64,000 bases of DNA. Origin: Misgurnus anguillicaudatus (lineage: Eukaryota > Chordata > Actinopteri > Cypriniformes > Cobitidae). How positions within the stretch are numbered: position 1 is the stretch's first letter; the number at the start of each line of letters is the position of its first letter. The notes under the pieces are model-generated. The model did no database searches and was not told the DNA's origin. It saw only the letters and a list, made by a program, of their open reading frames with translations. A program made the position numbers and the translations under genes. Below are positions 1 to 64,000 of the stretch, piece after piece. Location: positions 12,579,001 through 12,643,000 of the forward strand of contig NC_073359.2 of the NCBI RefSeq assembly GCF_027580225.2, read 5' to 3'.

Positions 1-299
1 CTGTGGATTTTACATTTATGTTATTTACTGGCAACAGTTTGTTCAAAGTTAAATGAACATGAAACATTTTTAGTCTTTATCTTCTACAGTAAGTTACTGG
101 CAACCAGCTGTATAGTTACACTATTTTTTTACAGTATATGTAAATCGTATCATGAAGCCCATACAAAATACAGACATTATTCAAAAAAGCAACTGTCAGA
201 TATAGGAGAGTAGTAAATTGCTGCCCATTTCCTAAAGCCTTTCTGTGTTAAAAAAATCTGTTTTTGTAACAGATTTTGTAAAGTATGTGTCTTCAAAGT

Positions 300-379
300 T
301 TAAGCATTTCACAGATACTTTTATCTAAAGTAACTTACAATGCATTTAAGTTATACATTTTTAATCAGTATGCGTGTTC
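300..379 (-). repeat. Fragment of tRNA-derived SINE
   Basis: The TTTTATCTAAAGTAACTTAC piece and what follows match the body of the fuller SINE at 61498-61660 in the same orientation. It is interrupted at 380 by the hAT-like MITE and resumes briefly at 705. Confidence 0.5.
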
Positions 380-696
380 CAGGGGCGTAGCCATGAGGGG
401 GCCTGGGTGGGCCTTGGCCCCCACATTTACATGTCCGGCCCCCTCAGATTTCTAATTGCTTAAAATAAAATAAGAAAATGTTGATTTCTTAGTCTGATTG
501 ATAGATTGACCAATCAAAATGCTGCGCGGTAAATAGCTCATGTCACGCGTTGTTGTGTGTAACTTACGCTGTCATCTTCGCATGAGAGTTAATTAATATT
601 TGGTGACAATGTGCCATCTACATCATATATATAGTTGAGTTTCCCCCTCATTTTAGGATAGGACCCCCCAAAAATAAAATTCTGGCTACGCCCCTG
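380..696. mobile_element. hAT-like MITE, 317 bp
   Basis: The ends are CAGGGGCGTAGCCA and its exact reverse complement. An 8-bp duplication flanks it (gcgtgttc at 372-379, gtgtgttc at 697-704, one C/T difference). It has no coding capacity. Confidence 0.88.
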
Positions 697-704
697 GTGT
701 GTTC

Positions 705-1389
705 ACTGTGATACATAATGATGTAAAATCAATGGTAGTCACTTTGGGGAAAATGCATTTACTTGTCACTACAAAATTTTCTTAATGGTTCCCCAAACAA
801 GCTTATTTTTTGGTGGTGAAAATATTTTCCTGAGATGAACCCATTTTTTAAGGCACAGGTGTGACTGTTCTTTGTTCCAGCATAGTAAATATTTGCATTA
901 TCTTAGCAGATGGATTAAATACTGTCTGGACTGTGGTAATCCTTTACCACCGTTTTTGACTTGCTGATCAGTGTTGCTTGAGCTTTACCCTTCTCATTTG
1001 TTTTTGCCAGCTTTCCAGCAGTCCGCCCAGCATGTCTTCACCCCTCCCGCTCTCTCTCATCTCCATTCCAAGCGCACACGGCGTGAGGCTACAGTGCGTG
1101 AAGGCAAGGAAAGAGACCTCCTCTGCATGAGGAGTAACCTCACTCATTCATATTCACCCTCATCTGTCGGGGGCCGGCGGGGTCGCACATGGATTTTAAT
1201 CAAGCCCCAGCCGGTTGTGTTAGGTGTTTTTGCGCCACGGCCAAACGGTGGGCAGCATTAGCAGTTAAGAGTACATTAGCCATGCTGAATTTCCATCCTT
1301 ATTACCTTAGCACATATATGAGAGAATATTTCTGCCAGCCGCTAGTTCTCATCTTTGATACTGTAGTGAGATGTGGACATATTCATTGC
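705..1389. other. Non-coding host DNA with GC-richer block
   Basis: No gene recognised. Bases 1010-1300 are GC-richer and not obviously repetitive. An ORF at 971-1261 has no recognisable protein features, so I do not call it. Confidence 0.4.
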
Positions 1390-2779
1390 TTAAAGGGATA
1401 GTTCATCCTTGCCAACTGTCCCGTATTAACCGGTATGTCCCGTATTATAAGCATAATTTATTTGTCCCATTTTTTGACTCTTATCTAACCAATGACTGAT
1501 CCAACAGGCTTGTTTCGACTTCATGTGGCGCCACAAAAACCGAGCGGCAGATAACATAAAAATCCAGTGAGACCGATTTGAGAAATCATACAGAGGAGAC
1601 TGCTATCAAAATGCTCTCGTGGTATTTTGAGGTCATACTCCTGTCAGTTGTTGTGGCGCCACAAGCAGCAACAGCAGCAGTGCTAATCACAACACTTGAG
1701 AATGATCTCTGACACCTTTCATCCTATCACAATCAGTATACGTTTAAGAGGGTCAAATAATATAATTTCATGTTTTTTTTATTTAGCTGTTTGTGCATGT
1801 ATAAGATCTGCATAGTTGAAGTTCATTCTTAATTCTGTACAGATCACCGATCCAGACCTTCCTAAAACGCCTCAATCTGTAATGCCCCAAGGCATTTCCA
1901 ACTTTGCTTGGAAATTCTCGTGCTCGTATTTTAATTAAAGTTTTAAATGTTGACTACAGCTCACAGAATCTATGTTAGTTTTAGTTTGTGATACGTAAGA
2001 TTAACATAAAGGGGATAATGTTTTTCACTCTTAGTGCAGGGGTCACAAGTGTTTTGTTCTTTGCAAATTGAGCGTTGTGCGCAGTACGCGTGAATGGTGC
2101 TTTTTGTGCATTTTGTGTTTGAAGCAAATTAGCGGCTAATGCCGGAGTTGGAGAATTTGAACTTTGGCGGAATTTCCCGCCGCATTAACCAATTAGGAGC
2201 CTGCCTGCTGCTGTGGAGGCAGCTCCGCACTGAGTCACTTATTCGACCTGGAAGAACGCTTGGATTTTGCCTCTGACGTGCGTCAAATGCTTGCTTTTTC
2301 CGCGTGTCTACTCTGCTCTACACGCGCGAATGCATTCAAACTGTTCAAGCGACATTAGACGGGATTTTGACGAAACGTGGTTGGTGTAAACGCACCATTA
2401 GAGTTGGGTTTGGGTTAGGATGTCATTTTATGTAACAGAAAGTCGTTTTGGGCCATTTTGTGCCGCCATGTTTCTACAGAAGCCCTTAACGGGCAAACTT
2501 TTTTTACTGAGTTTTCTCCGCCAACCTCGCCACTGAATGCCACTAAAATTTACACACTGCACCTTTAATAACCGATGGTAAGCACAGAGGTGGCGGTACC
2601 CAATGACTTCCATTGTAATAGTTTTTCCTACTATGAAAGTCAATGGGTACCAACCAAACGCTGTGTGTTTTTCTTTCTTTTTTTTCCACATTAGAAAGAA
2701 ACTCATACAGGTGTAGAACAACATGAGGAAGAGTAAATAATGACAGAATTTGTATTTTTTGGGTGAACTATTCCTTTAA
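1390..2779. mobile_element. TTAA-flanked MITE with internal insertions
   Basis: It starts TTAAAGGGATAGTTCATCC and ends with the matching inverted GGGTGAACTATTCCTTTAA. The right half (2575-2779) matches the palindromic copies at 11752-12081 and 42128-42322. The left half is broken after about 20 bp by other repeat DNA, including two 14-bp palindromes (tGTGGCGCCACa) near 1525 and 1653. Confidence 0.7.
2440..2575. mobile_element. Fragment of the GGTGCAGTGTGTAA MITE family
   Basis: This stretch (TTTTGTGCCGCC, then CACTGCACCTTTAA) matches the right half of the complete element at 10509-10882. Only one end is present. Confidence 0.65.
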
Positions 2780-2808
2780 TGTAAGTTAAATTAAAGCAAA
2801 TAAGTATA

Positions 2809-3050
2809 TTAAAGGGGTAGTTTACCCAAAAATGTTAATTCTATGATCACTGACCTACCCACACATGTTTGTATACCAATATAAATTTCTTTTTTTCATG
2901 GAAAAATGTGTTTTTACCAAAAAACCCAGGCTGCTGTTTTCCTCATAATGAAAGTGAATGGTGACCGAGCTTGTAAGTTTCGGTAAATAATACATTTTTT
3001 TTGTGTTTTACTGTGTTTCTCACACAGAAATGTCCTACAGGGGAATTAAT
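2809..3050. mobile_element. Half copy of a TTAA MITE
   Basis: It begins TTAAAGGGGTAGTTTACCC, the same family terminus as at 1390 and 11752. The opposite end is missing. Confidence 0.6.
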
Positions 3051-3937
3051 TTAAAGGGGACATATCATGGACTTTTTCATGTTTAACTCTTTCGCCGCCA
3101 GCATTTTTTTAAAAAGTTGCCAGCCAGCACCAGCGTTTTTCATGATTTTCACAAAAGTTTAATGCCTTCCAGAAAATGTTCTTCTTTAAATATATAAACA
3201 TACAATATGAACGAACAGACCCTCTGCTTTCAAAAAAAGTTTCATCCTACCTTCAGTAGTTCTTTTGTAATCAGCTTTTGAACATGAGTAGGTTTCTGCA
3301 AAAACACCACATTTTGAGCAAAAAGCAAAGATAATTCCATTTTTGTGACGGACTTTCATAGAGATCCCATTCAGAGTGATCTTTAAAACAGACACGGACA
3401 TGCAGCCGCTTGCCATAGGGCAATACTTCCGCGTTTAAAAAGTTGCGGAAGGGCCACCTGATGGATAATAGCGGTTTTGCGGAAAGACGGAAATACTCGT
3501 CATTGGCAGGGAAGCGTTTTCTCTTGATTGACGAGATATTAAGAGAGTTAAGTGCTATAATTAGGTCCCCACTGCTTCTATCAACCTAGAAAATGTGAAA
3601 AAGATCAACCCAGTAACTTAATTTTGGTAAACCATTCTATGAAAACATGTGAAAAAATAGGTCATTGATATTTGGCTCCCCTTGTGATGTCAGAAGAAGA
3701 TAATACCGACCCTTAATCTGCACTATTCAACCACGGCACTGCCATTTAGTGCAGATATCAACTCATTTGCATTTAAAAGGCACATTTTTGCTCACACCTA
3801 CAAAGTGGCAATTTTAACATGTACGTAATAATAAATTATCTATATGGTATTTTGAGCTAGAATTTCACATATGTACTCTGGAGACGCCAAAGATTTATTT
3901 GACATCTTAAAAAGGTCTGGTGAAATGTTCCCTTTAA
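3051..3937. mobile_element. TTAA-flanked non-autonomous element, interrupted
   Basis: It starts TTAAAGGGGACATATCATG and ends TGAAATGTTCCCTTTAA. A related piece lies at 57812-58147 in the opposite orientation and shares the GGTCCCCA and GATCAACCCAGTAACTTA blocks. A second element (3083-3551) splits it. Confidence 0.8.
3083..3551. mobile_element. Nested TTAA-flanked element
   Basis: It sits between TTAA at 3083 and TTAA at 3548. The ends are TTAACTCTTTCGCC and AAGAGAGTTAA. The host element reads continuously across it if it is removed. Confidence 0.7.
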
Positions 3938-5740
3938 TGCAGATGTCTACATGGACTGCTTTTAAAATGTTATTAATGTGCTTTTAAATCACCTGTCCTG
4001 TCAGCATCTACTTTTATTGTACATGATACAGCAGATTAGACATTTTGCTAAATGGTCTTTAAATGCTCTTTTAAAACGTGTAGTAAATATTTGCTTAGAC
4101 TCTTCTTTTCAAAAGCTATATACTACTGTATATCTAACATCCCCACTATTTTACATTAGCATTTTATACATACAAATGTATCTGTCCTAGTGGATATTTT
4201 CTGATGAAACCCTTTTGCATGAAACATGAATCACATTGAATTTTTTAACTCTCTTGTCAGTAATGAATATTTTCTCCTAAAATTCTTCACCCACCTAACT
4301 GCGATCATGTAACAATTCTATATGCTTTCATGCATTTCTTTTTTTTTGGCTATCATTGAGGCGCTCCATCTGTAAAGTATACCCAGTGTGCTACTACGAG
4401 AATATATCTCAATAACAACAAGTGACAGAAATCCAATAGAAGCTAAAATGAATATGTTTGATCTGCTGTTTTTAAATTGTACCCTGTTGACTTTCAGAAC
4501 GGTTTCTCAGATTGTGCTGTGTGTGAAGCCATTCTGATGTTCAGGCTTGATTTCCAACATTCTTCCAAAGATGACCCGCACATTAGTCACAGCTATCCAA
4601 ACGGAAATGAACCCTACTTTGGTAGTTGGCTGACGTTGGGAGCCCGCAGCCAAGGGTGACAGTTATGAGGGCAAGTGCCATCCATCTTTGGACCGGGGTT
4701 ATGTCGAGCACTGGTGAAAAGGCTTGCGGGATTGTCTCCTGTGTGTCCGGGGGCACTGGTGTTGGACCAGAGCGTAGTGGAACAGTCAGGTCCAGATGGC
4801 AGTCGGCCTTCACACCCACATGCTTTAACTTGGCATTCCCATCATAGCATGCCACGACTGTGCCCAGTGGATGCCAGCTGTCAGGCCATGTATGTCTTCT
4901 AGCACTTACCGTGGCTGTCTTGACCAGAAGCTGTTTATTGGCAGAAACTATCTACAGGGTAATAATAGCCTCTTAAAAAAGTACATGTAGGGAATAGTTC
5001 ACCCAAAAATTTAAATTCCTTTTAAGTAGTATCATCATTTATTAAAATATTTATAATTTAAAATAATGTGAAATATTGTAAGCTTAGGCAAAAGTAATCG
5101 ATATGGTATATGCCAGTGTATTCTTGTGAAAAGTCGACTTGTGTATCAGCTCCTGACTGGCTTTAAACTGGAGTCGTAGAGAATGACCTATAGTGGGTCT
5201 GCGTCTTTAGCCTTTCCTATTGAGTGTGATATATCATTAGTAAAAAGTTACAAAACAGCTTCAAGACCTAATAGACTTGCACACTTGACGACCCTCCACT
5301 GTGTCATATTAGCGTTCTTCAGGGGCGAAGTTTCTGTCTGAAGAGCTTCATCTTTCTAAAACTCCAGGGAAAGAATAGCTAGCTGAAATACAAACTGTGT
5401 AATACTACAGTAGCTTTGTAATGAATTGTATTGCTTTTATGTGCAAAAAATATGTTCATGCCTCCCAGGCCTGTTAAAACTGCAGGCTGCTCATTTCAAC
5501 CCTGATATTGTGGATAAATCTCTAATGTTGTGGATGAATCATAAAAAAGTGAACGGAGCAATCTTGGCTTTTTGTTGTCAACCGCACCTTTTTAATTAGC
5601 CCCCAACATTAACTGTAATACCAGGACAGTCTTAGGTTTCGGCATCAAGGTTGGTGGTAAGTCCAGCCCCCAAGGTTTTCTAGGAGTCTCTGCTCATGTT
5701 TTTGATGAAGACCAAGTAGGAGAAGTTGGTGTTCACCCTT
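3938..5740. other. Non-coding host DNA
   Basis: No gene recognised. Bases 4600-4910 are GC-richer with overlapping ORFs on both strands that show no codon or domain signal, and may be conserved non-coding DNA. The rest is AT-rich. Confidence 0.4.
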
Positions 5741-5744
5741 ACCG

Positions 5745-5950
5745 GTGTAATTCAGTATATCTATAACACTTTTCACAGTGTGAATTGTTGCAAAGCAGCT
5801 TTACAGAAACATTTACATGTTAAGGTACTGTATGAGTCCCCCTGTAAGCAGCCATAGGTAAAGGTGGCAAGAAAGCAAAATCACAAAAGGTTTAGTTGTG
5901 CAGAAACAAAACCTAGGAAGAATTGGCTCAACAAGTGGCCATTTTTAAAA
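5745..5950 (+). repeat. Degenerate dispersed repeat
   Basis: The block ACTTTTCACAGTGTGAATTG followed by CAAAGCAGCTTTACAGAAAC is a common dispersed sequence of cyprinid genomes as I remember it. The edges are unclear. Confidence 0.4.
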
Positions 5951-6532
5951 TGGTGAAAATTGGAGTTTATACAATTTTGGATATGGCACCTGGGAGCTGT
6001 TGGTTGTGTAGGCCTCTGGCACACCTACAGTAAAAAAAACTCAGGGAATATCTCCGGCTACTGCATTGAGCCCAATCCGACTGGAGGGTATGTCAAATCA
6101 GGAATGTTAACCAAAATTCAGAGATGACCTGTATCTTGGATACTTTAGGCTTGGATCAAACTATATTTCCCCTGCATATCCTGTTGCTGGTCGTGGCAAA
6201 GGAAACCCCAGATATTATCTTTTTGAAACAATCTGCAAATACATTACCTTTGTTGTGACTGACTCTGCAAAGGCTTTTCTTCATTTCTCTATCAAGCACA
6301 GGTCTACAAGTGTCTCACATGAGAGCTAGCCCTAACATGACCTTCTGCCAGTAGACCATTCAGAGGAGAAGTCTAATGTATATGAACTGAAGGCAAAGGT
6401 TTGATTCAGCTATTGTTTTGTCTAGCAGACGCAGAAGGACTAAGATGTTTTGACACATTGAGAAGTGTTGTGTGCATGAAGTGTCACAGGGGCAAGTGAT
6501 GACAAATGATGAGGACACACAGTCATGACACA

Positions 6533-6538
6533 CATCTC

Positions 6539-6620
<82 letters not shown>
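6533..6620 (+). repeat. CTAT microsatellite, left of the KDZ element
   Basis: About 22 uninterrupted TATC units. It ends where the KDZ left terminus starts. The same motif and orientation resumes at 30466 beyond the right terminus. Confidence 0.97.
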
Positions 6621-6621
<1 letters not shown>

Positions 6622-6712
6622 CAACAAGTTCTCCAACTCATACGACTAACATGGTCGTATGCACCTTTGCTCAAATACGACTACCTATAGCGTATCATAA
6701 AATAGCGCCCCT
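6621..6712 (+). repeat. Left terminal inverted repeat of the KDZ element
   Basis: This terminus contains ATACGAC at about 6640, GTCGTATG at about 6654 and ATACGAC at about 6675, ending with AGCGCCCCT near 6704. The right end, read on the - strand, has the same motifs in the same order with small indels. The short ATACGAC/GTCGTAT words recur in both orientations within each end, which is typical of transposase-binding subterminal motifs. Identity is roughly 70 percent by eye. Confidence 0.75.
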
Positions 6713-7352
6713 ACCGGCAGCGGGAGATGGGCCACAGCCTCTTCGCCTTGATGCATTGTGGGTCTCTACCATAAACGAGGATTACAGGTATGTTATCAGT
6801 GAACCTTGATAATCTAATAATTTGATAACAAAATAATAATGCTAGGGCGTTTTGTGTTGTTTCATCTTTGTTTGTGGTGATGTAGTTGTTCAGGTACGTT
6901 ATGCTACTTGGGAATAAAGTAAAAGGACATTACGAAATATCACAAATAAATAAATAAATGCAAAAGTTAAACATTACGAACATAAGTGACATTGAACTTT
7001 GCTTTTATTAAAATACGTCGTCACAATAAATATTCGAAAAAAATCGATTTTTGTCATTGGACAAATATTAAGAACGTTAGGCCTATAACGTTATAATTCT
7101 GTCGTCTGTTCAGTATTCGTCGCGTTTCAAATCAACAAGGTATGTTTCCCATAATTTTAACATTTTTTAGGGTTAGATCATTTAGTAAAGTTAGTATCTT
7201 GCGATATTGATTCGAAATTGGAAACGTTGTGGTTAAGGGACTATGTAAAAGTGCACACATTTTGAAAACGTGCATGGTGCCACACATATTTCGCTTATCT
7301 GACTCGATCATGCAAATACATTGTTTTTTTTCCCTCTGATTCCTTTATACAG

Positions 7353-7401
7353 GTGCAAATCTAGGAACAGAACAAATAACGCTAGAAGACAGACAACAAA
7401 G
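7353..7401 (+). other. Possible 5' untranslated exon of the zinc-ribbon gene
   Basis: A pyrimidine-rich acceptor (TTTATACAG) precedes 7353 and a GT follows 7401. An earlier possible exon ends at 6787 with the donor ATTACAG|GTATGT. The coding exon at 8605 begins right after an acceptor, so at least one upstream exon must exist. Which of these is used cannot be decided from sequence alone. Confidence 0.35.
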
Positions 7402-7779
7402 GTGATTAACCAAGTAATGTGATGTTTTTGATCCACTTAAACATAATCATGCATCAAATTAACAAAACACAGTCACATGCATCTATATATATCTATATAT
7501 GCATGAAGCCATATATAAGAAACCCCAAAAGATTTAGTTAACAAGAAAAAGTACAAAACTGTATCAGCAACATGTCTTATTAAACTAGCTATAGAGATTC
7601 TCATAGTATGCTGGTCTACAGCTAGTAAAACAATCACTATAGTTAGGTTGTACTTGATTTGTATAACCAAAATACATTATTCTATTAAACTATACAATAA
7701 GTTATATCCAGTGTTATTCAGTTAACATATTGCAATGAGATGAGTGACATGCCTGAAATTTCTGTAATTTAACCTAATT

Positions 7780-8460
7780 TGTGGTCTGAAGATGGACAAA
7801 CTTCTTATGAATGTGGAACGTCCATTTTCGGACTACAAATTAAGATATTTTTGATAAAATCTGAGGGTATTTGATGCACACATAGGAAACAACACCATTG
7901 CACCCTTTGACATCCAGAAAGGTAGTTAAAAACATGGTTAAAATAGTCAACATGACTACAGTGGATGAACCTTAATGTTATAAAGCGATGAGAATACGTT
8001 TGGTGTGCTAAAACAAAAAAAATAAAGACTTTATTCAGCAGTTTAAACTGTCATACATAGTTGACGTAGTAAACTCAGTGCAGGCTTCTTTGTTTACATC
8101 CGAATGCCGACTCATTATTGACCGAATTTTGCCTCAGCATCACATACTGTACATGTGTCATGCTGCTCTTGGGCTCTGCTTCGGGCAATATTTAGTTGAC
8201 ATTCGAACGTAAGCAAGGATGCCTGCATTAGTTCCTGATGTATGGAAATGGTTCAAATTGGTTAATGAAGTTGTTATTTTTGTTTTGTTATATTGCACAA
8301 AAAGTACTCTGGTCTCTTCATAATATTAAGGTTGAACCACTGTAGTCACATGATTTTGCTGCCTATTTGTGGATCATATACCTTTAGATTTCATCAAAAA
8401 AAATAAAAATTTCTGTTCTGAAGATGAACGAATGTCTTACAGGTAGAACTAGTCAGTATT
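7780..8460. repeat. Inverted-repeat MITE remnant in 5' intron
   Basis: ACTACAGTGGATGAACCTTAATG at about 7955 is inverted near 8320 (CATAATATTAAGGTTGAACC and ACTGTAGTCA). Outer blocks TGAAGATG-AC recur at 7785 and 8420. It lies in an intron upstream of the first coding exon. Confidence 0.5.
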
Positions 8461-8604
8461 AGGGGGCATAACAACAAACTCTTGACAATATTTTCGAAGA
8501 CGGTGACTTGTCAACATACTAGGTGTGAAAAAAATATTTCTTATGCCCTCATTACATAGCATGCTGTGTTCTAATCATCATTTACCGTATGTTTCTTTTT
8601 ACAG

Positions 8605-11600
8605 ATGCCTACTCTAAAGGATTGCTACACATGCAGGGAAAAGATTGGAGTAGCCAGCAAAACATGTCCACACTGTAGGGCCAAACAGCCATATAAGCAA
8701 ATGCTTGAGAAAAAAAAGAAACAGCTTTCCCAGGAATGGATAGACAGACAAAAAAAAAACTGCAGTGTGAACAAAATTTATGATTCAACAAATCTTCTGG
8801 TAGGTTTATCTTTCAAATGTTAGTCATAAAATAATAAGTAAATAATGCGTGCGTGCGTGCGTGCGCGTGTGTGTGTTTCATGCCTGTGAAATTGTAATTA
8901 TTTATCCCGTTTTTAGTCTTATGATTGTGTCTCAATTTCATTCCAGCTCCACAAGTGGGAACTTTTAGAGAGGTACCCAGTCCTTCTCCTTGCCAGGAGA
9001 ACCTCAAATGGTTTCTCTGCTGAATGCTTCTGCCCATGGAAGAATGAAACCGAAGACACTCAGGACGCTTTTCTTACTATAAAGAGATTATACGAAAGTC
9101 TTCTTAATGGTAATAAACACAAATGTGCACAAAATTTTAACATATTGCAGAATAAACTTTACATTAAAGACATTAGTAATAGGTTTTATCGACAATACAT
9201 ACATTTGCAGAGTTCATTTTTTCCCTCACATTAGGTTTAAAAAAAAAAATTTTAACATGTGAACAACATGATGTTTGTAGCATTATTTCTTATTTAAAAA
9301 TGTCTTGTTCAACCGGACTAACATTTTACAACACATATTGGTGTTATTTATAAATATTTTTATACATTTAACCTTGAAGTATCATTTTTAGATATTTGAA
9401 ATTACATAAGAACACTTAAGTGGGGCTTTGTATTATTTTGATCATGTCAAATTGATATCACATTATTAAATACAGTACAACCCATAGGTGAACTTAAACT
9501 TAATTAATTGTATTTATTTGAGCTGTATTATTATTGAATTATTGTTATTATCCTATCCACAATTTCTTTTGTCCAACAGTGGCTATTGCAGATAAAGAAG
9601 TAAACGGCATGGGAGAAAGTTCTGTCACAAATGGCACAGAGACTCCACCAGCAAACTCCACACCTCCGTCCACCTGTAATGGTAAAATGTCTTATTTTTT
9701 TGTACAGCATACAGTTTTGTGGTCCTATTACCTGTCATGCACCAAATACTAGTATCTGTCCAAAGGCAGACCTTAAAGCCCCATACACACCAGGACAATT
9801 ATCGTGCATGCTTATTGCAAGTGTAATTTCAGACGTTTTTTGTGTTCATACCCAAGCGATTTTTACTGGTGATTCGCAGAGTGAACGTGCAAATTCACTC
9901 CCTGACAGTTATAGTGCTTGTGCTGATTGATAACGAAAAAAACATATTTATGATATGAATAAAATGAAAGAAGATAAAAATACAGATATAAAATGTATAT
10001 ATGGCATATACATGTTATGAGGAGATGGTAGTCAGAAACAATGGTGCAAATAAGTTACAATGACAGTAGTGCAAGGGAAGAGTAGTGCAAATAAACATAT
10101 TTATAAAATAGACATTCTTAACCAGAGATGTATAAAGTACTAGGGACCCAGACTTGAGTAAAAGTACAAGACGTGCTCTATCAAAAAAGTGACTTGAGTA
10201 GAAGTTGAAGTGCTCTTTAGGCACAGCACTTAAGTGGAAGTACTAAAGTATTAAAAATGTTTTGTACTTAAGTATTGCAAGTAGTTTATTTTAAAATATA
10301 CTACTCAAGTACTGCAACTAAAAGTACAAGTAGTGTGTAATGTAGTTATTAAAGAAAACAGTCAAAAGTTTGAATAAAAAATTTAATTGTTTGTATTATT
10401 TTAAATGTTTAAGCTAAAGGACACTCACAATTCCTTTGGCTGTAGCAGGAGTACAAGGACAGGAATGTTCAGATTAATTCAACTGATATGGCGATAGAGA
10501 ATTCAGTATTAAAGGTGCAGTGTGTAATTTTTAGAAGGATCTCTTGAAAGAAATGCAAAATAATATACAAAACTATATGATCAGGGGTGTATAAAGACCT
10601 TTTAAAATGAACCGTTATGTTTTTATAACCTTAGAATGAGACATTTTTATCTACATACACAGAGGGTCCCCTTACATGGAAGTCGCCATTTTGTGCCGCC
10701 CTGTTTCTACAGAAGCCCTTAACGGACAAACCTTTTTACGACGTTGTCTCCGACGATGAAATGTTTGTCCGTAGCTTCTTTATGTATTTCAAAAGCGAGG
10801 GTTGGTCAGTGGACTGAGCCGTTGGTTGCAAGTCGCAACCTCACCACTAGATGCCTTTTAAATTTACACACTGCACCTTTAATGAAATATTAGTCTATAT
10901 AATGGTAAAGGTACAAGATGTTTTAATGGATTTAGGCTTCGTTCTTTCGCGCACACTCGCCCTTTCTCGCACATTTTCTCTCTTTTTCACGCACTTTGGC
11001 TCTCTCTTCGCTTCACATTTGTCCACAACCACTGCTCATATTTGTGGTGAGAGGAAGGGAGGGGTCCGCCCTTCACTATCTCCGATTGGTTTAGACCACT
11101 ATGTGTGTCTAATGTGTATCCTCGCTCTGGCAGTGATAATGTGGGTTTGTAATGATTCGTAACATTTGAGTGTAAAGTAAAAGTATTAAACTCATCGAAA
11201 ATATGTACTTAAGTAAAAGTGGAAGTAGGAGAAAAAAATTATACTTCAGTAGAGTACAGATACTGCCTTTTAGTACTTAAGTACAGTAGTCAAGTAGTTC
11301 TACTTCGTTACTATACATCTCTGTTCTTAACTATATTTCTCGAAGGTAAAATAAAAAAATTAATAAAAATACCGAAATAAAAATGTATATAATAAACGTC
11401 TATTGGTGTGTCCAAGAACTGGCAGAGCACCCTTAGTATGTAGGGCTCTTTCTTGTCACCTTGGTAAAATGTGTGCTAGACAAGACCGTTTTGTGTTTGA
11501 GTGCCACCAAGTAATGTTTTACTGTAACTTTAGCAGCTCCAGGCATGCGCAAAAGTGGGGATTTCATTGGTCCACCAGTTTTTAATACTGCGCATCAAAT

Positions 11601-14600
11601 AAAAAACAAACCTGAGGTCATTTAAAAAAAAAAGTATCCCTGCCGTTTTTCACAACGGTGTGCACACTTACATTGGTGCCCTTTGTTCAGTCACAAGCCG
11701 TTAAACATCAGCGATAATCATGCACGATATTCGTCCCGGTGTGTACATTACTTAAAGGGATAGTTCATCCAAAATAAAAATTTCGTCATCATTTACTCAC
11801 CTTCAGGTTGTTCCAAACCTTTATACATTTCTTAGTTCTGCTGAATGCCAATAAAGATATTTTAAAGAGAGTTTGTAACCAGACCGCTTTGGGCCACTAT
11901 TGACTTTCACAGTAGGAAAAACTACTATGAAAGTCAATTTTGGCCCAAAGTGTTCTGGTTACAAACTTTCTTCAAAATATCTTTTTTTTTGTTTTAACAG
12001 AACAAAGAAATTTATACAGGTTTGGAACAACCTAAAGGTGAGGAAATAATGAAGAATAATTTTTTGGGGTGATCTCTTTAAGAATTACACTCATAAATGT
12101 TTCATCCTTAAAAACAACAACAAAAAAATATATATATTTTTTTATTTAACATTTCCATTACTGGAAACCTGTACATAGCTCATATCCAATTGTGTGTGTC
12201 GCATAGACGTTGTCATCGTCTTGCTGCCCCCTCCCCGTTCTGTGATTGGTTCCCAATTTGAGGGGAAAATTTGGTCCATGGTCTCCATGCTAGACTTGCA
12301 GCGTGAATAAATTTGTGCACAAGGCAGCATGGGGAAAACCCAGGCTAATATATATATATATTTTTACACACATATTTTTACACTGATTCTGAAATTGATG
12401 CTAGTTGCCGAAAGTCAGGGCCAGCCTACACAATCTGGGAAGTAAGATTTCACAGAAAATAATGTAGTGTATGATGGACACAGACTCATAGCTTAAGGCT
12501 ATGATTCCATCCCACAGGAGGATATGAAACATGTTTTAAGACATGTTTAAGACAATTTAATAACACTTTCCCTCCAGTTTCACAGACAAAGCTTAAGCCA
12601 GTCCCAGAAAAAAATGCTTGTTTGAGCTGTTGTAACTGAAAGAAACTTGTCTCACAATGCACATCACTTTTCTTTTGTCCAACAGTGGCTATGGCAGATA
12701 AAGAAGTATCCGGCATGGGAGAAAGTTCTGTCACAATCACAAATGGCACAGAGACTCCACCAGCAGACTCCACACCTCTTTCCACCTGTAATGGTAAAAT
12801 GTCTCATTCAATAGAACTGACATGTTGTTGTTGTTGTTTTACTAAGGCAAGTTTATAAAAGCTACTTAAATCCCTTAATTGAACTATAGCCTAATCCGGG
12901 TGTAGTCTAAGGCCCTGTTTACATTAGAGCATTTGCGTTTTAAAACAGCATTTTAAAATGAAAACGATCCTCGTTTATACTGGCATTTTAAAAATAATCT
13001 TCATCCACACCATAAACGCATGAAACATGACCAATCACGTAACTGGGCATGCACATAAAAGTGTAAAATAACTTATTACTCTAATAATAGCTTACCTTTG
13101 CACATTTATGCAGCCTAGGGGTGTGCGATATTGAAAAAAATTAATACCTGGGTCCTTTGCTGGCAACTACAACAGACACTAATTTTGAACCTATAAAAAT
13201 GTGTTTGGGAAAGTCTTATACTGTTTTAGCTTGCCCCTGCAACATATTAATATGATTAATAGGTTAATTTTGATTTTATAACTAAACAGAAAGGTCTTTA
13301 TGATTTAAAAAGAAAGCATTCAAGTGAACAGTACTAAACTAACTTGAAGCAAAAATAAATTTCAGCAAATGCAAACTTCAATCAAACATAGTAAGAGAAA
13401 TGCTTACTGTATTGCATTAATTTTTAAAAGTGTGAGAGGTATGTGCACGTCCTCCGCTAGCAACACAGAAATAGCTAAAAGCTCAAGTGGCTAAAGGAGC
13501 ATTAAATATTAATGACGTTGTTGAGTTTATTGTTTTTATTAATTTATATTCACAAAACGTATCAACAAAACATTGATTAAAATTAGGAGACAAATTATAT
13601 GAAACGAAATTTATTTTAAAGTAGCTAACAAAACTTAAATTAAACTCAAAAATAATGTCTGACCCATTACAATTCTCCCGTCATATTGGCCTTTACAACG
13701 CCCTATATGGCGTTTAAAATTACAGTCTATCTTTTGTAATAAGCTAACTAAATTTAAACAAAACAACAACAACATTACAACAATATTCAAACCTAACAAT
13801 ACTCAAACATAAATGTAAAACAGACATTATCTATAAGAATACATGTTAAAACATTCTGACATAGTGTTTATAATAGCTGGTTGGTAGATGTTTACTATTT
13901 TTGGCAAAACCTCCATTGCAAACCTCCATTTACCTGAATAAAAATAATTTTTACCTTGAAAATGATGCGCTGTCACGTTAACATCAGCTGTTAGTTTACA
14001 TAAGACTCCATCTACATTTACACTCAGCGCAACGTCTGAGTTCTCAAACTAAAACAGGGTCTGCAACGAATCCGTTTATGAGGGTCGAAAACGGTGGTGT
14101 AGTGTAGATGAAAGGCGTAAACGTAGCAAAAGTAACGCGTTTTAAAGGATAACCACATTAATGTAAACATAGCCTAAGCCAGGGGTCTCCAAACTATGTC
14201 CTGAAGGGTCACTGTCCTGCAGAGTCTATCTCTAACCCATATTAAACACACCTGAACAAGATCAACAACACAGAAATAGCTAAAAGCTATTTCTGTGTTA
14301 GCTAAAAGTTATTTCCATAATCAAGGTCTAATTATGTGTACTAGAAACTTTCAAGCAGGTCTGCTAAGGCAAGTTGGAGCTAAACTCTTGAAGACCCCTG
14401 GTCTAAGCCCTGTCTGTGAAATTGTTTTTATTGTTTAGGTGTCTCCTAAGCATTTTAGTTTCTTGTGCCTGGAAAGAGGTTACGAATTGTATAGTGTATT
14501 CCAGACTTTAAATAGATTTGTTTAAAATGTGTTGATTACATAATTTTTCACAATTGTATTTTTCCAACAGTGGCAAACGCAGATAAAGCAGCAAGCAGCA

Positions 14601-16432
14601 TGGAAGAGAGTCCTGCAACAAACAACACACAGACTCCACCAGCAGACTCCACAGCAGACTCTGATTCAGAGCTTACGCATGAGCCTGTCACTTTTTTCCT
14701 TCCTCCTGCATCTTCCTTTTTGGCTTCTCCTGATTCCTTTACCACCCCCTCTCCTATGCCTTTATCCATCGCTCCTCTGGTGTCCCCCCAGACTCATCCT
14801 GTTTTCAAGTCCTCTCTGTCTAGTTCTGTATCTTCTTCCCCGGCTTCTCCTCTGCCACCAACCTCTACCCTTTCTACCTGTTCTAAACTTTCCACTGAGC
14901 TAGGCAGTCTAAGCCCAGTATCTTCCTCACGGAAAAAAGGACAAATAAAGAGGAAAGCAGACCCTAAAGGTATGTGTGAATTTGTTAATTTTTGTTTTTA
15001 TTTATTTATTTATTTGACAAATAAAAACTATGCTTGATTTTGCACTGTGAAACAGTTTTGTCAATTGTAAGAATGCATTTCTCATAGTTTTTTGAAAAGG
15101 ACTGTTTTTGAATTCTACAAATGTACATATTGTAATATTTTCTTTTGCACATATTGCAACATTTATTTATTTATCTATTTATTTTAACACACGCTTGTCC
15201 TTTTTGTTGCCTCTTTGATCTGAGTGCTTCATATGTAAGCCCTTTTGGATAAAAACAATAAAATGATTACATTAACAACTTTTTAAAAGTCTAATTGTCC
15301 TTTGAAAAATGTCTTTATCCATGACACTCATGGTAATGTTAAGATGTTTGTTGGACTTTATGTTTTACTTATATCTGTTACAAATAATAACCATCCTTTA
15401 ATTTGTTACAGAATGCCCCATGCATGAAGAATCAACCAGTTTCCCTTACAAAAAAATAATAAGGAAAAGAATCAGGGAGGTTTGTTTCAAAAAGAAAAAA
15501 AAACACATTGACAATAACAATATCAATTTGCTGTGTGTTGTAAACATTGCCAAATATACTAAATAATAATGTAGGGTTTAGGTATTCAAATAATTCATGT
15601 TAAAATGTTCAACTATGGATTTTAAAAAGTAATATTTTACTTCACAATTTACGTAGTTTGACAAAAAAATAAAAACTGGTCCCATGTTTTATATATCCCA
15701 TAAGTTTTATTTTATAAAATCCATTAGTTTTATTATGTTACACTTAGTTCCACTGACTAATAATATTACTTTGATTTCACTTGGATTTAATGTTGTCTTT
15801 ACCATTTAGCAGTATTATTGTTAGTAAAAGTGTAACTTATACTGTATGTGTTAGAATAATGTCATTAACTTCTCCTTGTTTCTTTTTGTTTTTGCTAAGG
15901 GCCATACGGAGGTGTTGGTTCAGTGGCATCCTTGCTCTGGATGGTATGCATATTATCTGATGTTTACTGTACTGTTGAAAATTGAACAGAATTAACAACA
16001 ACAAAAAACATTTATTTATATAAACACAATAACATAAAGATAATAAACTTTACATTAACATTTATTCATCTTTAACCGCAAGATCGATCAGTGACACTAA
16101 AGTCAAATTGTCAAGCAAGTCACATAACAAAGTAATAATGTTTTGCAGTGTAGTACATTCAATATAAAATAAATTGAAATGTATGGTTAAAAATGATTTT
16201 TTTCCCATCATTATGATCATACCATCATTACCCCATGGAATATTAAAAAATAGAACGCATGCATACCTAAAACCTACATGTCTTATTGTACAGTGACAAG
16301 TTGGTATTTATTGTATCCTAGTAATGAACATAAATAAATAATGTGACTATAGTAACACTATTGCTGTCTTACAGTGGGAAAAAGTGGAAGAACTCCTGGG
16401 AGCCAAGTGGAAACATTCAGAGTTTATCCTGA
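8605..16432 (+). CDS. Zinc-ribbon and chromodomain-like protein of the KDZ element
   Basis: Spliced model of eight coding exons: 8605-8799, 8947-9109, 9580-9681, 12686-12793, 14571-14969, 15412-15479, 15900-15943, 16375-16432. All introns are GT-AG and phases join, giving 1137 nt (378 aa plus TGA). The ATG follows the first acceptor directly, so the 5' UTR lies in upstream exons. Residues 7-24 form a zinc ribbon (CxxC, 10 residues, CxxC). Residues 66-119 (exon 2) are an unrecognised segment. Exons 3, 4 and the start of 5 encode three copies of a block beginning VA-x-ADK and ending TPPA(D/N)ST. Exon 5 adds a Ser/Pro/Thr-rich linker and a basic patch. Residues about 333-374 resemble a chromodomain: a basic KKIIRKRIRE stretch, EVLVQW, then SWEPSGNI. 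The gene converges on the transposase and is probably an accessory protein of the element; its function is inferred. Confidence is high for the exons and moderate for the role. Confidence 0.82.
10123..11323. mobile_element. hAT-like non-autonomous element, 1201 bp
   Basis: The ends are CAGAGATGTATAaAGTAC and the inverted ACTATACATCTCTG. A perfect 8-bp duplication TTCTTAAC is at 10115-10122 and 11324-11331. Bases next to both ends are rich in AAGTAC/GTACTT words. There is no transposase ORF. It carries a nested TTAA MITE. Confidence 0.92.
10509..10882. mobile_element. Nested TTAA MITE, 374 bp
   Basis: The ends are TTAAAGGTGCAGTGTGTAA and the inverted TTACACACTGCACCTTTAA. It lies wholly inside the hAT-like element, so it arrived later. 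A fragment of the same family is at 2440-2575. Confidence 0.9.
11752..12081. mobile_element. Palindromic TTAA MITE, 330 bp
   Basis: It starts TTAAAGGGATAGTTCATCC and ends GGGGTGATCTCTTTAA. The two halves are inverted copies around a centre near 11920 (GACTTTCA and TGAAAGTC). It lies in intron 3 of the + gene. Confidence 0.85.
12911..14174. mobile_element. PIF/Harbinger-like non-autonomous element, TAA flanks
   Basis: The ends are GGCCCTGTTTACATTA and the inverted TAATGTAAACATAGCC, flanked by TAA at 12908-12910 and 14175-14177. A 3-bp TAA duplication suits PIF/Harbinger. No transposase ORF is seen. Confidence 0.65.
14180..14400. mobile_element. hAT-like MITE, 221 bp
   Basis: The ends are CAGGGGTC and GACCCCTG. 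The 8-bp flanks are gcctaagc (14172-14179) and gtctaagc (14401-14408), one mismatch. Inside, an inverted AACACAGAAATAGCT / AGCTATTTCTGTGTT hairpin lies near 14265-14300. Confidence 0.85.
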
Positions 16433-17129
16433 AGATGTGTGTGTGTGTTTGTTGTGTTAAGATGTGTCAAGCCTTTTATGACAGTTACAGAGTTCTGATA
16501 TACAGTATGTTTGTTTTGTTTTGTTTTGTTTTGTGCTTGCTTTGTAAAGCATATAGTCATTCTGTGTTGTGTGTTTGATGACTAAACAACATTAAAAACA
16601 ATATGTCACTGGCTCTGTTTCTTCCTATACTCTTCATTTTAAAGATTGTTTATAATTTGTCTTTTAAGGCCAAATATATATTCACTGTAACTAAGTGTAT
16701 TTAGTGATGTTTACTGCTAAAAAATCTGATAAAACCAGATTCTTATTCTTATTGTTATTCATTACCATAAAGCACATGTTAGCTCACAGTCAAGATGGGT
16801 TTTTAAATCTAAAATATGTAAGATAGACCAATACATATTTGGACCTTGCCAAATGAGCAAACAACTGAAGCTGGCATTTCCTTTCTCTGCAGGTAAGAAC
16901 ACAAGGAAGACAGGGATTAAATACTATTAATACCAGAACAAAACTTTTTGTTAAATGATGCCCCTCACCATTCATATACACCTCTGGGTTTTGAGATAAC
17001 TGAACAATGTAGTCAATAATTTACATCTGTTATGAATCACCTAACCTCGCCTCTGCTCCTACCCATATTACAGAAACATCTTCACGCACTAGATTTAAAT
17101 AACATTTTGGCTGATTATATGCCTTTTTA

Positions 17130-17540
17130 ACAAGTGGGGACCAGTCAAATGTCCTCACTATTGTAAAGTATAACAACTTATAATTGAGGACAATTGGTCC
17201 TTACAGGTATGGTCAAAACAAGCACACACACATATGTTGTCTCCTTTGCACCAATAAACTGGTGTGGTGCAATATGGCTGGGGTCGCATCATTCAGGTGG
17301 ATGCTGCACATTGGTGGTGGTTGAATGTCCACCTTTAATATTTAAAGCGCTTTAAGTGTCCAGAAAAGTGCTATATAAATGTAATGAATAATAATTATTA
17401 TTAGGCTACACACATGTCTGGTTCACTATCCTTGTAGGGACTCTCCATAGTTTTTATACAGTAAACACTCACACACAGAAAGACACACACATACAGAGAG
17501 AGAGAGACAGACACATACACCACTAAAATGTCCCTAACCC
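17130..17540 (+). repeat. Retroposon tail and CA-rich repeat remnants
   Basis: The stretch 17270-17390 (GGTGGATGCTGCACATTGGT, then AAAGCGCTTTAAGTG and GTGCTATATAAATG) is the 3' region of a dispersed fish retroposon as I recognise it. Flanking pieces include GTGGGGACC, CA repeats and an AG repeat. It lies between the two convergent genes. Confidence 0.45.
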
Positions 17541-18639
17541 TAATTCCACATATCTATCTATCTACAGAATATTTAAGGGGCAAATTCTGTAACAATATTG
17601 GCTAATAACTGCCATCAGACTGAAACAACACCAACAGCCACAACAACAATAATAATGTTAATACAGGCTCAGTGAGCACAGTCAGTCAACACGTGAGATG
17701 ACACGATGATCACAGTGACATTACACCATTCACATACGGTGATAATCAGAGTGTGAGCTATACGTGAGTTCATTAATTGTGATTTCAGAATGTTGAGTTC
17801 ATTGTACAGTATGAGTGCACAATGAGGGTGCCATGACTTCACATAGTGCACAGTGAATGCACACACACTCTGCTATAGCAGGGCAGCACACATGTCTGGA
17901 AAATGTTGGCCCAAGAGTAGAACGTCACCTGTCTTGCCTATAACTTCTAAGGAATGTTATAGGAATTATCATAGGATCAAATTTAGGACACTTTCTACAC
18001 AGCATTTTATACAGCCATATGGTGTGTTGCCTAATGTGTATACATAAGCGATAAAATGTCAACAATAACAACAACATTATGGCATCAAGAAGCCTAAATA
18101 AAGGTTTTAGAAAGCTCACACATATTGGAGGTAAAAGTGACCAGGATTCACAGATTTGTTTTATCCAAGCATTGTGGCCTATGATTAGAGAGTCAGACTG
18201 GGATGTAACCCAGAGTGTGGTGGTTCGATTTTCACAGCTGGCAGGAAGTGATTGAATTTTGGGGTAGGCCTATTGCAGTTATAGTTGCCCTGTGTCTATG
18301 TGCGTTTGTGTGTGTTCATGACTTGCAGTGAATGGATTTACTATTCAGTGGATGGGTTAAATGCAGAGACAATCATGTCTCTTTCACTTTTTGTTTTATT
18401 GGCAGATATCATTCGCAATTAAAGGATGTCTCGGCAACATGTTTTTCATTTAGTAAACCTATATTAGCTCTCTGAGAGACATCTGGTACTTGTCATATCC
18501 TTTATGGGGTAGTATGAGCTCACAGTGAGCGTGCAGTGACCTCATACTGTGACCTAAGCACACTGTGACAACATTATGAGGATCTTTTGAGATCATGGTG
18601 ACTTTACTGAGAGATCAAATTGTATAGCCATCTAGACCG

Positions 18640-19534
18640 GCAAAAACATAAAGAGCTGGTTACCCAGAGAGCAAAGGGTGTTCGCTGTAGGACAGGAGAG
18701 ATCAAGACAGAGATGCACTTCCTCCTTTACTGCCACAATATCTATAAGAGATCTCTACTTCACCAAATACACTAACTTCATAAAAAATGTACAGCCATGA
18801 AGTAAAACACAAATTTTTATATTAGGAGACGGACAGACAGCAGTGGCTGTGAGATACATGTGGATGTGCCACAGCCTGAGAGACAGCAGGTGAATGTATG
18901 TTGTGTGTGTGTCTGACCTTAATGTGTTTTCCTACAGTACAACAGTGACCCTCAGTATGTGTGTTTATATGTTAAAACACTTTGATATGAAATGTTCATG
19001 TTCTTCTAAGGTTCTAAAAATCCACAGTAGCCTACTAAACTACTTATTTTTTTCTTGTAAACCTTTTTGCCTCATCCTCTAGCTGGCCCCCCTATACAAC
19101 TAACCTTACTCTGCATTGCCACCCTGACTATGGTTTATTCACTCCGCTACATTCAAAACATAGATACCGTACACTGGCGGCAAGTACTGAGAGACTTAGC
19201 AAGAGTTTCTTTGAGTAGGCCGTCCGGTATCTAAATGGTAGTTTGTAGGCACTTTAAGTATGCACATGTATGTATGTATGTGAATATGTATGTATATGTG
19301 TCTATATATGCATGTGTATGTATATGTATGTATGTATGTATGTTTATGTAGGTGTATGCGTAGGTATATGTATATGTGTACATGTGTATGTATGTATGGA
19401 TCTGCAATAACCTCCAGATATCCTGATTGTATTGTTATTCTAGTTTGTTACTGTTTTGTTTTGGGTTGAGTAGCACGGAGCCGTCTGTAACATTTCACTG
19501 CATTGTATGTATGTGACAAATAAATCTGAATCAT
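18640..19534 (+). pseudogene. 3' fragment of a LINE (non-LTR retrotransposon)
   Basis: The + strand frame from about 18654 reads GVRCRTGEIKTEMHFLLYCH, resembling the Cys/His C-terminus of fish LINE reverse transcriptases (C-x-GE, HFLL-x-C). It is followed by non-coding DNA, a TATG microsatellite (19258-19405) and an end ATGTGACAAATAAATCTGAATC that resembles a LINE 3' tail. The 5' part is missing. Confidence 0.6.
19258..19405 (+). repeat. TATG microsatellite
   Basis: Imperfect TATG/TATA units inside the LINE 3' region. Confidence 0.85.
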
Positions 19535-20642
19535 TATTTACATCCATTCAAAACCTATAACTTGATCTTAGGCCTACTCTAAAGCCACGATGGGTTGGTG
19601 TTAAGCTAAGCAATGAGTGCTTGGACATGTGAAAAGCGTGAGGCACTGATGAATTAGTGTGGTATTTTGTTTGGTTGTGTTTAAAAAAGGAAATCAAGTT
19701 ACTTCCTCTTAGATTGTTGTATTACATAGAGAATTGTGTGTCATGTTTAGCAAAGGTGTTTTATGAATTACAAAACTAAGTACTGATGATACATCTAGTT
19801 TAATTTTCACATAGGCTAGTACACATATTTGTTGTACTGCAACACAAGGATTCACAGGCATTTTATTTTATATAATTGTTGTATTATTTGGTGCAAAAAA
19901 TAAAGCAATATGAATGGTGTTTACATTAACTTTTATATATTATGAACACTATTATCTTGCTTTGGCCACATCTCACCAAAATGCCATTGTTTATTATTTT
20001 ATAACCTTCAGTATCAGCATTTAGGGCACTATGATCACATTGATATTGTTAAGGGCATATATATTGTTATTTTGCACCATGATCTATTACAATATATAAA
20101 ATATAAAGACATTGTATTCCACAAATTCTTAATGAGTACATAAGTATTTTGTATTTTCATGATCACTATAGTAGTTAATGTAACATGTGAAAATTTGGCT
20201 TTAGAAGAATAAAAATATAAAACTTAAGATTAAATATTAAATATGTCTATACAAATTAATATGAAATATATTACCTTTAGAACCAAAATGTGAATATAAA
20301 TATGTATTCAATATGCAATAAATAACATATGTAACAGTTATACTGCAACATACTGCCCAATGTAAAATCTGAAATATAAAAAGGATCAAAGTAAGCAGGC
20401 TTTGCTAGCTGTGTCTCTGTCACAATAGTGACAGATGCTCATGGCTAATGTAAAGCCTTCTGATATCCAAATTTGAGGAAAATGAGAACATGTTGGTGTA
20501 AGAAAAAACAACAAACACAGTAGCTCATGCTTAGAATGACTTTTACTTATTATTTTGTTTAATAAATCTGAAAAATATTTAAATAAATTGCAAAGAATCA
20601 AAGAGTGCTTCCAATGTTTGCGGCTTTAAAATGTAAAATTCT
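19535..20642. other. Non-coding DNA between the convergent genes
   Basis: AT-rich with no gene seen. Several AATAAA-like words on either strand could serve 3' ends, but none can be assigned with confidence. Confidence 0.4.
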
Positions 20643-21679
20643 TTAAAATTCATCTTCAGAAAATTCTGAGCTGCTGTTGTCCTCAATCTCCTCTTCAGCA
20701 TCTTCCTGCAGCATGAAGAAGGAAGGGTCTGTGTTGACACTGCCATAGGTGCTGGCGACTGCTGCAAGTTTTTGCTGCAGAATGTGCCGCTTGTGTAAGA
20801 TACAGCAGTGCAGCCCCCTGTGTCCCTCTTCAGTCAGCTCTCTTGGTGGATCTAAAGTAAAAAGTGAAGAAAACTGACATTGATAATCAGGCAGCATTTC
20901 AGGAACTATATAGTGGGGAAAATGCCCTGCAGTTTGAGTGCCCAACTCTGGTGTTTTACTGTTCATTAATGTGCAATAAATAAATAAATAAATAAATAGA
21001 AAAACAGCTAGCAAAACTTAAAAACTTTTTTTAAGAGGTGATTTAAAAATACTTTTAAATTTGAAGCAATATTTACAAGAAACAAATATCCTGCTGCTTA
21101 CAGGCATTAACATATTTTGACATTATTAAAACAACAACAGCAACAACATTTATAATACATACTATGGATCTTGATGTCCTCTTTAATCTCCCGAAGGAAG
21201 GTGTCCAGTTGGTCCAATGTATTTTTAAGATGTTGATAATGCTGAGTCATCTCTTTCACTATTATTATCTTCTCCTCATCCATGCGCTTGGCCAGCATGA
21301 CTTGGTCAAACAGCCGCCTCTTCAAGCGGAGACTAACCACTATTTTGTTTAAATAAAATTGGAAGGTAAAAAAAATTAAAACACATTCAATTTTTCAGCT
21401 TTATGCCTAGCACAGTGCTCTTCATTAATAATTTTGTGTGCCTTGATAATAATATTGATAAATAAACTTGTCCAACAAGGAAAATGTATAAGGGTAATAA
21501 TCTAGATAATGCCCTATAAAATATCCTATCATCCCAAATTATAAATATAATTATGCAGCCAAAACACCCAAATGATAACAACTGAAGCAAAACACTACAA
21601 TTTAACAAATAAAGTTAAAGAAATGCTAATAGCAGTATCAAGATGTGTGCTTTTCATTTAAGACATACTGTGTTGGCTG

Positions 21680-22016
21680 TAGGGCTGTGCAAAAAATCGA
21701 CTGCGATTATCATGTGCGTGTCATCAGTAAAGCCGGTTCGGTGATTAGTATTAAATCGGCATCAGCTGCTTTCAGATGGAGCGGCATTTATTACACAGAC
21801 CCGTAGTTCACCGAGAAGCTAGGCAAAATCGGGTTCATAATCGAGGAAAATCGACTCCGATTATCTATGCGATTTTGCTTCTCGGTGAACTACGGGTCTG
21901 TGTAATAAATGCAGCTCCATCTGAAAGCAGCTGATGCCGATTTACTTCTAATCACTGAACCGGCTTTACTGATGACACGCGCATGATAATCGCAGTCGAT
22001 TTTTTGCACAGCTCTA
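21680..22016. mobile_element. hAT-like palindromic MITE, 337 bp
   Basis: The ends are TAGGGCTGTGCAAAAAATCG and its near-perfect inverse. The perfect 8-bp duplication GTTGGCTG is at 21672-21679 and 22017-22024. The arms are almost fully complementary over about 150 bp. It lies in a transposase intron. Confidence 0.93.
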
Positions 22017-22582
22017 GTTGGCTGTGTTACATATTGCATGATGTAGGATATTAAATATTAGTGTTAGGATAAAAGTGTTAAATTGCTGACTGGTATTCAT
22101 TGAATCAAACGAATTATGTGAATTAAAAAAAGCACAAAAATACAACAATACTAACCACATCTCCTTGTGCTTCCCAAGGCAGAATGAAATCATCAGAGAG
22201 ACAGCATGCTGCTTCTGTGTCAATTTTCTCTTCACAGCCAGGAAGGGTGTTGTACTGCACTATCTTCTCTCGGAGTGTCTTTTTGAGCTCACCAAGTCTT
22301 CTCCGTTTGCGCTGCCTTGTTTGGTTGCTGTCTGTAAGGTTAAAAAAAGTGATTAGGAAAAAGAAAAAAAGCAAGCTGAGTAAAAGTACCAAATACCATT
22401 CTGTCGATACAGATCACGCTTCTTTCTTCGGATCGAATAAATGATCTCATCAATTTCTTTCTGGAGCTCTTCCTGGCTACCGGGAGTACTGTCTCTCTCT
22501 AGAAAAACAGAAATAGCCAAAGTAAACATTACAGAAAACATGGTATCACCACAGAAATGTAGCCAAATGTATGGAAAAAGTA

Positions 22583-23122
22583 CCATATTTTCCGGACTAC
22601 AAGTGTTTTTTTTTCCATAGTTTGGCCGGTGCTGCGTCTTATAGTCAGGTGCGCCTTGTAAGTCAGAATGAATTAATTTGGACATATGAGAGGCAAGAGA
22701 CAACATTACAGTCTACAGCCGCAATAGTCTGTTATATGATGCTCCTGTATTTATGTAATCTAATGAATTTAGTGATGTGGAATGACGAGCCTGCGAACTT
22801 GATGCATGCTGGCTTGTTCTGTTAATATCGCCTATTCAGCCTCTCAGGTATGCTCTGTATGCTATTGTTGATTGTCTAAATAACTGATAATGTCACGTTT
22901 AACGTACAGACACAGATTTAGCCTGCTGTTCTGTCTGCTATTGTTTAGTTGAATAACTCGTCTTTCCAGATTAAATGTCTGTTCTTCGGCTTGGATTTTG
23001 TGAAATAATTTTCTAAATAAATGCAACGTATAGTCTACTGCGACTAATATATGTTATTTCGTCTTCATGAAGCATTTTTAATTGATGCAACTCCGGAGCG
23101 ACTTATAGTCTGGAAAATACGG
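22583..23122. mobile_element. Non-autonomous DNA transposon, 540 bp
   Basis: The ends are CCATATTTTCCGGACTACAAG and the inverted CTTATAGTCTGGAAAATACGG. It lies in the transposase intron between exons 23272-23155 and 22498-22397, ending about 30 bp from the former. No ORF matches a transposase. Confidence 0.75.
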
Positions 23123-24499
23123 AACCATTGTATACACTCGCAATTATGACATACCAGTTGCTGCCCATTGCTGCACCTCACACACCCACCGATCTGCATC
23201 CTCCTCAGAGATGTTTAACTCCTGCTTGAGACTCTCAAGATTGGCTGCTTCCATTTCAGCCCTCTGTGTAGTCTATTTAAAAAAATAAAAATTACTAGTA
23301 TCACTACAAAATTAGTGAACACGGCCCCACACTACCAAAAATTATGCAGTCAAGATTTGGGAAATTCTCAGGGGTCAGCACAGCTAGAATGCAATGGCTG
23401 AGCCTTGCCCTAGAAGAATCACTTCCTTGATCATGGTGCTTTAAGTAAATGACAACAACATCTATAGTCAAAATTGATTTACTGCATCAAGTACCTACTG
23501 TCTTTTGACATATTTTTGAAACATCTTTGTACTATAAAAAATGTGAAGTTAATATTTGTAGGTAATCGACACCAGTTTAACGTCGGTAGACCATGTAATA
23601 CAAATTTATGTCAAAACACCTCCAGGGCCCAGAAAACACCTCAGGACCTAAAACATACAGTGTAGCCTTCTTACTTTGACAAATCTTTTTGCCAGTGTCT
23701 TGTGAAGACTCTCCACCTTCCTATTGTTCCATGCCATGGCAAGCACAGTTATCATATCTGCTCTGCCTTTTAAAACAAAACAGATAAGAACAAATTAATT
23801 GTACAATCTAGTATTATGTGTCCAACACAAGGGTTATTTCTTTTTTTAACCAACCTGACTTGGTCATGTACTTTGTAGTAAGAGCTGCCCTTGAAAGGAA
23901 ACTATTGACCTGTTCCACCTCTTCACCGACAGTATTTCCTGCACCATCTTGGCTTCTACCACCCCACCTAACCTGCTCCAAAACATAAGATCAAGACATT
24001 TGTCTTAAAATCTTATTTATTAGTTGGTGTATCCTCAATGAATTTGGTGCCATTAGCAAATTTTATTATTTTAATGATCTTAGGTAGAATTATCATGAAA
24101 GCAAAGCTTTCATAACAGCAGTTGTGCAATTACAATTTTAACTGTAATGTTAATAATGTTTTAAAAGTTCATCAGTGTTGTGTGTATATTACCCAAAACG
24201 CACACTTAATAAGTTATTTTAAACTTATCCTTGAGGATGTCTCACTGATATGACACACTTGATTTAACTCATCAGCTCATTAGTAGAGACTTGAATTGGA
24301 CCTGAACTGGGTGTGTCAGAAAAGGGAGACATACTGTACAAAATGCAGAGCTGGGGGTCATCCAGGACAGGTTTGGCAACCACTGCAAGTATATCACTAA
24401 TGTGCATAACCTTTTCTGAAACATGCATATTGAAAGACATAGAAATCCAGCAAATGTTTTTCTGATGCCGTAAGGATATGCTCCTGAAACATATTTCCC

Positions 24500-24733
24500 C
24501 AGTTTCACAGACAAGGCTTAAGCTAGTCTCAGACTAAAATGCATGTTTGAGTGGTTTTAATGGAAAGTAACTTGCACTGACATATCTTAAAACATGTCAG
24601 AGTCATTGTTTTGTCTCAAGATGTACACCAGTAATGTTTTTACTTTTCTAGTGTACATTTATAGTGTAACTTAAATATCCTAATTGAACTAAGGCCTAAT
24701 CGTGGCTTTGTCTAAGCCTTGTCTGTGAAACAG
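24500..24733. mobile_element. MITE, intact copy (234 bp)
   Basis: The ends are CAGTTTCACAGACAAGGCTT and the inverted AAGCCTTGTCTGTGAAACAG. It is the reference copy for the split element around 12575-14422. It lies in a transposase intron. Confidence 0.8.
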
Positions 24734-27700
24734 GTCCATTGTGACATAAACTTAACTCTGTACACTGTACCTCACATTTGCCAGTGTGGGCCTTAGCATG
24801 CATTACGGAGAGGAAAGGCTTCATCATGGTTAGTGGTTGGAGCTCAGGCAACTTCTCTGCCATCTTTTCCAAATAAGGCCAATACCTGTAATGGGAAAAA
24901 CGCTTAGTTTATGAGGTGCGTGGCAAAAATGGTAAGGAGACAAACCAGGACCAATGTTACTACCCATGTACAATTCCTGTAAACAATCATGAACACCATG
25001 TAGTCATATGAATAGTAATATTGCATTATATCTGCAAGAAAATCTGTGGTAGATGTAAACTGATGAAACTGTACCCATATTAACCTTATATTAAGTCCAT
25101 AATATATTAAATGTGTTCTTTTTAGCTAGACATGGTGTTTTTCTCATGCATGGCATAGATTACTAACTGTAAGACATTAGTTGTTATTTGGCAATGGCTA
25201 TCTACTTGCAAGCAATGTCCATACAGAAGAATGTCACATTTGCAGCTTGTGCCAGTTCCTTCTGCAGGAACATTGGGTAGGCATATATTTCACCACGATA
25301 GTGATTCAAGCCTTGCAGCAAGATTCCATGTCTGCACACTGCTATTTCAAGGCCCTCTTCATCCACCTTGGCCCGGGATTTCTGTGATGTTTCTCTGCCT
25401 GCTGTAAATGTTGCTGGCCCACAGACATCATGACCTGTCCTCTGAAAGTAAAAACAATATGGTACATGTAATACCAGGACAAGTTTTTAAAAGCTAAGGT
25501 TAATAGAGTTGAATAAATCCTTACACTACACATCTGGCTTCTTATTTGCTCAACAAAGGCAGATACTTTGGCATCTTGTGCGATGAACAGTCCATCAAAA
25601 AGAGGTGGTTCGTCTGTCCTGTTAAATAAGAAATTTTTCATCAACAACACAATTAAATAATCATAAATGTTGCATTTACCTTAATTAATATGAAATTTAA
25701 CCAGAAACGTGCCACGCATTTTAATCAGTATTAATTTGATCTGAACACTGTGTTTAGGGTATCAGCTTTAATTTGTCCTATGGCATGAACTTGTGCAAGA
25801 AGTTAAAAACATACTGTATCAAGTACAAAAATAAATAACATTGTTAAAGTTTTAGTATATGTCTTAAGGCTACAGAAGGGAGACAAAAGTTATTAAACAA
25901 TGTACAATATTATTGTCATAGAACTCTAATGTTACAAGCAAAGAGTATTTAAGATGTACCAATTTGGATACAAATTATTTGAATATTAAGCAAGCAATCA
26001 TGCAATTTACACATTTTGTTATTTCTGAACTTTAAATATAAGTGTACTTTTATCACTTTTTTACCAACAAACTCAAAATTGTTTTTATGATGCTAAGAGC
26101 CAACATTTTTATATTAAAGAAATATGTTCATATGCCAGGACATGACTGAAATTGTATGTATGTAGAAACTTACATGTTATAGCAATAAGGTGCAGCATAG
26201 TTTCTCTATAAATAACTATCAAGTCCATCCAACCAATAGCTATACTTGTTTTTCTTTAGAGGGTCATGGCATGGGGGGTCTAGAGCCGTGAGTTGCCGCA
26301 TGGACAGGCTGTCACTGTATTTCTTGGCTAAACCAAAAGACTAAAAAAGACTAAAAAAGTGCACAAGTGTGCCATCCTATATCTAAATTGTAAACGATAA
26401 TAAAAAATTCCACTGTCCCTTTGGATTTCTTGAATCTGTAATGTTTTCTATTGCCGTCTGCAGATATAGCCAGCATGTCTGGTGTGCATGCTGGGCATTT
26501 AAAAGGCTCCATCAAGCACAGATCTTCCTTTTTATAACTGCAGAAGGCAAACTCCCGAAAAACTCTATTAAACGTATTGCCACAAATACTACCCATCTGG
26601 AAAAAAAAATGGAACAGTTTTGGTTAATAAAAGATTTTAAAGTCTGAAATTTAAGAAACATTCTAAATGAAAACAGCCCTTACCCGACCAGTGGAAAGAG
26701 ATCGATGCTCAAGCATTTTGAGGAATGCTTGTTGGGATAAGGATGGGCTAGCTAACTTCATCTGCTCGAATGATGTGAACACATCAAACTTAAACAGCAT
26801 TTGGCAGCTGGTGGTTGCTGGCCAATATCTAAATTTAAGCAAGTCACCAATTCCAGGAGTCCATTTAGTAGAACACAGTGGACAGCATACACTAGGCAGG
26901 CACAGGTTGTATGGACCTTAAAACAAACATGTGTTAACCATTTGACCAGTATTTGTACAGCACAGGACAACATAATAATAGTAATCAATTATTATGCTTA
27001 ACTTCATCTAGTGGGATATAAAATGTAGAAGGAAGTGAAAAGACATACCATTGATTGTCACCAAGACAGTCTGCTTTCCTGGGGTGATTATGAGGTCTTG
27101 GTTTGGACCGCAGGAGCAGATTTGCAGTGGCGGAAGAATTGGAAGCATACACACTGCAGTAAATCACATTTTTAGAAAGTAATATCAGTAATGTCTACAC
27201 ATTTACTAAACAAATAAAAAAACAGATAAAGGAAACAGCAGACAGAGCTTTTATAGTACCACTGTACATGAAGTGAACATTATGAAAACACGGTAATAGG
27301 ACATACTAAAATATCTGAACATACCTTGTTCATTGAGGTGATACTGGTCACCACAAACCACCACAAAGGATGTTGGTGGAATAGGATTAAAAAACCCATC
27401 AAACATAACTTCTCTGTTATGCAAAATATTTTTTCTATGGATCTCTGTGTCGCATGTGGAACAGAAAAACTGAATTCCCGAGGGAACACAGTCCAGGCAC
27501 CGGACAACAGCATCAGTCATCTTGCATTGTTGACAGCAATGCTGGTTTACAGTCTCTGCAGTCAACATGCAATTTAAAATTTCTGGCATCGCAGCCTTGA
27601 ATTTTTTTTCAGATATAGCCTGTCTTTTTGTCCACGCAGACATGGTGGTTGTGTCTTCTTCCACCGATGCAGTGACAGTGACTGAATTTACCAGGTCTTT

Positions 27701-27866
27701 TAGTCTCTGAAGATGTTGATCTAAATTAATAATAAAAAAGATACTAATAATAATGATAATAATAAGATAAAAAAGGTTCATCAATGCACTGTAAACTAAC
27801 ATGAACAAACAAAGAACAACTGTATTTTCATTAGCTAATGTTAAGAAAACATTAGTGTATACAGAA

Positions 27867-28211
27867 ACTGTGCGTTCACACCGCACAGGCGAAAGCATCA
27901 AAGTGGCCAGAAGTCATTCATTTTTTAATGAGAGTGGCGACAAGCTCCGGCACGGCGCGTCATGTACAGGGTGAGCATCAAGGAGAGTTGAAATCAGCTC
28001 AACTTTATGGTAATGAGCTATGACACGGTTTGGCGGCAACAAATCGGAAGGCGGAAACCTTCGGCAGCAACTAATCCGAGGGCAGAAACCTCTGCTTGAG
28101 AGGATTCCAGAGAATGCATTCGAGCATCAGAGCGTCCACAGTTTTTCTATAGCGTCGTTGACAGGGCAGCCGGAGCTTTTTTTGACGCTCTCGCCGGTGT
28201 AAACGCACAGT
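27867..28211. mobile_element. MITE, 345 bp
   Basis: The ends are ACTGTGCGTTCACACCG and the inverted CGGTGTAAACGCACAGT. It lies in the transposase intron between exons 28506-28417 and 27720-27325. Confidence 0.8.
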
Positions 28212-29828
28212 AACAAATGTATTGCACATGGTTAGTTCTAGTTTAAGTAATGAAACTTATAGTAAAGTTTTACTGCAATTTCTTATATGGCTTTATCACT
28301 TCATGTGCATTACGGAAATGGTCACTACATACATTTTGACACTTTCCTAATTTTGAAGTTTTTACATTTAAATATTAAGGCTGATATTATTTAGGCTTTC
28401 AATTCAATATGCTTACCAAGATTTGGGACCTCCTGTTGAATTTCATTCACCTCCTCAACTTCAGAGAGCTCCTCAACTTCTGAAACCTTAGTGCCAGAGG
28501 GTTTCACTGCAAACACAAAATACAATGCTATAGAAAACATTACTTCTGACCAGAAGCATAAACACTTGTAGACAACAGCATGCATGTACAATTTACTGAC
28601 CAGATCGATTCTTCATAATCCTAACACGTTGTGGTAGGATGTTCCCATGCTGGTCTCTCTTCCTCCACGAAACATTGGAGACTTTAGGTCCCTTTTGCTT
28701 TCTTTTCTTTTTGGTCTGAAAGTAAAAACTAAATGAGGGAGACATAAGGAGAGCTATTTTCTTAGGAAAATAATGTATGAAAAGTATTACATTTGTGGTT
28801 TCAAACTCATCTGCCAAGGTTTTTGCTGCTTCCAGCCATTGTCTGAATGCCTCAGATGCCATTTGACGATTTTTTAAAGATAAATAACGAAAGGATAAAG
28901 GTATAAAGAAATACAAATAGGGAGAGAGATAAACACAAGAAAAAAGAGAGAAACAGAGAGAGGCTCTTAAAAGAGCCGTTTGATTTGTAAAATATTTCGC
29001 TGATAAAGGATGGGTACAAAAACCTGAAAACAAAGAGATGAGATGATTAGTTATACTATCATTCAACTTGTTTCTGAAAGTTACATTTAGATAAATACAA
29101 AGTAAATGACTAAAACGGGAATTAAACAGGGTCAAAGGGAAATAAGCAGAGTGTCTACACAAGCTCCAAGTGCACCAATCAAAACAACTACACAGACTGG
29201 TCCATGCCAAACTGTGCCTGTAAATCTGAATTTACTAATGATTATTATTTATTGTCTTTGACTATAGTCTAAAATAGGCTATAATAATGAACCTGATTTT
29301 GTAATTAATTCATCTGTGATGTTTTAATTCTTTAAAATGTAATATTCCAGGTTGAATTGATACCCTGAATTTAAATCATTTAGAAAGCTGTTAAACTGTT
29401 ATGCCCTGATAATATTATTATATATGGTGAAAACACCTTCGGGATACTGAAATTTATTGTGGCAATATGACAGACATTGCAGTAACGTTACACGACATAG
29501 AACTCGGTAACGTTACATATACATAATTCAAACTTTATTTTAGTTATAAATTAACCGTATAAGTTAGGGTAGGCACCATAAAGAATCGTGTTTTGCTTGT
29601 TAATTAAGAAGCCGGATTTTGCATCTGAGGTAGCTAAGTTAGCAGCACCTGCAAGATAACGTTACTGTAGGTAGCAACGGCTAGCTTCTTAATGGGTAAA
29701 ATGGTATTCTCAACAGACTTGTAATTAAAACGCCAAGATGCACTTGCATGCTTAGCTCCACATGAATTGCAAACAATCAACACGACTACAAATACATATT
29801 TTAAAAAACAACACAGACATCATTTTAC

Positions 29829-29910
29829 CTACGTCCGTCAGGAAAACACCTAGCCACGCCTGCCTTCTTCTTCTTCGTCGTCGTTTCCTTCAACTTCCTC
29901 TTGGTTCGTT
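29829..29910 (-). other. Probable 5' untranslated first exon and promoter side of transposase
   Basis: On the - strand a good donor (GTAG|GTAAAA) follows 29829. The next acceptor is at 29023, in exon 29023-28791, which carries the ATG at 28862. The transcription start is unknown; about 29900 is a guess. The right terminus lies about 500 bp upstream. Confidence 0.45.
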
Positions 29911-29960
29911 TAATTATTTATTTTTATTATTTATTTTCATTCAGCGCAACTTGGAATAAT

Positions 29961-30057
29961 TAAAATATAATATATAATATAAATACATTTGCGGCGCTGA
30001 ATATATATATTCAGCGCCGCAAATGTAAAATGTATAATTATATTATATATTATATTT
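29961..30057. repeat. Long palindrome near the right end
   Basis: A perfect 42-bp palindrome (29985-30026) has 16-bp arms ACATTTGCGGCGCTGA around ATATATATAT. AT-rich imperfect arms extend it to about 97 bp. It lies between the transposase first exon and the right terminus. Confidence 0.9.
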
Positions 30058-30370
30058 TCAATACGTTACAAATAATTATATGATATAACGTTAAACTGTA
30101 TCCGTTTTTATTAGTTTTTTTAAATCTTTTTTTCTTACAAAAGGTTTATAATTTAATTAATCATTTGATGTGATAAGAGTTATTGATGTGGCTGATCACT
30201 TTCCAAGATATTTAAAAACATCATAAAAACATATATAACTTTTAATTACACAACTTCTCCTGTATTATAATCTTGATTAAATACGATTATAAAACGAATA
30301 GTATTTTGATTGGTAATGACAGTCAAACGCCATTTCATGACAAACGAAACTGTCGTTATTTAAAGGGATA

Positions 30371-30466
30371 CTAGAGGGCGCCCTAACTTTAAAACGTAAC
30401 AGTAGGTCGTTTTAAGCGGCTTGCACATACGACATACTGGGTCGTATTTTGGAGGAGGACAGTCTC

Positions 30467-30467
<1 letters not shown>
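30371..30467 (-). repeat. Right terminal inverted repeat of the KDZ element
   Basis: On the - strand this reads TGAGACTGTCCTCCTCC, then ATACGAC, GTCGTATG, AAACGACC and AGGGCGCCCT. That is the same series as the left terminus. The CTAT microsatellite starts immediately outside it. Confidence 0.75.
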
Positions 30468-30511
<44 letters not shown>

Positions 30512-30656
30512 GATTGTCTGTCTACATATCTATCTAGATTAAAGATTGTATGTCTGTCTGTCTTGATTCAATATTATCTGTTTGTCTGTCTATCTGTCTT
30601 ATGTATGTATTTCTGTCTATCTGGCTGTTTATATCTCTGTCTGTCTAGATTAAATA

Positions 30657-30698
<42 letters not shown>

Positions 30699-31053
30699 TG
30701 ATTCAATATTATCTATCTGTCTGTCTGCCTGTCTGTCTGTCTAGATTCAATATTATCTATCTATCTGTATGTCTGTCTATATGTCAGTCTACATATCTCT
30801 TGTCTGTCTAGATTAAAGATTGTCTGTCTGTCTGTCCGTCTAGTTTAAAGATTGTCTGTCTGTCTAGATTCCATATTATTTATCTATTTTTCTTTCTGTA
30901 TGTATTTCTGTTTATCTGTCTGTTTATATATATCTCTGTCTGTCTAGATTAAATATTGTCTGTCTCTCTGTCTGTCTGTCTGTCTGTATGCCTGCCTGCC
31001 TGTCTGTATGTCTAGATTCAATATTATCTGTCTGTCCGTTCGTCCGTCTGTTC

Positions 31054-31090
<37 letters not shown>

Positions 31091-31447
31091 GATTTAAGAT
31101 TATTTATCTGTATTATTATCATCTGTCTAACTGTCTATCCAGATTAAAGATTGTTTGTCTGTCTGTCTAGATTCAATATTATCTGTCTGTCTGTCTGTCT
31201 GTTTATCTATCTAGATTCAAGATTGTCTGTCTACATTTCTATCTAGATTAAACCTTGTCTGTCTATATTAAATATTATATATCTATCTGTATGTCTGTCT
31301 ATTTATCAGTCTATACATCTCTTGTCTGTCTAGATTAAAGATTGCCTGCCCGTCTGTCTGTCTGTCTAGATTCAATATTATATATCTGTCTATCTATCTG
31401 TCTGTTTATATATCTCTCTGTCTGTCTAGATTAAAGCTATCTATCTA

Positions 31448-31532
<85 letters not shown>

Positions 31533-31700
31533 TTCTGTTTGTTTGTTTGTCTGTATGTCTGTCTGTATGTTAATTCAAGATTATCTGTTTTATTGTCTGT
31601 CTGTCTAGATTTAAGATTATTTATCTGTAAGTCTGTCTGTCTGTATATCTCTCTAGATTGTCTGTCTGTCTGTCGAAATTATGTAACAATCTAGATTTCT
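30466..31700 (+). repeat. Compound CTAT/CTGT microsatellite with periodic spacers
   Basis: Starts with CTAT units, then CTGT/CTAT runs separated again and again by two spacer types, CTAGATTAAAGATTGT and CTAGATTCAATATTAT. A CT run lies near 31485-31530. ORFs here are translations of the repeat. Confidence 0.95.
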
Positions 31701-34083
31701 ATGCAATATTTTGAATAATAGATAGGCCTAGTGTTAAGAAAATTGTGGTGATGATATAAATGTACCGAATATCATAAGTATTGAATATTGTTGAAAATTA
31801 AGAATAATGTGCCAAAGAAAGCACCAGTAGACAATTGTACTTCCCCATTATGTCTCCCAAACAGTGCAGCAAACTGTAAGTCATTATTAAAATGGTGACC
31901 GCAAGCAACACATGTATGAAAACTGTAGTAAGTCTATAGTTTAACAATGTTTTTGAACTAAACATTTTGAATGTTCTATCCAAATCATGTTTATTTTTTA
32001 ATTAGGGTTAAATATAATTAATTACCTCATTTTATTATTATCAAGCAAAGGCAAACATACATAGATACATATTGATTACCGTCAACATTTGGAAACATTT
32101 GGAGATATTAGCTATATCGCTCAGTCATAATAATGAATACAATTCCAAATTGAAAAAGAACATTCCACTTGCACTGTAAAATCATATGGACCGCATTGCT
32201 TTGATAACCCAGAGGATAAATCATCCGTCGCCAGCAGGGCGCAGACCGATTAGTTGAAGGGAGACGCTATCTTTCTACTACCGCCCGCAGGTGAACGGAC
32301 CAGACAAAGACAAACCAGTCCTTTCTTGTGCACTAATGATGGGAGAGAAACTTCACCCACCCCATCCCTACTTTTCCACCCGATCCCAAACACTAATGCA
32401 TGCTGCCTTAGAGACAATACATGTACATTAGTGTGCTTTTTACTGTATGCAAATTCCTCTCCAAACAAGATTACATCAGCCCACCACACAAATTCAAATA
32501 GTATATGCATACAGTAGTTGCAGTCCACATCGTGCATTTGTTGCACGTGTCCAGCTTGTAAAAAAGAGCTACAGCACAGTGTCTTAATATCAATGACAAG
32601 ACAATATTCCACCATAAAGTGCGGTCTACCGCTCTCTGTCAAAGTGATAGAGTGCTATCCCACAAAAATGAAGATCCTGTGCCATGGTAATGATTATCAT
32701 ACTCTCCATTGGGCTTTAGGGTTTGAGGTCTTTCCTCCGTACCGCAGGCCAACTTTCCCAAGGCTGGGTCCATTCACAAGTGACATCCCTAAACTCGTTC
32801 AGAACATGGCAAATAGCATGACAGATTAAATCACATTTGGATCAATCCTCACTGGGAACTAAACAAAGTGAACAGCTCGATGTCCGTGTCCTGAGAGTCA
32901 ACCGATACACATCACACAAACCACGGCTGTAGAAATCAATAGCTGGAAGCAAACAGCGCTTCATCTTGTGCAGTACAGAAGTTAGAATGAGGTCATTCCA
33001 GCGCTGCACAATGTTTGGTTTAAGACACAGCCATCATGTACGGAGGTATAACACATCTCTACTGTAAATAAAATGGCAATGAACAAATAAATAAAACCAC
33101 AAAGCATAGATTTAATTGCAATTCTCAAGTATTAATCCATGCATATGTAACTACTTCCCAGTCATCTCTCTCTCTCGTTCTTCAGATCTTAGCAAGTCGT
33201 TGCATTCACGATGTGAGAGTGAAGGGCGGTCCTCTGCCTGTCTGACCAGAAGCCTCTTTGATATTGAACTCTCTCTCCGTAGCAAACTCCTGCGAGACGT
33301 CCAACGGCACCGCGCCTTAATGAGAGATGGCATTTCAAAGGCATTAATTGAGAGTCTGCTCCGACAGCAACCTGCCTTCAGATTGTGTCGAACCTTTGTG
33401 TTGATACAGAGGGAGGCCGTCTCCTGATTTAATACCACCCTCAGGGTAAACTTGTTGGTGCTTGTTTCAGAAGATCTGGTTCAGATCCGGCAGGGAGGTC
33501 ATCCGAGAATTATTAACTGGATGAATAATGCGCACGTCGGAAGAGAACGATAGATCCGTACAACAGCTGGCGCGGCCAGTGGGTCGTGACCCAAAAATGG
33601 AATGCAGTTCTCTTCTGGGAGCACGAGAAAAACAAAGCTAAATGCAGATAATAAAACCACACTAATGAAAATTCATTCATGGATGCTAGCCAATTTAGGC
33701 AGATGCCAATATGGACAGGTCATGTGTCATCCAAAGCCTGGAAAACCATGGACATAAACGATACGACCCACGTGACATTAAATACAGGGATAAACAGGGT
33801 TGGTGCCAGCCACAATGTGTTTTGTGCAGTACATATTTGGCTGCAGAGATCATGAAACCATTGACATTCAAGACTCAAACTATAAAGGCAACCATGTTAA
33901 GCTTTTCAATAATAAACAATATATGTTTACACGAGAATAAAAGTTTGAATATAGGAATACGTTTGTTTACTTCTGCTTAGTAAACAATTTTGGCTCTGTG
34001 TTGGGTCAGGTTACGTTATGTTATGTTTATATTATAGTTTTAATTTAACAATTAACTATTAAAATCTATTCAATTGTATAATA
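31700..34083. other. Non-repetitive non-coding DNA, possible conserved elements
   Basis: No gene recognised. 32220-32830, 32870-33060 and 33165-33440 are GC-richer than their surroundings, free of obvious transposon ends and of coding signal. Such blocks often prove to be conserved non-coding elements; that is inference. Confidence 0.35.
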
Positions 34084-34151
34084 CACTGTTAGAAAAAAAA
34101 TATATGTACCCCAGCTGTCTGGAGCAGTATACTTTAAAAAGGTCCTAATAT

Positions 34152-37100
34152 ACGGAGCCCTTCTGATGACATGGTAAAACTTTTTTTTAAAATCGTGGCC
34201 ACGAATTAGCAATTCGCTCACACGAATCACTAAATCGGGCGCACGTTTTAGCAATTCGCTCCCTCGTTTAAGCCAAATCGCGCGCACGATTTGGTAATTC
34301 GTTCCCTCGTTTAAGCTAAATTGTGCGCACGATTTAGTAATTCGTTCCGTCGTTTAAGCTAAATCGTGCGCACGTTTTAGTAATTCGTTCCCTCGTTTAA
34401 GCTAAATCGTGCACACGTTTTATTAACTCGTTCCCTCGATTAAGTTAAATCGTGGCCACGTTTTATGAATTAGTGCCCAGAATTTCATTTAAACCATCTG
34501 GACATTAACACAACGCTAACAAGATTAAATTCACTCTAGCCATTATTAATGACACATACTTAATGCAGTTTTATAAATTCCTGCCAAGAATTTCATTAAA
34601 ATCATCGGAATAGTGACGCTTATTGCAGCTCAATGCATTAATACATTGCTATTAAGTATAAAATTCATACACCTTATGGCTTCTGTATATATACAGTTTA
34701 TTAACTCCTTCACAGAATTTCATAAAATATATTGGGACATAACGTGAGCTAACGCATTGATACAGTGCTATATAAGGATCAAATTCATACATTGGGTCTT
34801 AAACCGTTTTATTCATTCCTGCCTGGAATAAAAAAAAACAATAATCGGGAAATTAACATGACCCTTAACGCATAAATACAGTGCTATTTAAAGATCAAGA
34901 TTAATCTATATACCTTATAAATGAGCCATACTTCATATACAGTTTTATTAATTCCTGTGCAGAATAAAAAAAACCTTAACACAACCTTTAGGACATTAAC
35001 ATGACGCTTAATGCATGCTAATGCATTAAATACAGTGCTTTTAAGATCAAAATCACTTTATTAATAAGTCACATATTCCTGCACAGAATTAAAAAACATA
35101 TTGGGACATTAACGTGACGCAGTAATTAATTTATTTTGGTTTGTCCAACTAAAAAATCACCCAAGTGACATAAAGAGATTTAAGTTATTTTATTTTAGTC
35201 ATATTTAAGCCCCTGAATTATTTAGTTTAATTAATTCCTGCGTCACGGTAATGTCCCAATATGTTGGGACAATATATGGGCAGGAATAAATAAAACAGAA
35301 TATGTATATGACTTATTAATACCGACTTTGATATTTTACTGTATTTAATGCATTAGCATGCATTAGCATCGCTGGTCAAACTGTGCAGCCTCTTTGCTTA
35401 ACATAAAAGTGCTCAACCTGTTCGGCAGGTCCAACCATAGGGATTTTTAAAAATATATGGGGATCATTGAACGGCTCCTCCCCAAATGGCATAGCCTGTC
35501 GGCCTTTGATGTAAAAAGCCGCGCCGCTCAATGCTTGTTTATTGCAGTACATATGCGGTCGTATTGATCCATCAAGCAGATAGACTATTTGATAGAAAGT
35601 GTGGATTAAGAATGTTTAAAATCTCTAGCTTGGTGGTCAGTACATGAATGGATCAAATCAGCACATTTGCAAAGGTTTGTCTCCATATGGCTATATAATA
35701 AATACAAATAAGAAGGGTAACTTTGCAGTATCACATTATATATTTTCTACTAAGTGATTTTCATATTATAAACGAGAGTATTTAACTGCAATATGTCAAT
35801 ATCCTCACAACATTATTATTTCTCAAAACTTTTTACAAAAATTATTTTCAAAGGAACTGTATTATTGCAGTTATTCAAAGATGCACACATTATTCCGCAT
35901 ATGATTTAAATATTAGTCGAGAGTATATAACAGCAATGAACGTCTTATATGGCAATAAATATCCACATAACTTCAAATAACAACATAATGAAATTAATAA
36001 AAAGACAAGGAAGCAGGATTGGCATGTAAATTGTATTATTATTACCGGAAAAACAGCAAAATAACTGAAATAAACTCTGAGGTAAATGAGCAATAACAGT
36101 GGAAAAAACGTTATTATCTATCAAAACTTTATATGACAAAAATTATATTTAAAGTTATTCAAAGATGCACACTTTATTCATGAACACGTTCATCTCTGGC
36201 CTGGCTCTGTTATGTAATAGCTGATTGACAGGTGCGCAACTCCGTCTTTCGAACAGGTATAATTTTGTATAGTTACTCATTTAGGAAAATTATCCATGAT
36301 TTAATGATTTTATTATTATTATGAAAATGTTTTTTTTTTTTTTGCAGATTGATTACGATTTGTATACCCTAGTTTAAATACAAGACCTTTTTTTTTTACC
36401 ACGGAGGGCCGGTGGTATACGGAATTTCCCAATAGATTTTTTGGTCCCACTCCGCCCCTGACTGTATTAATGCGTTAGGCGTCACATTAGTGTCCCTACT
36501 TTTTAATGGCCTACTGGGCACGAATTAATAAAACTGTATGGGACCCAGGGTGTATGAGTTTGATCCTTGTAGCGCTGTATCATGAGCCGGCTCACGTTAA
36601 TGTCCCAATATGTTTTTTAATTCTGTGCAGGAATAAATAAAACGGACTATGTGACCTATTAATAAAGTGATTTTGCATTAAGCGTCATGTTAATGTCGGT
36701 TGTGTTAAGTTTTTTTTTTATTCTGCACAGGAATTAATAAAACTGTATATGAAATATGGCTCATTAATAAGGTATATAGATCAATCTTGATCTTTACATA
36801 CTGTATTTATGCGTTAAGCGTCATGGTAAAGCCCCGATGGTTTATTTTTTATTATTCCCGGCAGGAATGAATAAAACGGTTTAAGACCCAAGATGTACGG
36901 AGCCCTTCTGATGACATGGTAAAACTTTTTTTTTAAATCGTGGCCACGAATTAGCAATTCGTTCCCACGAATTATTAAATCGTGCGCAGGTTTTAGTAAT
37001 TCGTTCCCTCGTTTAAGCTAAATCGTGCGCACGATTTAGTAATTCGTTCCCTCGTTTAAGCTAAATCGTGCGCACAATTTAGTAATTCGTTCCCTCGATT

Positions 37101-40087
37101 AAGTTAAATCGTGCCCACATTTTATTAACTCGTTCCCTCGATTAAGTTAAATCGTGCCCACGTTTTATGAATAAGTGCCCAGAATTTCATTTAAACCATC
37201 GGAATAGTGACGCTTATCGCAGCTCAATGCATTAATACATTGCTATTAAGTATAAAATTCATACACCTTAGGCTCGTGTATATATACAGTTTTATTAACT
37301 CCTTCCCAGAATTTCATAAAAAATATTGGGACATAACGTGAGCTAACGCATTGATACAGTGCTACATAAGAATCAAATTCAAACATCTTGGGTCTTAAAC
37401 CATTTTATTTATTCCTGCCCGGAATAATAAAAAATAAACCATCGGGGCATTAACATGACGCTTAACGCATAAATACAGTATGTAAAGATCAAGATTGATC
37501 TATATACCTTATTAATGAGCCATATTTCATATACAGTTTTATTAATTCCTGTGCAGAATAAAACAAACTTAACACAACCGACATTAACATGACGCTTAAT
37601 GCAAAATCACTTTATTAATAAGTCACAAAGTCCGTTTTATTTATTCCTGCACAGAATTAAAAAACATATTGGGACATTAACGTGAGCTGGCTCATGATAC
37701 AGTGCTATAAGGATCAAATTCATACACCTTGGGTCTTATACAGTTTTATTAATTCGTGCCCAGTAGGCCATTAAAAAGTAGGGACATTAATGTGACGCCT
37801 AACGCATTATAGTCAGGGGCGGAGTGGGACCAAAAAATCTATCGGGAAATTCCGTATACCACCGGCCCTCTGTGGTAAAAAAAGGTATTGTATTTAAACT
37901 AGGGTAGGTATACAAATCGTAATCAATCTGCAAAAAAACAACAACATTTTAATAATAATAATAAAATCATTAAATCATGGATAATATTCCTAAATTAGTA
38001 ACTATACAAAATTATACCTGTTCGAAAGACGGAGTTGCGCACCTGTCAATCAGCTATTACATAACAGAGCCAGGCCAGAGATGAACGTGTTCATGAATAA
38101 TGTGTGCATCTTTGAATAACTTTAAATATAATTTTTGTCATATAAAGTTTTGATAGATAATAAAGTTTTTTCCACTGTTATTGCTCATTTACCTCAGAGT
38201 TTATTTCACTTATTTTGCTGTTTTTCCGGTAATAATAATACAATTTACATGCCAATCCTGCTTCCTTGTCTTTTTATTAATTTCATTATGCTGTTATTTG
38301 AAGTTATGTGGATATTTATTGCCATATAAGACGTTCATTGCTGTTATATACTCTCGACTAATATTTAAATCATATGCGGAATAATGTGTGCATCTTTGAA
38401 TAACTGCAATAATACAGTTCCTTTGAAAAAAATTTTTGTCAAAGTTTTGAGAAATAATAATGTTGTTAGGATATTGCCATATTGCAGTTGAATACTCTCG
38501 TTTATAATATGAAAATCACTTAGTAGAAAATATATAATGTGATACTGCAAAGTTACCCTTCTTATTTGTATTTATTATATAGCCATATGGAGACAACCTT
38601 TGCAAATGTGCTGATTTGATCCATTCATGTACTGACCACCAAGCTAGAGATTTTAAACATTCTTAATCCACACTTTCTATCAAATAGTCTATCTGCTTGA
38701 TGGATCAATCCGACCGCATATGTACTGCAATAAACAATTGAGCGGCGCGGCTTTTTACATCAAAGGCCGACAGGCTATGTCATTTGGGGAGGAGCCGTTC
38801 AATGATCCCCATATATTTTTAAAAATCCCTATGGTTGGACCTGCCGAACAGGTTGAGCACTTTTATGTTAAGCAAAGAGGCTGCACAGTTTGACCAGCGA
38901 TGCTAATGCATGCTAATGCATTAAATACAGTAAAAGATCAAAATCATTATTAATAAGTCATATACATATTGTTTTATTTATTCCTGCCCATATATTGTCC
39001 CAACATATTGGGACATTACCGTGACGCAGGAATTAATTAAACTAAATAATTCAGGGGCTTAAATATCACTAAAATAAAACAACTTAATAAAATCTCTTTA
39101 TGTCACTTGGGTGATTTTTTTGTTGGACAAACCAAAATAAATGACAAAATTAATTACTGCGTCACGTTAATGTCCCAATATGTTTTTTAATTCTGTGCAG
39201 GAATATGTGACTTATTAATAAAGTGATTTTGATCTTAAAAGCACTGTATTTAATGCATTAGCATGCATTAAGCGTCATGTTAATGTCCTAAAGGTTGTGT
39301 TAAGGTTTTTTTTATTCTGCACAGGAATTAATAAAACTGTATATGAAGTATGGCTCATTAATAAGGTATATAGATTAATCTTGATCTTTAAATAGCACTG
39401 TATTTATGCGTTAAGGGTCATGTTAATTTCCCGATTATTGTTTTTTTATTATTCCGGGCAGGAATTAATAAAACGGTTTAAGACCCAAGATGTATGAATT
39501 TGATCCTTATATAGCACTGTATCAATGCGTTAGCTCACGTTATGTCCCAATATATTTTATGAAATTCTGTGAAGGAGTTAATAAACTGTATATATACAGA
39601 AGCCATAAGGTGTATGAATTTTATACTTAATAGCAATGTATTAATGCATTGAGCTGCAATAAGCGTCACTATTCCGATGATTTTAATGAAATTCTTGGCA
39701 GGAATTTATAAAACTGCATTAAGTATGCGTCATTAATAATGGCTAGAGTGAATTTGATCTTGTTAGCGTTGTGTTAATGTCCAGATGGTTTAAATGAAAT
39801 CCTGGGCACTAATTCATAAAACGTGGCCACGATTTAACTTAATCGAGGGAACGAGTTAATAAAACGTGTGCACGATTTAGCTTAAACGAGGGAACGAATT
39901 ACTAAAACGTGCGCACGATTTAGCTTAAACGAGGGAACGAATTACTAAATCGTGCGCACGATTTATCTTAAACGAGGGAACGAATTACTAAAACGTGCGC
40001 ACGATTTAATAATTCGTGGGAACGAATTGCTAATTCGTGGCCACGATTTAAAAAAAAAGTTTTACCATGTCATCAGAAGGGCTCCGT
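34152..40087. mobile_element. 5.9-kb palindromic element
   Basis: The outer ends are ACGGAGCCCTTCTGATGACA and its exact inverse, flanked by cctaatat (34144-34151) and actaatat (40088-40095), 7 of 8 identical. The left half (to about 37120) and right half are inverted copies. For example, 35890-36093 and 38181-38384 are inverted with nearly identical sequence. Each half holds a tandem array of about 43 bp (AAATCGTGCGCACGATTT core) next to the end, then degenerate tandem units of roughly 120 bp (CAGTTTTATTAATTCCTGC and ACATTAACGTGACGCTTAA blocks), then a unique segment (about 35390-36450, inverted at 37840-38905). A third copy of the terminus is at 36896-36918. No transposase ORF is seen. Confidence 0.88.
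34190..34465 (+). repeat. Subterminal 43-bp tandem array, left
   Basis: Repeats of TCGTTTAAGCTAAATCGTGC plus GCACGATTTAGTAATTCGTT with substitutions. Related arrays lie at 36935-37175 and 39835-40045 (inverted). Confidence 0.85.
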
Positions 40088-40165
40088 ACTAATATGTACC
40101 ATTAGTTACAGATATGTATACATTTGGTACCAATATGTACCTTTGAGGTACTTATACCAACTCAT

Positions 40166-41531
40166 CAGTGATGGGACTAACGCGTTACACTGAAAAAAAT
40201 GATTCATTGAATTTAATCAATTTTTTAAGGTAAGTGGTTGCAATCAATTTATTTAAGCTACATTTAAACAAAAAAGATTAGTAACGTAAAATAAAATATA
40301 AAACTTTTGTTTAAATGTAGCTTAAATAAATTTATTGCAACCACTTACCTTAAAAAAATTGATCAAACTCAACGAATCATTTTTTTCAGTGTACTGTAAT
40401 TCCACTACTTTTAGCAGTAACGAGCAAGTAATGAAGTATTTTTTTAAATCAAGTAACGCAGTTACAATTACTGAAATTTAAATGAGTTCGTTACTCGCGT
40501 TACTCTATTTTGTGATAAATTAACACTTGCAGAAAAGACATTTCTGATCTAACGTCACAAGACCATGGTGGGCGGCGCAATGGATCATTAAACTTCTTCA
40601 GGGCCGACAGTGCATACAGAATGAACATGAAAAATCAAAACCGGACGACATACCTTTGTTTAAAAATTGTGTGTCCGGTCTCAAGGTGTAAATTATCTTT
40701 GCCAAGCATTCCCATTATGATATCAACTTGAATTTGTAGTCCACAAAAGTAATAAATCTGAGAAATGTTGATATGTTTTCAGACGTTTACAACGGCTTTC
40801 ATGGAAGAGATCAATCCGCAATTGCGCAAGTTTCAGTTTGGGTTTCGGTTTCACTCACTCCGTGTCTGACAAAACAATCAACGTACTCCGTTTTCTGATT
40901 AAATATCTTCCTTTAATCTTGTTTCTCGTTTAATTCAAACATAAAAAATATACAAACATAATCTTAAATCTAAAATATCACGGATACATGGAAAACTGCA
41001 TTCCAGATAGCGCAAAGCTGCTAGCTTCACACAGTCCCCAAATTCTTAAAGAGACGGTACACAATTTTAACACATTATATATGTAAACATACAGAATATT
41101 TGTCTAAATGGTCTAAATGATATACATAAATAAAGTAAGCTTACATATTATTAATTTCTAACAAAAATATTCAAAGGCTGAATCTAAAGCAAAATATGCT
41201 CCTACAGTATGTGATTAGAGTCTTGCGAGCCCATCCATATAAGAAACTTTACTAAAATAAGTTGTAAATAGTTAAAGTTTACAGACTTTTACAGTTATTT
41301 CGTTTTAAGTATTAGACTGGACTAACTACCTGTTGATTACAATAAATAAGTCTAAAAATGTTGTGTTTGACTGTTCAGTACTGTTCATATTTACATTTAA
41401 AAATCAAACATAAAAGTAAAAGTTACTTTCCCTAGTAACTAATTACTTTTGATACACAGTAACTGGGAGAGTAATTCAATTAACTAGTAACTGTAACTAA
41501 TTACTAATTTTCAGTAACTTGCCCAACACTG
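40166..41531. mobile_element. hAT-like non-autonomous element, 1366 bp
   Basis: The ends are CAGTGATGGGACTAACGCG and the inverted GTAACTTGCCCAACACTG. The perfect 8-bp duplication CAACTCAT is at 40158-40165 and 41532-41539. TAACG/GTTAC words cluster near the ends. A palindromic MITE (40188-40391) is nested in its left end. Confidence 0.92.
40188..40391. mobile_element. Palindromic MITE, TA flanks, 204 bp
   Basis: The ends are CACTGAAAAAAATGATTC and its inverse, with TA on both sides. The arms are nearly complementary over 85-90 bp (AAGGTAAGTGGTTGCAAT). A half copy is at 52102-52215. A TA flank suits Tc1/mariner-type mobilisation. Confidence 0.88.
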
Positions 41532-41575
41532 CAACTCATTAGGTACAAAGCTATACTTTGGTACAAAGCTATACC

Positions 41576-42127
41576 ACAACATGTTTTCATTCAGAACACT
41601 TGAACCAGCTGCAACAGACAAGGAGATCAGCGATTACATAACGGCAACCGCAGTTGCAACACGCATTTGGAAAGGCGAGGCGCTAGAGTGCAGTGTTCGT
41701 TTCAATGCAAAATACAATTTCACCACTAGATGGGGGTAAATCCTATTTATTTTCCCTTTAACGTTAATGTTACCTGAGAAGAAGAACAATGGAAGACGCA
41801 CTGGAGGAGGATATATTCCTGAAGTAAAGAGTTATCCTCATATATATTTGCTATCATGTAATATGCTTATTGCTTGTGCAAAACAAAAGGTCATTATCTT
41901 GATGCCATTAATCCTTTGAACTCTCTTCATCGCTTCAAGATTTTCTCTCTTTAACCAGTTGTACTGGGATACCAGACACAGCCTGATAATAGGAATTAAG
42001 CTTAAACTTTAGTTTGTAGTGCCACAAAATCATGAAAAACTGAGTCTAATAATCTTAATAAAAAAAATCAGATTAAATCTATTTAACTCTTATAGACTTC
42101 TACTAACTCTTTGTAAACTCTCTCTTT
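41576..42127. other. Non-coding DNA
   Basis: No gene recognised and no clear transposon ends. Confidence 0.35.
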
Positions 42128-42322
42128 TTAAAGGGATAGTTCACAAAATAAAGCAGAAGCACCATTCACTTTTTATAATAGGAAGCACCATTCACTTTTT
42201 ATAATAGGAAAAACCACTACTATGGAAGTCAATGTTGCTCAAAAACGTTTTGGTTACAAATAAAAATATTGTCAGTAAATGATGACAGATTTTATTTATT
42301 TTTGAGTGAACTATCCCTTTAA
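42128..42322. mobile_element. TTAA MITE with internal 26-bp duplication
   Basis: The ends are TTAAAGGGATAGTTCAC and GTGAACTATCCCTTTAA. A unit starting AGCACCATTCACTTTTTATA is present twice in tandem (42158-42183 and 42184-42209). Confidence 0.88.
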
Positions 42323-42733
42323 AAAAGTTTTTAAATGTTTAATTATTATTATTATTATTATTATTATTTTTTTTTATAATCTTCACAAAACTTCTACGGC
42401 CCTAAAACATTCAATATATCAAATATTACAAATTTTTATAATATTATTTCAAATAAAACTCTAAAAAATAACAAACAGGATTTTATTTAAGCTTTATTTT
42501 TTAGGTAATAAACAGCAACATATAACCATTAAAAATACAGTTTCTGCCAAAGACTTCCAGATGGGATACAGAACCGTTATCAAAACAGTTGTTCAAAGAA
42601 GTATAGAGGGTATGCACATGACGTCCCCGTCGACGAGAGGGACTGTGGTTACACCCACTGAGTGGCAAAAGACAGATCGGCAGCATTTGAGTACAGCGTG
42701 ACATCGGCGAAAACACGATGAAATTGCGTTGAA

Positions 42734-42865
42734 ATGGGGAAAAGCTGTTGTGCGATAGACTGTACTAACAGATTAACAAGAATTCGGAGCTGTCATTTTA
42801 CAGACTGACAGAAAACACAGAAAGGAGAAGTAATTAGATCGTTCATTCCAACGTCCACAGACCAC
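42734..42865 (+). pseudogene. Broken THAP-domain exon remnant
   Basis: From the ATG the frame starts MGKSCCAIDCTNR, the usual opening of a THAP zinc-finger domain (C-x2-4-C). The downstream THAP-like stretch SELSFYRL is in another frame, so there is a frameshift, and a stop follows. THAP domains are the DNA-binding part of P- and Kolobok-type transposases. The surrounding repeat is probably a non-autonomous relative. A hAT-like MITE follows at 42901. Confidence 0.6.
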
Positions 42866-42900
42866 AGGTGGGTTGACAAGTTGCTAGGGTCACTATCAAG

Positions 42901-43247
42901 CAGAGGTTTTACTTTCTACATATTTTTTCAAGTATTTGTATTTTATCCGTGTTTTTCTTTGGAAAACATACACTCGAAAGCATATTATCATAATTTTTAC
43001 TCTATTACATTTCATTAATAATACGTTTTTGTTTTACATTTAAAATTTAAGTACATTAACATACTTTTACTCCAGTTTAAATTTAATTAGGTATTAAATA
43101 AATTTTAATATGCAATATTAAAGAATGCACAGTATGATTCTATGCTTTAGAATGTAGTGAAGTAAATTTATTTCCAATACAAACAACATAATAAAGCACA
43201 GATGCTTGGAAAATGTAACTAATGTAACTAAGTATTGTCCACCTCTG
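42901..43247. mobile_element. hAT-like MITE, 347 bp
   Basis: It begins CAGAGG and ends CCACCTCTG. The perfect 8-bp duplication CTATCAAG is at 42893-42900 and 43248-43255. The right end carries GTAACTAAGTATTGTCCACC, typical of the family. Confidence 0.9.
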
Positions 43248-43688
43248 CTATCAAGTCCAACTAAATTCAATTTAAGCTGATAATAGCCAGTTTTACTGGC
43301 ATTTTCGCAGCACCCCCTATGAAAACCAGCCATTTTGTTGAACGTTTGCCACTCAACAGGGCGAGTTCAGGCGTGGTCACGTGGAAAAGTGACGTCAATG
43401 CATATCCTCTATATCATTACTTCCAAAGTTTGCAGAATTGTAAACTTTTTGTGAATTCTATAGGTTATTTTGTAATGTAAACAAGTTTTGATTCATGCAT
43501 GTTAAATGTTTGATGATGATGTTAGTTTACATGTGCTTAAAAAAAAATCTTCTCTTGGTTTACGCTGATCATCTTATTTGCTAGTTTTTGGATCCGGTGA
43601 TGTGGTGCTCTTTCAGAAGATACATAACAGCGCCCCCTGCCATAAAACAGTGAAAACATGGAAAGTCAGAAAAAAGGTGGAAAAAGAG

Positions 43689-43938
43689 TTAAAGGTGGGG
43701 TGCATGATTAAAAAAAAAAAACACTTTGGAAAAGGGAGTCAAGCCGAGTGCCAAAACACACTTGTAGCCAATCAGCAGTAAGGGGCGTGTCTACTAACTG
43801 ACATCATTGCCTGGGTTGCGTATGTATGTGGCGGGTCTTTCAAAAGAAGGTCCAGATTCTATTGGGGTAGGGGCGTGTTCGTTTAGGTGATTTCAAATGT
43901 CAACATTGGCTTTCAGATGTCATGCACCCCGCCTTTAA
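43689..43938. mobile_element. TTAA MITE, 250 bp
   Basis: The ends are TTAAAGGTGGGGTGCATGA and the inverted TCATGCACCCCGCCTTTAA. No ORF belongs to it. Confidence 0.88.
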
Positions 43939-45480
43939 TATCTCATTAATTTTTTTAAAGATCAATAAGAGTACAGTAAATGAACTGCAGATAGATGCTG
44001 TTGCTTAAGTTTCATTTGTATGCATTGTTGTTTTATTCTAAGCAATTTAAGCAAATAGAAGAAACATTGGTTACATTTTACAGTATATGTACTACAGGTG
44101 TATTTACTCTAAAAATTAAAATACTTGTAAAGCCATGTACTTTATGTGGGTTAGGGTTAGGATTAGGTTCAGGGTTGGTACAAAGTAATTGCACAATGAG
44201 TACATAATACACATATGAAACTGGACTGTACAATAAAGTGCTACTAAAACATCTCAAAATGAATAATACAATGTCATTCTTCATTTCATGATGTTATTTT
44301 ATATTAGCTCAAAATACATAGAGCCATAAATACGTTTGAGCCTTATTATGCCAGAGAATCACTCATCAATCAGAAATTAAATGTAGCTATCAAACAATCA
44401 GGTGTGCGAGAGCATACAAGTTCACCTTTGACAGACGGCACATGCATCGGTTGCAACAGCCACTTTGGCTACAAAAACAGCTGCTCAGTCTTGGCTTTAT
44501 CCATGGAGTATTGATATCTTTCAGATCAGATTTCCTTTCATGTTAAACTAGGCTTAAAAGTTGTTTTTCCTGCTTGATAGCTGCTTTGCACAAGTCAGAG
44601 ATGTGTGCAGAAGTACCCACATATTGTGACATTTCGATCATATGCTTAAAGCTTAGCTTCAGTTTACCCACAAAATAGCCCAAAGTGCTTGTTTTAAAAG
44701 ACTTTATCAAACTCAAAGGTGACCTAAAAGCTCTATCCATATCCGTTGGTTTTTTAGCAATCTGGAAAAGTAAGGACTGTCTATGAGTGACACAATGACA
44801 TGTTTTGATGTAAGTCCGATTTGCTTGAAGTCTTTACAATAGTGCAATGTCTGTCGCCGATACACGCTAATGCACCTGGCAAATGGTTCAGCGCACCTGC
44901 GAAGGCCAGGCCTCAGAGAGCAAAGAGTGTGTTTGCAATGGTGATAAGATCAAAAAGACTGCCCCATGTGGCCACCAGGTGCGAGGTAAGGCCGGTAAAT
45001 GCCTTCGGTGACTGTGAAGAGAAGGGTTTGTGTGGGTGATAGAGGATTAGGTGCAGTTGGGATCTGATCTAGGAATCGTAAACCCTGGGGCCGAATGCTT
45101 TAAGTAAAGGTCTGTTTTGCATGAAAGAATTTAAACACCATCTGTGGGTCTCCAAGCATTAAGTGTCTTCTACAAAGAATTTACTTAACTTATTTCCCTT
45201 ACAAAAAAACGAACAGGGGCCTTGTTGTTGTCCAGTGATGTTATCAGACGGTAATACTGTTTTACTTTAATAAATGTAGCAATGATATATTCTTCAATTT
45301 AAAGTTTTTTTATTGTCCCCTAAAACGACTAGCTTTAGTTTTTTATAAACAATCATTGTAGCTTTAAAATATATAGTCGTATAAACTTTTTATTGCATTA
45401 CTTTAATTTTCTTCTCTACTATAGTAAACCTATAAAATGGGTTAAAATCAATTCCAATTCCTACTTTTTCATTATGACCA
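43939..45480. other. Non-coding DNA with GC-richer block
   Basis: No gene recognised. 44820-45060 is GC-richer and non-repetitive. A short GGTTAGGGTTAGG-like stretch near 44149 is not a telomere array. Confidence 0.35.
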
Positions 45481-45553
45481 AAAATCTATTTTTTGTTGTT
45501 AAAGAAATAATTCACCTGAAAATTACCCTATAAATGTTTCACTTTAACGCCAT

Positions 45554-45555
<2 letters not shown>

Positions 45556-45610
<55 letters not shown>
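45556..45610. repeat. TA microsatellite
   Basis: About 27 uninterrupted TA units. Confidence 0.97.
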
Positions 45611-45615
<5 letters not shown>

Positions 45616-45659
45616 TACATAAGATGATCATTGGTTCTCATGAGTCTTCTGAATATGTT

Positions 45660-46512
45660 CCACCAGTGCCTCCTGGCTTCCTGTTCCGCCTGCTCCTCCT
45701 GGAGTGCTTCTCAATATGCTTCCTCGTCTCCTCGCTCCTACATCCTACATCCTACGACCCGGAAACCGATCGAGCTCTGCCATCTTGAAGGACATCTCAA
45801 TTCTTTAATTGCACCGCGAGGAGGCGGGGAACGAGGAGTTAGGAGGCTTTCTGAGGAGTCATGAGCGGCGATACACAAGTGTATCCTATGCGGAAGTGTT
45901 TTATCAACTAAACCTGACGCACGTATAAATCTCCTCCTCCTTCACATCGTCACGTCATTAAACACATATAAATCTTGCTATTAATCATTAAATTAATGTA
46001 GATGTAGACTCGTTTCAAACAGTATATTTAATATTTCTATATAAACCACCGATCTATATAAATGATCAGTGGTATAGACATATATATTCATTTTACAGCA
46101 CTTTTAATAATGTCTTTATTTTAATATAGTAAGAATATGAACTATAACTTATTTAACTTTATTTTATTAAATATTTGGGGGTTTTAATGCACTTGATAAT
46201 TTGATAAAAGAGAATAAACGTTATAAAGAAAGTAAGGAAAGAGGATATAATTTCACTTAAAACTTCGTCTCCTCTGTCCTCGCGCCTTTCCTCGCTTGCA
46301 TCCTATGAGGGTGGAGCTAAGACGCGAGGAAAGGAAGCACGGAAAGGAAACGAGGATACACAAATAAGAATTGAGAAGCACCCCTGGCTTCCTGTTCCGC
46401 GCCGCCTCCTGGCTTCCTGTTCTGCCGCCGCCTCCCTGTTCCACCGTGCCTCCCGGCTTCCTGTTCCGCCAGCGCCTCCTGGCTTCCTGTTCTGCCGGCG
46501 CCTCCTGGGAGA
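45660..46512. repeat. GC-rich minisatellite, first block, split by a MITE
   Basis: Units like CTCCTGGCTTCCTGTTCCGCC lie at 45660-45701 and 46383-46512. They are separated by a MITE, and the array is continuous if the MITE is removed. Confidence 0.75.
45702..46383. mobile_element. MITE inserted in the minisatellite
   Basis: The ends are GAGTGCTTCTCAAT and the inverted ATTGAGAAGCACCC. Next to both ends are CCTCG/CGAGG-rich stretches. About 680 bp. Confidence 0.7.
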
Positions 46513-46984
46513 TCTACACATTGCTTGTGTCATTTTATTATTTAGATTATTATACTGTACCCTTTCCACTTTTGTACTGTTTAAAGTTAATAAATTACTT
46601 ATACAAAACATGATTACTACATAGCTGAATAACACATTAAAATTATAATTTATAAGCCATGATTACTACACTTTTACTATTAAAAAATAAATTTCGTAAG
46701 GTATGTTAATAGTTTACAAAAAAAAAAAGTATTGTTTTTGTAAAGCAGATGATGACACAAAAGTACTGACGTGTCTGCAACATGAATATTAGTTTATTAT
46801 AAAAAAAAATTTGTTGTTAACTTCACTTTAAAAAAATGGTATGCTTCTATTTTGTACAACGTAATTAGCTTGCTAGACCGCTAACGCAGACGAGAAATTC
46901 CAATGACAAATTTTTTAACAGGCATTAGTGCTAGGTACCAATCGGGGTCCTAGGGGAGATCGAATTGCCAGGGGGGACCGAATT

Positions 46985-47375
46985 GCTCATGACACCGGCA
47001 CCTCCCTGGCTTCCTGTTACGCCGGCTCCCCCTGGCTTTCTGTTCCGCCGGCACCTCCCTGGCTTCCTGTTCCGCCAACACCTCCCTGGCTTCCTGTTCT
47101 GCTGGCACCTCTCTGGCTTCCTTCTCTGCTCTGGCTTCCTGCTCCACCCTGGCTTCCTGCTCCGCCGGCTCTTCCTGGCTTTCTGTTCCGCCGGCACCTC
47201 CCTGGCTTCCTGTTCTGCCAACACCTCCCTGGCTTCCTGTTTTGCTGGCACCTCTTTGGCTTCCTTCTCTGCTCTAGCTTCCTGCTCCACCCTGGCTTCC
47301 TGCTCCGCCAAGGCTTCCTGCACCGCCCTGGCTTCCTGCTCCACCGGCTCCACCATGGCTTCCTGATCTGCCATG
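46985..47375. repeat. Minisatellite, about 27-bp unit, in retroelement 3' region
   Basis: Many degenerate copies of GGCACCTCCCTGGCTTCCTG plus TTCCGCC, with shorter units at 47125-47165 and 47270-47345. Long ORFs on both strands here (repetitive Pro/Leu/Phe on +, Glu/Arg/Ala on -) are translations of the repeat. On the - strand the frame is open over about 180 codons and may once have been coding in the parent element. Confidence 0.85.
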
Positions 47376-47482
47376 GTCTCCAGGCCCTCTGCCACACGAC
47401 GGCCTGGCCCTCCCCCTGGTCTGCCTTTGTTCCTCCACCCACCTAGACTCTTTTGGGGGGGCATCTGGAAGGGAGGAGGCTC

Positions 47483-48223
47483 TGTCACAGTCATGTCTTG
47501 TTTTTTCCCCAGTCCATGTCTATTATTTTGAAGTTATGTCTTTGTTTGCCATGTTTGTAGTTCTTTGTAGTTCTTTTGTTCATTGGTTCTTGTCTGATTG
47601 TCTTTCCAGGTGTGTCTTGTTATCTTGTTAACCCATTAATATATATATAGCCGCAGTGTTTCCATTGTCTTTTGTGAGTCGATGGCTGCGTCCGAAAACT
47701 TAGGCAGCTGACTTGTTGCCTCGCTGCATCATGAGGCAATGACTTCGGAGGCATGAAGGCAGCTAAGAGAATACTTTCGTACACACTTCAAAGGCAGCGT
47801 GTTTGAAATATAAACAGAGAGTGCCTTTGTGATAACTAATCACATATTTAAAAACTACAATACTAATTTCTCGCTAGAAATGCAATTTAAAGGTGTAAAA
47901 AGTGAGAATATACATTTATTTACCCTTGAACTTGACCAGGCTCGACCAATCACATTCCCCATGCGGGCCGCGCACACATATAGAATTGTGGGACAAGATC
48001 TCAGGAGTCAGGAAGTAAACCTAACATTGGATTCGGTCATGCCTTGATGCCTTCCTGCCTTGGAAACCTGCCGCAGAAGGCAGCAATTTAGAGTTTTTGG
48101 ACGCAGTCGATACATGTGGATTATCCCTGTTCCTGTCGTGGTTTTGTTATCTTCATTGTTTAATAAATGTGCTGCGTTTGGATCCGCTGCTCTTGCCTGC
48201 CTTCTTATCCACGAAATGTCACA
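47483..48223 (+). mobile_element. LTR of a retroelement (3' or solo), split by a MITE
   Basis: It starts TGTCACAGTCATGTC and ends GAAATGTCACA, the TG...CA form of an LTR. A purine-rich tract (GGAAGGGAGGAGG) sits just upstream, as before a 3' LTR. About 320 bp of LTR remain after removing the insertion at 47684-48104; an AATAAA-like signal is near 48160. The matching 5' LTR is not in the window. Confidence 0.6.
47684..48104. mobile_element. MITE nested in the LTR
   Basis: The ends are GGCTGCGTCCGAAAACT and the inverted AGTTTTTGGACGC. AGTCGAT is duplicated at 47677-47683 and 48105-48111. Inner TGAGGCA/TGCCTTC words are also inverted. Confidence 0.8.
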
Positions 48224-50712
48224 ATTATATTATACTATGGTACAAAGTACTTCAAAATACCACGGTACAGGAAAAACGTGCTAAAACCTTACTACCCTAC
48301 TAAATTACTATGGTACTCTTGAAGAAATACTTCACTTGTAAAAATAAAGGGTACAATGAACCTTTGTCAGGCTATACATACACATAAAGTTAGTTGCACA
48401 AAATCTTCTTTGTAATTGAAAAAATGTCTATTAAAAGGTCATAAAGGTACTTAAAAGTCAAGGTTTTAAAATGTATTTAAGGCTTTTTTGTCCAACTAAG
48501 ACTTAAATATACTAACGGTAACCAGCTAATATTTGCACCAAACAAACAGCCATTCAGAGACAAAATGTGAAAACATTTTCTTGTAGTTTTTCTGTAGGAA
48601 ATTTAGGCCAAATATCAATCTTTTCACATTTTAAACAGTCATTAAATCTAAATAAACACACATGTGGGTCAAAATATTTGAACTCAACACAACTTTTTAT
48701 TTAAAATCAAGCATGGCAAATATGTTATTTGTATAAAATAGAAAGTATTTGCCAGGCCTTACTCAGTCAGTTAATATTAAAGATATCAATGTTGTCTTTT
48801 CACAAAATGTTATTTACATTATGTAGCATGATTTTATGTAGACAAACAGTCAAGTCAAGTGTAATACAACTGCAACAAATGAGAAAAGAGAATTAAATAT
48901 CATAATTTCTGTAACATTACGTCCATATTAAAACCTATTATAATCCGCTTACCCTACAAGTGAACAGCAAACAGAAAAAGAATGTTGAGGTTGTAGACAG
49001 ACATTCAGTTTATATACATGATATATACTGTGTCAGGGGAACGGGATGTTCATTTGGGGTTAACTTTGCAACAATAAAAAAGCTTTCAAGATGTGGGCCG
49101 CAGTAAATCTTGAAAGGGTCCTGGAAAAAGGCAATAAACAGTGCAGTAGATGAATATTTCCCTGTCCCAAACCTGCATCTGTCTCATAAGCCTCTGCAGC
49201 ACATACGAAACCCTAACATAAAAAACACGTAAGGAATGGTTCACAAAATGATTCAGACGGGGAAAGAGTTCAGCTCACATATTCACTCCCCGTGAATTGA
49301 TTCTTTTCCCATCTGAGCTTCACTTACAGTAACTCATTTTCATTGTATGTCTTAAATCATTTGAACTTTGACCTCTTCTTGTAATTCTGTCCTGAGCCGT
49401 CCATTTTCACATTACCTGATTTATTATTCTGTTTTCTGTTGATTTTATAGACTTCAATGTAGTCTTTGTACTATATGCAATACTCAATACTTTAATTTTG
49501 TTAATATTAAGTTAATATTAATTTTGATGTTAATATGTGAATAATGCCGACCACCATTTGAATGTTTTGAAGATTCACTTTAATCTTAATTTAATGATCT
49601 TTATTAGCTTGTTAGAAATTAATTTATATTTTTTTAGTTCTGATGAAAAAGTAGCATCAAGGCCATATGTTCATATCTGCATCAAGGCCATATGTTGGTA
49701 TCAGCACCCATACCTCTATTAAAATAGAAAGGTTTGTAATTTCACTTAACATGTACAATTAAAGCTATTAACATTAAAATGCTAGTATTAAAATTAATAG
49801 GCTTCATTTGCTAATGATCAGCCTTTTTTCTTATTTGTTAACAATGATTATAGCACATTATTAATAATTAAACAACATATTATTTTAAAGTTAAAGCAAC
49901 TTTACATCATTAACCTGTTTAACATTAGCCTGTTTGTGACTGCTTGGTTTAGTATAACAAATGAGCAGAAAGACAAATACCTACAGTATTATCACGCAAT
50001 CTTATGCTTATAAAGTACATTTTCACTGTTATACTTCTGATAGACATTTGTATCATAAATCAATTTGTCATGCATGCTAATTCTGAATGTCAAATTGAGA
50101 ATGCCTGCATTCATTTACATTTTTTTACTGTTTGAACTTTATTTTGAGAGTAAATTTAAAATGCATTACCCATCATGACATTTATTAAGATATGATCATA
50201 CTAGAATTTAAGCATGCGAGATAACATATGACCTTGGAGAGAATATAAAGATTGTGTGATCACTATATAGCGATTCTGTTTTAATGAATTAAAAAATAAA
50301 TACAAAAAATCCTATTCTTTATGTCCAGTGTGTTTTTCTTCTGCCTGAAATGGTAGGTCAGAACAAGACTAATTATTTTAATAATTGATATAAGTCTCTG
50401 TATTTTTTATATTTTCTGGTCTACCAGGGACCACCCAGTGTTGTCCACAGAGTTGGCCTTTGAACTGTTTTACAGACACAATGAGCTCTCAGCGGAGAAC
50501 ATTTTCCTTCTGGTCTTTATGAAGTGTGAAGTTCTGCAAGTCAATCAAAGCTCTGGACAATGTTTCACAACTCTTTCAGACGTTGCTAGTGAAGTCTGTT
50601 GGCCACTGTCAACTGTTTACTTCCCATATGGCAAAAAAAAAAAAAAAATGCAACTTGTACTATGTTTCTTCATGTTTTTAATGTATTATAACAAATATAA
50701 AACAAACTATTA
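48224..50712. other. AT-rich non-coding DNA
   Basis: No gene recognised. 48236-48320 holds ATGGTAC-type repeat words. A poly-A run at 50633-50648 follows the ORF at 50438-50761, which has no recognisable protein features. Confidence 0.35.
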
Positions 50713-51953
50713 TTTACAGTTTTTCTCAGTCGCTTTGGTACAATTCTCAGATCAGAATTGAAATTCTCAAAACTGCTTGTTCAATTCTCACATCATTGTG
50801 TCACTTGTGCACATCAAAAAAGCAGATTCTCATTTCTTTGAACAAGTTGCAAATGCTTTGGTACATCCATGCAAATGATTATGTACAATTCTCTGCTTTT
50901 TCCTACATTATCAGTTGCTTATATCATGTTGATCAAAATGTATTATAATGGGTCTCTGTTGAATAGTCTCACCCCACACAACATTTAGGCATTAGTTCAT
51001 AGTATAAGTCTTTACTTGCAAAATTGTTGAACATGTTGTCAAAATACAGGATATGGTCAAACATATTTCTATACATTTCCATTAGACATTTTTTCTAAAT
51101 CTGTCCTGAATTGGTAAATTGCTCCTAGGTGAATCTTGACTTTCTCTAACAGACAGAAACGTCCCCAGCAAGCAAAAACCGAGAAGTTGAAATGACTGCT
51201 AACTATTGACCCAATATAGTCCGGCTATGAGTAACCCACTTCTACCCTAAATAACCTTGAATTTGGTTACATGCCATTTTTGCCAAAATAACTTGAAGAT
51301 GTATGATATTCCAACATGTAAGCAAAGTGTGTTCAAGGTGTTTGCTTTCATTTCTTTACATGTTCTAAATGTATATGCATCATCTATTCTTGGGCTATGG
51401 TTAGACATCTTTTAGACATCTATCATGTTCACATTTCTACTTTTGTTTTCTCTTTATGCTATGCAGTGCTTGCAGTGCTGCTGTCTTTATCTTTCTTTAT
51501 GTCAATGACAGGGTCTTTCAATGAATTACAGTACAAACAGTAAAAGCGTACATGTAAATTTTGTCAAGTCTCTTGCAATCAAACTCACACATAACTTATA
51601 CTAAGTGTAACTTACAATTTACAATACTTGTCTTCAAAACTTTAGCCATAGTTTACATCAGAACATTCCTCCAGAGTAAACTGTTATATTGACAACATGA
51701 CTAAACAATTTGACTGTCTTATTCGTACACAATGACACAATGACTTGTTATTCTGATGGCACTGACATGTTCATTGACACAGATATTTAATTTTGAGAGA
51801 TGAACTAAGTATTTTGAGTAAAAGAGTGGCTTTTGCAGGTTATCCATGATGTTTTGCTATTTGTACAAATTGTTGTGAGAAATGCACTTACTGTTTTGCA
51901 AATTGTGAGTATGATTCGAGAAATGTACCAAAGCGACTGAGAAAAACTGTAAA
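50713..51953. mobile_element. Tc1/mariner-like non-autonomous element, 1241 bp
   Basis: It has about 30 bp of perfect terminal inverted repeat beginning TTTACAGTTTTTCTCAGTCG and TA on both sides. The subterminal regions continue to be partly inverted (TGTGAGAA/TTCTCA words). No transposase ORF. Confidence 0.85.
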
Positions 51954-52101
51954 TACTTTTAAATATAAATGTTTTAAATACATTTATGTACAAACGGAGA
52001 AATAAATGAAGATTGAAGACGCAGTGCAAGAAATTAAGGTCGGGAATTTACATCATTAAAAAGAAAAAAAAGGTAAAGCTGCTAAATCTTATGTAGAGGT
52101 A

Positions 52102-52215
52102 TACTGAAAAAAATGATTCATTCAATTTACTCAATAAGGTGAGTGGTCGCGATCAATTTATTTAAGCTACATTTAAACAAAAGAAATTAGAAAAACAAAA
52201 CAAAAATCTTTTACA
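52102..52215 (+). mobile_element. Half copy of the TA-flanked palindromic MITE
   Basis: ACTGAAAAAAATGATTCATT, then ATTTATTTAAGCTACATTTA, match the left arm of 40188-40391. The other arm is missing. Confidence 0.75.
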
Positions 52216-52505
52216 GCTGAGCGCATTGGTAGCTGTGCTACTTCAGCTGTGAGCCGGTTGGTTGCTGTGGTAAAGTCCCGCCCCTCTTCCACTGTGATTG
52301 AACAGCCTTGTGAGAACTGACATTTACGAGCAGAGCTTTTCAGCCAAAGTTGAATATTTTTAAATAAAACGCAGAGCGCCGGTTTTCAGCGCGGAAGAAA
52401 ACCGCTAGCGACTCATTTGAAAAACGCCGAGCTTCCACTGGAAACAGTTGACAACATGTGCCGGTCGCGGGCAAAAAAGCTTTGGTGTGCACGTCCCCTA
52501 AGCCT
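52216..52505. repeat. GC-richer MITE remnant
   Basis: Contains CCGGTTTTCAGCGCGGAAG and ends near GTGTGCACGTCCCCTAAGCC, similar in style to dispersed fish MITEs. The ends cannot be paired. Confidence 0.35.
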
Positions 52506-52904
52506 GCATACATAGGCCTACAAAAAGAATAATATTGGAAATGTTTTTTCTCGTTTTTCTAACTAAATAGTAGTTAAAGACCCTTGATTATATTTGCAAT
52601 TATATCTAAAAAGTATTACATTTAGAAAATAGATTTAATATTTGTCTACTTGCAGGACATGTTACTGCCCTCCAGTGAGGCTAAATGAATGAATATTTCT
52701 CAATCAAGTGACATAAATGTATAGACTATACCAAAGAAAACTTATTCGAAGTCCTAAGCCTTTTACAACTATCCAGAGCTGTGTTGTCAACAGAAAATAT
52801 ATACTGTTGTTGTTGTTTTAAAGAACCTCTTAAAATACCCTTGATAGCCAGATAAGACAGTGGTTTAGTGGATAGCAGTGTTGCTTGGACTCAAAATGAT
52901 ACAA

Positions 52905-53065
52905 AAGTGGTCCCAAGTTGTCACTGGGGCAGTACCCTTTAAAAAGGTACTAATCTCTACTACTATTCTGTACTAAGGTACAGAATGTATATATTTGGTA
53001 CCTTTATGTACATCTAAGGTTACCGCCCCAATGACAGTTAGGGACCATTTTTTTTTTACATTTTT
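52905..53065. repeat. GTACC-type MITE copy
   Basis: GTCACTGGGGCAGTACC near 52920 is inverted as GGTTACCGCCCCAATGAC near 53020, with TTTGGTACC inside. Same family style as 34084 and 57600. Confidence 0.6.
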
Positions 53066-53439
53066 GAGTTCTGGAATGTCTTTCTTTTCCAGTTTGTATC
53101 CCTATCTTGACTTGATTTAGACAGGTTGGGTCCCAGTACCCCATGTGATTCCTAAACAAACAATCTGTGTATAAAATGGATGTTACCTGCAAAAATAGGA
53201 TGAATAACCATTAAAAGAGAATGCTGCTTTTTGCTCCCATGGTTATGATATTTATATTGACATAATTGTGACAATAATGTGAATTGTTTAGGGTGGTTAA
53301 TGGATATATTTCGATTAGATGTCAGGCACGTAAAGGCAACATAATGCAGAATGATTGGGCAAAGTAGGACACACAAAACATGTCACACAATAACCTTTTG
53401 TTTAGGCAAAACAGACATTATACTACAATATTAAGCATC

Positions 53440-53570
53440 CTTGACATTTACATTTATGCAATTTACAGATCATTTTACGAGCTAAATATTTAAGCAACAT
53501 TTCTAATGTTTTCTGATACTGATGCTCCACTAGTTGAGCTACAGGTACGCTAGCTGCACCGAGACATGCT
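53440..53570 (-). repeat. Degenerate SINE fragment
   Basis: On the - strand TGTAGCTCAACTAGTGGAGC resembles a tRNA A-box head. The remainder is too worn to define. Confidence 0.4.
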
Positions 53571-54231
53571 TTGTGCTTTGACAAAAGGTTCTTTGACCAC
53601 AAAAGATTCACTCCTTGTTTTTCATTCAGGACTTGAGGTTGCTGCCGGCAATAATGGAGAGTGCCTTTGGACTCCCTGTATCAACAACACAGTCAAACAC
53701 ATCTATCCTTTAAGCTTCAGAGCTCTTGGTTGAAGCTCAGTCCCTACCGCCATCCTCCATTAACATTCCAAGAATGTTAATCTGAGTTTTCCTCACAGAG
53801 CACAGGAGAGTCGTCTCGCTTAAACCCAAGAGAAATGTCTGACGATGGGGATCACAGATAGATTCCTCTTTGTTTTTGGTTCACCCCTCCCATCCCGCTT
53901 CTTTCTCCGGTTCTCTACTCCTTCCTATGGTAATCCCAGCATCCCTCTCTTCATGTTACACCCTGCAGGAGTTTGGGGTAACGTATAAGCTATTGTAATC
54001 ATCGACTGTCATTATCTCGCCCATTGATGGATTGCCGAGTTTAGCTGCGATGAAAGTATGGAAATACTTTGGCTTCGCCTTAGAGGCTGCATTGAGTCTG
54101 AGGCAACGAATAATCAGTATTTTGCCTTATTGCAGGTATCACAGAGCAAATTTCTTGTAAATTCTACCAACAGTTCTTTTCGAGGGTATAATATGGTGCT
54201 TTCAGAGATCCATCAGAAATGTTTTGGTCAT
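53571..54231. other. Non-repetitive non-coding DNA
   Basis: No gene recognised. 53630-54060 is slightly GC-richer and may be conserved non-coding DNA. Confidence 0.3.
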
Positions 54232-55081
54232 TTAAAGGATTAGTCCATTTTCTTAAATAAAAATCCAGATATTTACTCACCATCATGTCATCCAAAATGT
54301 TGATGTCTTTCTTTGTTCAGTCGAGAAGAAATTATGTTTTTTGAGGAAAACATTCCAGGATTTTTCTCATTGTAATGGACTTTAATGGACACCAACACTT
54401 AACAGTTTAAAATCGCAGTTTCAACAGAGTTTTAAAGGACTCTAAGCGATCCCAAACAAAACGATTGTCATTTTTGACAAGAAAAATAAAAAATATGCAC
54501 TTTTAAACTACAACTTCTCGTCTATCTCTGGTCCTGTGACGCGCCAGCGCGTAATGCCGCGGAAAGGTCACGTGTTACATATACGAAATGCCCATTTGCG
54601 GACCATTTTAAACAATAAACTGACACAAAGACATTAATTAGTATCATTCGACATACAACAATGTTGGAATGGTCCTCTTTCTCCACACTTGTAAACACTG
54701 GGGTGTAGTTTGCATACGTCATCCGTGACCTTTTGACGTGTTGACGTATTGCGTGAGGTCGTGCTGGGGCGTCACAGGACCGGAGATAGACGAGAAGTTG
54801 TTGTTTAAAAGTGCATATTTTTACTGTCAAAAATGACAATCATTTCGTTAGATAAGACCCTTATGCCTCGTTTAGGATCGTTTAGAGTTTTTTGAAACTC
54901 CGTTGAAACTGCAATTTTAAACTGCATCAAAACTGTTAAGCGCTGGGGTCCACCGAAGTCCATTAAAATGTGAAAAACTCCGGAATGTTTTCCTCAAAAA
55001 AACATAATTTCTTCTCGACTGAACAAAGAAAGACATCAACATTTTGGATGACATGGTGGAGAAAATGAACTAATCCTTTAA
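54232..55081. mobile_element. Long-armed palindromic TTAA MITE, 850 bp
   Basis: The ends are TTAAAGGATTAGTCCATTTTC and the inverse. The arms are inverted copies for about 300 bp, including GAGATAGACGAGAAGTTG and its complement. The central 220 bp are non-palindromic. Confidence 0.92.
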
Positions 55082-56023
55082 TGTTTAGTGATGATGATAT
55101 ATGCTTAATGGGCTTTTATAAAACAGTTCCAGTCCTTGATTTTGATTGGTCAGTAGCTGTATTTTATTTATGATAGCTATGATCACAGCATCCAATGATT
55201 CTGTGTATCACTGCACCTTTTGCAATGTAAACATATGTGAAATATATATGTATTACTTCCTCACAGTCCGTCAGGGACTACTTTTTCAGCGTAATGAAGA
55301 CTTTCAGTGATTTTACTTCATGAGAGTGGCACTGATTCATATATTTTTGCTTTAATATTTGTATTATGTGTTTTACTAAAAAAAGTAATGGAGGCAAGTG
55401 CTGTTTTGTGAATAGGTCAAGGCTAAAGTGCTTACATTAACTTGTGCCTAACGACGCCTTTCAGCCGTGACTTATGCTGCGTTTTTGAGCCCTTAAATCA
55501 CGACTCATGACTCAGAATTGGGAGTACATCGATCTAATACGAGTTCACGGATGGAAAGTCACGGGTTTGACTGCCGTTCCAGTGCACTTTCACGGGTTGA
55601 AGGTTGGTAAAACAGGTTGCCTGGAATGCGGCATTATTCCACGAGACAGCAAAGCCTGTCGTAGCTTATTGTTTACATATACTAGAGTAGTTGTTGTATA
55701 ATGTGTCCACAAAGTTTTTAATCTATATTGTGGTGTGAAATACAGTATACTGAAACTTTCAAACGTGGTAACATTTGTCTGGGACTTGCTTTATAAAACA
55801 ATAAATCGTTTGCATACTGAGACATGCATTATATAAGTAATAAATTCCCTTTTTGCATAACATGACTAAATTGCTTAATTAGAAATGACACACCTTATGT
55901 CCACACACATCAGGGTCTTTACTGATACTATTGCCACCTACAAAAACTGCTTCCAAGACAGTGTCAATGTGAATTTAGGGTTAGGATTAGTAACAACAAA
56001 ACATAAAACACAATCTGTATATT
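55082..56023. other. Non-coding DNA
   Basis: No gene recognised. 55420-55660 looks like worn repeat, with no clear ends. Confidence 0.3.
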
Positions 56024-57040
56024 TTAAAGGGGTGGTTCAATGGTATTTCATGCATTCTGACTTATTAACACAGTTATAGAGTTGTTTCCTCATGCTAAAC
56101 GGTCAAAAGGCAAAGGGTCAAAAAAGCAGTTGGGCGTGTAACAGAGAATTTCTGTGCCGAATGCACTTCGCCAGGGGCTTCTATACGTATCACTTCTTTT
56201 TATAGGCACTTCCCCCGGAAACCCCGCCCACCCGTCAATCAGTGGGAGACGCTAGAGCTTGCAAACATCTTATCACGCGACACAGCTTGGTTTAATTTCA
56301 AAACACAACAATGGCATGAATGAAGAAGTGTGTTTTTGGATGTAAGGAGAAGAAAGCCAGCCTTATGAAAACAATGGATATAGTTTATTTATTATCCGGG
56401 GTAGCAGCGGAGTTTTGCTTGTGTGTTTGATGCACTGGATTTTCCCAACCGGGTCATGAGTTGCATGCGGTAAGTAAGACGTCTGTCTTATGTTGGAAAA
56501 AGGCACGTGCATATTATATAAATGACACGAACATATAGTGAATCATAAGTTAAACAGTGTTGTATAGTGTTGCATAACTTGTACTCGCTCCTCCTGCGGT
56601 AGTAACTTCTCCTTCATTTTTTCGTACGTTATATGAAAGATTCGGTAAAGCTAATCTTTCTTTTATAAATCTGATTAAACACTCTTCTAAGATATAAAGG
56701 ATGTAAAACTACTCTATAAGTACTCAAGATTAACATCAGAAATGCAGAAACAGCGTATGTTATGTGAGCTTTAATAAAAATCAACCACATGAATGTATCC
56801 ATAGCCTGAAGAAAAATGCTCTCAGTCTGGATACAGTTACTTAAAGTTAAACACCATGTGATTTTGTTCTATGCTTTGACGTGATTTCCACCAGAACAGG
56901 TTGCAAAGGGTTACGCATTGAACGGCCCCTCCCCATTTTAAATAGCCAATAGGATGCAGTTTTCTGCACAGCCTGGAATCTGATGAAAAGCTGAAGTGCA
57001 GAATATCATAAAAACCATTGATCCGTGTTTGGGAAGTAGG
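56024..57040. mobile_element. TTAA-type element with THAP-like remnant
   Basis: It begins TTAAAGGGGTGGTTCAATGG. A THAP-like exon remnant lies inside (56320-56470). The right end is not certain. TTAA flanks plus a THAP domain point to the Kolobok superfamily; the link is inference. Confidence 0.5.
56320..56470 (+). pseudogene. THAP-like exon remnant
   Basis: The ATG opens MKKCVFGCKEKKA, like the start of a THAP zinc finger (C-x3-C). The frame stops after 36 codons, and a shifted frame runs on to a donor-like CGGTAAGT at 56468. It is degraded and can no longer encode a complete THAP domain. Confidence 0.5.
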
Positions 57041-57599
57041 AGACTGTATGGTTCACATGTTAGTATTTTATAAATACAGATTGTAAGCACACTAGAAATC
57101 CAAAATTCCCACCATAATGCAAGAGTGACAAATGCTTTTTAAAAATGACAAAAAAGCTACCATTTAATATATCATTAAATCATTACAGCTACATTCCTTA
57201 TAATCATGAAACAATTGCAATGCTGCTTAAAAAATAGTGTAAGGTGTAATATAGCATGTTACATCATGACACCCCAAAGTATTTTATGTCAGTGGCCCAA
57301 AATTTTGCCTCAAATTCCACTGAATGATTTAACATTTCATTGGACACTTTGGAGAGCTATCTGTGTCCTCACAGGACTGAGATAAGACACACTCAAGGGG
57401 TTCTAAACTCTAAATGTAGCTTGTGTAGATATATAGACATATACAGCTACACAAAAATTCACAGTGGACACGCACACGCAAGATTAGGTTAGGTTGAAGG
57501 TCTACAACCTAAATGGGTTGGATGGGGAAATTGATCTATGATTTAAAGTCATTCTGTGGTAAAAAGTTACATTTTTTAAAGCTGTTTAGACTGTCAGAA

Positions 57600-57790
57600 A
57601 AAAAGGTCAAAAGATGTATCACATTCAAAAATTACAGCTTTGCACCTAATGAGTTCAAATTAGTACCTTAGCGGTACAAATTGGTACCAACGAGAGGTTA
57701 TTAGTACATCAAATATACATATTAATTTCTCAATGTACATATTGGTACCAAATGTACCTAGTGGTACATATTAGGACAGTTTTAAAGGTT
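57600..57790. repeat. GTACC-rich MITE copy
   Basis: Repeated GGTACC/TAGTACC words with rough inverted symmetry, related to 34084 and 52905. Confidence 0.5.
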
Positions 57791-57811
57791 GATTAATGTC
57801 TGTATGCTGTA

Positions 57812-58147
57812 TTAAAGGGGACATTTCAAAAGGCTTTTTAAGATGTTAAATAAGTCTTTGGTGTCCTCAGACTATGTACGTGAAGTTGCCACTTTGTAGG
57901 TTTGATCAAAAATGTGCCGTTATCGTGTGTGTCCTTTTAAATGCAACTGAGTTGATCTCTGCACTAAATGACAGTGCAGTGGTTGGATAGTGAGATTAAT
58001 GGGCGGTTTTATCCCCTTCTAACATCACATGGTGGACAAATTTCAATGACCTATTTTTTCATATATGCTTGCAGAGACTGATTAACCAAAACTAAGTTAC
58101 TGGGTTGATCTGGGTTGATAAAAGCACTGGGGACCCAATTATGGTGT
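57812..58147 (-). mobile_element. Fragment of the TTAA element family of 3051-3937
   Basis: TTAAAGGGGACATTTC at 57812, then GCCACTTTGTAGGT, AACTAAGTTACTGGGTTGATC and TGGGGACCCAATTATGG, are the inverse of blocks in 3560-3937. The far end is absent. Confidence 0.75.
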
Positions 58148-58702
58148 GATTTAGTGGAGGCGGGGACTAATTTGGATATTTATTAGTTTTTTTTTACAAC
58201 AGGGGGGTTTAGGATTTTCGCATCCTACTGTATTTCCACTCTATTTAGAAACATTTTAACATGTCCTGTGGAATTTGAAAGTGACAGTTTTTCGACAGCT
58301 TTTCACAGTTTTCCTACTGTGTGATGCACTGAATACTCCATCAAGCTTGGCTTTAACAAAATCCAAAAGTGACTGATAGGTTGTGTGGGAATATGTATGC
58401 TTTTTGGCCATGGAGCAGAGCACAGCTTAACAGGGCCCAGATGAAAATGCTGACCACAAAAAAAATGCACATACTCAATTTATTTGCATTTTTGTTTATT
58501 CACTTGGTATCGGGTTTGAAATGAACTTTTTTTTCACAAGCCAATTTAGCTACTCATTTTTTTTTTGTTGTTGTTACCAGCCATTCAGAACCAGATTAAC
58601 TATGTCACTATACATTTATTAAACATGTTATTATTATTTATTACAAAATCTGAATTGCATATTATTTACACAAAATCTGTCATCCTGCCATCTACTCCAT
58701 TA

Positions 58703-58949
58703 CACTCTAAAAATGGCTGGGTTATTTTTGATCCGGGTAAATATTGGACAGAACACGTGCGGGGTTAAAAATTACCCCATGCTGGGTTAAAAATGACCCA
58801 ATGTTGGGATGTTGATATGCAACCATGGGGTATAATAACTCAGCAGTTGGGGTAAAATAACCCAGCATTGGGTCAATTTTTAACCCAGCACGTGTTCTGT
58901 CTAATATTGACCCATTATGGGTCAAAAATAACCCAGACATTTTTAGAGT
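58703..58949. mobile_element. Palindromic MITE of GGGTTA words, 247 bp
   Basis: The ends are CACTCTAAAAATGGCTGGG and the inverted CCCAGACATTTTTAGAGTG. The arms hold repeated GGGTTATTTT/AAAATAACCC words. Confidence 0.88.
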
Positions 58950-59129
58950 GAACTCTTTCACCCTTGTCCTTTTGACTAAGCAAATCAACACAGTACAATA
59001 AACATAAAATAAAGCAATGAATAAGTTCCATGTCATATTTATACTAGTTAGTAACCTCAGCCAAGTATCGCCACATTATTATGTTTGAGTCTAGCGCACC
59101 ATTGTTTGTTGTGTTTTCTAAACAATTCT

Positions 59130-59465
59130 AAAATTAAGATACATTTTCTTGATGAAAATAAATCTAGTTTTTAGACCAAAAATATAACATTTCTGTGAAT
59201 TTATGCTGAAACAAGAAAAAAAAAAAAAAAAAAAAATCTACCAATGGGGTAAGAAAAAAATCTTGAAATAAGTTTACTTTTTTTCTTAAACACATAATTA
59301 AAGAAAAAATCCTCAACCCATTGGCAAATATTTTTGCTTATTTCAAGCACAAATTCACTTAAATTTGATATTTTTTCATCTGAAAACTAGACTTATTTTT
59401 TTAGGTCATTTTGCTTAACAAGAAAATGCATCTTGATTTAATTTTTTTTAGATGTTTTTACTTAA
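59130..59465. repeat. AT-rich inverted-repeat element with poly-A
   Basis: AAGATACATTTTCTTGATG at about 59135 is inverted as AACAAGAAAATGCATCTTGA at about 59418. Inside are AAATAAATCTAG/CTAGACTTATTT inverted words and an A run at 59214-59236. Confidence 0.7.
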
Positions 59466-61497
59466 AACAAAACGAAAAACCTAAGTAAGAAAGACATTTT
59501 TCCAGTGTATTTAGTATACTGTACCATGATGACTCACGATTTGAGTATTTGTGCTAAAACTGTGCAGATTTTGGCTTACATGAGCTTTACCAAAGAAATT
59601 AACGATTGAACATAATTTATAAAAAGTAACCTGACAAATGTATTAAAGTCATTTCAAACACTGCTTTGGCATTCATAATATATTACGTAAAATGTTGCAT
59701 CAAATTTAAGCCTCATGCTATCCATTATACTAAAACAAATATTAATGCTATTATATATGTTAATGATTTCATTGACATGTATATTCACTATCAAAAATAA
59801 AGGTACATAAGTTGTATTGTACCTTTTTTTCACTGGGATTGTAAAAAGATATACCAGTGTGTACCTTATGGTTACCAATATGTAGGGTAGAGCGAGGCAC
59901 AAACTAACACTTTTTGGCTTTGGTTCTATCATTCAAAAAATGTTAGATTAATTTTTTTTACACAATCAACACACACATCTCTGCTACAAATAAACACTTA
60001 ATGTTTGTTTATAGGACCTACCGTTATTGTACAATTACACCGAAAGTGACAGGAGTGCAAACGTTATAACACACCCTATAGGTGTTAACTGTAACACCTG
60101 CTAGAAAATTTGGTTTAAAAACCATTAATTCAATACAATTCTATCTATATACTAAAGGAGGATATTGTTTATATATATGTCTATATTAGATAGATATCCA
60201 CACATTCATCCATCCATGATCCTTCTTCTAACCATCCTTGTATTTTGCATCAATGCATATAAATATATTTTTTGAAAGGGCTGCACAATTAAACAATTTG
60301 GTGTACTATTGGGTTGCCAAGGGGTTTAAATATAACATGCATTATCTAAAAATATTTATAACACTATTACCTTTCTATAAAGCCACCTATTGATTCCTTC
60401 TGTGCGGCAGCTATGAATGGAAAATTAGGTTAGCGGATCAATACATAATATTTTAGCCGTAAAGGCATGAGATAAATGTAACTCTGATACATCCATAAAT
60501 AATGTTAAGAAATGTAATACAGTACCTATAGGATTTTAACAAATCTATATCTGTTAACATAGCAGACTTTCTAATCCTATTTTACTTATCGATGAACAAA
60601 CTTCGGCATCAGACTATACCGCCTCCAAGAGTATTCTGTTCTGCATGGCATAATCTATATTCTATCCATTTACAGGATGATTTTTCAGCCTATATCTGGC
60701 TCTCGCACCAGTCTCCTGAAGAGGTGTCTGCGTTGGGGTGTCTTACTGATGTCAAGGTTGAAAATCTTTCGTTATAACTCTCTCTTTTACTCATTTAAGG
60801 TCCATTGCTGGCTGACCTGTAGCTTTCTGAGAGGCGTTGAGGATCGCTGCCAAACTTATCTATACATGAGGCCAAAAATAGTGCTTTCCTCTGGCATCGT
60901 GTCTGTTGGCTGAGTGCTCACTTCACAACATACACACTTACACTTTTAAAACACCCAGAGCGATTTAAGGTCTCTGTTCTGCGCTGGTCCAACTTCTAAG
61001 AACCAAGATATCCACGTTTGAGTATAGTGGAGACTGACTGTACCCTACTGTACCATGTGTCTGGATTTAATCGACAAAATCCCATAAACACTTCCTCATA
61101 ATGAAATTCTGTTTTCATGTTAATTTCACCAGCAAAATACTGCTGAGTCTGTAATTATGAGACAGTGTATAATAGGCCTAATTTGTATAGAAATGAGGCA
61201 GATTTACACCAAATGTATTGCCAATGATTTATATGGGGTGCTGTAAAACAATTGGGTTGTCTCAGTCGCATAAGTCCTCATTGGAACACTGGAATTAAGG
61301 AAAGCTGTGATTTTATGTATAAATGCACAAGTGTATGGTAAGCTATTAAGAAAAAAATCTATAAATAACATAAAAATATGTTATGCTGTATTATAAAAAA
61401 ATATTATACTGTTATTATAACATTTTGTCACTTTGGAAAAAAAATCATCTGTCAAAGGCGTAATTGTAAATTTCTCGATATATACCTTAATTTTCAT
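59466..61497. other. Non-coding DNA
   Basis: No gene recognised. 60590-61010 is GC-richer and non-repetitive; its ORFs show no known domain. Confidence 0.3.
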
Positions 61498-61660
61498 TTA
61501 TTTATTTATTTATTTATGCATTTGGCAGACGCTTTTATCCAAAGCGAATTACAGTGCATTACAAGCTATATATTTTTATAAGTACTTGTGTTCCCTGGGT
61601 TTGAACCCATGACCTTCTGCGCTGCAAACACAATGCTCTACCAGTGAGCTATACATTGTA
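61498..61660 (-). mobile_element. tRNA-derived SINE
   Basis: On the - strand: A-box-like TAGCTCACTGGTAGAGCA, B-box-like GGGTTCAAACCC, then a body and a tail GCTTTGGATAAAAGCGTCTG, ending in TAAA repeats. This is the order of a tRNA-headed SINE. It is not a functional tRNA gene. Confidence 0.85.
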
Positions 61661-61716
61661 TAGTGTAGTGTAAGTTACACATCATTATTTGAATTACTTA
61701 ATTCAAAAGACATTAA

Positions 61717-62978
61717 GGGCCCTATTTTAACGATCTGAAACGCAAGTCCGAAGCGCAAAGCGCAAGTGACTTTGTGGGCGGATCTTGGGCGCTGTTGCTA
61801 TTTTCCCGGCGGGAGAAATAAGTCTTGCGCCGGGCGCAAATCAATAAGGGGTTGGTCTGAAGTAGGTTCATTATTCATAGGTGTGGTTTGGGCATAACGT
61901 CAAATAAACCAATCAGAACGTTATCCAACATTCCCTTTAAACGCAAGGGCGCAAGTTCCATGGCGGGTTTCTATTATTATGACGGATTTGACAGGCGCAC
62001 GCCAGGAGCGGTTCACAGCCGAGGAGACCGACGTTCTTGTAAGAGCAGTCAAAGACAGAGAAGTTGTTTTGTATTGGGATGGGAGAAACCCGCCCAAATC
62101 AGCGTCGGTTAAACAGGCGTGAAAGGAATTAGCCACAATTGTCTCATCAGCTGCGCCAAGCACTACAATGATGTCAGGAGACGGGGGGATCCCAAGCTTG
62201 GCAGCATAAATCGGGCACGCCGGGCACACAGGAGGACATCGCTGCGTCCACCCTCACTGCTGAAAGGGTTTTGGGGGCTTTGAAATCGGACACAAGAAAC
62301 GCAAGCAAGGTCCAACCCCAAAGTACACTTACAAATCAAGTTCACATACATGAAGGTTTCTTATGAAAACATTTTAATTATTATTTAGATAAAATAAACG
62401 TAATACAGCCACACAACAAATTTATGAAAATATTTTAATCGTTATTTGCATGATAATTGTTTAACGCTGCCACACAAAATAAATAAAAACTATCACCACA
62501 ATGCTCACCACAATGATTTCCCTTATCTCATGTGTTAATATTTTTTATTGTAACAATTTATGATTTAATGATTTCCCTTATCTTATATTTTTTATTGTAA
62601 CAATTTATGATTTGCAAAAATAACGGTTGCATCTGTGTAGATTAGATAAGCAATGCGCGTTGTGCACGCTATACATTATGATCAAGCATGCGCCCTTAAA
62701 ATAGCATAATGAACCACGCGCAACGCGTCACTGACTTTAGACTAGTTTTTTTGGTTAGTCGCGCAATTGTTTTTTGAAACTGCAAAATAGCATAAGAGAT
62801 GGTTTGCGCCGGAGCACGCCTCCTTTTTTGCGCTGAACCGCCCAGGGAGCGCAAGTTCATTCCCTAGTTTGCCGACGTGCGTCTGTGGAGGGAAAAACCC
62901 ACTGTGCGCCAGTGCAAAATACGAAATGATACATGCGTCACTGACAAAGTCAATTGCGCTGGGTGCAAGATAGGGCCC
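61717..62978. mobile_element. PIF/Harbinger-like element, TAA flanks, 1262 bp
   Basis: The ends are GGGCCCTATTTTAACG and the inverted TTGCACC...GATAGGGCCC type (GCAAGATAGGGCCC). TAA is present on both sides (61714-61716 and 62979-62981). GCGCAAG/TTGCGC words are abundant near both ends. It holds a broken Myb/SANT-like ORF but no DDE transposase. Confidence 0.85.
61979..62330 (+). pseudogene. Broken Myb/SANT-like protein of a Harbinger element
   Basis: From the ATG the frame reads through ERFTAEETDVLVRAVKDRE, NPPKSASVKQA and, after a stop at 62120-62122, KELATIVSSAAP. This matches the Myb/SANT-like DNA-binding partner protein that Harbinger transposons carry next to the transposase (related to host NAIF1). 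Further stops near 62205 and 62260 confirm it is dead. Confidence 0.75.
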
Positions 62979-62981
62979 TAA

Positions 62982-64000
62982 GGGTTAAATTTACATAATG
63001 TTCTAATCAGGCATCCCATTCAAAGGTCTTTTAGCCGATAAGATTGCTTTGGTTCAAAGACAGACTGATTTGAGCATACACATCCAACTGTTCAAGACAT
63101 TTTTACACTGCTATTTAAGTACAGATAGGTTGGTTAGTGAACGAGACCTAAAATACTGTGTGCAGAAGTGGAACAAGGTATTACAATATCTTCCCTACAC
63201 CTAAGCATTATTGAGATCCAGGTATATACACCATGTATACCATACACAATTTATGACCTTCATGTGAAATCATTCTAATGTTTGAAATTTAAGACTGGAG
63301 TGAAAAGCTCCTTTACTTCTCTATGTGTGTGGCCTGCTTAACATCATGACTGTCATGAAGGCCAATTCTTTGAAACTGTAATCCAAGCCTGGAAAACATA
63401 AATCACTGCTGGCAAATTCAGCTGTCAGCAGCCTTGACAAAACAATGAGGGCAACAGAAAGAAGTGAAGAAAGGCATGGAAATGACAAGGCTAATTTCAC
63501 CCACAACTGATTGTCAAATGAAGAAGGCACCTTCACAACAAAAAGAATAAATTAGTCCAATTTCCAGGCACTTGAGAGGGAATAGGAGGTGTTCAACCAT
63601 GAGACAGTTTTGCGCTAAAGGGCTTTCCAGTCCAGCAAAGACATGCCAGCAACCGAAAGAAAGACACTCTGGCAACAACACATGAGGATGAAGTGTAATT
63701 GTCTGTATGTAGGTTTTAAGTGTGAAAAGCTCATGGGCACAGCATCAATCAATAATTCTTCTGTCAACAGTTGTAATCTGTATTCATGTGACTGGATACA
63801 TTAACTATGAAGTGTAGATGGAAAACAAATAATGTACTGTACTGATTTCAGTGCGGTACAATCCATACAGGTAGGTTCGACACGTAATTCTCAGCACGTT
63901 TGTCTATCTGAATTGTACTGATAGAATGTGTATAGTGACATCACTGCTCATCACTGGTCCCTCGTCACAGTAGAAAGTAAAACTACTACTTTTACTGCGC
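62982..64000. other. Non-coding host DNA
   Basis: No gene recognised and no transposon ends seen. Confidence 0.4.

Follow-up and report, generated by a model that had tools for sequence, protein, structure and literature searches.

KDZ (Kyakuja-Dileera-Zisupton) elements form a little-studied transposon family. Zisupton of the platyfish (Xiphophorus) and its relatives are characterized, in papers citing Boehne 2012, by a KDZ domain, a multi-exon gene [a feature of animal Zisupton transposases (PMC9297572)], a cysteine cluster, terminal inverted repeats (TIRs), and 8-bp target duplications (PMC12730594, PMC9297572, PMC12062965), a length also published for Dileera (PMC12730594), while the hallmark given for Kyakuja is CA..TG termini with a 7-bp duplication (PMC12730594). 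Zisupton was counted in 2013 among the superfamilies without DDE (PMC3706591), and KDZ elements are grouped with DD(E/D) elements in PMC12477816. A KDZ core together with a CxC domain is also found in KDZ1-KDZ3 of the fungus Cryptococcus neoformans, where a trap assay showed 8-bp duplications for KDZ1 and duplications of 4-8 bp for KDZ2/3 (PMC12810828). Algal KDZ elements with extra genes are already known in similar sizes; giant ones reach 30.3 kb in Ectocarpus, and Chlamydomonas has an active one of 31.7 kb.

Here we describe a unit of 23,845 bp lying within an (ATCT)n microsatellite at positions 6622-30466 of a 64-kb window, the whole stretch of DNA that was analysed. It carries matches to KDZ and CxC3 profiles, a multi-exon structure, mirrored terminal palindromes, and flanking arrays in a compatible phase, and it is probably a large cut-and-paste KDZ transposon with an adaptor-like second gene, the copy itself being probably non-autonomous. 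The preliminary description had likewise read the locus as a KDZ transposon, and the profile matches, palindromes, and array phase support that interpretation. In size and nested inserts it is comparable to the giant algal elements, but its extra gene has a chromodomain-like module. It differs from platyfish Zisupton in matching CxC3, whereas Zisupton defines CxC7 (PMC12062965), and, as far as the descriptions in citing papers go, in its weak TIRs with a shared palindrome and its separate, convergent second gene. The Cryptococcus elements are smaller (about 9-11 kb), with long TIRs of 139-241 bp and CxC1 rather than CxC3 (PMC12810828).

The transposase gene

The KDZ machinery is encoded on the - strand as follows.

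20643-28862, - strand: KDZ transposase gene, 17 coding exons, hand-joined
28862-28791, 28715-28601, 28506-28417, 27720-27325, 27153-27049, 26916-26684, - strand: transposase exons 1-6, hand-joined
26596-26418, 25618-25525, 25441-25206, 24885-24771, 23972-23855, 23766-23675, - strand: transposase exons 7-12, hand-joined
23272-23155, 22498-22397, 22331-22156, 21339-21163, 20851-20643, - strand: transposase exons 13-17, hand-joined
27325-27720, - strand: exon 4, with a zinc-binding module resembling a B-box (PF22586 at 24.4 bits, 3.1e-05 for the exon alone)
26418, - strand: doubtful junction at the end of exon 7, where the next bases are GA, not GT; end set to preserve phase with exon 8
21340-22155, - strand: doubtful junction, intron 15 (22156/21339), GT-AG yet joining exons out of phase, with a foldback insert inside

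The spliced protein matches Pfam KDZ (PF18758) over residues 379-598 (3.1e-27, 96.1 bits) and CxC3 (PF18804) over residues 228-332 (3.2e-11, 43.4 bits), both above the cut-off of 26.6, and the KDZ assignment made in the preliminary description thus withstood its profile check. A KDZ domain, a CxC-type cysteine cluster, and a multi-exon gene (17 hand-modelled exons), three features of the KDZ superfamily, are present. The PF22586 match of exon 4 lies under its cut-off of 27 and has an E-value of 0.004 with the whole protein as query. No PDB sequence matched the KDZ part of the protein, and in collections that do not represent animal genomes the KDZ piece had five pattern matches among viral contigs and 39 among genome contigs, none of which was confirmed.

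The 2627 nt of exons contain a single stop, the terminal one, whereas the other frames hold 34 and 71, a comparison qualified by the exons having been chosen partly for openness. GT-AG boundaries were found for 15 of the 16 introns, and 15 of the 16 junctions are in phase. Because of its two doubtful junctions the copy is probably no longer autonomous and may not make the transposase enzyme. It is possible, though not the reading we favor, that the gene is intact and the copy autonomous, the two junctions being errors of the model or the assembly: the 17 exons have no internal stop and the remaining 14 junctions keep phase across GT-AG introns, but inspection by eye revealed no other phase-keeping GT donor for exon 7, and intron 15 joins its exons out of phase. 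The locus, previously called complete, looks nearly so, but in its KDZ/CxC3 gene one donor lacks GT and one junction is out of phase.

The convergent second gene

A second gene, termed gene 2, runs toward the transposase gene from the left.

8605-16432, + strand: gene 2, 8 exons, hand-joined, with 7/7 introns GT-AG and in phase
8605-8799, 8947-9109, 9580-9681, 12686-12793, 14571-14969, 15412-15479, 15900-15943, 16375-16432, + strand: gene 2 exons, hand-joined
8605-8799, + strand: exon 1, CxxC...CxxC zinc-ribbon-like (UPF0547, 0.0026, 18.3 bits, cut-off 29)
9580-14672, + strand: exon in three copies (9580-9681, 12686-12793, and the start of 14571-14969)
15412-16432, + strand: exons 6-8, chromodomain-like C terminus (Pfam Chromo and PDB sequence matches)

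Exon sets on both strands bear out the earlier claim of two convergent spliced genes. Their starts lie 1.6 and 2.0 kb inside the element (gene 2 being 2.0 kb from the left end), and both genes read inward, as expected of a single unit. Neither the domains of gene 2 nor the two doubtful transposase junctions are mentioned in the preliminary description. It is rather unlikely that gene 2 does not belong to the element, being instead a host fragment that was captured or what is left of a different transposon nested in the left half, with KDZ machinery in the right half only. The left half does hold nested inserts and the triplicated exon, whose copies at 9580-9681 and 12686-12793 are identical in 96 of 108 columns, while the start of 14571-14969 agrees with them in 71/102 and 74/108 columns, respectively. 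In addition, 21 pattern matches of the gene 2 piece among viral contigs, a collection that does not represent animal genomes, yielded no confirmed relative, a weak argument for capture since no animal collection was covered. Gene 2 is, however, open through eight exons joined by seven in-phase GT-AG introns and lies tail-to-tail with the transposase gene near the left end, and none of the longest 25 of 437 inverted pairs encloses it, although this is not a full test.

The C terminus of gene 2 is termed chromodomain-like only, because its Pfam Chromo score is under the curated cut-off of 25.1, both for the 72-residue C-terminal piece (E 0.0015, 18.8 bits) and for the whole protein (E 0.024, 15 bits). 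The best PDB matches of the C terminus are HP1/CBX/LHP1 chains at E about 0.001. The 17 PDB matches of the N-terminal part are weak (best E 0.018) and were not used. That the chromodomain is an artefact of exon choice, gene 2 ending differently, is unlikely. Such an error could arise from the hand-joining of three short exons (68, 44, and 58 nt) and from the weak-looking exon 6 donor, GAG|GTTTGT, and would agree with the sub-threshold score and with a Cys aligned to Y48, the third HP1 cage residue. Against it, the junctions of exons 6-8 are GT-AG and in phase, the Chromo match extends over positions 5-40 of the 53 in the profile and draws on all three exons, and 33 of the 36 PDB matches at E up to 10 are named HP1, CBX/chromobox, LHP1, Polycomb, or Rhino.

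Chromodomain-bearing Gypsy retrotransposons similarly join a chromatin reader to a transposon protein, an arrangement associated with targeted insertion (PMC12477816). There the chromodomain is fused to the retrotransposon integrase, whereas here the module is chromodomain-like only and resides in a protein of its own, encoded by a DNA transposon. Two-gene Harbinger elements likewise combine a transposase with a separate protein [Nuwa, with Myb/SANT (PMC12730594)], their genes also being tail-to-tail (PMC12477816), but they belong to another transposase family, and the partner here is zinc-ribbon-like and chromodomain-like. In the portions consulted of the literature on KDZ/Zisupton/Kyakuja, on giant and microsatellite-associated transposons, and on chromodomain transposons, no KDZ element with a chromodomain or chromodomain-like partner gene was found, and the chromodomains treated in PMC12477816 belong to Gypsy elements.

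Ends, flanks, and nested inserts

The two ends and their surroundings comprise the following features.

6622-30466, no strand: whole element, delimited by the borders of two ATCT arrays and mirrored terminal palindromes
6622-6661, + strand: left TIR, imperfect, aligned to the right end with border anchoring
30426-30466, - strand: right TIR, imperfect, from the border-anchored alignment to the left end
6641-6659, no strand: left spaced palindrome TACGAC-N7-GTCGTA, a hairpin when single-stranded (z -3.23, 1/200 shuffles as good)
30428-30446, no strand: right spaced palindrome TACGAC-N7-GTCGTA, a hairpin (z -1.93, 8/200 shuffles as good)
6534-6621, no strand: left (ATCT)n flank, 22 units, final ATCT at 6621
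30467-30511, no strand: right (ATCT)n flank, 11 units, then degenerate TCTG/TCTA arrays to 31570

Taken as ordinary TIRs, the inverted termini claimed previously are weak. Border-anchored alignment finds the ends identical in 28 of 43 columns, a score matched by 6 of 1500 control pairs, but unanchored local alignment was not significant, its score being matched by 715/1976 control pairs (200 bp) and 282/2975 (100 bp). Since the unanchored alignment is at chance and a border scan scored 14 with both borders shifted inward, compared with 8 at the proposed borders, the terminal bases are not fixed by alignment. The spaced palindrome shared by both ends, 19 and 20 bases inside the two borders, is stronger evidence. 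Although 7-bp spaced inverted repeats in general are frequent in the window (329, 19 with CpG), the pattern TACGAC-N(4-12)-GTCGTA, picked after inspection of the ends, has only two matches in the 64 kb (6641 and 30428) and none in 100 dinucleotide shuffles.

The same microsatellite does lie on both sides, as had been noted, and the borders first placed at 6621/30467 become 6621|6622 and 30466|30467, backed by the mirrored palindromes and by the phase of both ATCT arrays. From simple arithmetic on the flanks, this phase permits target duplications of 0, 4, 8 ... bp only, an accidental fit having a chance of one in four. A multiple of 4 agrees with the 8 bp reported for Zisupton, and an 8-bp duplication, if any, would be hidden inside the array, while a 7-bp duplication is excluded at borders 6622/30466. 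Kyakuja-type ends were rejected, the left end being CA but the right end TC, in addition to the exclusion of 7 bp. Further tetranucleotide repeats occur in the window, for example (ATGT)n at 19258-19398. It is very unlikely that the borders arose by coincidence, with an old KDZ fragment that has lost its true ends lying between unrelated ATCT arrays, as low TIR identity and those other repeats might suggest: the same 12 specified bases form a spaced palindrome close to each border, the 64 kb holds no further copy of it, and the array phase fits.

Inserts recognizable within the element are listed below.

21681-22016, no strand: nested foldback insert with flank repeat GTTGGCTGT, its 140-nt arms 96% complementary
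11741-12090, no strand: nested foldback insert, one piece akin to 2672-2772
10508-10883, no strand: nested inverted-repeat insert, akin to pieces at 2452-2569
7953-8348, no strand: nested inverted-repeat insert
24502-24731, no strand: nested inverted-repeat insert in intron 10, with a similar piece at 12567-12649
27867-28211, no strand: nested inverted-repeat insert in intron 3

The claim that much of the ~24 kb came from later insertions has support only in part: together these six inserts make up about 2.0 kb, and 12907-14178 (1.3 kb) is a weaker candidate. A tRNA scan found no genes, and Pfam searches with six frames from the window, 54-134 aa long, yielded two weak matches, both under cut-off.

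Proposed mechanism and significance

We propose that a KDZ transposase would bind the mirrored palindromes, which lie 19-20 bases in from the borders, pair the two ends, and then excise the element. Joining to target DNA, presumably with an 8-bp stagger, would duplicate two ATCT units invisibly. The gene 2 product may act as a small zinc-ribbon-like/chromodomain-like adaptor, which most likely would anchor the transposase complex on modified chromatin or protect the element from silencing. More tentatively, there may be a lineage of giant KDZ transposons, a vertebrate one if the cyprinid host implied by the preliminary description is right, with a standing second gene, in which a zinc-ribbon/chromodomain adaptor separate from the transposase would recognize histone marks and direct insertion toward silent chromatin rich in repeats, for example microsatellites.

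The ends of the copy described here can be tested, each having a palindrome a fixed number of bases from its border. Besides a defined transposase gene, the copy offers a candidate partner for chromatin targeting, whose chromatin-reader-like module could help choose the landing site. If gene 2 is conserved, the targeting of a DNA transposon would be linked to histone marks in an experimentally open system, and a standing adaptor gene, if true, would be the DNA-transposon equivalent of retrotransposon chromodomain integrases.

The transposase gene

The 23,845-bp unit (6622-30466) carries two convergent genes, as the preliminary description had proposed, one of 17 exons on the − strand and one of 8 exons on the + strand. 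Its identity as a KDZ (Kyakuja-Dileera-Zisupton) transposon is borne out by the spliced − strand protein, which matches the Pfam profiles KDZ (3.1e-27, residues 379-598) and CxC3 (3.2e-11, residues 228-332), both far over the curated cut-offs. This product of 875 residues was obtained by joining the exons (28862 to 20643) by hand, with X placed at two doubtful junctions. N-terminal to CxC3 lies a B-box-like zinc module, for which both PF22586 matches are sub-cut-off (3.1e-05 for the exon alone, 0.004 for the whole protein). The joined exons (2627 nt) have one stop, the terminal one, in the chosen frame and 34 and 71 in the other frames, counts that are descriptive and give no independent test since the exons of both genes were chosen partly for openness.

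GT-AG borders are present in 15 of the 16 transposase introns. The donor of exon 7 is GA, at a position fixed by the need to stay in phase with exon 8. The exons on either side of intron 15, inside which lies the foldback insert 21681-22016, meet out of phase. Although the exons have no internal stops, these two junctions may prevent this copy from producing a complete transposase. The transposase gene of the giant DNA transposons of Ectocarpus (KDZ, EnSpm, and Sola-1) is frequently predicted to be a pseudogene, and movement in trans has been proposed for them (PMC12477816).

Borders and ends of the unit

The same microsatellite, (ATCT)n, is found at both borders (6621|6622 and 30466|30467):

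6534-6621, left (ATCT)n array, adjoining the left border of the unit
30467-30511, right (ATCT)n array, continuing into a degenerate TCTG/TCTA array

The left array ends with ATCT and the right array begins with it. Had the element inserted into a single array here, only a target duplication with a length divisible by 4 bp could give this phase, a fit that would arise by accident with a 1-in-4 chance. KDZ elements make short insertion duplications, which are given as 8 bp for Zisupton and Dileera (PMC12730594) and, among fungal members, as 8 bp for KDZ1 in a trap assay, with 4 bp at the low end for KDZ2/3 (PMC12810828). A duplication of 8 bp is consistent with the array phase, and one of 4 bp is equally so. 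The combination of CA..TG ends and a 7-bp duplication, which is the rule for Kyakuja in PMC12730594, is not found at these borders.

An alignment anchored at the borders, with the right end reverse-complemented, shows identity to the left end in 28 of 43 columns. Of 1500 control pairs sampled outside the unit, 6 reached this score. Unanchored local alignment of the ends is ordinary, its score being reached by 715 of 1976 control pairs (200 bp) and 282 of 2975 (100 bp). In a border scan, the score was 14 with both borders shifted inward versus 8 at the proposed borders, and the alignment therefore gives no proof of the terminal bases. A stronger sign of true ends is a shared palindrome, TACGAC-N7-GTCGTA, located at 6641-6659 and 30428-30446, which is 19 bases from the left border and 20 from the right. 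No other site in the window fits TACGAC-N(4-12)-GTCGTA, and no site does in 100 dinucleotide-shuffled versions of the 64 kb, the pattern having been picked after inspection of the termini. When single-stranded, both ends form hairpins (DNA z −3.23 on the left, with 1 of 200 shuffles as good, and −1.93 on the right, with 8 of 200). Generic 7-bp hairpins are frequent, with 329 across the window, of which 19 contain CpG, and the weight rests on the common sequence at mirrored positions, not on hairpins as such. The palindrome is a putative transposase binding site, and the borders 6622/30466 are most likely correct.

Inserts and other repeats

That much of the ~24 kb comes from later insertions, as first suggested, is plausible and in part shown: six recognized inverted-repeat inserts total ~2.0 kb, and a less clear candidate, 12907-14178, whose arms show 70% complementarity, would add 1.3 kb. 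Pieces of two of the six are also present outside the unit.

7953-8348, inverted-repeat insert
10508-10883, inverted-repeat insert
11741-12090, inverted-repeat insert
21681-22016, inverted-repeat (foldback) insert, 140-nt arms 96% complementary, 9-base flank repeat GTTGGCTGT
24502-24731, inverted-repeat insert
27867-28211, inverted-repeat insert

The window also contains an open frame at 18611-18772 (EIKLYSHLDRQKHKELV...), which we take to resemble a LINE protein tail and which has no Pfam match, a dispersed repeat as an inverted pair (3557-3942 and 57807-58142) of two pieces, 77 and 80% identical, and, at 46383-47345, two minisatellite clusters with proline-rich frames (units near 26-27 and 18 bp, 143-bp higher-order unit). 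A foldback-type element of ~5.9 kb (34151-40088) has inverted arms (34151-36896 and 37383-40088) that are 95% identical, 43-bp minisatellites inside, and another copy of its end at ~36895. Its ends (TACGG..CCGTA) and CTAATA flanks, for which a 7-base match, CTAATAT, is alternatively possible, fit the IS3EU rule of TAYGG..CCRTA with 6-bp duplications (PMC12730594).

A chromodomain-like partner gene

The second gene (8605-16432, + strand) encodes 378 residues, and its seven introns are all GT-AG and in phase, with 1 stop in the chosen frame versus 12 and 20 in the others. The N terminus has a CxxC...CxxC motif (UPF0547 0.0026, below cut-off), the middle block has no profile match, and the Ser/Thr/Pro-rich part that follows includes three copies of one exon, which are identical in 96 of 108 (first versus second), 74 of 108, and 71 of 102 columns:

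9580-9681, + strand, exon copy with splice borders
12686-12793, + strand, exon copy with splice borders
14571-14672, + strand, exon copy with splice borders

The C terminus is chromodomain-like: a 72-residue piece matches Pfam Chromo at 18.8 bits (E 0.0015), and the full-length product does so at 15 bits (E 0.024), neither reaching the cut-off of 25.1. Among PDB chains, the C-terminal piece matched 36 distinct sequences at E ≤10 (best E 0.001), 33 of which bear HP1, chromobox (CBX), LHP1, Polycomb, or Rhino names. The first of what we take to be the three HP1 cage residues aligns with Phe in this piece, the second is Trp, and the third aligns with Cys. It is possible that the product reads a histone mark.

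In the proposed mechanism, the transposase would bring the two palindromic ends together, and the element would insert into the ATCT array. The product of the second gene, judged solely from domain content and position, would most likely be a chromatin-binding adaptor that guides or protects the transposase complex, by analogy with the chromodomains on retrotransposon integrases (PMC12477816). KDZ elements of comparable size with extra genes are described from algae, and accessory genes from fungi, in the same source. The literature passages compared, a set that does not extend to the original descriptions (Boehne 2012; Iyer 2014), mention no chromodomain-like partner gene for KDZ. Since large size and extra genes are already known in KDZ, the present unit is a variation on a known theme, whereas the chromodomain-like partner gene, which sets it apart from the algal giant elements, is likely a new point.
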